Of a DNA stretch of 64,000 bases, positions 1-64,000 are shown one piece after another (position 1 is the stretch's first letter; each line of letters begins with the position of its first letter). A model generated the notes under the pieces. That model saw only the letters and a list, made by a program, of their open reading frames with translations, was not told the origin of the DNA and did not search any database. The translations under genes and the position numbers were made by a program. This DNA is from a virus: the IMG/VR virus record IMGVR_UViG_3300034684_000299, positions 1 to 64,000 of that record. The stretch is one strand, 5' to 3'.

Positions 1-401
1 TGTGAGTCTAACTTATGCTTAATAGAAGGTGCAAGCCAACCCTCTTTTTTAGAAGATACTCTATTGTTAAACTTAGGTTTTCTATATCTAAGCCTATTGC
101 GTCTAATTCTACGATACATCCTTCTTTCCTTGATAAGTTCAGATATATCGTTTCTTAGTTTAACTTCACCAGAGATTAGCTCCTTCTTTTCAGTTATAGC
201 TGAAAAACCTATATGGTTATACCCACTATCTATACCAAGTGTAATATCTTGTGTATAGGTAGTAGTATCATATAAAAGCTGAATAGTAAAAGGTTTAACT
301 TTAACCACTTTAGCAAGTCCTTGCTTAAGTAGTCTTCTAACTTTACCATGCCTATTAGTAGGCATTAAAGGTTTCCCATTAATAGATAGTACATATACCA
401 T
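1..401 (-). CDS. iscB: IscB RNA-guided endonuclease, copy 1, N-terminal part
   Basis: About 133 residues are visible; the rest is off the window. The ATG at 399-401 follows an AAAGGAGG ribosome binding site. The N-terminus carries an intact PLMP motif (GKPLMPTNR), then the RuvC-I strand LGIDSGYNHIGFSA with the catalytic Asp at about residue 60. An Arg-rich bridge-helix segment (RRMYRRIRRNRLRYRKPKF) and the family signature KEGWLAPSI follow. Family knowledge: IscB is the ancestor of Cas9 and uses an omega-RNA encoded just upstream to cut double-stranded DNA. Divergence from the other two copies implies separate acquisition or an old duplication. The HNH and RuvC-II/III parts cannot be judged here. 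Confidence 0.88.
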   Translation of the reverse strand, partial: MVYVLSINGKPLMPTNRHGKVRRLLKQGLAKVVKVKPFTIQLLYDTTTYTQDITLGIDSGYNHIGFSAITEKKELISGEVKLRNDISELIKERRMYRRIRRNRLRYRKPKFNNRVSSKKEGWLAPSIKHKLDS

Positions 402-666
402 TTAAACAACCTCCTTTAAAGGTAAGTCAGGCTAAAGCCTGTAAGTCCACATCGCCAATGTTACAGTAGGTTTTTCAGTAACAGCACTTCTCCTACCCAT
501 CAGAGATGTTTAACCATTACCCACAGAGCTTGGAACTTGTGGAGCATCCCAAGGTGTCTATATATTCTACTGTAACGTAGCTAAAAAGTAATCCTTTTAG
601 CTTAGGCTAATCAACCGAGCTTGTTTTTCTACAAGCCCCCACCTCTATAGGTGGTGGGTAGTTGAC
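402..666 (-). ncRNA. IscB omega-RNA, copy 1
   Basis: Non-coding region from the element left end to the iscB start, read on the minus strand. It begins GTCAACTACC and forms a CCACCT-ATAG-AGGTGG hairpin. A long-range stem joins TTACAGTAG with CTACTGTAA (perfect), and an internal stem pairs CCTTGG with TTCCAAG. A third stem pairs GTAATGG with CTGTTAC using two G-U pairs. The same stems occur with different bases in the other two copies (compensatory changes), which is strong evidence for a structured RNA. By analogy with known IscB systems, the guide is the flanking DNA just 5' of GTCAAC, here ending CTACAAACGTAATAGT, which is RCC1-gene sequence. Confidence 0.8.
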
Positions 667-1856
667 ACTATTACGTTTGTAGGAACACTTCTACTAGAAG
701 TAGGTCCAATTCCTAATTGCCCATAGAAATTATTCCCCCAAGTATACAATTTACCCGTTTCTGTTATTGCTGCTGAATGATGATCTGATATACTTATAGC
801 AACCACTTTTTCTCCACCAAACATATCTATCAAAATAGGATAATGTTTTGGAATAGTGGTTCCATCACCTAATTTTCCTTCGCTATTGCTTCCCCAAGTA
901 TATAACTCACCTGATTCAATTAATGCTGCAGAATGAGCCCATCCTAAACTTACATCTACTACTTTTTTTCCAGAAATTATACAAGTTGGAATATGTCTTT
1001 CATCAGTAGAGCCATTTCCTAATTGTCCATAATAATTGTACCCCCAAGTATACAATTTTCCTGATTCAGTTATCGCGGCGGAATGTTCTACACCCAAACT
1101 TACAGCAATTACTTTTTCCCCATTAAACCTATCTATTAATCTTGGCGTATGTTTCTCAACAGTAGTTCCATCGCCTAATTGTCCAAAGTCATTGTCACCC
1201 CAAGTATACAATTTTCCTGATTCTGTGATTGCCGAAGAATGCCCTGAACCCAAACTTACAGTTACTATTTTTTCTCCATTAAATCTATTTATCCATAAAG
1301 GAAAGCTTCTATCAATAGTAAGCCCATTACCTAATTGACCATAGTCATTTTCACCCCACATATATAATTTACCTGATTCTGTTATTGCCGCTGAAGTATA
1401 ACCTCCCAAACTTATAGCTATTACTTTTTCTCCATTAAAACTATCAATTAATGTTGGCGTAGTTCTATTGTATGTATTTCCATTGCCTAATTGTCCATGT
1501 TGATTGTGCCCCCAAGTATACAATTTGCCCGTTTCTGTTATTGCTGCTGAATGATCTTGCCCTAAATCCACAGCAATTACTTTTTCTCCATCAAAACTAT
1601 TTATTAATGTTGGAACATATTTATCAGCAGTAGTTCCATCACCTAATTGTCCATATTCATTGTCACCCCAGGTATATAAACTCCCAAATTCTGTTATCGC
1701 TGAGGAATAGCCAACTCCCATACTAATTTTTTGAAACTTTATTGTTGGTTCAGGATTAGAAGGCACAAGGAACTCTGTAATAGTACAAAAAGTTCTAACA
1801 TCTCTAGTTCTTTTCCCGTTTTTTAATTTAGCATTTAAATAATATATATCAGACAA
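645..1856 (-). CDS. RCC1-repeat seven-bladed propeller protein A, 3' end altered by IscB element
   Basis: About 403 residues. The TTG at 1854-1856 is preferred because AAAAGGAG lies 9 nt upstream; an in-frame TTG at 1883 has no such site. After about 50 residues come seven RCC1 repeats of about 52 residues (pattern SAAITESGKLYTWG..N..GQLGDGTT), enough for a complete beta-propeller. In this phage context a role in adsorption (fibre or receptor-binding protein) is likely but inferred. The last repeat ends NVIV and then runs into the left end of IscB copy 1, which supplies STTHHL and the stop. Proteins B and C instead continue into further C-terminal sequence, so the native end is probably lost. 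Confidence 0.8.
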   Translation of the reverse strand: MSDIYYLNAKLKNGKRTRDVRTFCTITEFLVPSNPEPTIKFQKISMGVGYSSAITEFGSLYTWGDNEYGQLGDGTTADKYVPTLINSFDGEKVIAVDLGQDHSAAITETGKLYTWGHNQHGQLGNGNTYNRTTPTLIDSFNGEKVIAISLGGYTSAAITESGKLYMWGENDYGQLGNGLTIDRSFPLWINRFNGEKIVTVSLGSGHSSAITESGKLYTWGDNDFGQLGDGTTVEKHTPRLIDRFNGEKVIAVSLGVEHSAAITESGKLYTWGYNYYGQLGNGSTDERHIPTCIISGKKVVDVSLGWAHSAALIESGELYTWGSNSEGKLGDGTTIPKHYPILIDMFGGEKVVAISISDHHSAAITETGKLYTWGNNFYGQLGIGPTSSRSVPTNVIVSTTHHL

Positions 1857-1857
1857 T

Positions 1858-3633
1858 TTAATCGACTCCTTTTGTTGTATCAATAACTTTGAGATAAATA
1901 GGTGGAAACTGAGGTATAAAACCTTTTTTATTACTTTTTAATATTATTTTATGATTAATTTTATTCTCTAAATCTTTCAAAGCTTCAGAAGGAGCGTTAA
2001 TATCTATCAATTGATTCAACTTTTGAAATCTAACGTCAAAAGTAAGTATTTCACCAGTTCGTAATTTGACTTTTAATAGCAATTTTTCAGATTCTATTCT
2101 AGAACATGGAATGAATGGAGCGACAAGATATTTAACCCCGGATCTGGGTTGCATACAGAATCTTAATGTTTCAATTCGTATAAAATTATAATAATACTTT
2201 TCAATTGGATTCTCAATTTTGATCCAATTATAGGCTTTATCAGTTTTTAAAAAGGTTGGTACACGTACATTAATCCAATTATATTTATACGAGAATGTTT
2301 TACGATTAATAGGTTTGTAAAATGAAATTATGAAATTAGTTGGCTTTATACTTAAATTACTGGATGTAACTTTAAGCTCATTTATTATACGTGAATAAAT
2401 GGATAGATTTTCCAAAGTAATCAACAGTTTGTTGAGTTCATGCTTGGTATGATTACTTGATATATTAGAAATTAAAAAGTTATAATTTTTTCTATCAAAA
2501 ATACTTTTGGATGCATTAATAAATAATAATTTTATAAATTCTTTATCAAAAGAAAGTGTTTGCAAATTTCGTAATGTTTCTCTGTGAATTGTAGTATTTA
2601 AATAAATTAAATCTCTTATAATATCAGCATAACCAATAGTATTTTCTAATATTATGTTTTTAAGAATAGAATTATTATAATCAGTATAATTCGTTGATAT
2701 TTTAGATATAGGAATAAAATTTTTAGTAAGTGAACTGAGAGACAAATAATTGAATATCTTACTCTCTTTTGTTTGAGTTGAAGACATTAAGTAATTTATT
2801 GTATTAAAATTAGACAAATAAGATGTATTAGAAATATAGTTTTTAACAATGTTTGTCGAGTTTTGATTATTTAAAATAAGAAAATTAGATACTTTTGGAT
2901 AATATAACTTTGTTTTTGGATAAATAATATGAGATACAGGTGCTTCTTGCATTCTGGTCAAAGTGAAATTCAAATTAGATACTTTTTCTTTCCTTTTAAT
3001 ATTTCTACTTTGAATATCTTTAGAAACTTGTATCCATTTTTCTAATTTTAACGTTGATAAAAACTTAAACCATCCTAAGATAGATTGTAAATCCATCATT
3101 TGCAAAATATCTTCGTCTCTTAACAAACCATAAGCATTTTCAAATAATTCATCGTATTGTTCAGAACTTCCTAAATCATATGAATTTCTGAAGTATTCGA
3201 AAAATATTCTTAATGCAGCTACACTTAAACTTGATATACTGTTCCCTATTTCAAACTCTCTTTCAACAGGTTCTACAATAGTTTCTGTTGGAGGTGGTAC
3301 ATATGGTTCCCCTGGTGTTGATCCTTCTATATATTGTGAAATATCCAATTTATCATAAACCCTAAAAATTTTTATCTCGCTTTGAGAGGACGGAATTATA
3401 TTGATATAATTTAAAAATTCATATGTATTATTCAAAGATAAATTAGAAAGTACATTTGCACCAGCTTCGGACAGATATCCCATTGACATTCGAATCCAAT
3501 TGTAAAATTCCGGATTATTGGGATCCGGAATTATAATATAATCTTTTGTTTTTAAATCAACAAAAGAAACAGCTTTTCTGTTGATTTTACTAATATTAAT
3601 TTGATTATTAATATTAATATAATTATATGGCAT
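1858..3633 (-). CDS. Phage tail-region protein, 591 aa, function unknown
   Basis: Not recognised. The ATG is preceded by AAAGGA at about 12 nt, and the stop lies 1 nt before the start of the next gene (1856). A Pro/Glu-rich linker (around residues 105-125, PYVPPPTETIVEPVE) separates a short N-terminal domain from an Asn/Ser-rich helical middle. A beta-rich C-terminal domain follows (about 500-591), with GVKYLVAPFIPCSR. A short motif recurs four times: FYNWIRM near residue 45, then YNWINV, YNWIKI and YNFIRI around 445-485. It sits between RCC1 proteins A and B, so it probably belongs to the same tail-tip or fibre assembly; this is inference only. Confidence 0.7.
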   Translation of the reverse strand: MPYNYININNQINISKINRKAVSFVDLKTKDYIIIPDPNNPEFYNWIRMSMGYLSEAGANVLSNLSLNNTYEFLNYINIIPSSQSEIKIFRVYDKLDISQYIEGSTPGEPYVPPPTETIVEPVEREFEIGNSISSLSVAALRIFFEYFRNSYDLGSSEQYDELFENAYGLLRDEDILQMMDLQSILGWFKFLSTLKLEKWIQVSKDIQSRNIKRKEKVSNLNFTLTRMQEAPVSHIIYPKTKLYYPKVSNFLILNNQNSTNIVKNYISNTSYLSNFNTINYLMSSTQTKESKIFNYLSLSSLTKNFIPISKISTNYTDYNNSILKNIILENTIGYADIIRDLIYLNTTIHRETLRNLQTLSFDKEFIKLLFINASKSIFDRKNYNFLISNISSNHTKHELNKLLITLENLSIYSRIINELKVTSSNLSIKPTNFIISFYKPINRKTFSYKYNWINVRVPTFLKTDKAYNWIKIENPIEKYYYNFIRIETLRFCMQPRSGVKYLVAPFIPCSRIESEKLLLKVKLRTGEILTFDVRFQKLNQLIDINAPSEALKDLENKINHKIILKSNKKGFIPQFPPIYLKVIDTTKGVD

Positions 3634-5318
3634 TAGATTATTATTCCTTTAATTATTAGTGAGGATAAATCTTCAGTTGGTACCGCTTGAGACGATAGAT
3701 TCTTTATATTCAACAATGGTGTTTCCCCATTAGCCTCCAATTGTTCTTGAATTAATATCTTGTGTTGTTTATAAAATGGGCAGTTAGCATTACAATTTGT
3801 TGTTTGAAATTCTGGACGTCCTTTTGCACAATAATGCAACAATGTATTATCATCATAAATATTGTATTCACAATGCCCATAGTATTTGTTTTCTAACATT
3901 TCTTCAATTCCTAATATTTTTTGCCCATTTCTTGCTTCCACTATTAGATATAAATCATTATCCTTTGTTATATCTGTATATTTAGCCATAACTTCAACAT
4001 CTATTCTTTTATCAGAAGATACCATAGTTGCATCAGGTGCTCCCATTAAAGCCATAGAATCAGAACCTATAAGGTTTCTAAATTCAAATATTCCTGGATC
4101 AACTGTGGTTACTACTAAAGTATGAAATCCACCTAAACATACTTGTGATGCTTTTTTATATCCGAATCTATCTATTAACGTAGGCACAGTTTTGTTTACA
4201 GTAGTACCATCACCTAATTGACCATAATTGTTTAGTCCCCACATATATAATTTGCCTGATTCCGTTATTGCTGAAGAATGACCATTATATGGGGATACAT
4301 TACCACCTCCTAAATTCACAGTTATTATTTTTTCACCGTTAAATTTATCAATTAAAGTAGGAACACTTTTATTTACAATAGTTCCATCACCTAATTGTCC
4401 GGCATTGTTATATCCCCATGTATATAATTTCCCTGTTTCTGTTATTGCTGATGAATGCAAAAATCCTAAATTAACTACTTTTATTTTTTCTCCATTAAAT
4501 CTATCAATTAAAGTAGGAACACTTTTATTTACAGTAGTTCCATCTCCTAATGCTCCACCATAATCATTTCTACCCCACGTATATAATTTACCGGATTCTG
4601 TTATTGCTGAAGAATGCCATCCACCTAAACTTACAGCAATAACTTTTTCTCCACCAAAATTATCTATTAATATAGGAACATGTTTTTCTACAGTAGTACC
4701 ATCACCTAATTGTCCTTTATCATTCAAACCCCAAGTATATAACTTACCTGATTCTGTTATTGCTGCTGAATGATAGTGCCCTAAACTTACTGATATTACT
4801 TTCTCTCCATTAAATTTATCTATCAAAGTTGGTGTAGTTCGATTGGTAGTAGTTCCGTCTCCTAATCTACCATTGCCATTAAATCCCCAAGTATATAACT
4901 TACCTGATTCTGTTATCATCGCCGAATGATATTCACCCAAACTGACTATTTTTGCCTTATCTTCTTTAAAACTGTATATTAATGTTGGTGTCGTTCTTTG
5001 AGTGGTAGTTCCATCGCCTAATTGCCCATAATTGTTATAACCCCAAGTATATAACTTACCTGTTTTGGTAACAATAGCAGAATGGTAAAAACCAGCTCCT
5101 AAATCTTCTATTTGTTCCCCTTCAAATATTTTTAATTCCACAGGATTACTTTTATTGGCAGTAGTTCCATCTCCCAATTCTCCGTGTACATTGTATCCCC
5201 AGCTATATGTTGTATTAAAAATAATATTTCCTTCAACACTCAAAATTTCTTTTGGCCCAATCAAAAATGCAAAAGGTTCAACAGGGAACGCTTTGTTTTC
5301 AGCTATAATTTTATTCAA
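3633..5318 (-). CDS. RCC1-repeat propeller protein B with C-terminal cysteine module
   Basis: 561 residues. Residues about 35-410 hold seven RCC1 repeats. The propeller appears closed by a strand after the last one (HTLVVTTVD). Residues about 420-561 form a separate domain containing HCEYNIYDDNT, YCA, CNANC and PFYK, a four-cysteine pattern that could bind a metal. The same pattern is found in the 335-aa protein encoded at 9579-10586. The start is uncertain: TTG at 5316-5318 lies about 30 nt from the nearest AAGGA-like site. It overlaps the next gene by 1 nt. A fibre or receptor-binding role is inferred from context. Confidence 0.78.
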   Translation of the reverse strand: MNKIIAENKAFPVEPFAFLIGPKEILSVEGNIIFNTTYSWGYNVHGELGDGTTANKSNPVELKIFEGEQIEDLGAGFYHSAIVTKTGKLYTWGYNNYGQLGDGTTTQRTTPTLIYSFKEDKAKIVSLGEYHSAMITESGKLYTWGFNGNGRLGDGTTTNRTTPTLIDKFNGEKVISVSLGHYHSAAITESGKLYTWGLNDKGQLGDGTTVEKHVPILIDNFGGEKVIAVSLGGWHSSAITESGKLYTWGRNDYGGALGDGTTVNKSVPTLIDRFNGEKIKVVNLGFLHSSAITETGKLYTWGYNNAGQLGDGTIVNKSVPTLIDKFNGEKIITVNLGGGNVSPYNGHSSAITESGKLYMWGLNNYGQLGDGTTVNKTVPTLIDRFGYKKASQVCLGGFHTLVVTTVDPGIFEFRNLIGSDSMALMGAPDATMVSSDKRIDVEVMAKYTDITKDNDLYLIVEARNGQKILGIEEMLENKYYGHCEYNIYDDNTLLHYCAKGRPEFQTTNCNANCPFYKQHKILIQEQLEANGETPLLNIKNLSSQAVPTEDLSSLIIKGIII

Positions 5319-5355
5319 TCTGAGTGTATTCGTGGTTTTTCACCATCCTTGTAAA

Positions 5356-7266
5356 TTAATCAAAATCCACAATTATTCGTCCACTTAAATTACTCTTAGT
5401 CTGATCTATTCGTTTGATTGTTAATGGAACAGATGTTTGATTTCTATTAGGTAGTTTAACGTATCCTTCCGCTTTGGAATATTCTAACCAAAACTGTTCT
5501 ACGGTAGTTTCATTGTTACCAACGATGATTTTGTCGTTAATCCCTATATTACTGATTGTCTTTAAAAGTACCAGTTTTCCAGGGAAACGCCATTGTTTTA
5601 CTTTCAATTCTCTTGTAGTAGAATCGTATTCCAAAACAATAGGTCTATCGTATCTGTAATATTCTATATAATCCCCTATCTTATAACGATTAACATCGTA
5701 AGGTTGTAAAAGGTTTATTTGAGATACAGCAACCATTTCAGGTGTACTTTCAACAACTTCTTCTAAAATATCTGTATGTGGTTTGATAGTAGCAGGAGCT
5801 AATTCAATATAATAATACGTATTTGTAGAATCATCTAATACTTTGATGGCCTCTTTCTTTCTATCTACATTAAAATCTACTTTTACCATACTTTCCATAT
5901 TTATCACATGGAAATTAACATCGTTGAGATTAAATCGTCCCCAGTCAATTTTGATATTGTTGTTACTATCTTTTTGCACTTTATACATAAAGTTGTTTCT
6001 AATTCGTAAGTTATCACTTAATTCGTCAACAAATAACTTATTTAAATTCATATAATATATCATACTGTAATTTGAAGCTATGATTTTTAATTTAAATTTT
6101 ATATTTGAAGTTATTACTTTTTTTGTAGTTATTTTATGTATTAAACTTCCATCTTCATTATACATATAAAATAGTTGGTACCCGGAATAAATATAAGCAT
6201 CTAAGATAATTGTTTCCGTTGGTAAAGGATCATAAATATATCTATCAAAGATTTTGCTTGTACTACCTGTTGAATCTTTTTCAAAGGTTAAATTTATAGA
6301 ATCAATTAAAGTACCTGTGCTATCCAAAAATTCTAATATATACTTTGAATTAGCGATTCCGGGTGTCAATTTAAATGCTGTTCTAAATCTAAATGGCAGA
6401 GAATACAAATTAGTAGTTTGTATATAATAATTTGAATCTGCAATATTAGAATTGTTAACTACAAGATTGTTCCCATCAGAGATATATAAACCATTAGCAG
6501 AAGTAATATCCCAATTGGTTAAATCTTTAAAATCATCGTTTAAAACTGAGGTTTTTGTAGTGGATAATGTTGACACAACGGTTTGACCATATTGCATTTC
6601 AATTTTATCTTCAGGTACTAAATCCAAAAAATCTATGGAGAATTTTGCTGTTGGTTTTGAAGAGCTTGGAACTAATAAATTAGTATATTCAAAATTATTT
6701 ATTACGGTATTTGGTTCTACATTCAAACCAAGATTATTTTTAACGTTAATTCCTTTAGTTAATACTCTGCCTTCAGGTGTTTGAACTACAACATGGTAAT
6801 TGCCACACGAAATTGAAGAAAATTTGCCTATTTTAGTGAATGTTTTTATACTTTCTTCTTCTATATCAGGCCATAATCGAGCAACAGGATTGTTGTATCC
6901 TGTTCCCCATACATTATCATCTTTATCGTATATAAACAAATTGTATTTATCTAATTGGTATCTAACAATGTGAGCAATAGGGGGAACAATAAACTGTTGT
7001 AATGTTGAAATAGGTAGTTCATCTCCAGTATTTAAGATACCATGTTCATTGTTACCCATAATCCAGATAGTATTACCTGTTTTAAATATTATTATATTTC
7101 CACCATTACATTGAAAATCAGAAACGTTAGTAATGAAAACTGTAGGAGTAGTATCACCATAATTCCATATATATAAAGTTCCATCTTCATTTAAAGAAAC
7201 ATATTTATCTTGAAACTTATCTAATTTAATTATATTAGTAAATTCAGTATAATTAATCAATGGCAT
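5356..7266 (-). CDS. Tail-region protein with degenerate RCC1-like N-terminus, 636 aa
   Basis: The N-terminal about 200 residues show weak RCC1-like strands (SLNEDGTLYIWN, GNTIWIMGNNEHGIL, NVWGTGYNN), much decayed compared with proteins A-C. The middle (about 230-420) is predicted beta-rich, possibly a jelly-roll or concanavalin-like module (DWGRFNL, FRFRTAFKLTPG). The C-terminus (about 480-636) has small beta modules. ATG at 7264-7266 follows AGTAGGTG. It lies between propeller genes B and C in the same operon, so a structural role in the same fibre complex is likely. No enzyme motif is seen. Confidence 0.68.
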   Translation of the reverse strand: MPLINYTEFTNIIKLDKFQDKYVSLNEDGTLYIWNYGDTTPTVFITNVSDFQCNGGNIIIFKTGNTIWIMGNNEHGILNTGDELPISTLQQFIVPPIAHIVRYQLDKYNLFIYDKDDNVWGTGYNNPVARLWPDIEEESIKTFTKIGKFSSISCGNYHVVVQTPEGRVLTKGINVKNNLGLNVEPNTVINNFEYTNLLVPSSSKPTAKFSIDFLDLVPEDKIEMQYGQTVVSTLSTTKTSVLNDDFKDLTNWDITSANGLYISDGNNLVVNNSNIADSNYYIQTTNLYSLPFRFRTAFKLTPGIANSKYILEFLDSTGTLIDSINLTFEKDSTGSTSKIFDRYIYDPLPTETIILDAYIYSGYQLFYMYNEDGSLIHKITTKKVITSNIKFKLKIIASNYSMIYYMNLNKLFVDELSDNLRIRNNFMYKVQKDSNNNIKIDWGRFNLNDVNFHVINMESMVKVDFNVDRKKEAIKVLDDSTNTYYYIELAPATIKPHTDILEEVVESTPEMVAVSQINLLQPYDVNRYKIGDYIEYYRYDRPIVLEYDSTTRELKVKQWRFPGKLVLLKTISNIGINDKIIVGNNETTVEQFWLEYSKAEGYVKLPNRNQTSVPLTIKRIDQTKSNLSGRIIVDFD

Positions 7267-7274
7267 AAAAACAC

Positions 7275-8711
7275 CTACTTATATATTGGTGTTAAATCAA
7301 CATGAATTAAGGTTTGAGTCGTTTTTGTAGTAGTCATATTATTAACAGGTAATTGTATTGTTTCATTACCAAAACTTGTAGAAGAAATTAATGTAGGAAC
7401 TGTTTTGTTGGCAGTAGTTCCATCGCCTAATTGACCATTGCCATTCAAACCCCAAGTATATAATTTGCCTGATTCCGTTATTGCTGAGGAATGTCTATCT
7501 CCTAAACTTACAGCTATTACTTTTTCGCCATCGAAATTATCTATTAATATTGGTGTTGCCCTATTTGTAGTAGTTCCATCACCTAATCTACCATCACCAT
7601 TATAACCCCAAGTATATAATTTACCTGTCTCTGTTATTGCTGCTGAATGATAGTATCCTAAACTAACAGCAATTACTTTTTCTCCATTAAATCTATCTAT
7701 TAATGTAGGAACTGTTTTGTTGGCAGTAGTTCCATCGCCTAATTGACCATTGCCATTCAAACCCCACGTATATAATTTGCCTGATTCTGTTACCGCTGAA
7801 GAATGATACCATCCTAAACTAACAGCTATTATTTTTTCTCCATTAAATCTATTTATTAACGTAGGAATTGTTTTGTTGGCAGTAGTCCCATCACCTAGTT
7901 GCCCCGCATCGTTCAAACCCCAAGTATATAGTTTGCCTGATTCTGTTATCGCTGAAGAATGATATCTTCCTAAACTTACAGATATTACTTTTTCGTCATT
8001 AAACTTATCTATCAAAGTTGGTGTAGTTCTAGTAGTAGTAGTTCCATCACCTAATTGCCCAAAATTATTGTATCCCCATGTATATAATTTGCCTGATTCC
8101 GTTATTGCTGAGGAATGTCTATCTCCTAAACTTACAGCTATTACTTTTTCGCCATCGAAATTATCTATTAATATTGGTGTTGCCCTATTTGTAGTAGTTC
8201 CATCACCTAATCTACCATCACCATTATAACCCCAAGTATATAATTTACCTGTCTCTGTTATTGCTGCTGAATGATAGTATCCTAAACTAACAGCTATTAC
8301 TTTTTCGCCATTAAATCTATCTATTAATGTAGGAACTGTTTTGTTGGCAGTAGTTCCATCGCCTAATTCTCCATGAAAATTATATCCCCACGTATATAAT
8401 TTGCCTGATTCTGTTATTGCTGAAGAATGAGAGGAACCTGCTCCTATAGTATAATTCTCACCAAATCTTGACATTAGTACATACGAATCTATTTGATCAT
8501 TAAAAAATTTTATTTTTAAATTGTATGTTCCAGCCACTCTATTTTGTAATCTTACCCTTATTTTCCCTGTTACAGGGTCAAAATCAAAAGGTATAGGATT
8601 GTTTAAATCGTCGTATATTTTAAAATTACATCTTTTTCTTCCTAAACTATCGTATCCCATGACGGCAGGATTGAATGTTGCACCATCAGGAATGAATATC
8701 TCTGTACCCAT
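7275..8711 (-). CDS. RCC1-repeat propeller protein C
   Basis: 478 residues. A short beta domain (1-85, PVTGKIRVRLQNRVAGTYNLKIKF) precedes seven RCC1 repeats, and a tail of about 25 residues ends it. The start follows TTAGGAGG at about 9 nt. At DNA level blade 6 with its flanks is an almost exact copy of blade 2 with its flanks (see the repeat entries), so blades have been copied recently within the gene. As with A and B, a surface or receptor-binding role is inferred from position in the tail operon and from the fold, which commonly mediates protein binding. Confidence 0.8.
   Translation of the reverse strand: MGTEIFIPDGATFNPAVMGYDSLGRKRCNFKIYDDLNNPIPFDFDPVTGKIRVRLQNRVAGTYNLKIKFFNDQIDSYVLMSRFGENYTIGAGSSHSSAITESGKLYTWGYNFHGELGDGTTANKTVPTLIDRFNGEKVIAVSLGYYHSAAITETGKLYTWGYNGDGRLGDGTTTNRATPILIDNFDGEKVIAVSLGDRHSSAITESGKLYTWGYNNFGQLGDGTTTTRTTPTLIDKFNDEKVISVSLGRYHSSAITESGKLYTWGLNDAGQLGDGTTANKTIPTLINRFNGEKIIAVSLGWYHSSAVTESGKLYTWGLNGNGQLGDGTTANKTVPTLIDRFNGEKVIAVSLGYYHSAAITETGKLYTWGYNGDGRLGDGTTTNRATPILIDNFDGEKVIAVSLGDRHSSAITESGKLYTWGLNGNGQLGDGTTANKTVPTLISSTSFGNETIQLPVNNMTTTKTTQTLIHVDLTPIYK
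7457..7744 (-). repeat. RCC1 blade duplication, unit 1
   Basis: About 288 bp nearly identical to 8081-8368, with only about two mismatches seen by eye. The offset is 624 bp, exactly four 156-bp (52-codon) blades. It encodes blade 6 and parts of blades 5 and 7. Confidence 0.85.
8081..8368 (-). repeat. RCC1 blade duplication, unit 2
   Basis: Partner of 7457-7744, encoding blade 2 and parts of blades 1 and 3. Near-identity in an otherwise diverged repeat array indicates recent gene conversion or unequal recombination. Confidence 0.85.
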
Positions 8712-8724
8712 TATTTTTTTCCTC

Positions 8725-9462
8725 CTAACCTAACGTAATTTCTATATCTTCTATATACATTTCAGAAGTTTTTGTCACGGTAAAACTATATCCGTCTATT
8801 ATAGCATCAGTAGTTGTATATGTATCTGGAACAAGTTCTACTTTAACATCTTGAAATGCTGTTTCTGGTACAATAACTGAAAATTCATACCCGTCTATCA
8901 ATATTAATTCTGGAGCAATTATTTCCGATTTATTAGTAAATAAATCGCTATTATCTATTTCAAATGTTTGTAAGACAAGAAAAGCACGATAATAATATCT
9001 ATGAGTTGCTTCAGCGAAAACAATATTATCTACAAAAGCTTCGTTAGCGTATTTATTTCTAACATCGTTTCTAAGAACTATATCCCCGTCTGTAATAGAA
9101 GTCGGATAACTATTCAATTTTCTAACAATAACAGTGTATCTCCAATCCATAACTTCAGGTTCTTTCCAAGTTAAATGAACTTGATTTATATCAGGTATAT
9201 TATCAGCGACAAAATCTGTTACCGTTAAATTCAAGTTTATATCAGAAGGGAATTCAGGATTGTCTATATAATTAATTTGGCCATCTTTTTGCAAAACCAT
9301 TATAGATGTCGATTCAATTATCGCATTTTCTACATTTGTTATAGGTAATTGGACAAATCTTTTTGTATCATAAAGACTTATTAAATTACCTTCTTCTGTT
9401 ATTAAAAAATTATTTGTTATTTTTTTGACGTTTAAATTGCCTATTTGTTTGGCATTAGACAT
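8725..9462 (-). CDS. Beta-rich tail protein with fibronectin-III-like domain, 245 aa
   Basis: ATG at 9460-9462 with AAGGTAGG upstream. The N-terminus (1-60) resembles half of an RCC1-type sheet (FLITEEGNLISLYD). Residues about 78-175 look like a fibronectin-III domain (DINQVHLTWKEPEVMDWRYTVIVRK ... HRYYYRAFLVLQ). The C-terminus has two short repeated strands (IDGYEFSVIVPETAFQDVKVELV and IDGYSFTVTKTSEMYIEDIEITL), which also resemble the out-of-frame tail of the upstream 335-aa gene. It lies 13 nt upstream of propeller gene C. Probably a structural fibre or linker protein; function inferred. Confidence 0.65.
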   Translation of the reverse strand: MSNAKQIGNLNVKKITNNFLITEEGNLISLYDTKRFVQLPITNVENAIIESTSIMVLQKDGQINYIDNPEFPSDINLNLTVTDFVADNIPDINQVHLTWKEPEVMDWRYTVIVRKLNSYPTSITDGDIVLRNDVRNKYANEAFVDNIVFAEATHRYYYRAFLVLQTFEIDNSDLFTNKSEIIAPELILIDGYEFSVIVPETAFQDVKVELVPDTYTTTDAIIDGYSFTVTKTSEMYIEDIEITLG

Positions 9463-9475
9463 ATTTTAACCTACC

Positions 9476-9581
9476 TTATCCTGCTTTGAAAGGTTCTAAT
9501 GTGACATCTACATATACTTCTGTACCTGTTTCAGATTGAATACCAGCTAAATCCAAAATTATTTCATAACCTGCAAAATCA
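9476..9581 (-). pseudogene. Out-of-frame 3' extension of the 335-aa gene
   Basis: After the TGA at 9579-9581 the +1 frame stays open to TAA at 9476-9478. It encodes about 37 residues (KFDFAGYEIILDLAG ... VYVDVTLEPFKAG) that resemble the C-terminal strands of the next gene. Removing one A from the AAAA run just before the TGA would fuse the two parts. It is either a frameshift mutation, a sequencing error in a homopolymer, or recoding. Confidence 0.5.
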
Positions 9582-10586
9582 AATTTTGCTACTATCTCCT
9601 ATTCCCCAAAGATTATTTTGATTATCAATTACATAAGTCACATCATTATCCACTATTATTCTATTTTTAATAGTATATATATCTGGAGTTGAAACGGATA
9701 ATTCGTTATCACTTTTTTTAAATTTAATATTGTTGAATGTATCAGACATTTCATCTCTTTTAGATATCAATACATCTAATTTAGAATTTTGAGTTGAATA
9801 ATAATTATCGAGGTAAATATCTTCCTCATATACAGGAGCATTGGCTACCGATTCTGAGACTATCTTTATTATAGGAGAAGTAAGATTGTTTATTTTATTT
9901 AATATCAGAAAAAAGTCCTTAGTTAAATCAAGCGACATATTGCTATTAAAAGAACTACTGTTTTCTAAAAAACCAGTATTTGTTAAAGCAGTAGTATCTT
10001 GTAAAACAGTTTTATCTTCAGATAAATTCAATACTTGCGGATCAATAGATTCAGAAGGAGTATAACTATCGTATACATTGAGATACGTACCATATAAAAC
10101 AGCTAATTCGCTTGAAAAACTTGAATTCAAAGAATCAATTAAATAAGTTTTTTCGTTTTTAAAAAATGGACAATTTTCATTACATAGTTCTGTCTTATAA
10201 TATTGAACATTCATAGCACAATACATAGTACCAGTGTTTCCATCATAGATATTGTATATACAATGGGGATAATTTTTGTCATCTTCTACTAATAATCCTT
10301 TAATTATGCCTTCGCCTGTTAGAAATCCATAATTTTCATTTGGTGTTTGTATCCACAATCGCTCATAAAAACTTGAAGGTATTCTAGGATCTTTCAAAGA
10401 AACAACAACGGGAGTATTATCTATTAGTTTTAAAGCTTCTAATCCGACTAAGTTTTTTTCAAAAAAAACCCCAGCGAATTCACCGGGGTCGCTGTTCATC
10501 ATATGAAACTCATCACTAAATTCTTCTATATCTATTTCAACTGTATCCATTGGTACTATGAGTTTATTCAAAGTATTGAAAAACAT
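9579..10586 (-). CDS. Tail-region protein with cysteine module, 335 aa
   Basis: Function not recognised. Residues about 95-150 contain HCIYNIYDGNT, YCA, CNENC and PFFK, the same cysteine pattern as propeller protein B. The C-terminus (NNLWGIGDSS) looks like the start of an RCC1 strand and stops early, with a likely frameshift (see 9476-9581). ATG at 10584-10586 has no Shine-Dalgarno sequence, because the right end of IscB element 2 lies only about 3 nt upstream. Joining the two flanks of the element would restore GGAAGG about 11 nt before this ATG. Expression is therefore probably reduced by the insertion. Confidence 0.65.
   Translation of the reverse strand: MFFNTLNKLIVPMDTVEIDIEEFSDEFHMMNSDPGEFAGVFFEKNLVGLEALKLIDNTPVVVSLKDPRIPSSFYERLWIQTPNENYGFLTGEGIIKGLLVEDDKNYPHCIYNIYDGNTGTMYCAMNVQYYKTELCNENCPFFKNEKTYLIDSLNSSFSSELAVLYGTYLNVYDSYTPSESIDPQVLNLSEDKTVLQDTTALTNTGFLENSSSFNSNMSLDLTKDFFLILNKINNLTSPIIKIVSESVANAPVYEEDIYLDNYYSTQNSKLDVLISKRDEMSDTFNNIKFKKSDNELSVSTPDIYTIKNRIIVDNDVTYVIDNQNNLWGIGDSSKI
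10461..10488 (-). terminator. Intrinsic-terminator-like palindrome inside the 335-aa gene
   Basis: On the minus strand a 20-nt self-complementary stretch (CCCCGGTG ... CGCTGGGG, with G-U pairs) is directly followed by eight T. It lies in sense orientation inside the coding region, about 100 nt after the start. It would be a good Rho-independent terminator unless translation masks it. Confidence 0.5.
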
Positions 10587-10593
10587 AACAAAA

Positions 10594-10635
10594 TCTGCAG
10601 GTAACTCGCCATTTCAATGGTGAGAGGAATGCAGA
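10594..10635 (-). repeat. Right-end hairpin of IscB element 2
   Basis: Outer stem TCTGCA/TGCAGA encloses an inner stem CTCACCATT-GAA-ATGGCGAG (minus strand), with the IS200/IS605-like ATTCCTC segment on one arm. It matches the layout of the copy 3 right end. Confidence 0.7.
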
Positions 10636-10648
10636 ACTTCGCCTCCTT

Positions 10649-11941
10649 TTAAGATATTTTGTATCCATAACCGTCATTCCTTTGTAGTAATGTGAGATAT
10701 TTTGGATGTACATTACCGACACCATTTAATAAAAAGCTTGGGCTATGCCGTATTACAATTCTTCCAGTATGGATACCTTTATTTTTCCCTTTTGGTACTT
10801 TTGCTAATACTATATCGCCTGTTTTGTATCCCATATATGTTCGTTCTTTTGGGCGATAACTCTTTGGAAACCCATATTTATCCACAAAACACATTCTACG
10901 CATTCCATGTCCCATTGCTTTAATTTCTAAAACTTTCATATCTGGTTCGAGTTGAACGTTTTGGCCACTTTCTCCAACACAAGCTGCATCTATCCAATGT
11001 TCTTTTGGATACCCTTGTGTTTCACGATTGTATTTTGTCTGTCCTCCAGTTCCTACTTCGATAGGCAATCTTTCTTTCTTTAGTTGGTTAAACAGATACC
11101 AACGTGTTGCGTTGACTGCTGCTGTATCTTTGAGTGGCTTCTTTGATTCTGATTTAATTTGGTTCAGCCTTTCTGGATTATTGGCCAGAAATTCTTCGAT
11201 AGATTGATTACCTTTCTTCTGATTGCATTCGTGGCAAGCTAATGTTAGGTTACTTATTCTGTCACTTCCACCTTTAGATTTTGGTACGATATGTTCTATT
11301 TCTAATGGTATATTCTCTTTACCACAATATACACATTTCCTACCCCATTTCTCAAGGAGATACTCTTTTATTTCGTATCCATACAATGTTCCACGTTGAT
11401 ACTCTATTCCCTTAATTTCTGGATTTTGTAGTTTTTGAGTGTCAAAACGGACTAACTCCATTGAAATACCTGTAATTGGAGAAAAACGTCGAATACGTTT
11501 AATCCATGTGAGTATATTTTCTACACGACTTATAAGACTAGGTGGCAGCCAACCCTCTTTTCTCTTCCTATTCAAGAATCGTGGTTGCCTATATCTTGTC
11601 TTTCTGTTTCTGCGTGAACGTCTTACAGCTCTACGAGTATCTAAATTCTTCTTGATTACATATCCTCGGTGATGAATTACTGATGCCCAAATAACTTTCT
11701 TACCACGTTTAAAATCTGCTACTAAAGCGACTCCAGTATATTTACTGCCAGGATCGATCTTAACCTGTATTGGTTGAGTATCTCCACCTTCACGATCTTT
11801 CAGAATAATTGTGAATGGATGGTATCGAAATACTGCTGCTTTCCCTTTCTTCAATAACTCTCTTGCTCTTGCTGGATGGCAAGGCATTAATTGTTTCTTA
11901 TTCTTATCTAACACAAAAACTCGTTGTGCTGTTTTTCCCAT
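10649..11941 (-). CDS. iscB: IscB RNA-guided endonuclease, copy 2
   Basis: 430 residues, a normal IscB length. Visible in order: the PLMP domain (QLMPCHPARARELLKKGKA, residues 17-35) and RuvC-I (VKIDPGSKYTGVAL, catalytic D63). Then come the Arg-rich bridge helix (RRAVRRSRRNRKTRYRQPRF), RuvC-II (GISMELVRFDTQ, Glu), and an HNH domain (CVYCGKENIPLEIEHIVPKSKGG ... CHECNQKKGN). RuvC-III is HWIDAACVG with its Asp, and a TAM-side C-terminal domain has GYKTGDIVLAKVPKGKNKG. All catalytic residues are intact, so it is probably active. It would use the omega-RNA just upstream to cut double-stranded DNA. The ATG follows GGAGAGGAAGG. Function follows from the family; activity in this phage is inferred. 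Confidence 0.95.
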   Translation of the reverse strand: MGKTAQRVFVLDKNKKQLMPCHPARARELLKKGKAAVFRYHPFTIILKDREGGDTQPIQVKIDPGSKYTGVALVADFKRGKKVIWASVIHHRGYVIKKNLDTRRAVRRSRRNRKTRYRQPRFLNRKRKEGWLPPSLISRVENILTWIKRIRRFSPITGISMELVRFDTQKLQNPEIKGIEYQRGTLYGYEIKEYLLEKWGRKCVYCGKENIPLEIEHIVPKSKGGSDRISNLTLACHECNQKKGNQSIEEFLANNPERLNQIKSESKKPLKDTAAVNATRWYLFNQLKKERLPIEVGTGGQTKYNRETQGYPKEHWIDAACVGESGQNVQLEPDMKVLEIKAMGHGMRRMCFVDKYGFPKSYRPKERTYMGYKTGDIVLAKVPKGKNKGIHTGRIVIRHSPSFLLNGVGNVHPKYLTLLQRNDGYGYKIS

Positions 11942-12187
11942 GGAAGTTACCTTCCTCTCCTTTTCGGGTTAAAGTGAGCCTCGCCAATGTTATTCTAGCT
12001 TTTTACGTTCAACACACTGGTTTCAACCCCGTATACCTGTTTAATGTTGAACGACAGGGCTTGGAACTGGCTCCAGTATTCCAAGGTGTCATGACCAGAA
12101 TAACGTAGCCCGATAGCTTTTCAGCCCTGGCTGAGGCTGGTCAACTCCGAGGCTTCAAGCCTCCGTCTTTAGACGGGGGTTGTTGAC
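11942..12187 (-). ncRNA. IscB omega-RNA, copy 2
   Basis: Starts GTCAACAACCCCCGTC with hairpin CCGTC-TAAA-GACGG, then GAGGCTTGAAGCCTC. The long-range stem is TTATTCTGG with CTAGAATAA, and the internal stem is CGTTCAACA with TGTTGAACG. A further hairpin is CCTTGGAA ... TTCCAAG, and a conserved ATTAAACAGGT lies in the loop region. The base pairs differ from copies 1 and 3 but pairing is kept. The predicted guide is the 3' end of the neighbouring 1365-aa gene, ending GGCGGAAGGTTTAGATA. Confidence 0.85.
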
Positions 12188-15100
12188 TATCTAAACCTTC
12201 CGCCAATGTATTTTAATAAATTTTCTGTAGGTATCTCCGTTAAGATCACCAAATCATCTAACAACAAATATCCTTGTGTATTGTTTCCTAGTTTCAATGA
12301 ATGTGCCACATCAGGAGGTAAACTTATTGTCTCATAACTTAATGTATGAGGATGCAAAAATTGAACGTTATCAGCGTTGATTTTCAACACTATATTCTGG
12401 AAATTGAGTGTATTTAATTTTATAAATTCTTCTTTACTACTCAAAATTAAGTTTCCATCTATGTCTACTTCCAATATCTTTTGCCCATCTATAGTTATCA
12501 AATCTGATATAGCAGATATATCTTTTTCTAACAAATTAGCTGTTGGGAAATCAACGTCATCGTTTGGATCGTCGTATTCTAATATAATAGATAAACCTCT
12601 CATCTGTTGGATAGTGAGTTGATAATTGAAGAACATGAATTCTGATAACAATTCTGTTAAAGTAGACCAAGCAGGAGTAGCTAAATCAAATACATTTCCT
12701 CCATAAGCTATTAATTCAGTACCATTCAATGTCATTGTATTTCCTACATTGTTTAAAAACGCTGCTATAGATGTTTCACCATCTAATACCGTATAAATAT
12801 TGTTCATAGTAGGATCATAATATAAACCTATAGACCTTACTTTATAATGATTATCAAATTCAAATGGATGTGCGTTTTCAGAAAAACTTGCTACACCACT
12901 TAATTCAGTTTGTACATAACATTTAAAACCAGTACTAGTTGAATTGAATTTGATCTTATCGGATAAACTAAACAATGTATATTCTGTAGTATCCGTAGTT
13001 TTATGATAAGTACCTGTATTGGCAAAAATAGTGAATGTGTTTGCAGTTCCTAATTCATTGACAGCAAATTTTACATTGTGTAGATTAGCTCTTATTAATT
13101 CTGTACTCCCTTTGTAAGGGAAAGAAAGTACATTTATACCATCTTTGTAATAATTGTAGGATACTTTAGGATTGACATAGACTTTAGGAGATTTGGTTAA
13201 ATCCAATGTATATGCCGCGTCATATTGTATAGTAAAAAATAATTCAGTATTGGCTGAAGCAAATACAAATGGACTGTTTGGATGGTTCAAATTCACTAAC
13301 CATTTTGCATATTTTTTATCTGGATCGTAAGCTAAAAGAATAACGTCCAATGTATTATCGTCTCTAACAAACTTTATATTGTTTATATCTCTTGTTGCCA
13401 AAACTGTTTGATCCCAGTTCACAGCAGTTATTTCAACAGGTACCCAAAACTCTCCAGTATCACCATGTCTATCTTGAAGAAATCTTAGTTTGTATATTTG
13501 TCTATCTCCACCTAAACCAGTACCAACAAAATCTAATATCATTGTAGAACTTACTGGAACCTCATCAACATTCAAAATATTGTTATCTATTCTTACTCCT
13601 TTTTGATCGTATATAGGAGCTAAAGCTGTGCTTGCTGTAAATAACGAGTTTTCACTGGTTAAAGAATGTTCAAATTTAAATCTATCAGAAGTATCGGTAT
13701 TTAAAAAGGTTATACTGTTTGTTTCGTCGCTGAGATATTTTAATGAATTATACCCTGTATTCAAAACAGCGTTTGGTACATAGATCTTTGTTTCATCAAA
13801 CCATTTTACTACTTTAGCAGATATATTTGTTCCATTTAAACTCATTAGAATGGAACGTTCAGTATCGTTAAATCCTTGCATAGTATGTAAACTATTTATA
13901 TTCAAAAGCATATCAACGGTTGCTGTACTATCGGTTTCATTGTAAATAGACCAACTGATATCGTTATAATTTTTAAACTCTCTGACTATCTTTATGCTAT
14001 CTGTTTGTACACCTTGATTCTCAATTACTTGTCCATCTTTAACAAATACCACTTCATTATACAGTTTTGCTATATTAGGATTCAAAGTTAATTCTTCTAA
14101 TGTATCTATATATCCATTAGTGAGAAAATCTGTTACCATCGAGTATGGTACATGTATTTCTACTATATTGTTAATAACCTCTCTGGTTATCTCAGTAGTA
14201 GAATCAAAATAAATTATTGAGTCATAGAGAATTGTAAAATAGCCATTACTAGTAGAAGAATAATATCTATTTTGTAAATTTACTTGTTTGCTTAATAATC
14301 CATCAGTACGATCATATCTTGCTTTTACCAATGAATTGTTTAGATTTAAATAAAAACTATATACACCCCCCGAACCATAAAACCCTAATGATGTATATAC
14401 AGTTACAAGGCAATTATAAACATTACGCGTTCCCACTAGTCGGGGAGTAGTAAGTCCAGTATGCACAATAACCGTATTAGGGATCAAAGCATACAAATTC
14501 GTCGGTAAAGTATTTAAATCAGGTTGAATATATTTTCCCGGCAACATAATAACATTAGGACCAACAGTATTTGCTTTTGATATAGTCTTGAATGGTTTTT
14601 CGATTGTTCCATCTCCGTAAGTATCATCACCATCAAATCCATCTACATATACAATAGTTCCTTCCCATGTTGACCTTATCTCAGGATCTATATCTAAATT
14701 AGGAATATAAACAGCTTTAGTGTTTTTTGGTGCAAAATAATTTTCTGCATAATAAGGATTGTCTAATTCATCTTTTACATATACTTCATCAGCTGCTCCT
14801 TTATCAATACTTTGTATTTTAATAGGTTCTTGTAAAATAATAGGTTCAGATTCTATAGTATAATTACCTTCATATACGCTATGAGCAAAATATAAATTCA
14901 GTGTATAATCAGTACCTTGTTTATTTTTTCCAACAAAATAAACGGTGTTATTTAAAACATTCAATATATACATATCATCAAATGTAAAATCTGAAGTCAA
15001 TATAGTATTACTATCAATGTCCCCTTTAATAACTGTACTTAATGCTTCTTTTTGCCCATTTTCTATTGCCACAACTTGAACATCAGTCTCTTCAAATAAA

Positions 15101-16284
15101 TATTTTGGCACTGTTATATTAGGTAAGATTTTATAACCATCTGCTGTAATCCTAACATATTTAAGCTTATTTTCCGCAACTGCTAATAGCAAATCAATGT
15201 TATTTCCATCATTATTAGCATATCTTATTGTAGAACCTTCGATAATTGATGTTGCAGTATAATTTATAGCAACTCCCGATATACTTCCTGTTATAGAAGA
15301 ATTGTTTATTGTAACTGAATTTGAAGCGTCTAATGTTATAGTTTTACCATTTATAACGTTGTATGGAAATCTAGCAAATACTGCTTGTGAAGAAGAATAA
15401 GTAAAATTTGGAACGAATGAAATACTCAAACCATTAGGATACCAGTTTTGCATTAGCGAATCATATTCATATATTAAATAATTATCCTCGGCATAAAATT
15501 TTGAACTATCCCCAGCTATATTATTTGAAAAAGAAGATATTAAATCTGTATACGTTTTTGACATTGGGTCATAAATAAAACTTCTTGTTTTGTCTATTAT
15601 CATTATTTCAGTATCTGTGTTAGCTATTATTGGATCGTCATAAACGTTATCTTCGGAAGTCCAAGAAACAGGAATAATTTCTGAAGAATTAATAAATAAT
15701 TGATAAGCAATTGGTTTAGGTAAATTATTATTATCGTAATAAATGTTAGGATCATTATATATTTCTTTTTCTTTTGTTACTGATAATTCCATTCCTCCAA
15801 TTTCATTTGAATTCAAAGCTATACTATCATCAAACACTAATTCTATGGTTTGGGTTTTAAAAGGTATTTCAAATATCAATGCTGATACGCCATTTTTTAA
15901 AATACCATCCACTAATACTCTAGCATTACTTCCCCATTGAAAGTAAGTTTGGGCTGAAGTATTGGGAATTGCAGTGTCTAAATACATATAATCAATGTAC
16001 AATCCATTGCTGGTGGGAACGTCAAAAAAAGCTCCAGGCAAATTTGTTATTGTATCAGTTCTTATATATCGCGTTATAAAATCTGTTCTGTTGTAAAAAA
16101 TAGGTACACCATCAGCCAGAACATTTTTTAAGTGAGGATAAACCAAATCTGATATCATTATCTTAGCAAAACCAGATAAAAATGTATTTGGTAAATTATA
16201 CTTTACTATTTGATCAGCTATTGTTCTTGAGTTTACAGCAATTGTTTTATATGGATGAACGTATGGTAAGTGTTTGATTTGCAT
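12187..16284 (-). CDS. Large tail/fibre protein with beta-helix segment, 1365 aa
   Basis: Beta-rich throughout. Around residues 545-580 it has the phage DUF1565/pectate-lyase-like opening YVDGFDGDDTYGDGTIEKPFKTI...ANTV ... IMLPGKY, typical of right-handed beta-helix fibre proteins. The region around 1060-1280 looks concanavalin/LamG-like (KVRSIGLYYDPTMNNIYTVLDG, ATPAWSTLTELLSEFMFFNYQLT). The ATG at 16282-16284 is preceded by AAGGAGG separated by a hairpin (see 16285-16324). Its stop is formed at the junction with IscB element 2. Likely a baseplate-attached fibre or spike; specificity unknown. Confidence 0.75.
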   Translation of the reverse strand: MQIKHLPYVHPYKTIAVNSRTIADQIVKYNLPNTFLSGFAKIMISDLVYPHLKNVLADGVPIFYNRTDFITRYIRTDTITNLPGAFFDVPTSNGLYIDYMYLDTAIPNTSAQTYFQWGSNARVLVDGILKNGVSALIFEIPFKTQTIELVFDDSIALNSNEIGGMELSVTKEKEIYNDPNIYYDNNNLPKPIAYQLFINSSEIIPVSWTSEDNVYDDPIIANTDTEIMIIDKTRSFIYDPMSKTYTDLISSFSNNIAGDSSKFYAEDNYLIYEYDSLMQNWYPNGLSISFVPNFTYSSSQAVFARFPYNVINGKTITLDASNSVTINNSSITGSISGVAINYTATSIIEGSTIRYANNDGNNIDLLLAVAENKLKYVRITADGYKILPNITVPKYLFEETDVQVVAIENGQKEALSTVIKGDIDSNTILTSDFTFDDMYILNVLNNTVYFVGKNKQGTDYTLNLYFAHSVYEGNYTIESEPIILQEPIKIQSIDKGAADEVYVKDELDNPYYAENYFAPKNTKAVYIPNLDIDPEIRSTWEGTIVYVDGFDGDDTYGDGTIEKPFKTISKANTVGPNVIMLPGKYIQPDLNTLPTNLYALIPNTVIVHTGLTTPRLVGTRNVYNCLVTVYTSLGFYGSGGVYSFYLNLNNSLVKARYDRTDGLLSKQVNLQNRYYSSTSNGYFTILYDSIIYFDSTTEITREVINNIVEIHVPYSMVTDFLTNGYIDTLEELTLNPNIAKLYNEVVFVKDGQVIENQGVQTDSIKIVREFKNYNDISWSIYNETDSTATVDMLLNINSLHTMQGFNDTERSILMSLNGTNISAKVVKWFDETKIYVPNAVLNTGYNSLKYLSDETNSITFLNTDTSDRFKFEHSLTSENSLFTASTALAPIYDQKGVRIDNNILNVDEVPVSSTMILDFVGTGLGGDRQIYKLRFLQDRHGDTGEFWVPVEITAVNWDQTVLATRDINNIKFVRDDNTLDVILLAYDPDKKYAKWLVNLNHPNSPFVFASANTELFFTIQYDAAYTLDLTKSPKVYVNPKVSYNYYKDGINVLSFPYKGSTELIRANLHNVKFAVNELGTANTFTIFANTGTYHKTTDTTEYTLFSLSDKIKFNSTSTGFKCYVQTELSGVASFSENAHPFEFDNHYKVRSIGLYYDPTMNNIYTVLDGETSIAAFLNNVGNTMTLNGTELIAYGGNVFDLATPAWSTLTELLSEFMFFNYQLTIQQMRGLSIILEYDDPNDDVDFPTANLLEKDISAISDLITIDGQKILEVDIDGNLILSSKEEFIKLNTLNFQNIVLKINADNVQFLHPHTLSYETISLPPDVAHSLKLGNNTQGYLLLDDLVILTEIPTENLLKYIGGRFR

Positions 16285-16324
16285 TTAATCGTGGCTTTAT
16301 TTGATACAGCCACTGCACCTCCTT
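16285..16324 (-). promoter_or_regulatory. SD-hairpin-start translation control element
   Basis: Minus strand: AAGGAGG (16318-16324), 4 nt, hairpin GTGGCT ... AGCCAC (16291-16313), 6 nt, then ATG. Folding brings the Shine-Dalgarno to about 10 nt from the start. The same layout is seen upstream of 28335, 35093 and 45563. Confidence 0.65.
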
Positions 16325-16333
16325 CGAAAAGAA

Positions 16334-16561
16334 TCAAAGCAAATTGTCTAGATTTTGAGAAACTTTTTTAAGATCTTCTATTGTAACAGAAAAATCTTTC
16401 AATGCCTCTGTCCCATATTTAGAAATAATATGATTGTAAGCTATTTGTTTATCTTTGGCTGTAGAAGAATCAAAATCACTTATATAGGTTTTAATAGTAT
16501 CATTTAAAATTTTTAATCTGCTTTTGGCATTCATCAAAAAATCAATTTCACTTTCTCTCAT
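16334..16561 (-). CDS. Small helical protein, 75 aa
   Basis: Not recognised. ATG follows AAGGAGG at 8 nt, so it is expressed as a separate cistron. The sequence is charged and helix-forming (SRLKILNDTIKTYISDFDSS, LKKVSQNLDNLL) with no membrane segment or cysteine. It lies between the 324-aa gene and the 1365-aa fibre gene and could be a small chaperone or baseplate accessory; this is a guess from position. Confidence 0.6.
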   Translation of the reverse strand: MRESEIDFLMNAKSRLKILNDTIKTYISDFDSSTAKDKQIAYNHIISKYGTEALKDFSVTIEDLKKVSQNLDNLL

Positions 16562-16573
16562 TTAATTACCTCC

Positions 16574-17548
16574 TTAAATTATTCTAGGTGTATAGGTTTT
16601 CCCTTCTTCTTTTTTATAGATCATCATCGCTGGTTTGGTTGCTGATGAAATTAAATATTCTCCATTCCACAAACCAAATGTCTTTGTATTTCTTATAGGC
16701 GGTATAGCTACAAAAATTTTGTCTAGAGGTGTATCCGAAACTATATAAAAATCGCTGACAACGTCTATAAGTTGGTTTATACCAGGCTCTACTGGAAACA
16801 CACCTTCCTCAGATATAATTTCCATATTAATTGGCCTTTTGTCTACTATAATCCCTACTGTTTGTGAGGCTCTATTGACAGGTCCATAAACGTACGGAGT
16901 ACTTATTGTAGTAGGGAATGGTAATGTTACATTGTTAAGCAATGAAAGTCTGGCTAGATATGGTTCCAATTCCAAAACAGCCCTTTCAAACTTTGTTTTT
17001 GCTGGTGTAATTAATTTTTTGTTTCCTTCAATAACAAACGCCCAAGCAGACCTATCGTTTGGATTGAAATAACCTTCTAAATCATACAATGTTTTATCGG
17101 TATTATTCTTTATACTTATTTGTATAGTATCACCGGTTTCATCGTTGAACATAATTTCATTGATTACTACATCGTCAGGGGTTTCGAATTGAACCATATC
17201 AGGATTAGCAAAAACATGTAAATCTGTTATTGTAATAGTTCCTGTAAGTTGTTTTGAAATTCTGATACCTTGTGATACCATATCTGTTGTTATTTTTAAT
17301 ACATTTCCAGTTTCATATGTAAAAATATTGTTGGTTATTTCCAACCAGTTATTGGGGCCAACATAATTTTCTATTTTTAATTCTTCGTTTTTATCAGTAG
17401 TTAAATCTATAGAAGATATATAATAAGTGCTATCCCAATATACTTCAATAGCATCAGATTGAGACAAAGTAACTGGAAAAGTCAATATGCTTTTTGTATT
17501 AAATATTATCTTATATTTTACATGTTCTAAATTAAGAATATCATACAT
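16574..17548 (-). CDS. Beta-rich tail/baseplate protein, 324 aa
   Basis: ATG with TTTGGAGG 10 nt upstream. The predicted fold is all-beta, with two sandwich-like halves (residues 1-130 and about 135-324). It contains MISIKNNTDKTLYDLEGYF-like wording (QISIKNNTDKTLYDLEGYF at about 148-166), similar to FLKNTSTKSLYDIRIWIE in the neighbouring 17601-18209 product, so the two share a domain. No enzymatic motif is seen. It is probably a structural component of the tail tip. Confidence 0.65.
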   Translation of the reverse strand: MYDILNLEHVKYKIIFNTKSILTFPVTLSQSDAIEVYWDSTYYISSIDLTTDKNEELKIENYVGPNNWLEITNNIFTYETGNVLKITTDMVSQGIRISKQLTGTITITDLHVFANPDMVQFETPDDVVINEIMFNDETGDTIQISIKNNTDKTLYDLEGYFNPNDRSAWAFVIEGNKKLITPAKTKFERAVLELEPYLARLSLLNNVTLPFPTTISTPYVYGPVNRASQTVGIIVDKRPINMEIISEEGVFPVEPGINQLIDVVSDFYIVSDTPLDKIFVAIPPIRNTKTFGLWNGEYLISSATKPAMMIYKKEEGKTYTPRII

Positions 17549-17573
17549 TTTTTATATGCCTCCAAATATTGTG

Positions 17574-17599
17574 TTGCCTTTAGCTTAATGGTAGTTGAC
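17574..17599 (-). repeat. Possible left-end scar of a fourth IscB-type element
   Basis: Minus strand GTCAACTACC, five bases, then GCTAAAG. This matches the left end of copy 3 (GTCAACTACC, five bases, GCTAAAG) in sequence and spacing. It lies 1 nt after a TGA stop and before the next ribosome binding site, the same kind of place where copies 2 and 3 are inserted. No omega-RNA body or iscB follows. Confidence 0.5.
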
Positions 17600-17600
17600 T

Positions 17601-18209
17601 TCAGTTAGGCATCCCATAAACAACAGCCAACACCATTTCTCCGGGACCTCCGGCAGACAATAAATTAGAATAAGTTATTTCTCTTTTAACCCAAATAGCA
17701 ATTGTATCCCCTGGGTCTAATATTGCTGCTTCTCTTAATGGATTTATAAAAATGGCACTATTATATCCCAAAGGATTTTGCCATTGCCCTGTAATATAAT
17801 TAGTAAGTAATGCAGTATCAGGTGCGGTTTTTTCATTTGGTATGGTAGAGGCAGGATTATTTATTGTATCTCTATCATCCATATTTTTCTGATTTTCCAC
17901 TGCTATTCCCCAAACTTCTGGAGCATTTTCTGATTGTTCTATCCATATACGTATATCATATAAAGATTTAGTAGAGGTATTTTTTAAAAAAACTTTAGCA
18001 TATTGAGTATCCATCGGATTCAAAACAGGGTCTAAATTAATTACTTTAAACAGATTATTTAAACTTTGCCCCGTTGTTGTATCTAATCCCAATGCACCAC
18101 CTACTACTCCATCTTCACGTGGAGTGTATGGTGTATATTGAGCAATAAAAATATCACAAGCTTCATTTGTTTCATAAAAAGATGGTACAGTGCTAGGTAT
18201 TAACGGCAT
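17601..18209 (-). CDS. Phage tail beta-sandwich protein, about 202 aa
   Basis: The ATG at 18207-18209 is chosen because GAGAGGTGA lies about 9 nt upstream; a TTG at 18236 has no such site. The product has a C-terminal motif DPGDTIAIWVKREITY, a wording common in small phage tail/baseplate beta-sandwich proteins. The upstream neighbour has NDEVAIWIKREITTP. Residues about 75-95 (FLKNTSTKSLYDIRIWIE) match a segment of the 324-aa protein. No catalytic residues are apparent. It is probably a structural tail-tip subunit; the exact role is unknown. Confidence 0.65.
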   Translation of the reverse strand: MPLIPSTVPSFYETNEACDIFIAQYTPYTPREDGVVGGALGLDTTTGQSLNNLFKVINLDPVLNPMDTQYAKVFLKNTSTKSLYDIRIWIEQSENAPEVWGIAVENQKNMDDRDTINNPASTIPNEKTAPDTALLTNYITGQWQNPLGYNSAIFINPLREAAILDPGDTIAIWVKREITYSNLLSAGGPGEMVLAVVYGMPN

Positions 18210-18219
18210 ATTATTGATT

Positions 18220-18855
18220 TCACCTCTCAAAGCCAACGAGTTTAAAACCTAATTCAAACTTGTTGTTTAAATAAGTTTCTGCGGGTGTTGTGATTTCACG
18301 TTTAATCCATATAGCTACTTCATCGTTGTATTCCATACCTTCAGATATAACTATTGGGTTGTTTGGATCAATCGGATGCATAAAATTATATTGAGTCAAA
18401 TTATTCTGTAAATATACTAACCCGTCATTATTTTGTGCTAATGCTATATAAATAATATCATAAGGCGATGGTGTTTCTAGGTTTATAAAACATTGCAATC
18501 TATACAATATAAAATTAGGATCTATGAACTTTATCCATAGTTTTTTGTAATCTATTAATTTACCAGTTAAACTTAATTTATATCCTTTAACCGATTTCAA
18601 GAAATTTTCAAACCCATAATGCGATACTACTTTTTCATAATTAATAGTTCCATCGTTTGCAGATATAATATCTCCTGCTGTAACGCTTTGCCCTGCCGAA
18701 ACAGCTAATCCTTCAGATATAGTTACCCAATCATATCCACCATTGTCATATACAATTTGATAACCATCCTCATAGGTGTCTATTCTATCTATAAACCCTG
18801 TAAAAGATGCTTTTACAGGTTCAGTAGCTTGGTAAAATGCTAATTGTTCGGGCAT
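18220..18855 (-). CDS. Tail protein with M23-like barrel and AIWIKR domain, 211 aa
   Basis: Residues 10-70 resemble the core of an M23-peptidase-type barrel (GFIDRIDTYEDGYQIVYDNGGYDWVTISEGLAV ..GQSVTAGDIISA). The HxH/HxxxD metal ligands are missing, so it is probably non-catalytic, or a lipoyl-like or peptidoglycan-sensing domain. The C-terminal half carries NDEVAIWIKREIT, shared with the next gene. ATG at 18853-18855 has no Shine-Dalgarno of its own because the right end of IscB element 3 is about 11 nt upstream. Joining the flanks would give GAGGTGA about 8 nt before the ATG. Confidence 0.65.
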   Translation of the reverse strand: MPEQLAFYQATEPVKASFTGFIDRIDTYEDGYQIVYDNGGYDWVTISEGLAVSAGQSVTAGDIISANDGTINYEKVVSHYGFENFLKSVKGYKLSLTGKLIDYKKLWIKFIDPNFILYRLQCFINLETPSPYDIIYIALAQNNDGLVYLQNNLTQYNFMHPIDPNNPIVISEGMEYNDEVAIWIKREITTPAETYLNNKFELGFKLVGFER

Positions 18856-18873
18856 TAAATTTTCACAAATTCT

Positions 18874-18918
18874 TACGCAAGGAAGCCACTGGCTTTAGCC
18901 ACGTGGAGGAATTGCGTA
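18874..18918 (-). repeat. Right-end hairpin of IscB element 3
   Basis: Outer stem TACGCAA/TTGCGTA encloses CCACGTGGCTAAAGCCAGTGG, which folds as TGGC-TTTA-GCCA extended by CCAC/GTGG. The arms ATTCCTCC and GGCTTCCTTGC are typical of IS200/IS605-type right ends. Confidence 0.8.
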
Positions 18919-18929
18919 TTTTAAACACG

Positions 18930-20210
18930 CTACGTAAGAATTGCTACCTCCTTTCTATAACTATACCCATCAAAGCGTTGTACAACTGAAAAATATTTAT
19001 GATTTACACCTTGTACAACTCTTTGACCTTCCTTGTTTTTAATATCAAAATATCCACTGTTTCTACAAGTAACTTCTCCATACCATATGCCTTTATATTT
19101 TCCTTTTGGTATTTCAGCTTTAACCATATCTCCTGTTTGAAAGCCAAAGAAATATTTTTGTCTTGCTAAATATCCTCTCTGAAAGCCGTATTTATCTAAA
19201 TTTGTTCTACAATGACTACCTCTACCTTTTGCTTTTATATACAAAACATCTTTTGTCTTAAAATATAATTTATCTGGTGTACTTTGACCTACACAACAAG
19301 CATCAAAGTAATGTTCTTTTGGCAATCCTAATTTGATTCTATTCATTTTAGTCAAAGCACCTGTACCACATTCTACTTCTAGTCCACTATTACAAAGTAT
19401 ATCATAAACTTTCCATCTTGTAGAATTAACTACAGAAGTATCCTTTAATGTTTGTTTAACTTGTTTTTGTATATCAGGATAACCAAATTCTTCTGCTGTC
19501 ATATTACCTTTCTTCTGGTTGCACTCATGGCAAGCTAAGCAGAGATTATCAATTCTGTTTGTTCCACCCCTTGATTTTGGTATTATATGTTCTACTTCTA
19601 ATGGAATGTTTTCTTTTCCACAATAACAACATTTTCTACCAAACTTTTCAAGTAAATATTCCTTAACTTCATATCCTTGTAAAGTACCTTGTTGATACTC
19701 TATACCACTATTTTCAGGATTTCTCATTAATTGAGTGTCGAATTTAACATTTTCATAAGATATGTGAGTTAATGGAATTAATTTTTGTAACCTATTAACC
19801 CATGTTTTTATATTATTAACTCTACTTTCAAGTGAAGGTGGTATCCAACCCTCTATTTTTCTTCTGTTCAAAAATCTTGGTTTTCTATATCTCGTCTTTC
19901 TATTTCTTCTGTTGTGTCTATACATACGCCTTGCATCAAGTTTCTTTTTAATATCTGTTCTATGGTCTATTTGTCCCAACCATATTACATTATTATTTTG
20001 TAATATGGCTAATCCCGTATGTTTACTACCATAATCAATTTTTAATCTATATTCTTGTTTATTATCAGTGTCATCTACTGCTTTTTTAAGGATTATTGTA
20101 AATGGGTATTTTCTAAATATTGCGGCCTTACCTTGTTTAAGCAATTTTCTTGCAACTGCTTCATGACAAGGTGATAATGGTTTTCTATTAATATCTAATA
20201 CAAATACCAT
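18930..20210 (-). CDS. iscB: IscB RNA-guided endonuclease, copy 3
   Basis: 426 residues, colinear with copy 2 but clearly diverged. The PLMP region reads KPLSPCHEAVARKLLKQGKA. RuvC-I is LKIDYGSKHTGLAI (Asp), and the bridge helix is ARRMYRHNRRNRKTRYRKPRF. RuvC-II is THISYENVKFDTQ (Glu), HNH is CCYCGKENIPLEVEHIIPKSRGG ... CHECNQKKGN, and RuvC-III is HYFDACCVGQS. Active-site residues are all present. The ATG follows AAAGGAG. The last codons overlap the right-end structure. Base composition is close to that of the phage (A/T-rich third positions), unlike the more GC-rich copy 2, suggesting that copies 2 and 3 were acquired at different times. Confidence 0.95.
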   Translation of the reverse strand: MVFVLDINRKPLSPCHEAVARKLLKQGKAAIFRKYPFTIILKKAVDDTDNKQEYRLKIDYGSKHTGLAILQNNNVIWLGQIDHRTDIKKKLDARRMYRHNRRNRKTRYRKPRFLNRRKIEGWIPPSLESRVNNIKTWVNRLQKLIPLTHISYENVKFDTQLMRNPENSGIEYQQGTLQGYEVKEYLLEKFGRKCCYCGKENIPLEVEHIIPKSRGGTNRIDNLCLACHECNQKKGNMTAEEFGYPDIQKQVKQTLKDTSVVNSTRWKVYDILCNSGLEVECGTGALTKMNRIKLGLPKEHYFDACCVGQSTPDKLYFKTKDVLYIKAKGRGSHCRTNLDKYGFQRGYLARQKYFFGFQTGDMVKAEIPKGKYKGIWYGEVTCRNSGYFDIKNKEGQRVVQGVNHKYFSVVQRFDGYSYRKEVAILT

Positions 20211-20448
20211 AGAAATTTCTCCTTTCTCTGCTTACGCAGGTAACATCTCCCTCGGCAATGTTATCTATGTTTACACGTATAGCACACTGGCTTAACCCAC
20301 TACACCTGTTTAATGCTATACGACAGAGCCTAGAACTAGGAGGGCATCCTAGGGTGTCATGACATAGATAACGTAGGTTCTGTTTCAAACCTTAGCCTGG
20401 TCAACATAGGGCTATCAAGCCCACGGCTTTAGCCGTTGGGTAGTTGAC
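20211..20448 (-). ncRNA. IscB omega-RNA, copy 3
   Basis: Begins GTCAACTACC with hairpin ACGGC-TAAA-GCCGT, then GGGCTTGATAGCCC. The long-range stem is TTATCTATG with CATAGATAA, and the internal stem is CGTATAGCA with TGCTATACG. A further hairpin is CCTAGGA ... TTCTAGG, and ATTAAACAGGT is conserved. Compared with copies 1 and 2 the stems keep pairing with different bases. The predicted guide is the flank ending TTTTTTTAATTGAG. Confidence 0.85.
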
Positions 20449-20453
20449 CTCAA

Positions 20454-20490
20454 TTAAAAAAATCAAAAAGTCTCCGCCAAATAGGCGGAG
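20454..20490 (-). terminator. Rho-independent terminator after the 1677-aa gene
   Basis: Minus strand CTCCGCC-TATTT-GGCGGAG (20472-20490) is followed by a T-rich tract (ACTTTTTGATTTTTTT). It lies 8 nt after the stop of the 1677-aa gene and just before IscB element 3. Confidence 0.75.
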
Positions 20491-20498
20491 ATTATTTA

Positions 20499-23400
20499 TT
20501 AGCTCTCGGAACCCATACTACCATCCCAAACATGTATTCTAAAATATAATCTGTTAACATCAACAGGATTTGTCAATCTATGGGTGAATCTAACATAATG
20601 TTTACCATCAGCCGGAACACCGTTGACTTTTTCAAATCCTTCTACTCCAGGATTTAAACCCATTATTTGATTCCATACATAGTTTGCAGGATCAGTCCCA
20701 GCTATATAGAAAGAATTATACCCAAATTTGGTAGTATCGTAGATAAAACCTTCTTCTGTTGTTCTGAAAGGTTTTTTATCTTCACTAAATGATTTATAAG
20801 CTAATAATCTATCAGTAGTTCGGTTGTAAGTTGGGTCATTAAAATCTTTTTTTGCTACTTCTATCGCAAAATGTTCAGTGCCTTCCACAAGGTTCTCAGG
20901 AGCTAACCAAACAACGTCTATATCTTGATCACTTATTGGAGCCCCTAAAGCTGGATATATCAATTCTGGTATCTTATATACATCCATCATGTAAACGTCT
21001 ACTTTTCTCAACGTTGGATAATATACTACTGAAGAATGAAAATCAAATCTCAATTGAAACACGAAATTATCTGCTTGCATATTATCAAATTCTGGTATTT
21101 TTCTGATATCACCGGTTGTTTCTACAGGTATCCATCCTTCGAGATTCCATGTTTTCCCATTATCAGTAGAATATCTTATATATGTATTAATCCTAGTATC
21201 GTAGATAGAACGATTACCTTTTGGTTCGTCTTTAATAATAACCAAATCAAACAATTTTGATGTTCTTGGTGGTTTAAAAACAGGAGTTTCTATACTTGAA
21301 TTCAACTCTTTTTTATTTTCAATTTCAAAAAGGATATCTGCATTTTCAAATCCGGGAAATGGTCCGTCTGTATTTGAAATCAAATAAATTAAACCAAGAT
21401 AGAAATTCTTTGGATCATCGTATAATTCAAAGAAAGCATTCCATTCTTCATATGTTATTTCTGAGGTTTCTAAAGCAGTATTAGAACCCACATGAGTTTG
21501 TTTGGTTCCGTATTCTACTTCAACCCATTGTCTTGTATCTGTATTCAAATAATACCATCGTCTACCATCTGCAGAAAATATGAACTTTATAGTGTGAATT
21601 ATGATATCGTTTATTTCTTTGGATTGTACACCTAAATGTATGTCTTTTATGGACAATATTTTATCCACAGTATAAACAGCTTTATTAGTTGTTTTAACAT
21701 ATAGTGCTGGCTTTTCTTCATCCGCTAAAGAAGAAGTTGAATCGAGGTCAAAATCCAAAATTCTTATTTCAGCATTATAACTTTTCAAAAATATCTTTTT
21801 TATTCTAATATCAACTGACCATTGAGTTGCATTTTCCAATCCTGTATATATTTTCCCTATATTGATGGAATTACCATATCTTGGCATCTGTTCCATCGTA
21901 CTTAAAGTTTCTATCTGTGTTTCAGTAGCACCTTCTGGTTTATATGTAATATAATGTGTATAAAGAATTTCAGCAAGCATGTCGTTAGTTAATATCATGG
22001 GATCGTTAACAGCTGTCATTTTGTACCAATATGTTGCTCTCCATCGGTACCAATATGTTATGTTGGGATAACGACCCGTATCAGGTGCTAAGTCTATCCA
22101 GGTAACTCCAGAGTTAAAATGCCCTAACATTGCTTTTTTAGCTACTTTGTTTCTTAAGATAAAAGATTTAACCCGTGTTAACTTTGGTTCTAAATCTTCA
22201 AATTTAAAATTGTTATAAGAGATATATTCAAAACTTTGAGTTAATGGATTTTGATAATACAAATGTAATTCAAACTGTTTTTCTATTGGTAAATTAATTA
22301 ATTCATATAATTCTTCAGCCGAGATAAATTGTTGATCGTAAGGAGTATAACCAAAATCTGGCTTTGTTGAATCAGTATGTGAAGAGGTTTCTTCAAATAC
22401 CTGTTGTGCTGATACTTCATGGTCACCAAATAAAACATGTGTAGCATCAAAAGATAGTTTTGATATTGGTATATTCCTGTTGAATTCAAACTTGTAAGCC
22501 ACATTTGGATCTAAACGTAACATTGGTTTACCTGTTTCGTCATTTATAATAGCTTCTTGCATGAATTCATCAGCTGTTAAAACTACTACTGAAGAATCGT
22601 TAGCAAAATCAACTTCCGTGACAGGAATACTCAAACTAGTTGTATCTATCTTATATACTTTGTCTATCAATGCTTTAAAATCCGAAGAAGTGAAATTGAT
22701 ATTTTCAATAGATATAGGATCTGATTCTATTTTAGCATTAGTTCCTACAACAGTTTCGTTTTGTAATCTTATTATATTTCTCCAACTAGCTTCCGTTGTT
22801 GGTTCAAGTGTTCTTAAAAATGAGTTTATTGGGTCCAATCCAACAACTTCCATATTTTGAGAAGCACCTGTTGATAGAAAACTTTTCATTCTATCGGCTA
22901 ATATTTCTTGTGGAATGGTTTTTAAAACTAACGATGTATCTCCAGTTACTCCAGATGTTTGAACTAATTCAAAATTACTTGAAGTAGCTGGATACTGAAA
23001 TTCAAAATCAGTCATATCGTTAGGAAATTGAGAATTTAACATGGCAAATCTATCTTCCAGAACCAAAAATTTATCAGCTGGAATTAAACTATTATTGAAT
23101 GAAAAACTTTGATAATTTTTATACAAAGAAGCAGAATATGGGTCAAAATTCAACGAAGCTCGCCAAAAATCTTTCTCTCTCAAATACATTGGGTCTAATA
23201 TTCTATTCGGTGCAGTAACTGTAAAAGCATTTGACATTAAAGATTCATTGTATTCGCTTGTTAGTTTAGCAAAGTATTGTATAGTAGTTCCTGGTTGTAC
23301 TCCAACACCTTTATCATTGTAAACATAGGTATTCATTTTAAAAGAAGAAATATTGACAGATGGGTCTATAGGTTCAGTACTAGTGATAAATATTTGAGAA

Positions 23401-25532
23401 GGATCTACACTTATTACCTGAGTATCATAATTTACACTTAGTACTTTTACATTAGAAAACTGATATGTTGTATATTGAAAGCTAACATCTATCGTCGCAT
23501 CTTTGTCTAATCCGTTTGGAAGTAAATTATTAGCAACAGTTGTATCTAATTTAAAATAAGAAATAACACCTGTATGTGTACCTGTAATTGTATTATTAGG
23601 ATCACTAGAAAGAAGCGGTATAAGCTTATGAGCAGTATTATCTACAGGTATTTTACCTATTCTGTATGGTTTAGAGTCTCCTGGAACTTGTTTAAAGACT
23701 TCTATATGTTCTATCTCATTTATCCTTGTATCTGTTATTTTTATATTCAACAAAATTTCATCATCATGAGTAGTATAACTTAATAAAGGTTTTAAATATT
23801 CCACTGTTGTTGTGAAAGTATCAACAGCAGTAGCAGGACCCTGAGCACCAGCGGAATATGGTATAGCTTTTACTTCGTATTGTGTATCAGATACAAGCCC
23901 CTCTAATTTCACTGAAATAACGGAAGCGGCAGCATCTAAATAAACGGTTTTCCATAATTGAAAATCCAAATCTGTTACTTTTTTTGCATAGAATTCTATT
24001 TTGGAATAATTAGTCTTATCTTCCAACGATATAGTATAAGTAACAGTATGAGAAGTAGTCTGAGTTCTATCAAAGTTTTGAATAGGTGGTAAAGTAGCCG
24101 CCGTTTCTATCCAATAATAAGCAGGTGTATAGGCAAAAAAATCGTTATCATTTACAGCTTGTATATTCCAAACATCGTTTAATGTCCAAGCATCTCCAGT
24201 AAAATCTGTGTCATTAACATCATAATTTTCTGCTATTAGTAACGTTAAATCTCCAGTTGTTTGATCCCACAAATAATCTTCACCCATTAACTTGTAAATT
24301 ACCAATCCACCTTTATTGGCATCCTCTGGGATAATTTCGGAATTCAAATCTAATTCAGAAGCTCCAATATATAAATAATCATTCTTTATCTGAACCGATT
24401 GCATTCTTTCGGTATAAAATTGTGATGGCAAAACAAGAGCCATCTTAGCAGGTGTTGGTTCGCCTAATACTAAATTCGAATTTAATATTCTAACATAATT
24501 TGTGTTTTTAATGGTAAAGTCTGTCATATCAACAATAAAATAAACAACTCCACCATTTTTATATTTGTAATCAGTAGCTAACTCATCATATTCACCCTTT
24601 AATCCAGCGGCTACATGCAACTTTTGAGTCCCAAAAGAATAATCGAATCCTATACTTTCTATTTCATTAGTTAAAGGGTCTAAAGGAGCAGTAGATATAG
24701 TCATGTCTGAGAACGTTGTTAAATCGAAACTTTGTACAGCTAAATTTGGAACAAATGCATATCCAGTATTTATTTTCATTTTAAAATAAATTTTTAACTG
24801 CCCTTTTAAAGAATAGAGAGCCATATCATTCCCAATAGATACAGTTGAAAAATTTATATTTGACATTTGATTATAAGAAGATGTTATATTTACTAAAGGA
24901 TAATTCAAAGAACCTACGTATTGAACCAAAGTTCCAGTTCCATTGTTTGCCATTAACAAAAGAAATTCATCACCAAATTCATTTCTCACAATTTCAATTG
25001 CTTTTAATTCTGTATATGGTAATATTTTAGTTGTTTTATTAGCATACGAAGTAGAAACTATAGCTAGAGGAACTCTAAAAGAAAAAGCCGCAGCAATATT
25101 TCCCAGAGAAATTATTCCTATATTGTCAAACAATACAAATGAATCTCTAGCAAAATCTAAGATAACCCCTTTTGAACTAGATTTGTTAAAAAAAGATACT
25201 TTTCCATTTTTAGCTGAAATTAGAATTTCAGAATCATCGATGTTTAAATATTCGAATAATCTCAATTTAGTTATAGAAGCTCCCAAAGTACCTTGCAGAT
25301 TATAACTAAACCATGGTTTCATAGTTTCAGCATTGTACCATTCAATTCTCTCATTTGTTAAAAGTATTAAATTCTTTTTTGGCATATCTCCAAACATTCC
25401 ATACCAACTTAAAGCCCTGTTTTTTAACATCAAATCATCTGGATCATGATCCTCTGTTCTATCGTACAATAATCTACCTTTCAAATAATTTGAAACAGAT
25501 ACTTTTTTTATCGAACCCGTTTGTAAGGGCAT
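20499..25532 (-). CDS. Giant beta-rich tail/baseplate protein with fibronectin-III domains, 1677 aa
   Basis: ATG with GTGGAGGTG 6 nt upstream. The N-terminal about 450 residues show propeller-like strands (IGIISLGNIAAAFSFRVPLAIVST, NKGGLVIYKLMGEDYLW). Around 490-620 is a fibronectin-III pair (YSKIEFYAKKVTDLDFQLWKTVYLD ... LVSDTQYEVKAIPYS). The C-terminus (about 1470-1677) has another FN3-like unit (DVVWLAPENLVEGTEHFAIEVAK) and HYVRFTHRLTNPVDVNRLYFRIHVWD. It is followed by a terminator. The size and position after the tape-measure region fit a tail-tip, host-recognition or central baseplate protein; the exact role is not recognised. Confidence 0.72.
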   Translation of the reverse strand: MPLQTGSIKKVSVSNYLKGRLLYDRTEDHDPDDLMLKNRALSWYGMFGDMPKKNLILLTNERIEWYNAETMKPWFSYNLQGTLGASITKLRLFEYLNIDDSEILISAKNGKVSFFNKSSSKGVILDFARDSFVLFDNIGIISLGNIAAAFSFRVPLAIVSTSYANKTTKILPYTELKAIEIVRNEFGDEFLLLMANNGTGTLVQYVGSLNYPLVNITSSYNQMSNINFSTVSIGNDMALYSLKGQLKIYFKMKINTGYAFVPNLAVQSFDLTTFSDMTISTAPLDPLTNEIESIGFDYSFGTQKLHVAAGLKGEYDELATDYKYKNGGVVYFIVDMTDFTIKNTNYVRILNSNLVLGEPTPAKMALVLPSQFYTERMQSVQIKNDYLYIGASELDLNSEIIPEDANKGGLVIYKLMGEDYLWDQTTGDLTLLIAENYDVNDTDFTGDAWTLNDVWNIQAVNDNDFFAYTPAYYWIETAATLPPIQNFDRTQTTSHTVTYTISLEDKTNYSKIEFYAKKVTDLDFQLWKTVYLDAAASVISVKLEGLVSDTQYEVKAIPYSAGAQGPATAVDTFTTTVEYLKPLLSYTTHDDEILLNIKITDTRINEIEHIEVFKQVPGDSKPYRIGKIPVDNTAHKLIPLLSSDPNNTITGTHTGVISYFKLDTTVANNLLPNGLDKDATIDVSFQYTTYQFSNVKVLSVNYDTQVISVDPSQIFITSTEPIDPSVNISSFKMNTYVYNDKGVGVQPGTTIQYFAKLTSEYNESLMSNAFTVTAPNRILDPMYLREKDFWRASLNFDPYSASLYKNYQSFSFNNSLIPADKFLVLEDRFAMLNSQFPNDMTDFEFQYPATSSNFELVQTSGVTGDTSLVLKTIPQEILADRMKSFLSTGASQNMEVVGLDPINSFLRTLEPTTEASWRNIIRLQNETVVGTNAKIESDPISIENINFTSSDFKALIDKVYKIDTTSLSIPVTEVDFANDSSVVVLTADEFMQEAIINDETGKPMLRLDPNVAYKFEFNRNIPISKLSFDATHVLFGDHEVSAQQVFEETSSHTDSTKPDFGYTPYDQQFISAEELYELINLPIEKQFELHLYYQNPLTQSFEYISYNNFKFEDLEPKLTRVKSFILRNKVAKKAMLGHFNSGVTWIDLAPDTGRYPNITYWYRWRATYWYKMTAVNDPMILTNDMLAEILYTHYITYKPEGATETQIETLSTMEQMPRYGNSINIGKIYTGLENATQWSVDIRIKKIFLKSYNAEIRILDFDLDSTSSLADEEKPALYVKTTNKAVYTVDKILSIKDIHLGVQSKEINDIIIHTIKFIFSADGRRWYYLNTDTRQWVEVEYGTKQTHVGSNTALETSEITYEEWNAFFELYDDPKNFYLGLIYLISNTDGPFPGFENADILFEIENKKELNSSIETPVFKPPRTSKLFDLVIIKDEPKGNRSIYDTRINTYIRYSTDNGKTWNLEGWIPVETTGDIRKIPEFDNMQADNFVFQLRFDFHSSVVYYPTLRKVDVYMMDVYKIPELIYPALGAPISDQDIDVVWLAPENLVEGTEHFAIEVAKKDFNDPTYNRTTDRLLAYKSFSEDKKPFRTTEEGFIYDTTKFGYNSFYIAGTDPANYVWNQIMGLNPGVEGFEKVNGVPADGKHYVRFTHRLTNPVDVNRLYFRIHVWDGSMGSES

Positions 25533-25558
25533 TAATTACACCTCCACGTGTTATTTTT

Positions 25559-26206
25559 TTATCTTATTGGAAAATCATCGAGAATTTGTAGATATTCCCC
25601 GCTTTCTTCAATATATCTATAAACATCAGCACTATCAATTAAATTGTATGGATCAGAAAAGGAAACTATAAGTTTGCCGTCACAACATACTTGTGCTCCT
25701 AACACGCCTGTTTGAGTTAAACCTCCTAAGATGTCTGATAATTTTTTCCCAACATAACCATATCCTATAATTTTAAAAGGTGGATACAATCCGTAATTTT
25801 CAGGTGCTTGTTCAAAAGCTAATGTTCCGCCTACATAATCAAAAAACCATCCCACATCATGTCCAGACGGTATAGGCGTCCCAGAACCGTCCAACAATTC
25901 TATTATATAATCTCTTCCATAAGTAGGCGGTATAAGTATGGGATCGTTTGTTTCCCTATGGTATGATTGCCTGTTTCCAACTGTTATATCTTCCACCAAC
26001 TCTTCTTCTATACATAGAGCTATACCTTCAGCTACGGCGTTAGTAGGATTAGAAGATATAGGAGAAACCCATATCAACTTCGGATCTGTTATTCCTAAAG
26101 CTGACCATCTTGATTCTTCATAGAACTCTTTTAAATTTGTTGAATGAGTTTTATCGTTTATTTTCTTAAATGGATAATTAATTTTTGTATCTTTTTGAAT
26201 AGCCAT
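25559..26206 (-). CDS. Phage structural protein, 215 aa, unknown
   Basis: ATG with GGGAGGG at 6-7 nt. The product is rich in Tyr, Gly and Pro, with FDYVGGTLAFEQAPENYGLYPPFKIIGYGYVGKKL near residues 125-160. This wording recurs in small phage baseplate/fibre-attachment proteins. It lies between two large structural genes (24-26 nt gaps), implying co-expression. No catalytic motif or membrane segment is seen. A structural role is inferred from context only. Confidence 0.6.
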   Translation of the reverse strand: MAIQKDTKINYPFKKINDKTHSTNLKEFYEESRWSALGITDPKLIWVSPISSNPTNAVAEGIALCIEEELVEDITVGNRQSYHRETNDPILIPPTYGRDYIIELLDGSGTPIPSGHDVGWFFDYVGGTLAFEQAPENYGLYPPFKIIGYGYVGKKLSDILGGLTQTGVLGAQVCCDGKLIVSFSDPYNLIDSADVYRYIEESGEYLQILDDFPIR

Positions 26207-26229
26207 TTATTTCCCTCCCGTTAAAAAAA

Positions 26230-28335
26230 TCACCAACCAATTTCTTCAACTTTATCTAAATAATATCCATCTTGTATAGAAATTTTTAACATATAAGAAA
26301 AATTAGTGTATGCAGTTGAATTAGTACCAGCTGTCCAATAAACCTTTATCCCGTTGCTAGTAGTTTCATACTGAGTAGAAGCACCATCTCCGTCTGCACC
26401 CGTGAATGTTTTCAAATCATAGTATTTTGTTAAATCAAGCCATCCTGTTTGTCCTGGCAGTTTGATGTAAGCTTTTAAATTCGTGCCAAAATCAAAATCT
26501 CCAGTAAACTCTAATATTCCATTATTTCTCGGTTGGGTTCCTTTAAACATCCTTATAAAATCAACAAATAATTCTGTTGAATTCATTGAATATATATGTT
26601 CTGGACTCGTTTGAAGGTTTCCTATATAATTGGGATGAACTAATTTGTTTACATATACTATTGCTTGATCGATAACTGGTTGTGTTGAATCCCAAACATT
26701 CATAGCTGGATCGGGTAAAGTATCGTAATTGTCTAAAGGCAGTCGATATGTTTCAGAACAAAAATCTTCTCTTAACCAATTACTCCCGGTACAAGAAGCA
26801 TTATTAATCCAATAAGGAAAATCAAACTCCATATATCTACTGTTAAAAACATTGTACATACTTAATCGAACTTTATCGTTGAACATCTGTATTTTATTTT
26901 GAGGGATAGGAAAAGTTAAATATTTTGAGGGTAATGTTTCCCATGCTTCTGGTACCCTTCCCCATAAATCAGCATACGATAAATTACCTATATTTCCTCC
27001 ATTGATTAAACTTATGCTTATCGGATGAACTTTCAATGTATGCTGTACCAGATTGTTTATTTGTGGTAAATTAATTTCTATGTCAGCATCTTGTAAATAA
27101 GCTATTCCAGAAATATATTTATAGTTTTGGTTAATTACATTATAAACAACAGCATTTTCATCGAATTCTATTGGAACTACATCTTCGATCATAAAACTAT
27201 TATTTTCAAATAATTTGATATTGTTATCATCTGTTCTAAATGATACCCTTAATGTAGAATACCCTTCATTTAAATTCTCTGTTTTAAATTCAACATTTAA
27301 TCTTCCATTGTAAAAAGAAGCAAAAATATCCATATATTTTTCTGGATTTACTATTTCTGCTTTTACTAAATTTCCGTCGTATTCCACTTTTTCTGGATAG
27401 TCACAATCTTCTCCAAGAGGTACTTCCCATTTTTCTTGTAATTCGTCTGTATTTTTATCAAAATATAATATATATTCTACAGACGAAGTTATATCTGATT
27501 TAAATGTTATTGGATTACCTAATTTTGTTACTAATGCTTCTAACCCACCTATTAGTCCATAACCGAGATTGTTTGCATATACAACATTGTAAGCATAAGT
27601 AGCCTCCCATTCGTTATTTTCAAAAATAGGGTCTCTACACAATCTTAATCTAATATAAATTTCTTTCAACGCTTCATTCAATTTATCTATCCCATCTGCT
27701 ACTGAATCAGATGGAAATAATCTAACAGGCGAAATTCCTCCCAAATAACCATCATCGTAAGTACCATCAGAAGGTGTTCCAATTCTCATAACTATTTCTC
27801 GCAACATTTTTAAAATATAATCGATTTGTTGTTGCATGTGTTTTATTTGTCGAGGTAACGGCAATAAATTAGTATATTCTTTATCCCATTCGTCAAATTG
27901 ATTTTTGTATTTTGAATATTCTTCTAGAAATTGTTTATGTGGTCCTTCTAAGAATTGTTGTATGTTATCTACAACATCTGCTACACTGGTAACATCTTTA
28001 TTTCTAATCACGTCACCAGCAGAATTAAACCCTACTGTTACTCTTGCCCCTATATATGAAGCATCTAGCCAAATTCTATTGCTTTCTTGTTCAAAATAAA
28101 AATAATCGGTAGCTGGAGTAGCTAAGGGATATACCATACTCCTACTTAACGATTTACCATCGTCCAATGTAACTGTTATTGGTTTAGTAGGATCAACTAC
28201 CTTGCCAAGTTCTACAAACTCATGTTCAACATCATAAGTTATTTCAACATAGTGTGATACATATGTTCCGTCTGGTTTTTTATATACAGGTGTAAATTCA
28301 GGTAAATAATTAGGATTGTATTGATCGTCTGACAT
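26230..28335 (-). CDS. Tail/baseplate protein with coiled coil, 701 aa
   Basis: The N-terminal beta domain (1-105) has the phage-fibre style opening DGTYVSHYVEITYD...EHEFVELGK and FNSAGDVIRNKDVTS. A helical segment follows (about 115-190: QFLEGPHKQFLEEYSKYKN, RQIKHMQQQIDYILKMLREI), likely a trimeric coiled coil. The long C-terminal part is beta-rich. The start is ATG, with its Shine-Dalgarno separated by a hairpin (28336-28377). It is directly downstream of the tape measure. Probably a tail-tip or fibre protein; not assigned further. Confidence 0.68.
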   Translation of the reverse strand: MSDDQYNPNYLPEFTPVYKKPDGTYVSHYVEITYDVEHEFVELGKVVDPTKPITVTLDDGKSLSRSMVYPLATPATDYFYFEQESNRIWLDASYIGARVTVGFNSAGDVIRNKDVTSVADVVDNIQQFLEGPHKQFLEEYSKYKNQFDEWDKEYTNLLPLPRQIKHMQQQIDYILKMLREIVMRIGTPSDGTYDDGYLGGISPVRLFPSDSVADGIDKLNEALKEIYIRLRLCRDPIFENNEWEATYAYNVVYANNLGYGLIGGLEALVTKLGNPITFKSDITSSVEYILYFDKNTDELQEKWEVPLGEDCDYPEKVEYDGNLVKAEIVNPEKYMDIFASFYNGRLNVEFKTENLNEGYSTLRVSFRTDDNNIKLFENNSFMIEDVVPIEFDENAVVYNVINQNYKYISGIAYLQDADIEINLPQINNLVQHTLKVHPISISLINGGNIGNLSYADLWGRVPEAWETLPSKYLTFPIPQNKIQMFNDKVRLSMYNVFNSRYMEFDFPYWINNASCTGSNWLREDFCSETYRLPLDNYDTLPDPAMNVWDSTQPVIDQAIVYVNKLVHPNYIGNLQTSPEHIYSMNSTELFVDFIRMFKGTQPRNNGILEFTGDFDFGTNLKAYIKLPGQTGWLDLTKYYDLKTFTGADGDGASTQYETTSNGIKVYWTAGTNSTAYTNFSYMLKISIQDGYYLDKVEEIGW

Positions 28336-28377
28336 ATGTTATCGGTGCTATATTTCTTAAGCACCTCTATCCTCCTT
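28336..28377 (-). promoter_or_regulatory. SD-hairpin-start translation control element
   Basis: Minus strand: AAGGAGG (28371-28377), 5 nt, hairpin GGTGCT ... AGCACC (28344-28365), 8 nt, then ATG. Without folding the Shine-Dalgarno is 35 nt from the start; with folding it is about 13 nt. Confidence 0.7.
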
Positions 28378-28388
28378 GTTTTACAAAA

Positions 28389-31300
28389 TTATTCTGCAAC
28401 TGTTTGCGGAATTTTTTGAGTGTTTCTATCTTCCAAATCATTGACATGGTCTATTAATTGATTAATAGATTGCGTTTGATCACTCAATTTTCTGGCAAAA
28501 TTATCAACTGAATCTTTGAATATAATAGTAGATTGAGAAAAAGTATCTGTCGAAGAATTAAAATTGGTAATCGAACTGCTCAATAAGTCTTCGGCAATAC
28601 CAGTTCCTCCTGAAACGGCAGAAGTACCTGTACCACTTTTTAACAAAGTTGAATCTACAATTCCACCCATTAATAATGAACCAATATCGAATGCTTCTTT
28701 TTCATTAAATCTCATCTGCTCTAAGAATGGACCATTATTGGCCATTGACGCCCATCGCAATGCTGACATACTTGCTAATTTTTCATTATCTGTCATTTCC
28801 ATTAAAGTATCTGAAATAGCTCGCAACTCTCCAGAGCCAAATTGTTTTACTATATCTACATATTCTTGATTTGTTATCCCACCTTGCATTTTACTCAAAA
28901 AATCAGCAATAAATCTCGAAGATAAAGCTAATCCCGATGTGATATTTCCTTCACCATAAGCCCCCGTTAGACTAGCTGCTAAGTTACTAGATTCTTCAAG
29001 AATACGTTTTTGAATCTCCGGATTTGTTGCATTATTTATTAATTGTTCAATATTTAAACCTGCCAAAGATTCTGTATCAAATCCATAATTACTATATAGT
29101 TCTTCATAAAGAGGTAAGAAAAATTGTCTTATGTCTTCTTTAGGTATTCCTGCTATAGAATAAGTTTGTTCTAATAATTCTAATGCTTTTTCTGGGTCGG
29201 TAAATGATGCACGAAAAACATCGTAAAGTTGAGCCTGACGTTGAGGAAGATCTTTGGCACCTGCAAGCCCGAAATCTCCTTTTTTAAAAACATCATAAAA
29301 TGTCTTGTTAGTATACATATCTCTAACATTATTATAAAATCTTGTAGCATCTGGCATTATAAGCTCTCCAAAATTTATTGTATTAAAAAATGGTGTGGGT
29401 GTATAATACGATAAACTAGCTTGCCGTTTAAGTTCATTCAATGTTTCTTCATTTTGTATATTACTATTTTGGTTCCAAAACTCTTCTAAAGTTAAATTTG
29501 ATTGGTCTTGGAAAAGTTTTTGTTGTATTAGAGTCAATGAATATATATCTAATCCATAATTTAACAATTCTTCTTCAAGGTCTCTTGCTCGCATTTCAGC
29601 TTCTGTTTGAGGTATTTCCCCGTTAGGACCTTTTGTGTTTACAATTCTTGCTAAACTATACATATTAGGTACATAAGTACCTTCTGCGTTTTTTGTAAAT
29701 TCATATTCTCCTAATCCGCTTTTTCTTAATAATCGGTTATAACTTGTTATAGTATCTTCATACCGCTCTTTTTGTGATTTAGCAATATTTTGAATAGTTC
29801 TTTTTGCATCAGGTTGACTTAAACGTTCTATTGCTACATTTGATATTGCATTGAAATTTTGATTTTCATCTAAAAATGTTTGAAATTGTCTTAATTCTTC
29901 TTCTTGTGGCGGCCTACCAAAAGCCCCAGCAAAAAGTTGAGAAAAAGTACTTATAGCCATTTGTTGCCTTTGTTCTTCTGTTAAGCCGGTTAAATCTCTA
30001 TTAGCAAGTTCTACCACCGTAGCTGCGGTAATGGTACCGAACTTTCCTTCGGGAAAAACCACATTGGCTTGTGCTTGTCTTTCAGTATAAGGTACTTTTT
30101 GAGTATATTGAAAATATTGTTGTGTAGTACTTGTCTGTTGTATCATATCTTTTATCTCTTCTGTATTTCTTTGTAAAGATAAAGAAGGCTCTTCTATAGT
30201 ACCAATTAATTCGTCAACTTTTGCATACAGTTTATTCATAGCATCGGGGTCATTTTCATTAGCTATAAGAAACTGTTGTATTTTAGTTTTTAAATCTTTA
30301 TTATCTATATTACCTTCAGCTAATGCATCAGCAATTTCTTTCAACAATTCAATTTGTGTTGTTTCTCTAGTAGCTTCCTCAATATCAATCCTTTGATTTT
30401 GATAATTCTCTAAGGTAGTAACACCTTGAGTTTCCAATTGTCTAGCAATAGTTTCATATTCTTGTTGTGTCATATTTTCAGTACCTGTGAATTGAGTTAT
30501 AGTGTCATTTATAAACTTTCTAAATGGTTGTATTAAATTTTCGGTTTCAAATTCTATCCCAAAGAAATTGAGACGTCCTTCTTTTATCGCTGTCTCATAT
30601 TGTTGTCTACTTGCGTTTAATTGTTCTAAATTTTCTGGCGTGAAGAATTGCTGATAATAACTAGTGGTAAGCTCTTCGCCAGACAAACCTAAACCATAAT
30701 TTCCCATATTTTGATTAAACGTAGTCCAATCCGGAGATCTTCTACCATAATATGAACTACCTATATCTTCAAAAAATCCTAGCAACTGAGTTCTTGCTTC
30801 TCTAAACACATCCATAAGACTTTGAAAAGTATTTTCAATTCTTTTAGTGAAGGGTATTTGCTCAAATGCTAAATTAGCGTTAGCTACTCTTTCTATTTCT
30901 GACATTCTAGCGTTTTCCACTGCAGTTGGCACAAGAGCAGAAGGTCCATATGTTTGAAATTGTTTTACCAAAGGTTCTAAAAATTGTGGAGTACCAAATC
31001 CTTGATTATACAATTGTTCAACAACCATATTCACATTGTTTCCACTGGTAGCTAATAGATCAACAACATAATTTCCAAACATTGCAGGCATTAAAGCGGC
31101 TTGTATGTCTAACGGGATAGCTTCTGGATTTTCTTCCATAAGTTTAGAAATATAATTTAATTGAGAAGCGGGAGAATTTAAAAATTTTGTTGCAGCTAAT
31201 CCTTGCCCCATCATTTCTAATTCGACAGGATTAATCTGCCCAGTTAAAACTTTTCCAAGTGTTTCAAGATCTATATTGCCTGTTCCACCAGTAACAGCAC

Positions 31301-32507
31301 CTAACAACATAGTTGTGAATTTTGGATCGGTTAACAATCGTTGCATAACTGTTGTTGAAGCTTGACCTACTCTGGCAGCTCCTCCCATTCCTGAAACAAA
31401 TTGATTTGCATTTGGAAGTTCATTAACCATATATGCAGATAAGTTGTTGCCTGCCATAGTAACTAATCCTAATGCTTGCCCATATAATCCCATCTGATTC
31501 CCCATTTGCATTAAACCAGTGGATTGTTGCATTTGAAATTCTTCTGTAGTTCCTGTAACCCATGCTGCTTGTCTATTAGCAAAAGCTATTTGTTGCATTT
31601 GAGTGGTATCTGAAATACCTACATTGGCAAATCCTTTCATAACTTCTAAAGCATCTTCAGTAGAAGTTTTCAAAGCTTGAGAAACTAATCTGTTTGTCTC
31701 TATTAATTGTTTGAAATCTCTTTTGAATTGATCAACTGTATAATTAGCGTTAGTCATTAAATTTGATTGAGAAATCTCCGTAAATAATTTTTTGACATCC
31801 TCAGTATTAAAAACAGGCTCTGTTCTTGCTGTTTTAATAATTTCATTCAAAATATCGCTAGCTTGGGACATCGGAATAGGTGTATAAGGTCTTTCTTCTC
31901 TATTTCTAAACAATCTATTGGCAATTTGCCTTGTCACCATTACATCTGGTAGTGCCATAATATTTTCTACACCTTGTCCTAAACCTAAACCAGCTAAGTT
32001 TCCTAAAGCAGCACCTAAAAATGTACCTACTCCTGGAATTGGAATCAACGAACCTAACGCACCACCAATAAAAGTGCCCAAACCAGAAAAACCAAAATTA
32101 TTTAACATTTGCAATGTAGCAACAGGAAATTGTGATTGAGCTTCCATGTATGCTTCTGTTGGTAACATGGTACGAGCATATCCCATTCCCATATATTCAG
32201 GTTTTAAAACATTCGCAAAAGACATAGTAGGTACAGGCCTTAAAGTTCTATATGGATTAGTAGCCATAGGTGTCATAAGGGCAGGTGCCATTGTAGCAGC
32301 TCTTGCTTGTAGCATAGCTGGAGAAGGTAAGTTGAAAGCGGCTGCTGTTTGCTCGGTAACTCCTACACTAGCTCCATAGAATCTTTCGTTAAATGTAGGG
32401 CCACCCATGGCTTGAGAATAACCATTGATAAATTGAGTTCCTAAATAAAATGGAGTAGAACTCATATATTGGAAACCTTGTGCTAACATATCAGGAGTTA
32501 ACATCAT
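28389..32507 (-). CDS. Tape measure protein candidate, 1372 aa
   Basis: A long, mostly helical protein directly downstream of the chaperone pair with its -1 frameshift site, the standard position of the tail-length gene. A Gly-rich hydrophobic segment (about residues 150-178: FIGGALGSLIPIPGVGTFLGAALGNLAGLGLG) fits the membrane-inserting region of tape measure proteins. Gln-rich helices make up most of the rest. The C-terminal end is a coiled coil (DKLSD-like: FARKLSDQTQSINQLIDHVNDLEDRN). The start is ATG with AGAGGGTGA upstream. If it spans the tail, 1372 residues would fit a tail of roughly 200 nm by the usual 1.5 Angstrom per residue rule. Identification rests on context and composition. 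Confidence 0.75.
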   Translation of the reverse strand: MMLTPDMLAQGFQYMSSTPFYLGTQFINGYSQAMGGPTFNERFYGASVGVTEQTAAAFNLPSPAMLQARAATMAPALMTPMATNPYRTLRPVPTMSFANVLKPEYMGMGYARTMLPTEAYMEAQSQFPVATLQMLNNFGFSGLGTFIGGALGSLIPIPGVGTFLGAALGNLAGLGLGQGVENIMALPDVMVTRQIANRLFRNREERPYTPIPMSQASDILNEIIKTARTEPVFNTEDVKKLFTEISQSNLMTNANYTVDQFKRDFKQLIETNRLVSQALKTSTEDALEVMKGFANVGISDTTQMQQIAFANRQAAWVTGTTEEFQMQQSTGLMQMGNQMGLYGQALGLVTMAGNNLSAYMVNELPNANQFVSGMGGAARVGQASTTVMQRLLTDPKFTTMLLGAVTGGTGNIDLETLGKVLTGQINPVELEMMGQGLAATKFLNSPASQLNYISKLMEENPEAIPLDIQAALMPAMFGNYVVDLLATSGNNVNMVVEQLYNQGFGTPQFLEPLVKQFQTYGPSALVPTAVENARMSEIERVANANLAFEQIPFTKRIENTFQSLMDVFREARTQLLGFFEDIGSSYYGRRSPDWTTFNQNMGNYGLGLSGEELTTSYYQQFFTPENLEQLNASRQQYETAIKEGRLNFFGIEFETENLIQPFRKFINDTITQFTGTENMTQQEYETIARQLETQGVTTLENYQNQRIDIEEATRETTQIELLKEIADALAEGNIDNKDLKTKIQQFLIANENDPDAMNKLYAKVDELIGTIEEPSLSLQRNTEEIKDMIQQTSTTQQYFQYTQKVPYTERQAQANVVFPEGKFGTITAATVVELANRDLTGLTEEQRQQMAISTFSQLFAGAFGRPPQEEELRQFQTFLDENQNFNAISNVAIERLSQPDAKRTIQNIAKSQKERYEDTITSYNRLLRKSGLGEYEFTKNAEGTYVPNMYSLARIVNTKGPNGEIPQTEAEMRARDLEEELLNYGLDIYSLTLIQQKLFQDQSNLTLEEFWNQNSNIQNEETLNELKRQASLSYYTPTPFFNTINFGELIMPDATRFYNNVRDMYTNKTFYDVFKKGDFGLAGAKDLPQRQAQLYDVFRASFTDPEKALELLEQTYSIAGIPKEDIRQFFLPLYEELYSNYGFDTESLAGLNIEQLINNATNPEIQKRILEESSNLAASLTGAYGEGNITSGLALSSRFIADFLSKMQGGITNQEYVDIVKQFGSGELRAISDTLMEMTDNEKLASMSALRWASMANNGPFLEQMRFNEKEAFDIGSLLMGGIVDSTLLKSGTGTSAVSGGTGIAEDLLSSSITNFNSSTDTFSQSTIIFKDSVDNFARKLSDQTQSINQLIDHVNDLEDRNTQKIPQTVAE

Positions 32508-32515
32508 TTTTTAGT

Positions 32516-32833
32516 TCACCCTCTCGTACTTTCTTGATCTGGTTTTTGAAGTTTCAATGTGCCTTCAACTTGCCAATTTTCTTCTTCTTCTTCTTCTTTT
32601 ATTTCAAATTTCATCTGATTTTGTACACCATTAATTAAATTAATATAATCTATAAAACTTTGTTGGGCATTTTCAAATATTTTCTGTTTGTATTCATCTT
32701 TTACAAATTGCAATCTCATCATATTAAATAATGAATTAAACATCAAAAACTCTTTTTCTTGTTTCTTTTTCAATGCATTCAACATAAGTAAGCGATGTCT
32801 TTGATTCTTTGTATATCCATGTTCTAACAGCAT
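32516..32833 (-). CDS. Tail assembly chaperone, T-like second frame (105 aa)
   Basis: Charged, helical (KNQRHRLLMLNALKKKQEKEF, KEEEEEENWQVEGT). It has its own ATG with AGGTGA upstream, but its frame is open upstream to the A AAT TTT site at 32866-32872. It can therefore also be made as a -1 frameshift extension of the preceding gene (116 extra residues, about 355 aa in total). The order G, G-T, tape measure is the classical layout. It is followed by 8 nt and then the tape measure gene. Confidence 0.75.
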   Translation of the reverse strand: MLLEHGYTKNQRHRLLMLNALKKKQEKEFLMFNSLFNMMRLQFVKDEYKQKIFENAQQSFIDYINLINGVQNQMKFEIKEEEEEENWQVEGTLKLQKPDQESTRG

Positions 32834-32862
32834 TTCACCTGTATAAAAAGCACGAGAGGAAT

Positions 32863-33582
32863 TTAAAAATTTTTAATAACATCCGTTTGTTGAAGCATTT
32901 TATTTAATTTTGCATTTGTATCTCCAATAATGTTCATCAGCATGGATGGCTTTTCAGCAAATAAATTTATATAAGGTTTTAAATCATTTTCATAAAAATC
33001 ATCTAAAAATTCATCCATCTTTTCGTTTTTTAACTCTGATATTGTTTTTGCATTACTTTCTTCATTTAATCCCATGCTATATAGCATGTTTAGCAAATCC
33101 TCTCTGTACTTTTTATCTACAGGTTGATAAATTTTTTCTCCATTAATATCTAATAAAGTGAATCGTAAAGATATAAACAAACGCAAAATATTGAATGTTG
33201 CTACATTAATATATGCATCTTTTTTATTCAATAAATAAGATAAAACCAATTGAAACAACAAATTTTCAATAGTGTTCGATAATCTCAAGGAAAAAGAATA
33301 TCTATCTTTAATATGAAATGTTTTGCTGAATTTATCATCCAAATAATAATCCAAGAGTTCCTCTTCTGTGAGTTGAAAATTCAAAGCATATGGGAACTCT
33401 TCAGCTTTTTCTTCCTTTTTAATTGATTCTTTTTTTGGTTCTTCTTTAATTTTTTCTTTAATTTCTTCTTTTTCCGGTTCTTGTGTTGTTTTGGATTCTG
33501 GTTGTTGTTGAACTGATTGATTTTTTTGTGCTAACTTTTTGGCATTTAACATTATTTTCTTGAGTTTCTCATCTTCAGCCAT
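32863..33582 (-). CDS. Tail assembly chaperone, G-like first frame (239 aa)
   Basis: First gene of the minus-strand tail operon; ATG with AATGGAGG upstream. Residues 10-75 are a low-complexity Lys/Glu/Gln linker (QQQPESKTTQEPEKEEIKEK). The rest is helical. The last codons are ATT AAA AAT TTT TAA, a canonical X XXY YYZ heptamer overlapping the stop. A -1 slip continues without stops into the 105-aa frame. In lambda-like tails the G and G-T products bind and chaperone the tape measure protein. Function is inferred from this layout, not from residue-level similarity. Confidence 0.75.
   Translation of the reverse strand: MAEDEKLKKIMLNAKKLAQKNQSVQQQPESKTTQEPEKEEIKEKIKEEPKKESIKKEEKAEEFPYALNFQLTEEELLDYYLDDKFSKTFHIKDRYSFSLRLSNTIENLLFQLVLSYLLNKKDAYINVATFNILRLFISLRFTLLDINGEKIYQPVDKKYREDLLNMLYSMGLNEESNAKTISELKNEKMDEFLDDFYENDLKPYINLFAEKPSMLMNIIGDTNAKLNKMLQQTDVIKNF
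32866..32872 (-). promoter_or_regulatory. Programmed -1 frameshift site
   Basis: Minus strand A AAT TTT directly before the TAA stop (32863-32865). After slipping, the ribosome reads TTA AAT TCC TCT CGT and so on into the ATG of the 105-aa frame with no stop. Confidence 0.75.
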
Positions 33583-33639
33583 GAAAATACCTCCATTTAT
33601 CCTTTGAAAAAATAAAAATTAATTTTACCTATCTTCCAC

Positions 33640-33648
33640 ATTATAGCA
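33640..33648 (-). promoter_or_regulatory. Extended -10 promoter for the tail operon
   Basis: Minus strand TGCTATAAT, about 55 nt upstream of the 239-aa gene. The -35 region is weak, which an extended -10 can tolerate. The intergenic space 33583-33744 separates two divergent operons. Confidence 0.45.
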
Positions 33649-33744
33649 TAACTATCACACCCTAATTAGTATAATACCGATCGATGACTTATGTTTCTGA
33701 TAAAATACTATTGTTAGAAAAACTTATATAAGGAGGAAAAAATT

Positions 33745-33873
33745 TTGAAGAAAATAATAATGAGTATAAATAATAATATAACTAATTCTTTATTAAAGGA
33801 AAAGGTTGAAAATAAAGCATTAAAAATAGTAAAGGCTTCGAAACCTATTTATGTCAAGGTAGAGAAGGAATGA
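33745..33873 (+). CDS. Small basic peptide, 42 aa, leader of the plus-strand operon
   Basis: TTG start 8 nt after AAGGAGG (33731-33736), open for 42 codons (KKIIMSINNNITNSLLKEKV ... KASKPIYVKVEKE), stopping 4 nt before the next ATG. The strong ribosome binding site and tight spacing support real translation. Function is unknown. It may serve as a leader peptide that couples translation to the spike gene. Confidence 0.6.
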   Translation: MKKIIMSINNNITNSLLKEKVENKALKIVKASKPIYVKVEKE

Positions 33874-33877
33874 TTAA

Positions 33878-35038
33878 ATGATAGAATTTGTAGACGCAGT
33901 GGTACAACAAGTTGAACCTATAAATGGTTTAGTAGTTGTTATAGACCACAAATATTGGAAACAGTACAAAGTTCCATATGCTAAATTTTTCTATGCCAAA
34001 CTTAAAGGATTAGAGATAGTTCCTAAGGTAGGATCTATAGGAATTTTGTTGTTGAGTCCTCAAAAAAATATATTTCTCCCTCTTCAGGCTACTATAATCA
34101 ACGATATAGAAAAAAACGCCAGTAAGTTTCCGCTTGAAGAAGGAGACGTTGCTTTTATAAACGATTCCTCTTTAATCAAGATTTCAGAAAATGAATTACT
34201 AATTAAATATAAAAATGGTATACAAATACAGTACGATCAAAACACTGGGCTGTTTTTAATCAAAACAAAATCTTTTTCTTTATTTGATTCCGCACTTTAC
34301 TATTCTACAAATTATAACGATACATTAGGGAAGGCTTCACCAGAGATAACAATTAAAGATAAACCTGAAGAAGAGGAAAATTATTTTCAATTTAAGCTAT
34401 TCAATGCAGATGAATTATTAAAATTGTTTTTTACGCACAAAGAAGAGATGATTTTTGAATTATCAATTACTGATAAGAGAAAGTTAATTCTTTCTCTTTT
34501 CAATCTATCACTATCTCTAAATAAAGACAATTTAACTTTGAATTTTAATGATACGAATATAAACATAACCGACCAAACTACATTTAAAACTCCAGCTTTA
34601 ACAATACAGTCAGATGAAGCTCAAGTGATCACCGGAGATATTAAACTGATTCTAAATAGAAATAATGGTAAAATTCAAGCAGGGGATACATATATTCAGA
34701 TTTCAGATCAAGGTATAGAGATGTTTGGTAATAATATAAATATAAGAGCAGATCAATTAAACTTGAACGGAACTGAATTCAATTTAAACAGTCAAAACAC
34801 CAAAGTTTATTCTCCAACCACTACTTTCAGTGGTGCGATCCTATTCAGGCAAGGGCAGGAAAATTCTTTTGATGTTACAAATCAACAAGAATTGGATAAA
34901 GCGTTACAAGAATTAAAATCCAAAATAGATGCGGAGATAACGAAATTGAATACAGATTTGAATGTCTTTAAAGGATTATATAGAACGCATTTACACGAAA
35001 CTATTTCAGGTGTTCCTACGACACCACCATTATCATAA
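33878..35038 (+). CDS. Baseplate spike protein, gpV/Gp138-like (386 aa)
   Basis: The N-terminal about 90 residues form an OB-like barrel (VDAVVQQVEPINGLVVVID, PKVGSIGILLLSPQKNIFLPL). Next come repeated short beta strands with a period typical of a trimeric beta-helix (NINITDQTTFKTPALTIQSDEAQVITGDIKL, IQISDQGIEMFGNNINIRADQLNLNGTEFNL). A coiled coil follows (about 335-370), and the C-terminus THLHETISGVPTTPPL is the His motif and TxPP ending common in phage gpV/Gp138 spikes. It would form the membrane-piercing tip of the tail. It is the first large gene of the divergent plus-strand operon and is separated from the other tail genes. The start follows GAAGGAA. Confidence 0.7.
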   Translation: MIEFVDAVVQQVEPINGLVVVIDHKYWKQYKVPYAKFFYAKLKGLEIVPKVGSIGILLLSPQKNIFLPLQATIINDIEKNASKFPLEEGDVAFINDSSLIKISENELLIKYKNGIQIQYDQNTGLFLIKTKSFSLFDSALYYSTNYNDTLGKASPEITIKDKPEEEENYFQFKLFNADELLKLFFTHKEEMIFELSITDKRKLILSLFNLSLSLNKDNLTLNFNDTNINITDQTTFKTPALTIQSDEAQVITGDIKLILNRNNGKIQAGDTYIQISDQGIEMFGNNINIRADQLNLNGTEFNLNSQNTKVYSPTTTFSGAILFRQGQENSFDVTNQQELDKALQELKSKIDAEITKLNTDLNVFKGLYRTHLHETISGVPTTPPLS

Positions 35039-35047
35039 TATTAGGGG

Positions 35048-35092
35048 AAAGGAGGGCAAAGCGCATATTTAATAATGCGCTAATTTAAAAAA
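35048..35092 (+). promoter_or_regulatory. SD-hairpin-start translation control element
   Basis: AAAGGAGGG (35048-35056), hairpin AGCGCAT ... ATGCGCT (35060-35081, 7 bp), 11 nt, then ATG at 35093. The hairpin shortens the effective distance from 37 to about 15 nt. An ATG within the 3' arm is followed after one codon by TAA and cannot be the gene start. Confidence 0.7.
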
Positions 35093-36901
35093 ATGAACAA
35101 ACTAACAGTACAATTACCGTTATTAAAGGACCAATGGGCAGCAACATTACTACAAGCTTTATACAATCAGCATCCATATTTGATTGTAGATTCTGCAAAA
35201 GTTAATATCAATGATTACGCCTTAGACGATGGCGTTATAGGTATAATCTATGTTACTATGCAAAATCATAGATTTGGTATACCTTGTATCATACGTAATG
35301 GTGAGGCGTATCCATTCGATATACTTCTTTTGCCAAATGGTAATGTTGAATTGTTGAATAAAAACAACTACGAAAAACTTATCGCTGAGATATATCAAAT
35401 AGCAACTCCAGCACCTAAACTGGATACTATTGCTGATCTATTCACACCTAAGACTTCTGGACATTTACCAATAGACCAAGTGATGACTTTAGACGAATTG
35501 ACTAAACAATCTTCATATAGAACATTAGTATTCAGTGAATATGACCCAGAAGAGTTTATAAAAACAGCAAAAGAGGTATTCAACGTTTTACCAGATGCCA
35601 TTAAAAAGTTTGCAAAAGATTTGAATTTAAGATACTCTAAAAAGGATGAAGATTATACAGACGATATTACTGAGTTTGAAATTTTGGAAAAAACTGCTGG
35701 ATACCAGTTCATATTCTATAACTTGAACAAGAAAGTCAAAGAATACGTGAAAGGTAAAGGTGGATTAGAAAAGATAGCTGAAAACTTTGATATAAATGAT
35801 GAAGAGTTAGAACTTCTACAAAGAACTAAGTATGCTAAATTCAAAAAGAACGCTACTGATTTCTATATCGACCATGAAATAACTGAAAAACCCAAAATAA
35901 CGATTATAAAGATGGCAGGAGATAAAGAAGTCAGAGACAATGTTGATTTTCTCATAAAACCATCTGAACCTAAAGTTGGTACTAGAATGGTATTTTTTGA
36001 GAAAGGTGCCAACGACGAATTATATTTCACTGAACCTATTTATATCACTAAAGTCGAAAAAGATAAATTAGAAGGATATTCTTCAGAAGGATTTGTGAAG
36101 TTAAAAGAAACAGACAAAAACTTTATAAAAAATGCTGCTGTTCCTGAAAGCAAAACATATCTTTTATCAACTAATGCTTTACCTTTTGAGGCAGTTGACA
36201 AAAAACAATACGATGTTAGCAACAAATATCAGCAATTGTTAAAGACCGCATCCTACAATAAATTAAAAATACATAAAGCACCTTCTGCTTATATAGTAGA
36301 TGATAGTAAAATCCTTAAAAATTTAAACGATGTTGATGTTTATCTTATGAAAGAAGCAGGATTTGATGCCAGAGACACTTTGTATATAAATCAACATTTA
36401 GAATCACTTCCACCTTCTAATAGCATTGTTATAAATTACAAACACAATGACCATGAAAAAATTGCAGAGCATAATGACAACACAATTGAAATGTCTAAGG
36501 AAGATAAAAAAGCTTTAATAAAATTTGCAACTTACTATTTGCAAGCGACTGAACAAGGATTATTAAAAATTGCTCAAACTCCAAAAGAAACAAAATCTCA
36601 AGAACAAGTAATGACTAGCCGTGAATTACTCGATTATGCATTAAGACAAGATCCAGACGAAGCGATAGCATACAATTTATTAGAATTAACAGCCAGCAAA
36701 AAATTGAATATATCAGAGCTTATAATGCAATATCAATTATTAGAGAATTCCAAAAATGTATTGATCAAATTACTACTTCAAGCAGAAGTTGGACTCTTAC
36801 CAATAAAGTTTGATATTGTACGCAATGCTTTAATAGCTTTAGAAAATTTATTATTAAGCATTGAATATCTTGTTAATCAGAATCAAACCACGGAAAAATA
36901 A
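35093..36901 (+). CDS. Unknown phage protein, 602 aa
   Basis: Not recognised. The N-terminal about 130 residues contain beta strands (GIIYVTMQNHRFGIPCIIRNGEAYPFDILLLPNG). The middle (160-330) is helical and charged. Residues about 385-470 hold a domain with AGFDARDTLYINQHLE, and the C-terminus (about 500-602) is helical with YALRQDPDEAIAYNLLELTAS and a leucine-rich end. It lies 6-12 nt upstream of the next gene and two genes upstream of the RNA polymerase. It could be a virion component or a polymerase partner; there is no sequence evidence for either. Confidence 0.62.
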   Translation: MNKLTVQLPLLKDQWAATLLQALYNQHPYLIVDSAKVNINDYALDDGVIGIIYVTMQNHRFGIPCIIRNGEAYPFDILLLPNGNVELLNKNNYEKLIAEIYQIATPAPKLDTIADLFTPKTSGHLPIDQVMTLDELTKQSSYRTLVFSEYDPEEFIKTAKEVFNVLPDAIKKFAKDLNLRYSKKDEDYTDDITEFEILEKTAGYQFIFYNLNKKVKEYVKGKGGLEKIAENFDINDEELELLQRTKYAKFKKNATDFYIDHEITEKPKITIIKMAGDKEVRDNVDFLIKPSEPKVGTRMVFFEKGANDELYFTEPIYITKVEKDKLEGYSSEGFVKLKETDKNFIKNAAVPESKTYLLSTNALPFEAVDKKQYDVSNKYQQLLKTASYNKLKIHKAPSAYIVDDSKILKNLNDVDVYLMKEAGFDARDTLYINQHLESLPPSNSIVINYKHNDHEKIAEHNDNTIEMSKEDKKALIKFATYYLQATEQGLLKIAQTPKETKSQEQVMTSRELLDYALRQDPDEAIAYNLLELTASKKLNISELIMQYQLLENSKNVLIKLLLQAEVGLLPIKFDIVRNALIALENLLLSIEYLVNQNQTTEK

Positions 36902-36913
36902 GGGGCGATGCTA

Positions 36914-37687
36914 ATGTTACCATACAACAGATTTTTGATAGCTTTAAAAAGTCTGGGATATAACTACAGGGAAATTCAATCAATATTGAATTCATATAAA
37001 TTACCCAACATGACAGAAGAGCATTATATAGGTATAAATGCCAACGATATTGATGATTGGGTATTAAAATTAATTGATGGATGGAAAGATAAAGATAAAT
37101 ATAAGACGGTATTCTATAAGATGTTAAACAATGCGATGATGAGATATAAACTTATGGCATTGTTAACCGCTAATCCTAATACAGAAGAATTAGCTAAAAC
37201 GATGAAACAAAATGGATTAGAAGAAATAGATGAAGAATCATTGGAATTATTCAAAAAATGGTTTTGGGACATTGATGAGACTAAAGAAAAAGATTGGGAT
37301 TATTTTTTTGAACACAACAGGTTCCCTGGGCAAGTATTGGAAAAGATACAAAATGCATTATACGGAGACAAGATGTTGACATATTATGAAAATGGAATAT
37401 TCCCGGAACCTGACCCAAATGCTTTTTTAAATGGAATTGTTGCGGTAGCATACCAAAAATTAAGAGATATGTTAGCAGACCCTGTCAAACGTAACAGGGT
37501 TAATTATAATACGGCTGTAAAACATGCTATGAAAGCTTTAGAAGTTTTAACCGCTAGAGAAAAGACAGGGACGTCAGAGGTTGATCCTGCTGATATAATA
37601 AATATCTTAGAAAAAAAATTGAAATTTAAAAATATGAAAGATTTTAAAAATATTAATGATTTGCAAGAGAAGGATGAGAAAAAATGA
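36914..37687 (+). CDS. Unknown helical protein, 257 aa, upstream of RNA polymerase
   Basis: The second ATG (36914) is preferred because AAGGGG lies about 8 nt upstream; an in-frame ATG at 36908 overlaps that site. Mostly helical (LVALKSLGYNYREIQSILNSYKL-type N-terminus, then KKWFWDIDETKEKDWDYFFE). The C-terminus is lysine-rich. The stop overlaps the start of the polymerase gene by 4 nt (ATGA), so the two are translationally coupled. This suggests, but does not prove, a polymerase accessory role such as an assembly or promoter-specificity factor. Confidence 0.6.
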   Translation: MLPYNRFLIALKSLGYNYREIQSILNSYKLPNMTEEHYIGINANDIDDWVLKLIDGWKDKDKYKTVFYKMLNNAMMRYKLMALLTANPNTEELAKTMKQNGLEEIDEESLELFKKWFWDIDETKEKDWDYFFEHNRFPGQVLEKIQNALYGDKMLTYYENGIFPEPDPNAFLNGIVAVAYQKLRDMLADPVKRNRVNYNTAVKHAMKALEVLTAREKTGTSEVDPADIINILEKKLKFKNMKDFKNINDLQEKDEKK

Positions 37688-40600
37688 TTCTAACCGGATA
37701 TGCTGAAAAAACGAATGAAGAGTTTAAAAGTGCCATAGAAAGAAAAATAAAAGAAATGTTTCCCATACAAGCTGGAGACAGAGAAATTGTACTTGAAAAA
37801 TTAACAGTCACTGAACCAAAAGAAGCCTATGATGCCGCTGCTTTTGAACAGAAAAAGCTTAATCTTTCATCTATTTCTTTTGATGTCAGTATGAATTTAA
37901 AATTGAGGAACACAAAAACCAACGAAACTATAGATTCTAAAGTTATAAAATTAAAGATTCCTGCTGCTACTATTAAGAACGATTTTTTGGTCAAAGGTAA
38001 CGAGTATGTAATACCAACACAATTGCGATTGAAACCGGGAATATACACTAGGCGAAAATCAAATGGCGAATTAGTTGCTGAATTTAAAATGGAAAAGGGT
38101 GAAAACTTTAAAATAGTTCTCGACCCTAATAAAAACGCGTTGAGAATTGATCAACAGGGCAGACAAATTAAATTGATACCTTTCTTAAAAGGAATGGGCA
38201 TAACAGAAGAACAAATGCGTAAAGCATGGGGAAATGAGGAGTTCAATGTTCTGAATCAAGTTGATGGTCAAGGTGATCCCCAAAAAGAAGTTCAAAAAGT
38301 AATGGAAAAGGACTTTTCTAATAGATACAGATGGTTATGGGAAGATATAGACCCTAATCTTCCACCAAATGAAAAAGTCAAAAAATACATGGAGAAAACA
38401 GAGTTAGATAGTAAAATAACGAATATCACACTTGGGCAAGAAATAAGTAAAGCAGATGTCAACGCTATTTTAGCTGCCGCCGCTAAATTAATTCAAATTT
38501 CTAAAGGTGAAGCAAAAGAATCAGGTATGAGTTCTATAGTTTACAAAAAAGCTCATAAACCATACCATCATATCGAAGAAAAATTAGACGATATGAAAAA
38601 TGTTTTGAACAGTACTGTGAAAAAAAGAATGTTGCAATTCGATGATTTACATAAAATAATCTCCCCTAGTTATACACAAAAGATATTTGATAATTTTTTT
38701 CTTACCTCTTCGGCTTCACAGTTAGCAGACCAGCCTAATGTGATTGGACTTTTATCTAACATGGGAAAAGTTACTCTAACAGGAGAGGGAGCTATTGAAG
38801 AAGATAGAGCTGTAACTGAAGCGGATAGAAGTGTAGACCCTTACCATTTTCTTTTTTTAGACCCTGTACATACACCTGAATCTGAAAAAATTGGTTCTAA
38901 CCTCTTTGCTACAATAGGTTCTCTTGGCTCGATTACAAACGATACGAGTCAGGAATTAAAAAGTGTTTTTTATAATTTAAAAACAGGGCAAAATGTAACA
39001 TTAGCTCCTATCGATGTGTATGATAAAGTTGTTGCTTTTCCAAATGAAATCGAAGGTAAAAAACCAACAGGCAAAACGGTAAAAGCACTTCATAAAGGTG
39101 AAATAAAAAATGTCAAAGATACAGAAGTTGATTTAATCCCTTTAAACGCATCTGAAATGTTTGATTTTTCTTCAAATTTAATACCATTCTTATCTTCAAT
39201 AAATGGAAATAGAGCTATGATGGCTTCAAAACATCTAACTCATGCTATTCCTTTAGTAGACCCAGAACCACCTTTAGTTCAAAATATTGTACCAAATACA
39301 TCTAGAACCTTTGAGAATACAGTAGGTTCTGCTGTAAGTATGTTTTCTCCTGTGGATGGTACGGTTGTTTCTGTTTCCGATAAAAATATAAAAATTAAAG
39401 ATAATAAAGGAAAAATTTACAATGTATCTTTATTGGATTATATTGAAACAGGTGAAAGTACCTTTTTGAAACATATTCCTGTTGTCAAAAAGGATGATAA
39501 AGTTAAAAAAGGACAATTAATAGCAGATTCCAACATGTCCAAAGGTGGTACCTTAGCAATCGGTAAAAATTTAAAGGTTGCTTATGCTCCATACAAAGGA
39601 TTTAACTATGAAGATGGCATAGTAATTTCTGATACAGCTGCTAAAAAATTAGCTTCTGAACATTTATATAATTTTAAAATAGAAATTCTTCCTGGCATGG
39701 TATTTGATAAAAACAAATTCCGTTCTTATTTTCCTAATGAATATACAACACAGCAGTTAAACAATCTAGATGATACAGGTATAGTAAAAAAAGGAACAAA
39801 ATTGAAATATGGAGACCCAGTAGCAGTTTTATTGAAAGAGCGTTCTCAATCAATCCACGAAAAATTAATAGGTGATTTGCATAAACAATTGATGTCTCCG
39901 ATGATAAATGCTTCTGTTGAATGGGACAAAAACGCAGAAGGAGAAGTAGTAAGAGTTGTTAAATCTTCTTCATTAATACAGGTTATGGTAAGAACAGTCG
40001 AACCCATTGTTGCTGGAGATAAAATAGTTGGAAGACACGGTAATAAAGGTACCGTGGCACAAATAGTACCTGAAAAAGATATGCCTGTTGATGAAAGTGG
40101 AGAACCTATAGAAGTAATATTGAACCCTGCTGGTATACCATCGAGAATCAATCCTTCACAAGTTTTAGAAACGGTAGCAGGTAAAATAGCTAAAAAAACG
40201 GGTACACAATATAATATAGAAAATTTCAAACCAAATACGAATTATTTGGAACAATTAAAAACTGATTTGAAAAAATATAATTTAAAAGATACAGAGTATT
40301 TAACTGATCCAAATCTTGGTAAATTAGAAAAACCTGTATTGACAGGATATCAATATATGGTAAAACTTCCCCAACAAGTTGAAGTTAAAACTAATATAAG
40401 AGAAGAATGGGGATACGATGCAGATAAAAGGCCTCTAAGAGGTAGTCAAGAAGGTGGAGGATCAAGGGCATTGGACCCTCTTACCGCTTATTCTTTAATA
40501 GCTCACGACGCAAGAGCTAATATGAGAGAAATGGCTACGTATAAAGCGGAGCAAAATGATGAATTCTGGTTGGCAATAGAAAACGGACAAATTCCACCTG

Positions 40601-43600
40601 CTCCTAAACCCACATTTGCTTTCAATAAGTTTGTTGGTTATTTGAAAGGGGCTGGAATTGATGTAACAAAATCTGGCAATAATTTACAATTAGCCCCTAT
40701 GAAAGATAAAGACATCTTGTCTATGTCCAATGGAGAAGTCAAAAAACCAGATACGTTGAAAGCATACAATTTAACACCTGAAAAAGGTGGAATTTTTGAT
40801 GTTGACGTATTAGGCGGATTACAAGGAGATAAATGGGGACACATAAATTTGGTAAGTAGTATACCAAACCCAACTTTTGAAAGGCAAATCAAAAAAATAC
40901 TTGACTTGTCTTCTAGAGAATATGAACAATTGCTTAAAGGGGAAAAAGGCGTAGATAATAATGGAAATATTGTTGATAAAAATCAGGCCACTTATTTTGC
41001 CGGTGATGCTTTTAAAAAATTATTGTCTAAAATTAATCCAGATCAGGAATTAAGAAAAATACAAGAAACATTAAAGCAAAACGATAATTTACGACCAGAA
41101 GAAATAGATTCTTTAATGTACAAAGCTAAAATCTTTAGAGGTATGAAAGAAACTGGGACCAAACCTGAAGATTATGTAATTAGTCATATACCAGTTATAC
41201 CACCTAAATATAGACCGGTGTACCCTTCACAAGACGATAAGTTTCTTGTAGTTTCACCAATTAATCATTTGTATAAAGATACATTATTACTGAATAATCA
41301 AATAAAAGATGCTGAACAAAGTAAAACATTAACTAAAGAAGAAGAATTAAAATTAGTAGGTGATTTATATAATCAAGTAAAAGCTTTAGTCGGAATTGGT
41401 TCACCTCTCCCTGGCACTCAATCTTCAAAAGAAGGTGCCTCTGGAGCTTTAGAATTTTTAGCTGGAACTCAAAGCCCTAAAAGTGGATATTTTCAATCCA
41501 GACTATTCAGTAAAAGGCAAGAATTGTCTTCGACAGCCGTTATACAGAATGGACCTGATTTAAATTTAGATGAAGCAGCTATTCCCGAAGAGGCTCTTTG
41601 GAATTTGTATAGACCTTTTTTGATAAAGAAACTTCAAGAGAATGGATACAACATCAAAGAAGCTAAAGAAATGATAAAAAATAAAGACCCAATGGCAAGA
41701 AAAATGTTAGAAGAAGAGATTGAAAGTAGACCTGTTTTGTTAAACAGAAGTCCTTCATTACATAAATTTTCCGTTATGGCATTTAAACCTAAAATTACAC
41801 AAGATCAAGTAATAAGATTAAATCCTAATGTTGTAGCAGGCTTTAATGCTGACTACGATGGCGACAGTATTTTTTCCTCTGTTTATGCGGCTTTTTTCAA
41901 CGACGACCAAGATACTCAAAATTATAAATTATTAGGAGAAAACGATATGCCATTTGAAGAATTATCCTTAAGAACAACGTTTGGACTAATTAATTTAAAG
42001 GATTTTCCTAGAATTGAAAAAAGCAAAAGGGTAGAAGGCAACAAAGAAATTTATAAAGTTCCTAAAAATGTAAGGATTTTGGCTTCAAAAGATGGAAAAA
42101 CTGGATATTATCCAATTGAAAGTTTCAGTATACATAAAAATCTAGAAATGGTAGAAGTTAAAACCAACACGTCAAGAACCATTCATTGTTCTAAAGACCA
42201 TTCCCTAGTAACGGTGGATGAAAATCTCAACTATATCAATCATGTTCCAGAAAAATATCTAACTATTCCTAGATTGAGGAAACCTGTTGATACTTACACT
42301 GCCGAACATATTGTTCTTGAAGATAAAGGAGAAAGTAATTATAATTTTAATTTTAAAATTCCTTTAGACGAAAAATGGGGTTATGTTAATGGCGTGTATA
42401 TAGGTGATGGTTGGGTAGATCATATCCAAAGTAAATATAGCATGAATTTAGCCAATGTATCTGAAGAATTATTTAAAGAAATCCAAAATATTTTTAATAG
42501 TTATATTAATGATGAAAACAAGATACATTTTTACATCAAAAATAATCCACATGATTTCGATGGATTTAAAAGTTTTTCAAGAAAAATAACATGGCATTCA
42601 AAAACTTTTCACAATTATTTTAGTTCTTTAGGACATAGAGCTCAAAACAAACATTTGCCAGAATATTGGCTTATTGCTCCTGAAAATTTTAAATGGGGTT
42701 TGTTGGCTGGTTTAATAGATACTGACGGGACAATAAGTTATAATCAGACAGAAAACGGCATTCAGAGAATGTGTATAAATTATTACACAACTTCCAGAAC
42801 TTTAGCTTATGAAATAGCTGCATTAGCTGCAAGTTTAAATTTAACAGCTTCAGTATCTCCAACATTCACACCCAAAGGAGAAGAAGCTTGGACAATTATA
42901 TTTAGTCAAGAATCAATTGTAGATATACAAAATAAATTAAATTTACGTGTTGTTGATAAAAAAGAAAAATTGCAAAAGTATATTCCTAACAAAAATTTTG
43001 CACGTAATAAATATACTCCTAAATTAAGCAAATCTAGACTAAATGAATTGAGAAAAGCAATAGGATCTCCTAGATTAAGGAATAGAAAAGGTGAGTTAAT
43101 AACGGAAGATCCTATTGAACAGTCTAAAATAAAACACAAAAAAAGTTTGAATGTAATCTGTACAAGAGTATCCAATAACAATACTGCTTTAACCAAACAA
43201 ACAGCTTTAAAAATTTTTGATTTGAATTTAGATATATTTGAAAAAGATCCTTTCTGGAAAAAATGGAAAGAGATGGTATTAGATGAAAATATTGAATGGG
43301 AATTAATTACAGATATAAAACCTATACCAGAGATAACTGAAGCTTATGATTTAACAGCAGGACCTTTGTATACTATGATTACAGAAAATGGGTTTATTGT
43401 TCAAGATACAATGGCCATCCATGTTCCAGTAACTGAAGAGGCCAGACAAGAAGCTTTACGTATGACACCTTCAAAAAACCTATTCAGACCTGGAAGTAAA
43501 ACTCTTATGAATACATTGAGATTAGAATACAATGGAGGTATTTATAATTTAACAGCCCCTCCTGAAAATGATAACGTACTTCCTATTCAAGTAGGAGATT

Positions 43601-45519
43601 ACAAAACATTATTTGAACAATTAAGAAATAATAAGGTTAAATACAACGATTTAGTAAAATTCAATGGCAAAGTTTCGACTGTAGGCAGGCATTTAGTAAA
43701 TGAATTGTTCCCTGAGAAATACAGAGATTACAATAACCAATGGAATGGAAAGAAAATAAATAGTACATTGGAAGCTATTGCAAAAGAAAATCCTGATAAA
43801 GCTGTAGAAATATTGAATAGATTAAAAGAATTATCTAGATATGCTATGTACAAAATACCAATAACCGTATCTTTGAATGATCTAGAAATTCCAGAAGCAA
43901 AAGCAATAAAAAATGAAATAAAAAAAATTGACTCATCTTCTAACAAATCGAAAGAAGAAATTATCAAAGAATTAAATCAAGTAGATAATCAAGTTTCAAA
44001 AATGATAGATGAACTATCTAAAAAAAAGGCTAATGAAAACGCATTTTTAATGATGAAAGATTCAGGAACAAAAGGCTCAACTTCGCAAATAAAACAATTA
44101 TTAATAGGACCTGTCAGTGTACAAAATAGTTTTGGTGAAACAATACCAATAGCATTAGGTAATAGTTATTCTGAAGGATTAACACCTGCCCAATATTTTG
44201 CAGCCTCATACGGAGCTAGAATGGGTATGTTAGCTAAAAAATTGGGTGTATCTGAACCTGGAGCTTTAAATAAGGAAATATTAAATTCTGTATCAGACCA
44301 AATAGTTTCTCAATACGATGATCCAAACAATCCAGGTATACCCATTAAAATATCAGAAGAAGATGAAAAAGATTTAGTAGGAAGAGTTTTAGCTAAAGAC
44401 GTATTGGATGAAAGAGGCAGAGTATTAATAGCTAAAGGTGAAATTTTAACACCTCATGCCTTATCATTAATAAAGAATCATAAAATAGATTATATAAATA
44501 TAAAATCTCCTCTTACTGATACTACACCAATAGGTTTAAGTGGCACAAGTTTCGGTTTAGATGAAAATAGTAGAATTCCAAGTATAGGAACTAATCTAGG
44601 TGTTAAACAGACACAAGCTATAACAGAACCATTATCTCAAGGAGCTTTAAACTTTTTTCATACAGGTGGAGTTACTTCTACAGATTCAACAATGTCCACA
44701 TATGAAGCTATAAATACAATGACCAAATTAACAGAGACATTTCAAAGCAAATCAGCAGTATTATCGCTAGTAACTGATACAGTTGAAAAGATAAACAAAA
44801 AACCGTTAGGTGGTTATGAAGTAACAATAGGTGGAGTAAAACATGATATCCCTACAGGATTAGAACCAAAAGTCAAAGTGGGAGATAAAGTTAAAAAAGG
44901 TGAACCCATTTCTACTGGAATGGTTCATCCTGAAGAAGCTTACAAAGCAAGAGGATTGCCTTATGCTGAACAAATTATGGCTAAACAGTTCAGAGATGTT
45001 TTAAAACAGGATCTCAATATAGATTCCGCAAGTATAGAAACATTGGTTAAAGGATTGATTTCAACTGCACAGATATTAGACCCAGGAAATCATGCTGATG
45101 AATTCAAAATTGGTGATGTTGCCAACAGTCAATATATAGATTATTTGAATAGAAAAGATACCCTCACAACCAAAAAAGTAAATTCAGATTTAATAGGTTG
45201 GGTTGTTGGGGATAATTATGGTTATATAAATATAGGAACACCAATTGACGAAAATATATTAAAAGAGTTACAAGAGATGGGATTAAAAGAAATACAAGTT
45301 TACAAGCAAAATATAAAGTTTCAACCGATAATCAAAGGAACAACGGTTTTACCACATAAAAAGTTTGATTGGTTACATAGAGCTACATTCAGAAACCTCA
45401 AACAAGTATTTCCAGAAGAAGCTGCTTTTGGTGGTAAAGCTAATATTCATGGACCAAGTCCATTGACAGCATGGACATATGGAGCTGAAATAAGGAAAGA
45501 TGAAAAAGGGCAATATTAA
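37684..45519 (+). CDS. Fused beta-beta' DNA-dependent RNA polymerase with intein, 2611 aa (2097 aa after splicing)
   Basis: A single chain carries the hallmarks of both large polymerase subunits. Beta: NDFLVKGNEYVIPTQLRLKPG (rif-region strand), FLDPVHTPESEKIGSNL (PIETPEG-like), AYAPYKGFNYEDGIVIS, and DKIVGRHGNKGTVAQIVPEKDMP (clamp and active-site Lys region). Also RGSQEGGGSRALDPLTAYSL. Beta': GIFDVDVLGG ... WGHINL, RPVLLNRSPSLHKF, NADYDGD (catalytic Asp 1390, 1392 and 1394), DSGTKGSTSQIKQL, EGLTPAQYFAASYGARMG, a trigger-loop-like VSEPGALNKEIL, FFHTGGVTSTD, and a C-terminal RATFRNLKQVFPEEAAF. No alpha, omega or sigma genes are in the window. The beta' catalytic motif is interrupted by an intein, so splicing should be required. 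The start follows GAAGGATGA. It probably transcribes middle or late phage genes. Confidence 0.93.
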   Translation: MILTGYAEKTNEEFKSAIERKIKEMFPIQAGDREIVLEKLTVTEPKEAYDAAAFEQKKLNLSSISFDVSMNLKLRNTKTNETIDSKVIKLKIPAATIKNDFLVKGNEYVIPTQLRLKPGIYTRRKSNGELVAEFKMEKGENFKIVLDPNKNALRIDQQGRQIKLIPFLKGMGITEEQMRKAWGNEEFNVLNQVDGQGDPQKEVQKVMEKDFSNRYRWLWEDIDPNLPPNEKVKKYMEKTELDSKITNITLGQEISKADVNAILAAAAKLIQISKGEAKESGMSSIVYKKAHKPYHHIEEKLDDMKNVLNSTVKKRMLQFDDLHKIISPSYTQKIFDNFFLTSSASQLADQPNVIGLLSNMGKVTLTGEGAIEEDRAVTEADRSVDPYHFLFLDPVHTPESEKIGSNLFATIGSLGSITNDTSQELKSVFYNLKTGQNVTLAPIDVYDKVVAFPNEIEGKKPTGKTVKALHKGEIKNVKDTEVDLIPLNASEMFDFSSNLIPFLSSINGNRAMMASKHLTHAIPLVDPEPPLVQNIVPNTSRTFENTVGSAVSMFSPVDGTVVSVSDKNIKIKDNKGKIYNVSLLDYIETGESTFLKHIPVVKKDDKVKKGQLIADSNMSKGGTLAIGKNLKVAYAPYKGFNYEDGIVISDTAAKKLASEHLYNFKIEILPGMVFDKNKFRSYFPNEYTTQQLNNLDDTGIVKKGTKLKYGDPVAVLLKERSQSIHEKLIGDLHKQLMSPMINASVEWDKNAEGEVVRVVKSSSLIQVMVRTVEPIVAGDKIVGRHGNKGTVAQIVPEKDMPVDESGEPIEVILNPAGIPSRINPSQVLETVAGKIAKKTGTQYNIENFKPNTNYLEQLKTDLKKYNLKDTEYLTDPNLGKLEKPVLTGYQYMVKLPQQVEVKTNIREEWGYDADKRPLRGSQEGGGSRALDPLTAYSLIAHDARANMREMATYKAEQNDEFWLAIENGQIPPAPKPTFAFNKFVGYLKGAGIDVTKSGNNLQLAPMKDKDILSMSNGEVKKPDTLKAYNLTPEKGGIFDVDVLGGLQGDKWGHINLVSSIPNPTFERQIKKILDLSSREYEQLLKGEKGVDNNGNIVDKNQATYFAGDAFKKLLSKINPDQELRKIQETLKQNDNLRPEEIDSLMYKAKIFRGMKETGTKPEDYVISHIPVIPPKYRPVYPSQDDKFLVVSPINHLYKDTLLLNNQIKDAEQSKTLTKEEELKLVGDLYNQVKALVGIGSPLPGTQSSKEGASGALEFLAGTQSPKSGYFQSRLFSKRQELSSTAVIQNGPDLNLDEAAIPEEALWNLYRPFLIKKLQENGYNIKEAKEMIKNKDPMARKMLEEEIESRPVLLNRSPSLHKFSVMAFKPKITQDQVIRLNPNVVAGFNADYDGDSIFSSVYAAFFNDDQDTQNYKLLGENDMPFEELSLRTTFGLINLKDFPRIEKSKRVEGNKEIYKVPKNVRILASKDGKTGYYPIESFSIHKNLEMVEVKTNTSRTIHCSKDHSLVTVDENLNYINHVPEKYLTIPRLRKPVDTYTAEHIVLEDKGESNYNFNFKIPLDEKWGYVNGVYIGDGWVDHIQSKYSMNLANVSEELFKEIQNIFNSYINDENKIHFYIKNNPHDFDGFKSFSRKITWHSKTFHNYFSSLGHRAQNKHLPEYWLIAPENFKWGLLAGLIDTDGTISYNQTENGIQRMCINYYTTSRTLAYEIAALAASLNLTASVSPTFTPKGEEAWTIIFSQESIVDIQNKLNLRVVDKKEKLQKYIPNKNFARNKYTPKLSKSRLNELRKAIGSPRLRNRKGELITEDPIEQSKIKHKKSLNVICTRVSNNNTALTKQTALKIFDLNLDIFEKDPFWKKWKEMVLDENIEWELITDIKPIPEITEAYDLTAGPLYTMITENGFIVQDTMAIHVPVTEEARQEALRMTPSKNLFRPGSKTLMNTLRLEYNGGIYNLTAPPENDNVLPIQVGDYKTLFEQLRNNKVKYNDLVKFNGKVSTVGRHLVNELFPEKYRDYNNQWNGKKINSTLEAIAKENPDKAVEILNRLKELSRYAMYKIPITVSLNDLEIPEAKAIKNEIKKIDSSSNKSKEEIIKELNQVDNQVSKMIDELSKKKANENAFLMMKDSGTKGSTSQIKQLLIGPVSVQNSFGETIPIALGNSYSEGLTPAQYFAASYGARMGMLAKKLGVSEPGALNKEILNSVSDQIVSQYDDPNNPGIPIKISEEDEKDLVGRVLAKDVLDERGRVLIAKGEILTPHALSLIKNHKIDYINIKSPLTDTTPIGLSGTSFGLDENSRIPSIGTNLGVKQTQAITEPLSQGALNFFHTGGVTSTDSTMSTYEAINTMTKLTETFQSKSAVLSLVTDTVEKINKKPLGGYEVTIGGVKHDIPTGLEPKVKVGDKVKKGEPISTGMVHPEEAYKARGLPYAEQIMAKQFRDVLKQDLNIDSASIETLVKGLISTAQILDPGNHADEFKIGDVANSQYIDYLNRKDTLTTKKVNSDLIGWVVGDNYGYINIGTPIDENILKELQEMGLKEIQVYKQNIKFQPIIKGTTVLPHKKFDWLHRATFRNLKQVFPEEAAFGGKANIHGPSPLTAWTYGAEIRKDEKGQY
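41866..43407 (+). other. Intein with LAGLIDADG homing endonuclease in RNA polymerase
   Basis: Residues 1395-1908 (514 aa) lie between NADYDGD and TMAIHVP, which are contiguous in ordinary beta'. The first residue is Ser. A block-B-like motif reads CSKDHSLVT. Two LAGLIDADG motifs are visible (VNGVYIGDGWV and LLAGLIDTDGTI), so the homing endonuclease looks complete. The C-terminal block reads ENGFIVQD followed by Thr +1. The terminal residue is Asp instead of the usual Asn, and the penultimate residue is Gln instead of His. The length fits a full-size intein. Boundaries are set by alignment to the universal NADFDGDxMAxHxP motif. Confidence 0.88.
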
Positions 45520-45528
45520 AGTTTCAAG

Positions 45529-45562
45529 AAAGGAGGAAAAGTGTTTCGACACTTATAATAAT
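45529..45562 (+). promoter_or_regulatory. SD-hairpin-start translation control element
   Basis: AAAGGAGG (45529-45536), 4 nt, hairpin GTGT-TTCG-ACAC (45541-45552), 10 nt, ATG at 45563. Folding reduces the distance from 26 to about 14 nt. The GTG in the hairpin opens a frame that stops after five codons. Confidence 0.65.
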
Positions 45563-46195
45563 ATGATAAAAAAAGAATTTGTAAAAACAGCAAAATCACA
45601 TGGTGCTTTAATGGGAGGAGCCGCTGATATAATGGCTGGTATGCCTCTTCAAATTGGTTCAATAAAATCCCAACAAAAGACTCAGCAAAAACTTACAGAT
45701 TTAAATACAATTTACCAAATAACAACGGGTAGTGATTTGGTAGAGGATTTAAGTAAGTATCAGAAACCACGAGGTGGAGGAATATTGCGTTCCATTGGTT
45801 TAATAGGTGGAACATTAGCAGGTGCTGCTCTTGGAGGTAAAGTTGGAGGTACAATAGCTACAAAATTTATGAAAGATGTTCCAGCTAAAAAAATAACTAG
45901 TAAGTTAATAGGTGCTGAAACTACTAAACAGTTTGGTGAAATAGCAGGTAGTTCTATAGGATCTAATGTAGCTAGTTTTACAGATACAGCCATCGATAAA
46001 AGAAGTATCAATAGAGCAAAACGAAATTTAGAAAGAGATACAAATATAGACCCTGTAAAAAAGGATTTACTAAATAAAGCGTTGGACTTGCAAAGAGAAT
46101 CAGCAAAAAAATACGATGTCGTAGATACTATAGATTTATTCTCCTCACCTATTATTCAAAATACTACTTTCAAACTAAGAAGTCGTTTTAAATAA
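45563..46195 (+). CDS. Unknown protein with Gly-rich hydrophobic segments, 210 aa
   Basis: The start ATG 45563 is chosen over an upstream in-frame ATG at 45500, which overlaps the polymerase end and has no ribosome binding site. Residues about 75-110 form a Gly/Ala-rich hydrophobic hairpin (SIGLIGGTLAGAALGGKVGGTIA), and another small-residue stretch follows (GEIAGSSIGSNVASF). These are typical of membrane-active or virion pore proteins. The rest is basic and helical. It is the last gene of the polymerase operon. Function is unknown; a virion-associated membrane protein is possible. Confidence 0.62.
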   Translation: MIKKEFVKTAKSHGALMGGAADIMAGMPLQIGSIKSQQKTQQKLTDLNTIYQITTGSDLVEDLSKYQKPRGGGILRSIGLIGGTLAGAALGGKVGGTIATKFMKDVPAKKITSKLIGAETTKQFGEIAGSSIGSNVASFTDTAIDKRSINRAKRNLERDTNIDPVKKDLLNKALDLQRESAKKYDVVDTIDLFSSPIIQNTTFKLRSRFK

Positions 46196-46231
46196 TATTG
46201 GCTCTCCCAACGAAAAACTTTTTTGACATAA

Positions 46232-46260
46232 TTGCAATTTCCTTCTTTTTATGATATAAT
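46232..46260 (+). promoter_or_regulatory. Sigma70-like promoter for the replication operon
   Basis: TTGCAA, 17 nt spacer, TGATATAAT (extended -10, TATAAT at 46255-46260), about 27 nt before the primase start. A nearby TTGACA is 26 nt from the -10 and too far to act as its -35. Confidence 0.7.
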
Positions 46261-46286
46261 TTCATAAAAAGGAGGATTTTTTTATT

Positions 46287-47966
46287 TTGAATATACAATC
46301 TGCAAAAGAGTTTATCAAAGAAAATTTACTGATAGAAGATGTTATAAGTGAATACATACATTTAGAAAAAAGCGGGAAGAATTACAAAGCGTTATGTCCT
46401 TTCCATACTGAAGACACTCCAAGCTTTTTTGTGTTCCCCAATACTCAAACTTTCAAATGTTTTGGGTGTGGAGCACAAGGAGACGTTATTACTTTTGTAG
46501 AGAAATATGAAAATATATCTTTTGTTGATGCTATAAAAAAGTTATCTAAAAAAGCTAATATAACTTTGGAAGAAGAATCTGAAGAATTACATAAACGTGT
46601 ATTGAACATATTAAATTCAAAATATTATGAAACATTGGCATTATTACCTCAAGACCATCCTGCAAAGAAATATGTTTTAAATCGATTTAATGAACAAGAA
46701 ATACAAACATTCAGTTTAGGATATTCAAGTGGAGCAGAATATGAAGATATATTTAAAGTTTTTTCTGAACCTCTTCTTGAATTAAACTATAAAAATCATG
46801 ATATGTTTAAAAACCGAATAATTTTTCCTATAAAAGATATTAATGGTGATGTTATAGGATTCACTGCAAGAGCAATTGATGAACAAACTACTCCAAAATA
46901 CATCAATTCACCAGATTCTTTCTTATTTGATAAAAAACATGTTTTATACAATATAAACATTGCTAAGAAATTTGCTACTACAAACGATCTAGTTATTATC
47001 ACAGAAGGTGTAGCTGATACTATAAAAATGCTATCCATAGGGTTCCCTAATACTGTTGGATTGTTAGGATTGGACGTGTCTTTTGAAAAAGTAAAACTAA
47101 TATCGTCTTTATCTAAAAATCAAATTTTGATGTTAGACAACGATAACTCTGGTAGGAAAGGAACCATGGAGTATATAAAAAATTCTATACCGTTGAAAGC
47201 TCAAATAGTAGTTCCTATATACAAAGAAAAAGACCCAGATATGTTATTAAAACAACATAGTAAAGAGGAAGTCATAAAGATTATAAAAAAGAGTGTTCCA
47301 GGGATCAATTATCTCGTATATCTTATAAAAGCTAAATATGATTTGAATAATGTATTTCAAAAACAGAAATTTTTACAAGAACTTTATTCTTTGTACAATG
47401 CTCTTGTTATTCATGAACAACCATTATTTGCTGACAAAGTAATAAAATTAGTAGAAAAACTGGGGATAACAAAAGAAGCTTTTTTGAATATAAAAGATAC
47501 TGATTATATTCAAGAAGAACCTGATACTAAAGTAGATTTTAATACTTCAAATAATCTTTCAAATTTAAATAAAGTATTGCTAGTTTTAATAATTAATGCT
47601 TCTGATGAAATTAAAGAATTTTTATTAAATTTGAATCCTGATGATTTTATTGAACCTATCACATGTGATATCATAAAAAATTACCAGCGTAAACTGAAAC
47701 TCAACGAAGTAATTGATAAATATCCTTTTATTTATGACTATATTTTATCTCATTATGATTCTATTTCTGATTTACCCAAAGAAAAGGTCAATGATTACTT
47801 TTTAAAATTTAAAGATTATGTCGAAAACAAATTAAAAATAATGAGAGAATTAACTATTTTAAATGAACGCCTACGAAATACTGTTCTTCCAGAAGAAAAA
47901 GCTGAATTAGTCGAAAAAATAATTGAGATACAGCAAAAGATTAAAACTGTTTCAAATAATTCCTGA
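46287..47966 (+). CDS. dnaG: DNA primase, DnaG type, 559 aa
   Basis: TTG start 11 nt after AAAAAGGAGG. The zinc-binding CHC2 domain has C37, H40, C58 and C61 (CPFHTEDTPSFF ... KCFGCGAQGD). The core has the Toprim glutamate and DxD-like motifs (VIITEGVADTIKML; ILMLDNDNSGRKG) and the RNAP-like basic region NRIIFPIKDINGDVIGFTARAI. The C-terminal about 150 residues should contact the DnaB helicase encoded at 58071. It synthesises RNA primers for phage DNA replication. Length and domain order are normal for the family. It is preceded by a good promoter and followed 14 nt later by the SNF2-type gene. Confidence 0.95.
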   Translation: MNIQSAKEFIKENLLIEDVISEYIHLEKSGKNYKALCPFHTEDTPSFFVFPNTQTFKCFGCGAQGDVITFVEKYENISFVDAIKKLSKKANITLEEESEELHKRVLNILNSKYYETLALLPQDHPAKKYVLNRFNEQEIQTFSLGYSSGAEYEDIFKVFSEPLLELNYKNHDMFKNRIIFPIKDINGDVIGFTARAIDEQTTPKYINSPDSFLFDKKHVLYNINIAKKFATTNDLVIITEGVADTIKMLSIGFPNTVGLLGLDVSFEKVKLISSLSKNQILMLDNDNSGRKGTMEYIKNSIPLKAQIVVPIYKEKDPDMLLKQHSKEEVIKIIKKSVPGINYLVYLIKAKYDLNNVFQKQKFLQELYSLYNALVIHEQPLFADKVIKLVEKLGITKEAFLNIKDTDYIQEEPDTKVDFNTSNNLSNLNKVLLVLIINASDEIKEFLLNLNPDDFIEPITCDIIKNYQRKLKLNEVIDKYPFIYDYILSHYDSISDLPKEKVNDYFLKFKDYVENKLKIMRELTILNERLRNTVLPEEKAELVEKIIEIQQKIKTVSNNS

Positions 47967-47980
47967 AAGGAGGGCTTTTT

Positions 47981-50032
47981 TTGAATACCAACGAAGAAAT
48001 ACAATTATCAGTGAATAGAGATAAAAGCATACTATTTATTTATTTGCCCCAAAGTTTTATTGAAGAAAATGGCAAACCACCAGACCTTGAATTTTGGCCT
48101 GAAAAAAATGTCTGGTACCAATACCTTTTCCAAAAAGAATCTTGGAAAAATATAATAAAATATTTAAAAGGGAAGGTTGACAATCAATATATTCAAAAAA
48201 TAAGAGATTCTTTAAAAGAAGGGCGAAATTATGCATTTTATATTAAATACGACAAAGCATGGGTAAAAACCAATGACAATGATTTACTTGGTGAATTAGT
48301 AGAATGTGGTTTTAAATATTCTTATAAAACCGATTTTTATTTTGCCACTTTTCAAACTGTATTGGATAACGAATCCAAATTAAGAGATTTAATTCCAGAT
48401 GTTCTTTTTCAAGTGAAAGAGGAAGTTAAAGATAAACCAGAATTATACATCCAAAAATCAACTAAAAGCAAACAGATAGATTTAGAAAAAATTGCAAAAC
48501 TGCTTCCTCCTTATTTATATGATTTCCAAAAGGAATTTGTAATAAAAGCTTTATCAGATTATTTTAAAGGTAATCCAGGTATTATGTTAGCTGATGACGT
48601 TGGACTTGGTAAAACTGTTCAAAGTTTAGCTTTAGCTGATGTGTTATTCAAATTAGGTAAAATAGATAAAGTATTAATAATTACAAAGAAAAATGTTGTC
48701 AGACAATTTGCCAGTGAAGTCGAAAAATTTCTTAATATTGAACCAGCTATTCTCTCAACACAAGAATGGAAACCCGATACAAGCAAAGTTTTAATTACTA
48801 ATTATGAGCCTATTGTAAAATTTGTTGAAAATTGGAATCTAATGCCTCAAGACAAAAGACATAGGATATTGTTTATTATTGATGAAATAAGTAGTTTAAA
48901 AAGCAGTCAAAACAATAGAGTAAAAGCTTTCAAAAAAATGTTTAAAATGTATCCAGGATTTCGTGTAGGGCTTACCGCAACTCCATTTGGGAAAGAACTT
49001 GTTGAAATGTACAATATGTTTAAAATATTGGTTCCTGATTTCATGGATTGGTATACTTTTGATTATAACCATAGAGATACTTACAGGATAAATAAAACCA
49101 TTACTACAAAGTATGGGTATAAATATACTAAAGAAATAGAAGTAGTCAGTAATTATAAAAATTTTGAACAATTTCATGAAGCCATTGCACCTTATATGGT
49201 GAGAAGAAAGAAAAGTATGGTAGAAAAAGAGTTCGGACCTAAAATAGAACATCCTGTTTTTTTACCAGCTTCAGATAATTTCTTGTATTTATATAGAAAA
49301 TTCATGGAAGATATTATAGATGCTGTTGAAAAAAAGTATAAAGAAAAAGACCAAGGACAAGCTAAATTCTTAGGAGTTTCTCTTTTAAGGCAATTTTGTA
49401 ATTACATAGGTTTATTTGAAAAATCTGAATCACAACTTTTAAAGTATATTCCATACAAACAATATTTAATATTAACTCCTACGCTTAAACTAGATTGGGT
49501 AATAAACAAAGTAAAAGAAATAAACGATAAAGTTCTTATTTTTACGGAATTTGCTAGAATGGCTGAAATTTTAGATAAAACATTCATAGATTTAGGATAT
49601 AAAACTAGAAAGATAACAGGAGCTACCAACAAAGACGATAGAGAATTGTTGAAGCAACAATTTGAAAAAGATAAGTTTCAAATACTCATTGGCACAAATG
49701 CCATGGCGTATGGAGGAAACTTTCAGTTTGTAGATTATTTAATAAATTATGATTTGTCGTATAATCCAGAAGTCAATTGGCAACGTGAAGGTAGAATTCA
49801 TAGATTGGGCAATACAAATACCAAACATATATACAATTTGTTCTTATCTAGTAACGATCCAGACTTTCTTTTGATAGAAGAATTGATATACGAAACTCTC
49901 CAAAGAAGGATGAAAGAAGCTGAATTAGCTACATCAGCTGAAGAATTAAAATTAGAACATGATGACACAGCTATCATAAACGATATAACGAAAACAATCT
50001 TCAAACAAGCAAAAAAGAACAAGCTTTTTTAA
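47981..50032 (+). CDS. SNF2-family DNA translocase/helicase, 683 aa
   Basis: TTG start with AAAGGAGGG upstream. Residues 1-165 are a non-conserved N-terminal domain. Motif I is LADDVGLGKT (about 203-212). Motif II is DEIS (IIDEISSLKSSQ) in place of DEAH, and motif III is GLTATPF. In the second RecA domain motif V is GTNAMAYGGNFQ and motif VI is WQREGRIHRLGN. It acts on double-stranded DNA as an ATP-driven translocase. In phages such proteins are linked to recombination, repair or remodelling at replication forks. It is the last gene before a bidirectional terminator that overlaps its stop. Confidence 0.9.
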   Translation: MNTNEEIQLSVNRDKSILFIYLPQSFIEENGKPPDLEFWPEKNVWYQYLFQKESWKNIIKYLKGKVDNQYIQKIRDSLKEGRNYAFYIKYDKAWVKTNDNDLLGELVECGFKYSYKTDFYFATFQTVLDNESKLRDLIPDVLFQVKEEVKDKPELYIQKSTKSKQIDLEKIAKLLPPYLYDFQKEFVIKALSDYFKGNPGIMLADDVGLGKTVQSLALADVLFKLGKIDKVLIITKKNVVRQFASEVEKFLNIEPAILSTQEWKPDTSKVLITNYEPIVKFVENWNLMPQDKRHRILFIIDEISSLKSSQNNRVKAFKKMFKMYPGFRVGLTATPFGKELVEMYNMFKILVPDFMDWYTFDYNHRDTYRINKTITTKYGYKYTKEIEVVSNYKNFEQFHEAIAPYMVRRKKSMVEKEFGPKIEHPVFLPASDNFLYLYRKFMEDIIDAVEKKYKEKDQGQAKFLGVSLLRQFCNYIGLFEKSESQLLKYIPYKQYLILTPTLKLDWVINKVKEINDKVLIFTEFARMAEILDKTFIDLGYKTRKITGATNKDDRELLKQQFEKDKFQILIGTNAMAYGGNFQFVDYLINYDLSYNPEVNWQREGRIHRLGNTNTKHIYNLFLSSNDPDFLLIEELIYETLQRRMKEAELATSAEELKLEHDDTAIINDITKTIFKQAKKNKLF

Positions 50033-50056
50033 TGTTCAAAAAAGCTTTGTTTTTTG
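50018..50056. terminator. Bidirectional Rho-independent terminator
   Basis: AACAAGCTTTTTT-AATGTTC-AAAAAAGCTTTGTTTTTT: the A/T-rich stem gives T tracts on both strands. It overlaps the stop codon of the SNF2-type gene and lies before the minus-strand pair ending at 50092. Confidence 0.75.
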
Positions 50057-50091
50057 GTATATATTAAATATATTAAAAATATGCTAGGCTT

Positions 50092-50586
50092 TTAGTTTGG
50101 GTTGAAAAGATGAATATATTTAGAAAATGAATTAGAAACATTTTTTATCTTGTTTAGAATACGTCCATTGCTATCAAGAAATAAGGTTGGATAAAAAGTC
50201 TTGCCGTGTGAAAAATAATACGCAATATTACGTTCTATAATTTTTAGAATTGTTTGTTCTAATACTTTATACAAATGAAAATCAACAACTTCTTTTGGAG
50301 TTACAATTACATTCAAAATATCTTCATCTAAAATTGAATCGTCATAAGTACTTAAAATAAGCATTTTTATATTATAATCAATAGCTTTAGAAAAATCGTT
50401 GTATATCAACATGGTAATAAATTTAAAATAAGGAAGATTATCGTTTATTATATTGTACTCGAATTCTTCGTATTTTTTGTACTTTAAAAAATTTATAACG
50501 GTTGGCATATACAAATTTATAGTCATACTTAATATCTTATAAAAATCTGACCTGTTATATTGTTTTTGATTATTTTGATTATTCAT
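50092..50586 (-). CDS. Unknown protein, 164 aa
   Basis: Not recognised. ATG with AAGGGGGAT upstream, 10 nt after its partner gene. The N-terminus is Asn/Gln-rich (NNQNNQKQYNRSDF), followed by helical sequence with many Tyr, Ile and Phe residues (FKFITMLIYNDFSKAIDYNIKMLIL). No transmembrane stretch is clear. With the 185-aa gene it forms a short minus-strand operon embedded in the plus-strand replication region and facing the SNF2-type gene. It may be an early accessory or anti-host protein. Confidence 0.55.
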   Translation of the reverse strand: MNNQNNQKQYNRSDFYKILSMTINLYMPTVINFLKYKKYEEFEYNIINDNLPYFKFITMLIYNDFSKAIDYNIKMLILSTYDDSILDEDILNVIVTPKEVVDFHLYKVLEQTILKIIERNIAYYFSHGKTFYPTLFLDSNGRILNKIKNVSNSFSKYIHLFNPN

Positions 50587-50596
50587 AAAATCCCCC

Positions 50597-51154
50597 TTAT
50601 GTTTCTAAAATTCGATAATCAACATATTTAGGTTCTTCTACGACTACAGGTTCTTTGTTGTATATATCTTTTATAATTTTTTCTTCCAATTTGTTCAGAG
50701 CTTCTTTAAGAGTTACCGGTTTAACTTCATAAACGCCTAAATCCATGAACGGTAAAATAGTAGCTTCATATTTTGTTTTATCTAGTATTATATAACCAAT
50801 TCCTACTTGCAACAATTTAAACTGCATCATGTTTTCAGGTTCATAAAAATTCATCTTAGATTTTACAAAACAACCGTCTCCAACGGTTAATTTTTCATTT
50901 TCTAGGTAAGCTAATGAAGTATGTATTGCAGCATAAAACGAAGTTGGTAAATTTTTTAAATTCCTTACAAACATAACTTTCTCTTCCCCAGATTCTCCTA
51001 AATTAGAAAACATCAAATCAAAATCTTCACGCAAATTCTTTAACTGATATATCTTATCGATATTATAACCAAACACTAAATCAGGAATGACTTTGTACTC
51101 TGTTAAATCTGACATGTACGATAATAAAAGCTTGCGTTCAGGCTCTAATACCAC
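50597..51154 (-). CDS. Unknown protein, 185 aa
   Basis: GTG start with AAGGGGGAAA at 6 nt. The sequence mixes helix and strand (MVLEPERKLLLSYMSDLTEYKVIPDL; FVRNLKNLPTSFYAAIHTSLAYLE; QVGIGYIILDKTKYEATILPF). No known motif was recognised. It is transcribed divergently from the 59-aa gene at 51291. A TATAAT lies on the minus strand near 51212, but its -35 is weak. Function is not assigned. Confidence 0.55.
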   Translation of the reverse strand: MVLEPERKLLLSYMSDLTEYKVIPDLVFGYNIDKIYQLKNLREDFDLMFSNLGESGEEKVMFVRNLKNLPTSFYAAIHTSLAYLENEKLTVGDGCFVKSKMNFYEPENMMQFKLLQVGIGYIILDKTKYEATILPFMDLGVYEVKPVTLKEALNKLEEKIIKDIYNKEPVVVEEPKYVDYRILET

Positions 51155-51290
51155 GTTTAGTTTCCCCCTTATTCTGAAGTTTTGATTAAAAGTATCTTTC
51201 CTTGATTATATTCTATCATGAAAAACGAAATATATGTTAATTTTTTGGTATATATATATTAAATTATATGAACAAAAGGAGGTGTTTACC

Positions 51291-51470
51291 ATTAACAATG
51301 ATTTTGAGAAATGTTTAGCGATGTTAAGGAAGGATAAAAGGATAGAGGAACTTCTAAAAATTCATAACGAAAAAGAAAAAGAACTTTCGGCACTTCAAAA
51401 AGCTTTTAACATGGATACTTCGTTTCAAGGTAATTTTTATTTGGACGACGACACAAAAGATTTTGAGTAA
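51291..51470 (+). CDS. Small charged protein, 59 aa, probable ATT start
   Basis: A strong AAAAGGAGG is followed after 8 nt by ATT AAC AAT GAT TTT GAG, in frame with a well-formed charged helical protein (DFEKCLAMLRKDKRIEELLK ... LDDDTKDFE). The ATG that overlaps the start region is out of frame and stops quickly. An in-frame ATG at 51234 has no ribosome binding site. AUU initiation is rare but established for infC in bacteria. Function is unknown; the acidic end could mediate protein contacts. Confidence 0.5.
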   Translation: MNNDFEKCLAMLRKDKRIEELLKIHNEKEKELSALQKAFNMDTSFQGNFYLDDDTKDFE

Positions 51471-51484
51471 TTTTTAGAAAAAGC

Positions 51485-51513
51485 TTGTTTTCTTCATAGA
51501 TATATGGTATAAT
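51485..51513 (+). promoter_or_regulatory. Sigma70-like promoter for the 51.5-57.2 kb operon
   Basis: TTGTTT, 17 nt, TATAAT (51508-51513). A perfect palindrome AACAAAAAA/TTTTTTGTT (51530-51548) lies between the promoter and the ribosome binding site and could be an operator or an mRNA hairpin. Confidence 0.65.
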
Positions 51514-51563
51514 TTAACGAACCTAGAGGAACAAAAAAATTTTTTGTTAGGAGTGTGATAAAG

Positions 51564-52262
51564 TTGGTATCTCTGAAGATTATCAAAAAGTTTATTGAGT
51601 TGTATGATCCAGGGAACAGTCCAAGACATTTTTACAACTTTGTTATAACACTGATTGAGTTGTCTGAAAGAAAAGCGTTAATCAGTGGAGCAAAGTTGAA
51701 TATGGGTGAAATTTCTCGTAAGTATCATACGCCAAGAGCGAGAATATTGGATACTTGGCGTACATTTAATGAACTGGGATATTTGGTAGCTCAAAACGCC
51801 AAAGGTTCTTCCAGATATTTTGTAAAGTTAGGTCCCGTGTTTCAAGAATATTTTGCAGCTATTATGTTGGAGAACAATGAATTTCCTGGTGATGATTTTA
51901 TCAAAATACTTTTCAAACAGTTTTTTCAAACTACAAGGGACTCTTTCGCTAAGGAATTAACGAATGCAATAAATAATTCAATGGCTCCTTCTTTCAAAGA
52001 ACTGTATCCAGAACTATGGAAATTCCTGCCAGACGATGAAAAAGAAATATTAGAAGTTTATGAAACATATGCTGGACAATTAGACATATCTGAATTTGGC
52101 GTTTTTGAAAAAATTTGTAAAATGTATCCAAGACTAGATATCTTAGAAGGAATTAAAAAGACATATTCAGACGATACAGAGGAAAACTTCTTAAGAAAAT
52201 ACGGTGTTAGAGCTTTAGATAATTATTTATCATTAAAAGTCAAAAAGGAGGAATTAAAATGA
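51564..52262 (+). CDS. Winged-helix-like DNA-binding protein, 232 aa
   Basis: TTG at 51564 is chosen because TAGGAG lies 10 nt upstream; a GTG at 51555 would overlap it. Residues about 20-95 look like a winged helix-turn-helix (SERKALISGAKLNMGEISRKYHTPRARILDTWRTFNELGYLVAQNAKGSSRYFVK). The C-terminal half is helical and acidic (WKFLPDDEKEILEVYETYAG, DILEGIKKTYSDDTEENFLRK). It heads an operon with a Gp3-like protein and a PD-(D/E)XK nuclease, so it may be a replication initiator or regulator. The stop overlaps the next ATG by 4 nt. Confidence 0.6.
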   Translation: MVSLKIIKKFIELYDPGNSPRHFYNFVITLIELSERKALISGAKLNMGEISRKYHTPRARILDTWRTFNELGYLVAQNAKGSSRYFVKLGPVFQEYFAAIMLENNEFPGDDFIKILFKQFFQTTRDSFAKELTNAINNSMAPSFKELYPELWKFLPDDEKEILEVYETYAGQLDISEFGVFEKICKMYPRLDILEGIKKTYSDDTEENFLRKYGVRALDNYLSLKVKKEELK

Positions 52263-53167
52263 AAGTAGTTGATGAACTTTTGCAAAGTTGGTACCTACCA
52301 ATGGTAGGAAAAATTAAAACAGGTATGAAAGTTTCAAAAGACGGTGTCACTCGCCCTCAAAAATTCGATCATTTTGTAATCTTATCGGTTGCCAAAGATG
52401 GAAAGTTTGAAAACAAAGTGCATGAAATTTTCAATACTTTGTATTCGAAAAAGCAAGCATTACCTATTACGTTCCCGTCAGATAACATTAAAGATATTTT
52501 TTCTGTCCATTATGGAGTCTTCGCTGGTAGCACCCGAATATGTTTTGGGGATGGAGAAACATACAAAAGAGATATTAAAGGGCAACAAAGCACCGGAGTA
52601 TGTGATTATAAAAACTGTGAGTTTGGTAAACAACACAAATGCAAAATGAATATGACATTGAAAGTTTTACTTCGCAATCCTGAACATAATACGGTTTATT
52701 CTGGTGGATATTTTGTATTCAACAGTTCAGGATTCAAAACCATTGATACAATAGCTAAAAATTTAAAAATGGCTAAGGATATTTATGGATATTTAGCAGG
52801 ATTACCAGCATTTCTAATAATGGAAAATGATTCTGCTAAATTAGAAAAAGACGGGAAGGAATTCATTACAAGATATTATTATGAAAGAATAGAAATTGAA
52901 GTACCTCTAGACAATATAAAAGGCAAAACATTGATAAAGAACAATTACAATAACGATAGCAACCCTTTTGAAGCTGACGAAGTAGAAAGTAAAAATTATC
53001 CACCTAAAAACAATCCTTATCAAACATCATCACAAGTTCAAAAAGAAAGATCTGTTAATAGAGTAGCTAATCCGGCCGCAAACAAAAAAGTCGTAAATCA
53101 GGATACGGATTTTGATTTACCCATTTTTGAAGATGATCCGTTTGCCGATATTGATGAAATTGAATAA
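52259..53167 (+). CDS. Gp3-like / recombination-directionality-factor-like protein, 302 aa
   Basis: Resembles phage Gp3/RDF-like proteins by its order of motifs. These are an N-terminal PKVG-type region, HYGVFAGSTRICFGDGETYKRDIKG, a cysteine cluster (VCDYKNCEFGKQHKCKMNM), then FVFNSSGFKTIDTIAKNLKMAKDIYGYLAGLPAFLIM. The cysteines may bind zinc. The C-terminus is a long acidic tail (DFDLPIFEDDPFADIDEIE) like that of single-stranded DNA-binding proteins. In this setting, next to a nuclease and helicases, a ssDNA-binding or recombination role is more likely than integrase control, since no integrase is seen. The ribosome binding site is AAAAAGGAGG. Confidence 0.5.
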   Translation: MKVVDELLQSWYLPMVGKIKTGMKVSKDGVTRPQKFDHFVILSVAKDGKFENKVHEIFNTLYSKKQALPITFPSDNIKDIFSVHYGVFAGSTRICFGDGETYKRDIKGQQSTGVCDYKNCEFGKQHKCKMNMTLKVLLRNPEHNTVYSGGYFVFNSSGFKTIDTIAKNLKMAKDIYGYLAGLPAFLIMENDSAKLEKDGKEFITRYYYERIEIEVPLDNIKGKTLIKNNYNNDSNPFEADEVESKNYPPKNNPYQTSSQVQKERSVNRVANPAANKKVVNQDTDFDLPIFEDDPFADIDEIE

Positions 53168-53197
53168 AAATAATTATTAATAAAAGGAGGAATAAAA

Positions 53198-54367
53198 ATG
53201 ACTCTGCGTGCACAATCTGCAAGTAGTATAAAAACAGCACAATGTTTGGAAGCATTCAAATTAATATATATAGACCGAATAACCAAATTTGAAGCTGGAA
53301 TAGCAGCCCAAGTTGGTGGCGTTGTTCATAAGATTCATGAAGTATATTTCAACAAAGTTGTAAAAGAAAACGATACAAACAAACACGATTTGAATACTTT
53401 CAAACAATCTATAGACGAAGTTTTATCAACAATCGCAGACGAAAATTTAAAATCAGAAGTAATATCTGTAGTTGAAGATTTAGATCCAAGAGATTATTTG
53501 CCAGAAATAGCTTTTACCAAAGGAACTCCAGAATTAAAAATAGCTGTTAACGACAAGTTAGAAAAATGTGATTTCTTTGACCCTAATGCATTTGCTAGAG
53601 GAATCATAGATGTACATTGGTTTGATAATAATACGTTATATGTTTTAGATTATAAAACTAATGCTCAAAAGAACGCCGATGTCGCTCAATTGGATTTCTA
53701 TGCTTGGTTGACTTATGAATATTATAAAAATGATGAAGATGTCGATTTTGATAATATTGTTTTGTTGTTTGCTTATTTAAAGCATCCTAATCCTTTAGAA
53801 GAGATGCGTAAATATACATTAGATGAAATAGAAGACAAAATAAAATTCAACATTCTTTCTGAGATTGATAAAATAAACAATGCTAAAGAGTTCCCGCCCA
53901 ATCCTTCTCCTGATAGATGTAGATTCTGCCCAGTATCTTATGCGTGTTCCTTGTTAACTGATTTGAGCAGAACACCCATGAAATCCCCAGATCAAATTAC
54001 AGAAGAAGATGCTGTTAAGTATGCTCAAATTTATATTGTTGCAGATTCTACTGCTAAACAATTAAAACCTATAATAGAAAAAATTCTTGAAGAGAAAAAT
54101 GAATTGCCTATAGGTGAAGAAACTTTGTATTATAAAACCATAAGTAAAAAAGAACCTCTTAAAGAATATTTTCTTCCGCAACTCAAAAAATTAACTAAGG
54201 ATGAACTAATTGAAGAAATAAAGCTCTCAAATAAACTCATAACTAAATATAAATGGAATGCTCCAGAAGAAGCCTTTCAAGTATCAAGTTATAAAGTTTT
54301 GAGTTCAAGAAAAACAGAACAAAATCAAGAACAATCATCTTTCGAGGAGGGGAAATTGTGGAATTAA
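53198..54367 (+). CDS. PD-(D/E)XK nuclease, Cas4/RecB-like, 389 aa
   Basis: ATG with AAAAGGAGG upstream. The RecB-family nuclease fold is visible: QVGGVVHKIHEVYF (His and Glu of motif I region), then FARGIIDVHWFDNNTLYVLDYKTNAQ containing the GxxD and DYK catalytic motifs, and QLDFYAWL (QxxxY-like). A later CRFCPVSYACSLL provides cysteines that may hold an iron-sulphur cluster, as in Cas4/AddB-type nucleases; a fourth ligand near the N-terminus (C20) is plausible. It probably resects DNA ends in phage recombination. It is cotranscribed with the Gp3-like protein and overlaps the next gene by 10 nt. Confidence 0.82.
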   Translation: MTLRAQSASSIKTAQCLEAFKLIYIDRITKFEAGIAAQVGGVVHKIHEVYFNKVVKENDTNKHDLNTFKQSIDEVLSTIADENLKSEVISVVEDLDPRDYLPEIAFTKGTPELKIAVNDKLEKCDFFDPNAFARGIIDVHWFDNNTLYVLDYKTNAQKNADVAQLDFYAWLTYEYYKNDEDVDFDNIVLLFAYLKHPNPLEEMRKYTLDEIEDKIKFNILSEIDKINNAKEFPPNPSPDRCRFCPVSYACSLLTDLSRTPMKSPDQITEEDAVKYAQIYIVADSTAKQLKPIIEKILEEKNELPIGEETLYYKTISKKEPLKEYFLPQLKKLTKDELIEEIKLSNKLITKYKWNAPEEAFQVSSYKVLSSRKTEQNQEQSSFEEGKLWN

Positions 54368-55287
54368 ATAATAAATATGATGAAAAAGTTTTATGTATAT
54401 CTAAGCAAAGTATTTTTGAAAACAATGAAAAATTAGTTTCTCTAGGAATGAGATTGAAAAAAGATGATCCAAATGTGTTTGCGGTTTTACTCGGAGATAC
54501 TAATTTAGAATATGAATACAAATTTTTAAGTAGACGAGAAGCCGGAGATGACCCAGAATATCCTGTTGCTGCAAGTGATTTGGATTATGTTCAAGTTATC
54601 CCTTATATAATTACAATAGATCGAAAAACACAAAATGTAATTATGGGTGTAAGATCGGATGACTCTACTGAGCAAAGGTTAGCAGGTAAATTAGCTTTAG
54701 GATTGGGAGGCCATATAAACGAAGGAGATGTTGATGGAGCTAAGAATTTTTCTGAAATAATTTTAAATGCAGCAAAGAGAGAATTGTCAGAAGAGTTAGA
54801 AGGATTTCAATACAGTAAAATAGAATTCTATCCATGGTTTGATTCTGAAGACGCCAAAAAGAATTTCCTTGTATTCTTTTATGATTTAAGTGAAGAGGTT
54901 TCAAAATTTCATTTAGGAGTTCTAATGCTTGCTGAAATAGATAGAGATGACGATAGTGAATTAGTATTTGCAGAAGGAAAAGATTTGATATATTTATTTC
55001 CTGATTTTCTTTCAGAAAAATCATTGGATGTAGACGAAGTATTAGAACGTATGCAATATTCTTATGATAAAGTCAATCTTTCGGAAGAATACATCTTGGG
55101 TTTTAATTATTTGAAAATGCCTTCGGCATATGATGCATTGGAATTATTAACTTCGTCTAAGTATCAAGTAGAAATTGAAGGATGGACAAAAGTAGCTGCA
55201 AAAATATTGTCCGACTTACCTAACCAGTTAGAGAACTTAAGATATATAGCTAAGTATAATAAAATAATTAAAAAATTGAATCTGTGA
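54358..55287 (+). CDS. Nudix-like hydrolase, 309 aa
   Basis: GTG start inside the end of the nuclease gene, with GAGGAGGGG upstream. Residues about 115-150 match a Nudix box with a small insertion: GGHINEGD ... AAKRELSEELEG (RExxEE present). The flanking strands YVQVIPYIITIDRKTQNVIMGVR and LVFFYDLSEEV fit the fold. Nudix enzymes cleave nucleoside diphosphate linkages. Possible substrates here are modified nucleotides, NAD-like caps or dNTPs; the sequence does not say which. The C-terminal about 90 residues are a helical extension. Confidence 0.65.
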   Translation: MELNNKYDEKVLCISKQSIFENNEKLVSLGMRLKKDDPNVFAVLLGDTNLEYEYKFLSRREAGDDPEYPVAASDLDYVQVIPYIITIDRKTQNVIMGVRSDDSTEQRLAGKLALGLGGHINEGDVDGAKNFSEIILNAAKRELSEELEGFQYSKIEFYPWFDSEDAKKNFLVFFYDLSEEVSKFHLGVLMLAEIDRDDDSELVFAEGKDLIYLFPDFLSEKSLDVDEVLERMQYSYDKVNLSEEYILGFNYLKMPSAYDALELLTSSKYQVEIEGWTKVAAKILSDLPNQLENLRYIAKYNKIIKKLNL

Positions 55288-55315
55288 ATTCATAAGAAAG
55301 GAGACGAAAAAACTA

Positions 55316-56068
55316 ATGCGTGTTTTGCCTTATCGACCATCTTTTTATCTTAATGATTTTATGTTTGAAAAAGTAGATGTATATATCAATGAAACTTATG
55401 ATCTAGAAGAATATATTAATTTTATAATTTATGACAATGGATACATTAAATTGAAAGGTATTCCTGAAAAAAGACGCCCACCGGATGTGATATACCCAAA
55501 AGCAAAGTCCATATACAACGGAGCTAAAACGCTTGCAGCTTGGTATACTATATATAAAAGATATAAAGATTCTTATAGAGAATTTTTAAGTTCCAAATTA
55601 GATAAAACAATAGCATCGTTAGCCGTTGAAAAACCTGACATTTGGGTATTTAACAATGGGTTGTTTGATTTAAGTAATAGAATAGCTAGAAGATTAAGAG
55701 AAGAATACATTGATTTCTTTCCAAAATACTTTTGGAATACATACCATGAAACATTAGACAAATTGTTGAAATATCAAAGTGAAGAATTTTACGACCATAT
55801 AGTAAATTTTTCAAGTTTATCATCCATTATAGATTTATTCTCAGCAGATTTCAAAAGAAACGTTTTGTATTTCAATCTATCGGTTTTAAAACACGATAGT
55901 CGCGGGCTCAAAGACCAAAAATCAGTATTCGTATTGGATACAAAAAAAGGAGAAGTTTTATTCCCAGAATATTCTAATATTGTTTCAAAACAAACTTATT
56001 CATTAGTAGATGCTAAACTAAGGTTTTCAGATTTAAAAACGAAAGCTGAATACTCTGCAATAAACTAA
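55316..56068 (+). CDS. Unknown protein, 250 aa
   Basis: Not recognised. ATG about 13 nt after AAAGGAGA. Predicted mixed alpha/beta, with Tyr-rich segments (MFEKVDVYINETYDLEEYINFIIYDNGY; KTLAAWYTIYKRYKDSYREFL) and a C-terminal part with VFVLDTKKGEVLFPEYSNIV. There are no cysteine clusters or obvious catalytic signature. It is the last gene before a terminator at 56084, so it closes the nuclease operon and may take part in the same recombination pathway. Confidence 0.55.
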   Translation: MRVLPYRPSFYLNDFMFEKVDVYINETYDLEEYINFIIYDNGYIKLKGIPEKRRPPDVIYPKAKSIYNGAKTLAAWYTIYKRYKDSYREFLSSKLDKTIASLAVEKPDIWVFNNGLFDLSNRIARRLREEYIDFFPKYFWNTYHETLDKLLKYQSEEFYDHIVNFSSLSSIIDLFSADFKRNVLYFNLSVLKHDSRGLKDQKSVFVLDTKKGEVLFPEYSNIVSKQTYSLVDAKLRFSDLKTKAEYSAIN

Positions 56069-56083
56069 CTCATTTTCAAATCA

Positions 56084-56113
56084 AAGCTCCCGTTGCCTCT
56101 GGGAGCTTATTTT
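56084..56113 (+). terminator. Rho-independent terminator
   Basis: AAGCTCCC-GTTGCCTCT-GGGAGCTT followed by ATTTTCT, 16 nt after the stop of the 250-aa gene. Confidence 0.75.
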
Positions 56114-56142
56114 CTATTATATTTTTAAGGAGGAGAAATAAT

Positions 56143-56532
56143 ATGGCATATAAAGATTTTTATTATGTAGATTCAATTTATGCAAAACCTCAAAAGGAAA
56201 TTACATTAACTGAAAATAAATTAATTTTCAAATCTCAAAACGGAGATAAGAATAAATTAAAAATTGAGAAAGAAATTACTAAAACAGAAGAAATCCAAAA
56301 AGAAATAGATTCATTACTATCAGATTTTTTAAAATTTTTAAAACAATCGGGAACGACTTCCTATTCTTTAGGAGAAGGCCCTGATAATGTTTCAGTAATG
56401 ACTTTTACAACGTATTATGCTAAAATACGTAGTATTGAAATGACCATTAAATTTGATAATAAAAATGATAAGAAAAAATTAGCTCAAAAAATATCTAAAA
56501 TATTACGTGAAAACTCAAAAAAAGCTTCATGA
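56143..56532 (+). CDS. Unknown small protein, 129 aa
   Basis: ATG with AAGGAGGAG at about 9 nt. The sequence is lysine-rich with a beta-alpha-beta pattern: strands at the start (FYYVDSIYAKPQKEITLTENKLIFK), a helix (EEIQKEIDSLLSDFLKFLKQSG), strands (VSVMTFTTYYAKIRSIEMTIKF) and a basic end. Similar size and order to the following 150-aa protein suggest the pair may be distant paralogues. Function is unknown. Confidence 0.5.
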   Translation: MAYKDFYYVDSIYAKPQKEITLTENKLIFKSQNGDKNKLKIEKEITKTEEIQKEIDSLLSDFLKFLKQSGTTSYSLGEGPDNVSVMTFTTYYAKIRSIEMTIKFDNKNDKKKLAQKISKILRENSKKAS

Positions 56533-56547
56533 GAAGGAGGAACAATT

Positions 56548-57000
56548 ATGAGTTTATTATTTTTAATGAAAAAAAATAACGTCTATACCTTCTATAATTT
56601 TGCTCTAACTAAAAAATATGAATATGTTGTATATTATGGCATGACAAAAAAAATACCACCAAAGAAATGGAAAGTAGTTATAGATAAATCTATTACTAGC
56701 ATTATATCTGCAATTCCATTTGATGCCAGAAATTTTCTTGCTGGTTCTATTTATGATATTCTAATTAGCGAAGATTATGAAATAGATATTTTCTATAAAA
56801 TGGAAGATTATGATATATCTATTAGAATTGACGGTATGTATAATGACCCAGATAATCATGAAGAGGAAAAAATATTTGTAAAAAAAGTGCGTACCTTTCT
56901 TCGAAGAATTTATAACGAATTGCATGCTGAAACATATGCATCATTAAAGAATGGGAGGAATGATTATTATGCTACTAGAAGTAGAAATAAGAAACGGTAA
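56548..57000 (+). CDS. Unknown small protein, 150 aa
   Basis: ATG with AGAAGGAGG upstream. Pattern similar to its upstream neighbour: N-terminal strands (NNVYTFYNFALTKKYEYVVYYG), a helical middle, strands (YEIDIFYKMEDYDISIRIDG) and a basic C-terminal helix ending RSRNKKR. The next gene starts within its 3' end. No known domain was recognised. Confidence 0.5.
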   Translation: MSLLFLMKKNNVYTFYNFALTKKYEYVVYYGMTKKIPPKKWKVVIDKSITSIISAIPFDARNFLAGSIYDILISEDYEIDIFYKMEDYDISIRIDGMYNDPDNHEEEKIFVKKVRTFLRRIYNELHAETYASLKNGRNDYYATRSRNKKR

Positions 57001-57190
57001 AAGAATAGAAACCATATATATGGATGAGAACAAAGTAATCATGAGGGGGAATTATTTGAAAGATCCTCCTCATGATATTGATGATTTAATAAATAGAATC
57101 AAAAATAATTTAATTTCTCCATCTGTACAAATATATTATAATGGATTTTCTATCAAAGGTAAGAATGGATATGTTAGATATTTTTATTGA
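56969..57190 (+). CDS. Unknown small protein, 73 aa
   Basis: The ATG at 56969 is used because GGGAGG (56953-56958) lies 10 nt upstream; earlier in-frame ATGs overlap that site. Short beta-rich product (LLEVEIRNGKRIETIYMDENKVIMRGNYL ... YYNGFSIKGKNGYVRYFY). It overlaps the previous gene by 32 nt and converges on the HU-like gene, overlapping its end by 17 nt. Function is unknown. Confidence 0.5.
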   Translation: MLLEVEIRNGKRIETIYMDENKVIMRGNYLKDPPHDIDDLINRIKNNLISPSVQIYYNGFSIKGKNGYVRYFY

Positions 57191-57470
57191 TAGTTGGACG
57201 TTCAGCTGAATTAACTATAATTAATTCATCTTTAGGACCTTTATGCAAGTACAAATAGCCCGGTTTTTTAAACATTATTCTGTAATTGGTTGTTCCAAGA
57301 CCGGGCATTTCTTTTATCTTAAAACTTCCTACCCCTTGAACTCTAAATTCTTTATGCTTTATCATTTCATCCCAAAAAATGTCTTTAAATACTTCCATTA
57401 CTTTTTTTACATCTTCATAATCAAGATTAGTTCTTTTAGCTATGGTATTCAACATTTCTTTGTGCAACAT
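57174..57470 (-). CDS. HU/IHF-family DNA-binding protein, 98 aa
   Basis: Matches the HU fold: an N-terminal helical pair (MLHKEMLNTIAKRTNLDYEDVKKVMEVFKDIFWDEMIKHKEFRV) followed by GVGSFKIKEM, the usual G-x-G-x-F strand. An arm region then contains the DNA-intercalation tip (PGLGTTNYRIMF). Such proteins bend and compact DNA. Here it could organise replicating phage DNA or assist the polymerase. Its ATG overlaps the stop of the SleB-like gene (TAATG), so the two form a coupled minus-strand pair. Confidence 0.75.
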   Translation of the reverse strand: MLHKEMLNTIAKRTNLDYEDVKKVMEVFKDIFWDEMIKHKEFRVQGVGSFKIKEMPGLGTTNYRIMFKKPGYLYLHKGPKDELIIVNSAERPTINKNI

Positions 57471-57958
57471 TACAATTCCCCTCCAATTTTAAAAAATCTA
57501 TGATAAAAATTCTCTGCTACAGGAATTTCTATTACTTTATAATATTTAGTAAAAATATCTTGTGGCGTTTTACCTGCTGCTTCTAATTCTGATAATCTTT
57601 TTTTTGTTATATAAAACACTGCTTTATCAGATAAATCTCTTTCTCCAGCTATATATTTTTCTAATTCTCTATCTGCTATAAGCCCACACTGTATAAATTT
57701 TTCAACATCATAAGCTTTAGTAAGATGAATATTAGGTTTGTTCCAAGCATCAAAGTTTTTTGCAATCCCTCTTGGATCAGCTTTACCCTCTTTTCCACCT
57801 GTCCTATCAAACATGAATGCAGGATAAGATAGTTCATTTAAAAATACGTCTGCTATCATGGCTTTTTCCTCATCTGGACATATGGAAGCTTCTCCAAACA
57901 CTATTATTTGCAGTATTTTACTTATTTCTTTGTAATCGTTTCTATCACTATCTGACAT
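57470..57958 (-). CDS. SleB-like cell wall hydrolase candidate, 162 aa
   Basis: ATG with TTAGGAGG upstream. The N-terminal pattern FGEASICPDEEKAMIADVFLNEL resembles the GEA-x(n)-G-x-x-AVAxVxLNR core of the SleB/Hydrolase_2 family, with the catalytic Glu at about residue 23. The C-terminal NFYHRFFKIG resembles the family's final HRFY strand. There is no signal peptide. It may cleave peptidoglycan during entry or lysis, although its place beside an HU-like gene in the replication region is unusual. Assignment rests on motif pattern only. Confidence 0.5.
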   Translation of the reverse strand: MSDSDRNDYKEISKILQIIVFGEASICPDEEKAMIADVFLNELSYPAFMFDRTGGKEGKADPRGIAKNFDAWNKPNIHLTKAYDVEKFIQCGLIADRELEKYIAGERDLSDKAVFYITKKRLSELEAAGKTPQDIFTKYYKVIEIPVAENFYHRFFKIGGEL

Positions 57959-57999
57959 AATGTTGTAACCTCCTAAGTATTATTATTTCTACTTTTCGC

Positions 58000-58028
58000 T
58001 TGATTAAAAGCTAAAAATCTGATATAAT
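58000..58028 (+). promoter_or_regulatory. Sigma70-like promoter for the dnaB operon
   Basis: TTGATT, 17 nt, TGATATAAT (TATAAT at 58023-58028), 43 nt before the DnaB start. The same extended -10 as the primase promoter. Confidence 0.72.
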
Positions 58029-58070
58029 TGAAGCAATGAGAACTGGTGCTTCAAAAGGGGGAAAACTCAA

Positions 58071-59435
58071 TTGCATTCCAACATTGAACAACAAATTTAC
58101 TCAGATGAAGAACAATTGATCACAGTTATATTATACAACTTCAAGAAGAATATGCCAGTAGTAGCTAACATCGTAACCCCAGATATGTTTTTGAACGAGA
58201 ACTATAAACGTATCTATGAATCGCTTCTCCTCGAATTTACGAAAGATCCAGATATACCATTAAAACAAGCCCTGAGTTATCACAATATCGGTATAGATTG
58301 GGACAAAATCACTAAGATAATAAACGAATTTTATTTCTCAATCAACAATGAAGAGGAAGAAGAAATAAAACAAATAGCACTTAAAGTAGCTGACCATGCA
58401 AAAGCAAGAAAACTCGTAAAAATGGTTAATGATTCAGCTCAAGAATTATCTAAAGGTGCATTAATAGATACAGTTAAAGATCATGTAACTAAAATCTTTA
58501 ACGAAATGAATAGAGAGATAAATCTTATTTCTCTCACTTCCCTCAACGAAAACTTATCGAAATTCCTTCAGGAATATGAATTCAAAGAAAAAATTATCAA
58601 AGAAGATCCAAATGCTTCCTTATTAGCTGGCGATTCTACAGGCTTCAAAATAATTGACCTGTGGACTTATGGGTTAAAAAAACAGGAACTTTGGATCATA
58701 GCAGGACGTCCTTCTATGGGAAAAACAGCACTTGGATTGAGAATAGCTTTTTTAGCTACGCAAAAATCACAGCAACCATGTTTATTTATATCTTTAGAAA
58801 CATCTGATGTTAATTTAGCTAAAAGATTAGTAATTATGGAATCACAAATTTCAAATGCTAAAATTTCCGAAGGCAATTTAACACCCGAGGAAAAAGAAAA
58901 GATGATACATTACATTACTTTGCTTGAAAATACTCCCCTGTATTTCTTAGATACAGGCTCAATAACCCCCAACGTTATTCGAAACGTCATAATTCAATTC
59001 AACGAACGTCATAGTAAACCTATACGTTATGTGTTCATAGATTACCTTCAACTTCTCAAGTCAGATGATAGAATTAGAAACAGACAAGAAGAAGTCAGTT
59101 CAATATCACGAGAGTTAAAACTTATTGCTAAAGAGTTTAACTTAACAGTTGTGGCCTTATCTCAATTAAGTAGAGAAGTTGAAAAAAGGCCAGATAACAG
59201 ACCTAAAATGTCGGATCTCAGAGAATCCGGAGCTATTGAACAAGACGCAGATATAATTTTGATGTTGTACAGAGAAGAATATTATTTATCGAAAAAAGAA
59301 CAAAGAGCAGAAAAACCACAAAGTTTAACCGAAATTATTCAAGTTAAATTCAAAGAAGGGGGTACAGGAACCTATCATCTCGCATTTGAACCTGAATTTA
59401 TGAGGTTCTCCCCATATGTAGATGATGAGGTTTAA
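58071..59435 (+). CDS. dnaB: Replicative DNA helicase, DnaB type, 454 aa
   Basis: TTG start after AAAAGGGGGAAAA. The N-terminal DnaB domain (QQIYSDEEQLITVILYNF ... ENYKRIYESLLL) leads to the RecA-type motor. Walker A is GRPSMGKTALGL (about residue 215), then ISLETSD, Walker B IDYLQLL, and SQLSREVEKRP. LRESGAIEQDADIILMLYREEYY and the arginine-finger region KFKEGGTGTYHLAF follow. It unwinds the phage replication fork with the primase at 46287. Full length. It leads the operon that carries its loader. Confidence 0.95.
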   Translation: MHSNIEQQIYSDEEQLITVILYNFKKNMPVVANIVTPDMFLNENYKRIYESLLLEFTKDPDIPLKQALSYHNIGIDWDKITKIINEFYFSINNEEEEEIKQIALKVADHAKARKLVKMVNDSAQELSKGALIDTVKDHVTKIFNEMNREINLISLTSLNENLSKFLQEYEFKEKIIKEDPNASLLAGDSTGFKIIDLWTYGLKKQELWIIAGRPSMGKTALGLRIAFLATQKSQQPCLFISLETSDVNLAKRLVIMESQISNAKISEGNLTPEEKEKMIHYITLLENTPLYFLDTGSITPNVIRNVIIQFNERHSKPIRYVFIDYLQLLKSDDRIRNRQEEVSSISRELKLIAKEFNLTVVALSQLSREVEKRPDNRPKMSDLRESGAIEQDADIILMLYREEYYLSKKEQRAEKPQSLTEIIQVKFKEGGTGTYHLAFEPEFMRFSPYVDDEV

Positions 59436-59493
59436 CTTCCGAATTCCTTCCCCAAAAATTTGATTTCCTAATTTCTAAAGAAAGGAGGAAAAG

Positions 59494-60405
59494 GTGCTTT
59501 TGTTTGAAATTATTCCGCACCTAATGTTTATGGTGGATAACAAGAATGAACGTATACCTTACAATATAAGATGTCCAGCCGAATGGGAACAATTAAAAAG
59601 CCCTATGAAACGTCTTATTAAGCAGTTTGAAACCACAGAATATTTTACTGATGACCAATTTAAATATATAAACAAAAGCATAGAATATTTAAAAACTAAA
59701 CTTCAAGATCCATTAGATAACGAAGCTATTATTAATCTTCTAATACCTTCCCTAAAACAAAGTCAAAAAGAATATAGTAGTATTAAAGAACTTTGGACTA
59801 AAACAATTAAGTACCTTCTGGAAAAATTCCCCGATTCCCCTTATTATAAGCAACAAGTTATTTACTCCATTTCAAGGCAGAATAATCAGAAAATAAAAAA
59901 GTTAAAAGAAGAAAAAGATATAAAAAGGGTTCCATATAAAAAGATTGTTGATTTATTTCAAAAAGTATTACCTAATTTCACCGTTGTTTTGACTAAAAAA
60001 GGTGAATTACCTTACAAAACTAAACAAAAAATCAAAATCACATGGCTGGAATATCAAAACTTTGATGATTGGAGTAAGGTTTTCGAAAAAGTCAAACAAA
60101 GTGAGTTTTTAACTAAAAAATGGAAACCTGATTTTGATTGGATAATAGAAATAAACAATTTCAGGAATATTTTAAATGGTAAATATGACAATATAACTAA
60201 CGTTGAAAAAAGCAAATTGACAAATAGGTATCAAAAAATCAATTCACAAAATACTGTTTCTTTAAATATCCCTAATTATTTAAAAAAGTTCATAAGGGAT
60301 AATACTTTGTATTTAAATGAACTTCGGAATTTTTCTAACGATGAAACTCTCATTAAACTAGCAGTGGAAAAAGCGAAGGAATATAATTTTAGTATTAAAG
60401 ATTAA
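59494..60405 (+). CDS. Replication accessory protein, DnaD/helicase-loader-like, 303 aa
   Basis: GTG start with AAAGGAGG upstream (a TTG two codons on is also possible). The C-terminal third contains WKPDFDWIIEINNFRNILNGKYDN, a pattern repeatedly found at the end of phage replication-initiation proteins next to dnaC. The N-terminal two thirds are helical and basic. Its position between dnaB and the DnaC-type loader suggests it recruits helicase to the origin. No enzymatic motif is seen. Confidence 0.55.
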   Translation: MLLFEIIPHLMFMVDNKNERIPYNIRCPAEWEQLKSPMKRLIKQFETTEYFTDDQFKYINKSIEYLKTKLQDPLDNEAIINLLIPSLKQSQKEYSSIKELWTKTIKYLLEKFPDSPYYKQQVIYSISRQNNQKIKKLKEEKDIKRVPYKKIVDLFQKVLPNFTVVLTKKGELPYKTKQKIKITWLEYQNFDDWSKVFEKVKQSEFLTKKWKPDFDWIIEINNFRNILNGKYDNITNVEKSKLTNRYQKINSQNTVSLNIPNYLKKFIRDNTLYLNELRNFSNDETLIKLAVEKAKEYNFSIKD

Positions 60406-60426
60406 TTTTTTGCGGGAGGGGAATTA

Positions 60427-61188
60427 ATGGATAGAACAACTTTAGAAAAAATTGTTGAAAGTATAAAATCAAAACCTAATCTACGTTTATCAAATTATGA
60501 AGCCGCTATTGAACATATGAAACAAGAAAACTATTCATGTTTTGATACTTGTAATAAAATGTTTTTCCCAAAAGATGATATTCTTATTAAATGTCCTATA
60601 GCTACAAAAAGAGAAACAATTAGAAACAAAGAAGGGCATTTACCTTTAAGAACCAAAGAAATGTCTTTTGAAACATTTGATGTAAATAGAAATCCAGATG
60701 CCTTTTATCAATGTAAATTCTTTGTCGAAGATTATAAACAAAATCAAGATATTAATCTAATTTTATATGGTGATTTAGGTACTGGTAAGACACATTTAGC
60801 TATAAGTATTATGAAAGAGTTATTATATTTTTCAAATTTTGATAATATCGAATTTGAAGTTTTTACTAATTCGTATGAATTTCTGAAAGATACAGAAAGA
60901 TTAGAAAGGTTAAAAAATTGTGATTTATTGATATTAGATGATTTGGGAGCATTCCCACTAAATAACTGGGCTCTTGAAACCCTATACGATATAATTGATT
61001 GGAGATATAAAAATAAATTGAGCCATGTTATAACAACCAACATAGGTGTTGAAGCTGAGAGTTCTGAAGAATTTATAAATATATTCAGTAATCAATTAGA
61101 CCCTAGAATTACCAGTAGATTATTGCATAACTCCAATATAGTCAAATTAGAAGGATTAGATTCTAGACTAATAGGAGCTGATGAGTAA
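60427..61188 (+). CDS. dnaC: DnaC/DnaI-type helicase loader ATPase, 253 aa
   Basis: ATG with GGGAGGGG upstream. Residues 38-56 carry cysteines (CFDTCNKMF ... IKCP), often a zinc-binding module in phage loaders. Walker A is YGDLGTGKT (114-122), Walker B is LLILDDLG (about 169-176), sensor-1 is VITTN, and a sensor-2-like Arg is in PRITSRLL. It loads the DnaB ring on single-stranded DNA. Its stop overlaps the next start (TAATG). Confidence 0.88.
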   Translation: MDRTTLEKIVESIKSKPNLRLSNYEAAIEHMKQENYSCFDTCNKMFFPKDDILIKCPIATKRETIRNKEGHLPLRTKEMSFETFDVNRNPDAFYQCKFFVEDYKQNQDINLILYGDLGTGKTHLAISIMKELLYFSNFDNIEFEVFTNSYEFLKDTERLERLKNCDLLILDDLGAFPLNNWALETLYDIIDWRYKNKLSHVITTNIGVEAESSEEFINIFSNQLDPRITSRLLHNSNIVKLEGLDSRLIGADE

Positions 61189-61706
61189 TGTACTTTCTAA
61201 ACACTTATCTTGAATATTTGCAAAGAGTATCACGCACCTATGTTTTCCCTGAGTACAAATTAGGAATTCATCGTGTTTTCTTTTTTGAAAATTTTTCTCA
61301 GTCTGAAAGAAAGATAATATTTATAACTCATACCTATCAAACATATGAAAGTTATTCATTATTAATACCGTTTGATTCATATGAAGAGTACAAAAAAATC
61401 ATGTTCAATTTGAAAAAATTATTATCTCCTGCTACATACAAGTTTTTGCTATCAACATCACAACTTTTTTTCAAAAACAACGACGCAGGATATAACCTGA
61501 CTTTATTGATCGCTAATTTTGATTTTGTACCGGGATTATCTGTTTTTGATAGAAGTGCTATGCCCTTAAATACTTCGACTAAAGATATAGACGATTTAGT
61601 TTTCCTATTTAATAAGTTAAAGGGCAATTCCGAATATCAAATCAACAATTCTCAAAAAAAATCAAACAAAGAGGGGGGCTTAATATTCAGTTTGAAAGGG
61701 AACTAA
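61188..61706 (+). CDS. Unknown protein, 172 aa
   Basis: Starts in the stop of the loader gene (TAATG), so it is translationally coupled. It has an aromatic-rich beta pattern (KLGIHRVFFFENFSQSERKIIFITHTYQTYESYSLLIPF), a helical segment, then FVPGLSVFDRSAMPLNTSTKDIDDLVFLF and a basic end. It lies between the loader and the RusA-type resolvase, so a role in replication or recombination is plausible but unsupported by motifs. Confidence 0.52.
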   Translation: MYFLNTYLEYLQRVSRTYVFPEYKLGIHRVFFFENFSQSERKIIFITHTYQTYESYSLLIPFDSYEEYKKIMFNLKKLLSPATYKFLLSTSQLFFKNNDAGYNLTLLIANFDFVPGLSVFDRSAMPLNTSTKDIDDLVFLFNKLKGNSEYQINNSQKKSNKEGGLIFSLKGN

Positions 61707-61714
61707 TAATAGAG

Positions 61715-62110
61715 ATGGATAAAGTACCTGTTTCAGTCAACTCTGCTTATAAAAGAGCAAAATTATCTTCAGGGAAACAAGGAATGTATATGACAAAAAA
61801 TGCTAAAAAGTATAAGGAAGAGTTAGCATGGATGGCTAAAGAAGTAGTTAAAAATAACAAATGGAAACTATTTGATGAAGAGCGGTTTTTCTTCGTTGAC
61901 CTTTATTATACATTCAAATCAAAACGATTTGTGGACCCAAACAACACCCATAAAATTACATTGGACGCATTAGAAGGAATAGTATTTGATAACGATAAGT
62001 GGGCTTTAACTCGTGATATGGGAGCTAAATTCGGTAAAAGAGAACATTTTACAATAGTTATAAGAATACCAGAAAATACTTATAAGGAGGTTATTGCCGA
62101 TGTTTACTAA
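61715..62110 (+). CDS. rusA: RusA-type Holliday junction resolvase, 131 aa
   Basis: RusA signatures: an N-terminal PVSVNSAYKRAK segment (the usual P-x-x-N-x-x-Y region) and a helix with KKYKEELAWMAKEVV. The catalytic acidic cluster is FVDPNNTHKITLDALEGIVFDNDKWAL, matching D-x-x-N-x-x-K-x-x-x-D-x-L-x-G ... DD-like (here DND). It cleaves four-way junctions during phage recombination or before packaging. Length is normal (about 120-140 aa). The ribosome binding site is AAAGGGA. It overlaps the next gene by 11 nt. Confidence 0.85.
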   Translation: MDKVPVSVNSAYKRAKLSSGKQGMYMTKNAKKYKEELAWMAKEVVKNNKWKLFDEERFFFVDLYYTFKSKRFVDPNNTHKITLDALEGIVFDNDKWALTRDMGAKFGKREHFTIVIRIPENTYKEVIADVY

Positions 62111-62324
62111 GCTTGAATTATTGGAACTTGCTAAAGTGCTTGATGAGGAATATTTGAATAATAAGTTTCAAGAAAGAGAAAATGTTGGAAAGTTTTTTCA
62201 TTCAAGAGAATTATTGGAAGAAATTGAGAAAGATATAGTTAAAGCACAGGAATTACATAAATTAATTGATGAATTAATAGAATATTTTGAAATAGAACCT
62301 TATATAGAGAAAAAAATCATATAA
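62100..62324 (+). CDS. Small acidic helical protein, 74 aa
   Basis: The ATG at 62100 is selected because TAAGGAGG lies about 9 nt upstream, within the end of the resolvase gene. The product is almost entirely charged helix (KLELLELAKVLDEEYLNNKFQERENVGKFFHSRELLEEIEK ... LIDELIEYFEIEPYIEKKII). It is the last gene of the dnaB operon, followed by terminators. Possibly a small regulator or partner protein; function unknown. Confidence 0.55.
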   Translation: MFTKLELLELAKVLDEEYLNNKFQERENVGKFFHSRELLEEIEKDIVKAQELHKLIDELIEYFEIEPYIEKKII

Positions 62325-62358
62325 TTACCCGCCACGCTAACATACGAACCTCCTCCTA

Positions 62359-62383
62359 TCCCGCCTTCACGGGCGGGTTTTTT
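62359..62383 (+). terminator. Rho-independent terminator of the dnaB operon
   Basis: CCCGCC-TTCACG-GGCGGG followed by TTTTTT, 36 nt after the last stop. Confidence 0.88.
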
Positions 62384-62388
62384 CCAAA

Positions 62389-62421
62389 AAAAAAACGGGA
62401 GATTATCTCTCCCCTTTTTTT
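62389..62421. terminator. Bidirectional terminator between convergent operons
   Basis: A poly-A tract, then GGGAGA-TTA-TCTCTCCC, then a poly-T tract, giving a hairpin with U tracts in both directions. It ends the minus-strand holin operon. Confidence 0.85.
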
Positions 62422-62607
62422 TTACATCTTAATTTCAAATCCAGCAAATATTTCTGCTTTTTTCTCTTCAAAAGGTTTTCTTACTCCACCACCAACACTT
62501 AAATTATCGTTCTTATCTAGCGGGACAAACAACCCAGCACCAATAGATTTGTTTGTCAATATTGCATCTGCATTTATCCTAAATCCACCTTCTTTGCCAG
62601 GGTCCAA
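62422..62607 (-). CDS. Small beta-rich protein, at least 61 aa, start unclear
   Basis: Sequence with alternating strands (GFRINADAILTNKSIGAGLFVPLDKNDNLSVGGGVRKPF). The only conventional start is TTG at 62605-62607, which lacks a ribosome binding site. The same frame stays open upstream to a TGA near 62697 and reads sensibly (FYTGQTIRQTKVLDSKGG-VEEGVSWTAYTLDPGKEGG), overlapping the holin end in the -1 frame. The true start may be a rare codon, or the protein may arise by frameshifting from the holin gene. It is last in the minus operon; function unknown. Confidence 0.45.
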   Translation of the reverse strand: MDPGKEGGFRINADAILTNKSIGAGLFVPLDKNDNLSVGGGVRKPFEEKKAEIFAGFEIKM

Positions 62608-62654
62608 GGTATACGCTGTCCAAGATACCCCTTCTTCTACCCCGCCTTTTGAAT

Positions 62655-62990
62655 CTAGGACTTTGGTTTGCCGAATTGTTTGTCCAGTATAAAAACCGCT
62701 GCTTCAATCGCCGCATTAAGTAATGTAGCATCAGTTTCTCCTACCGTTATTCCATGATTTTTTAAAATATCTGTCGCCATAGCCATCGCTTTTTCTTTCT
62801 TCTGCTCGCTTGTTAATTGTTCAGTTTCGCCTATTTGTTCTACCGCCAATACTACGTCTTGTGCTACTGTTTTTACAATATCTGATAAATCCATGAGCTT
62901 CTTTTTTTTGTCATTTGGAATCTTTGTACCAAGATATACTGCTGCTATTGCAATTAAAAATACTACTATATACATCACTATCTCACCCAT
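62655..62990 (-). CDS. Phage holin, LLH family, 111 aa
   Basis: One N-terminal membrane helix (EIVMYIVVFLIAIAAVYLGTKI) is followed by KKKK, a helical body (DIVKTVAQDVVLAVEQIG, LTSEQKKEKAMAMATDIL) and the family's ending VGETDATLLNAAIEAAVFILDK. The length is typical. Holins permeabilise the host membrane to trigger lysis; LLH holins are best known from phages of Bacillota. The start follows AGAGGAGG. It is 3 nt from the upstream gene. No endolysin gene adjoins it in the window, although the SleB-like protein at 57470 is a candidate. Confidence 0.82.
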   Translation of the reverse strand: MGEIVMYIVVFLIAIAAVYLGTKIPNDKKKKLMDLSDIVKTVAQDVVLAVEQIGETEQLTSEQKKEKAMAMATDILKNHGITVGETDATLLNAAIEAAVFILDKQFGKPKS

Positions 62991-62993
62991 TTT

Positions 62994-63479
62994 TTATTCC
63001 TCCTCTTTCAGTAATTTTATTTTTTCAAACCTTGATTCTTCTTCAAAAAAATCTTTTTCTAACATCATTTCTTCTTCAGTTTCTTCTTTAATTTCTTCTT
63101 TAGATTCTTCAGATTCTTCTTCTTTAACTTCTTCTAACTCTGTTACTGGTTTTTCTTTTTTGGATTCAGAATCTTTAGAATTTGTTTTCTCTTCAACTTT
63201 TTTCTCATAATATTCTAAAAATATTACTATTCCTACATTTGATGTGAATATTTTTTTATCTATAATTATATATTTATCGCCATCATTACTATGATTCATG
63301 ATATTTTCATATGTTTCTTTTTGTCTAGTATCAGAAATTATAAATTCATCACATTTGTAAATATAATTAGAATAAAAATCATTTGTGATATCATCAAAAT
63401 CATTTACTATCCGTGACATGGCAACTGCGGCTGGATCTTTTTCCATTTTAGACTGTTCCTTTTTTTTTACTGTATCCAT
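62994..63479 (-). CDS. Acidic low-complexity protein, 161 aa
   Basis: ATG with TAAGGAGGAG upstream. The first about 90 residues form a globular part (AVAMSRIVNDFDDITNDFYSNYIYKCDEF; YIIIDKKIFTSNVGIVIFLEYYE). The last 70 are almost only Glu, Lys and Ser (EEVKEEESEESKEEIKEETEEEM), likely disordered or coiled coil. Not recognised; possibly a scaffold or virion accessory protein. Confidence 0.55.
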   Translation of the reverse strand: MDTVKKKEQSKMEKDPAAVAMSRIVNDFDDITNDFYSNYIYKCDEFIISDTRQKETYENIMNHSNDGDKYIIIDKKIFTSNVGIVIFLEYYEKKVEEKTNSKDSESKKEKPVTELEEVKEEESEESKEEIKEETEEEMMLEKDFFEEESRFEKIKLLKEEE

Positions 63480-63491
63480 TTTTACTCCTCC

Positions 63492-64000
63492 TTACATTGG
63501 GCTTGCTTCAGTATTTGGTGGTTTTACTTCATTCATCTTTCTTCTGTTTACCTGTCCACTAGCATTTGACTCCACCGATTGGTTCTCTGGTTCTTGTGGT
63601 GTCAAATTCAAAAGCTTAGATAAAATTGGATCTTTCAACAAGGTATTTTGAAGTACTAGGGCTGTATAATTGTTGGTAATTGATTTAAGCAAATCCTCTG
63701 GTATTTTATCAAATTGCCCTTTCATTATATAGTTTGCTATTTCATACAATTCAACGTCTTCTACATTAGGTTTTTCTCCACCTTGTTGTATAATTTTCTG
63801 CATTTGTACTTCACCTATAACTTGACGTAATTGTTGATAATATTGTGTCTCTATTTGCAATTTAGCCTTTGCTTCAGCTTCTTTCACCAAGTTTTCAGTT
63901 TCATGATTATAATCAAATCCAAATTCGTTAAGTAGTGTATTGTCAGATATTTTTCCCATAGAATTCATGTTCAATAACAAATCTTTTCTTATTGTATCGT
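63492..64000 (-). CDS. Unknown phage protein, C-terminal part (at least 169 aa, partial)
   Basis: The frame is open to the window edge and no start with a ribosome binding site is present, so the N-terminus is missing. Helical N-part with an Ala/Glu-rich stretch (LVKEAEAKAKLQIETQYYQQLRQVIGEVQMQKIIQQGG) and a proline- and polar-rich C-terminus (NLTPQEPENQSVESNASGQVNRRK). It is the upstream gene of the acidic-protein/holin operon (12-nt gap). Possibly a structural or scaffolding protein; not recognised. Confidence 0.55.
   Translation of the reverse strand, partial: DTIRKDLLLNMNSMGKISDNTLLNEFGFDYNHETENLVKEAEAKAKLQIETQYYQQLRQVIGEVQMQKIIQQGGEKPNVEDVELYEIANYIMKGQFDKIPEDLLKSITNNYTALVLQNTLLKDPILSKLLNLTPQEPENQSVESNASGQVNRRKMNEVKPPNTEASPM

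Follow-up and report, generated by a model that had tools for sequence, protein, structure and literature searches.

The 185,437-base phage record IMGVR_UViG_3300034684_000299 carries six HEARO/omega-RNAs (Rfam), three of them inside its first 20 kb and four of them associated with an iscB gene. These belong to IS200/IS605-type IscB elements (ISC, HEARO, OMEGA), for which RNA-guided cutting is the probable means of spread from one co-infecting phage to another. IscB, an RNA-guided DNA cutter, is related to the ancestor of Cas9. The window analysed here is the first part of the record, 64,000 nucleotides in length.

The proposed mechanism is as follows. IS605 TnpA, or a TnpA from the host or from another phage, would have moved the elements in trans. 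The guide of the omega-RNA comes from the left flank of the insertion, so that the IscB-RNA complex matches the guide followed by RTGA, as in the uninserted allele and not in its own interrupted copy. By cutting empty alleles, IscB would restore the element after excision, and repair of the break would copy it into co-infecting relatives. Nearby tail genes may be co-inherited as a by-product of this copying, for which no special design is needed.

Six HEARO/omega-RNAs in one phage record

An earlier note on this DNA had described three IscB copies with omega-RNAs, all on the minus strand and within 20 kb. Rfam, open reading frames, and Pfam confirm them, but the record holds six HEAROs in total (Table 1). 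The three HEAROs of the window are full length (148-161 bits, E <= 6e-31) and all lie on the minus strand. RRXRR is present in all three iscB ORFs of the window, and HNH in the two complete ones as well. In E1 to E4 the iscB ORF lies directly downstream of the omega-RNA. E5 is solitary, and in E6 a tnpB element is inserted at the position expected for the iscB start codon. All six elements are located between genes or at a stop codon and are co-oriented with the neighbouring genes. Of 16 further viral records with IscB, 15 have one HEARO and one has two, so that six in a single phage record is an exceptional load, although the records compared are shorter.

Table 1. Positions of the elements, their parts, and the IS605 genes in the phage record
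Feature	Position	Strand	Remarks
E1 (part inside window)	1-666	-	omega-RNA and N-terminal part of iscB
E1 omega-RNA (HEARO, RF02033)	441-666	-	157.7 bits; covariation
E1 iscB, N-terminal 133 codons	3-401	-	ORF cut by window edge; RRXRR
E1 guide source, left flank GTTCCTACAAACGTAATAGT	667-686	-	last codons of RCC1 gene
E2	10587-12187	-	end confirmed by 88% identical copy, L085
E2 omega-RNA (HEARO)	11969-12187	-	147.7 bits
E2 iscB, 430 aa	10649-11941	-	RuvC/HNH residues intact
E2 terminal hairpin (IS200/605-type end)	10590-10635	-
E2 guide source ATTGGCGGAAGGTTTAGATA	12188-12207	-
E3	18867-20448	-	right flank GTGA; ends confirmed by L054
E3 omega-RNA (HEARO)	20240-20448	-	161.1 bits
E3 iscB, 426 aa	18930-20210	-	RuvC/HNH residues intact
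E3 terminal hairpin	18867-18917	-	resembles IS605 left-end hairpin (0/500 shuffles)
E3 guide source TTTTGATTTTTTTAATTGAG	20449-20468	-
E4 omega-RNA (HEARO)	103006-103234	+	Rfam; complete iscB follows
E5 omega-RNA (HEARO)	131324-131548	+	Rfam; solitary, without iscB
E6 omega-RNA (HEARO)	151340-151549	+	Rfam; tnpB element follows
Y1 TnpA of phage IS605	107052-107468
TnpB of phage IS605	107480-108640

The copy that had been reported as partial, E1, is indeed cut at the window edge, but the cut is one of the assembly. The C-terminal part of E1 iscB is found at the opposite end of the record (185437 to about 185208, minus strand), and about 0.7 kb is missing between the two parts. Since the ends of the record face each other inside E1 with so little missing, the record is probably a nearly complete, circularly permuted genome. 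The surroundings had been described as a module of tail fibres and RCC1 propellers. The RCC1 propellers are confirmed, and support for the tail fibre is weak, consisting of one PHROG tail match, to 12187-16284 (E 2e-6).

The IscB proteins match solved IscB structures. PLMP, RuvC, and HNH with the catalytic residues (RuvC-I D, RuvC-II E, HNH H/N, and RuvC-III H/D) are found in E2, E3, and E4, while E1 is represented by its N- and C-terminal parts only. The catalytic residues of OgeuIscB are D61, E193, H247, H340, and D343 (PMC9640706), and their equivalents are kept at the aligned positions in the phage IscBs. The omega-RNAs have a common fold, in which two-sided changes that keep the pairing occur at 36 of 54 predicted pairs among 14 aligned sequences. 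The dN/dS ratio is 0.12-0.16 in each of four comparisons (E3 with L054, E2 with L065, E2 with L085, and E1 with E4 over the available parts). Judged by these ratios, the IscBs are under purifying selection, which does not in itself prove cutting.

Element ends, insertion sites, and IS605 TnpA

All the elements begin with GTCAAC, which is also where the omega-RNA scaffold starts. Their right ends are hairpins, followed by ATGA in E1 and E4, GTGA in E3, and ATGT in E2; the last fits neither RTGA nor the NNRR motif of OgeuIscB. An unrelated viral contig (L054) contains a 92% identical E3-type element with the same ends, the two sequences being identical up to GTGA and diverging thereafter. The insertions of E1 and E2 are located exactly at stop codons. 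In E1, joining the left flank GTTCCTACAAACGTAATAGT to the right flank ATGA restores the stop of the RCC1 gene. In E2, the upstream gene gets the last base of its stop codon from the first G of the element, and the right flank starts at the ATG of the next gene; the joined flanks give an overlapping stop-start, the same arrangement as in a relative, G2 (described below). Several traits of IS200/IS605-type elements are found here, namely defined ends, sites that are empty in a relative, and the same element at unrelated sites.

This class of IscB/HEARO elements is already known. As in other IscB/ISC elements of the IS200/IS605 superfamily (HEARO, OMEGA), an omega-RNA lies upstream of iscB, the protein has RRXRR and HNH, the guide is taken from the left flank, the ends are hairpins, and insertion occurs before a short motif. 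The phage differs in having at least six HEAROs in one genome, omega-RNAs that stand alone, and a tnpA that belongs to a separate IS605. It is reported that more than 16% of HEARO fragments are viral or prophage-derived (PMC9755519), so the phage location itself is not new.

The absence of TnpA, as stated earlier, holds for the 20 kb that contain E1 to E3, but a Y1 transposase gene exists elsewhere in the phage as part of an IS605 with its own TnpB (Table 1). The insertions may alternatively stem from transposition by this IS605 TnpA, an origin that the earlier note had ruled out. Two derivatives of 260 bases, 98.8% identical to each other, consist of the left end and the omega-RNA end of E6's TnpB element. 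In sets of 500 shuffles preserving base composition only, none scored as high against the IS605 left end as the terminal hairpin of E1, of E3, or of the G2 HEARO (the last scored 57, the best of its shuffles 27). The resemblance to the IS605 right end shown by the 5' end of the omega-RNA in E3, E4, and E5 was likewise never equalled (0/500). The terminal hairpin of E2 does not resemble that of IS605 (110/500 shuffles reach its score). It is reasonable to infer that the elements were mobilised in trans.

Empty alleles in a relative and in Silviavirus

G2 (IMGVR_UViG_3300035529_000070; 183,532 nt) is syntenic with the phage at about 69% nucleotide identity. Uninterrupted versions of the three sites, which the earlier note had proposed to seek in relatives, are all present in G2: it is empty at the E1, E2, and E3 sites. 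Its sole HEARO (67952-68161) is degenerate with about 10 iscB codons left, and the phage is empty at that site; tblastn found no iscB in G2. As each genome is empty at sites where the other has an element, these elements come and go in the lineage. No element is common to the phage and G2 at the same site, so homing is not visible in this lineage.

The guides of E1 to E3 have no intact target at the G2 empty sites, which are too diverged for cutting to be expected. Cleavage by OgeuIscB is lost when mismatches fall at TAM-proximal positions 1-14 (PMC9640706). Elsewhere in the phage and G2, no guide target with fewer than two mismatches was found except for E6, whose guide has one single-mismatch match in each of the two genomes. 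Protein and junction-pattern scans of IMG/VR yielded only G2 and a 99.998% identical fragment, and the junction-pattern scans found no closer empty alleles for E1, E2, or E3.

Signs of such spread are seen in Silviavirus, which are cultured Staphylococcus phages. When the E3 protein was compared with 50,697 phage records by tblastn, 56 matched, mostly over the HNH part only, and 13 matched over at least 80% of the length. In Silviavirus, an IscB-HEARO element is found before the RusA-like resolvase gene in 7 records and the site is empty in at least 43. Its RNA is a distant HEARO (32.5 bits, under the Rfam cut-off). The guide source of VL10 agrees at 16/16 bases with the empty allele found in Romulus, SA11, LSA2308, and Koomba-kaat_1. 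The resolvase gene of the carriers regains its start beyond the element, where a serine codon reads TCG in place of AGT and so mismatches the guide at three positions. The recoded start looks like a protected target.

The Silviavirus element is found at one site in two carrier backgrounds. Between them, IscB differs at 5 of 121 4-fold sites and the left-flank genes at 51 of 332 (Fisher P=0.001). The lower divergence of IscB implies that the element is more recent than the flanks of its fixed site, which is what homing predicts. Homing of phage IscB has in principle independent support from Silviavirus.

To the right of the Silviavirus element, the haplotype of the CIFT carrier differs over no more than the first 255 bases (9 differences), with a breakpoint at the insertion, and this seemed at first a clear co-conversion tract. 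It is weakened by Koomba-kaat_1, an empty phage that bears the same right-flank haplotype, and co-conversion is not established. In the Nodularia phage kac68v162, a clean insertion is found inside an IS607 tnpB that is uninterrupted in kac68v161. On the reading made, the guide mismatches the empty site; about 17 nt lie between the insertion junction and the RNA start.

Alternative explanations and significance

The strongest competitor of homing is that these are ordinary IS elements, which TnpA would have brought in from bacteria that serve as hosts or from other phages. Their IscB would only retain the element after excision within one genome and would play no part between phages. The phage contains a TnpA and matching ends, and related elements are found in unrelated viral contigs at different sites. 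Close relatives of the E3 type are also found in bacteria (about 75% identity in Anoxybacillus and 90% in a MAG contig), and E3 is closer to these than to E2. IscB identity is about 53-55% between E2 and E3 and about 80% between E1 and E4. E2, E3, and E1/E4 are, by these identities, separate IscB lineages, which implies separate entries. However, phages multiply in many copies and recombine, and an activity that retains the element would also reach empty sister genomes. Independent transposition, moreover, hardly explains the Silviavirus element at its one site in two backgrounds. Ordinary IS elements are accordingly a possible explanation, but a clearly less likely one than RNA-guided homing.

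It was also proposed that the elements drag host-range genes along, and a device selected for marker exclusion of the tail and RCC1 genes would indeed be consistent with three elements that flank RCC1 and tail-like genes and whose sites are empty in G2. The clustering of three IscB loci within 20 kb, which had been considered unusual, is however within chance: with random placement, three of six elements in 20 kb are expected (P=0.42), and half of the elements are distant from tail genes. Selection for such a role is improbable. Least probable, though by little, is that the elements are decaying remnants without function, as might be suggested by the missing iscB of E5, the replaced iscB of E6, and the iscB codons left in the only HEARO of G2. 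Against this, no catalytic residue is missing from E2, E3, or E4, all of them complete, and the dN/dS ratios of E2, E3, and the E1/E4 pair are low. The idea of RNA-guided homing in the earlier note is thus supported in part, by intact-looking nucleases, purifying selection, structured RNAs, empty sites, and Silviavirus, but not in the special host-range role given to it. Marker exclusion of tail genes as a by-product of copying is possible.

RNA-guided homing of this kind has relatives in known systems. A gene drive by TnpB of IS200/605 elements has been shown by experiment in plasmids (PMC11870625). There, too, the insertion site sets the guide and the nuclease cuts copies without the element. 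It differs in that the nuclease is TnpB, the setting is plasmids, and the evidence is experimental, whereas an IscB acting between co-infecting phages is inferred here. Protein homing nucleases take part in phage competition, for example gp210 of PhiPA3 (PMC11620839) and HEGs of ICP1 (PMC10448857). In these the nuclease gene likewise lies in or adjoins its target, relatives are empty, and spread by break repair is expected. The target of phage homing endonucleases is fixed by the protein, whereas that of IscB is chosen by RNA and re-set at each insertion. No report of IscB homing between phages was found in the literature searched, whose coverage leaves out most subscription journals, and novelty is unproven.

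The solitary omega-RNAs raise a further, rather speculative prospect, that of a shared homing system in which the IscBs of the complete elements use the RNAs of E5, E6, and a G2-like remnant in trans. This is doubtful; if it were true, many sites would be guarded by a few nucleases, co-infecting relatives would come under attack at several loci simultaneously, and each TnpA-driven insertion would add new targets.

Homing endonucleases shape phage genomes, and each is tied to one site that is read by protein. Any gene junction could be open to an RNA-guided nuclease that resets its target with each insertion. A cultured system for testing IscB homing directly is provided by the carriers in Silviavirus together with their empty relatives.

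TnpB-related elements

In E6 (one of the record's HEARO, or omega-RNA, elements), an IscB-type omega-RNA occupies one end, and the opposite end carries TnpB together with a separate omega-RNA belonging to it. The element's guides are thus of two types, and these are directed at opposite flanks. Two short derivatives of the E6 TnpB element, 98.8% identical to each other, retain only its left end and omega-RNA end and are possible trans-acting TnpB guides.

Features of the phage and an element of a Nodularia phage ("record", full phage sequence)
Feature	Location	Strand	Remark
RCC1 genes (several)	window 678-8440	-	common internally repeated blocks
Gene with apparent frame shift near 3' end	window 9579-10586	-	comparison with G2
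Fused RNA polymerase beta/beta' protein, 2611 aa	window 37684-45519	+	LAGLIDADG intein inside
TnpB-element derivative, 260 bases	record 95646-95905, outside window	+	
TnpB-element derivative, 260 bases	record 116528-116787, outside window	-	
E6	record 151340-153004, outside window	+	IscB-type omega-RNA and TnpB
IscB element inside IS607 tnpB	Nodularia phage kac68v162, 3792-5305		

IscB elements in other genomes

The IS607 tnpB that is interrupted in Nodularia phage kac68v162 is uninterrupted in kac68v161 (99.8-100% identity). The MAG containing L084 and L085 has four HEARO matches, with IscB copies like those of E2 and E3 (two of the phage's complete IscB elements; 88-90% identity). Its E2-like copy adjoins a gene 34% identical to a gene of this phage.

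Apparent changes in genes, and the intein

Relative to G2, a syntenic phage, the gene at 9579-10586 appears to have undergone a shift of reading frame close to its 3' end; the tail it lacks carries on in another frame. One pair of RCC1 repeated blocks has 93.9% identity across 394 bases, and the common blocks suggest recent recombination among these genes. The LAGLIDADG intein lies in the Rpb1 active-site region of the polymerase fusion and gives this phage a second type of homing element.
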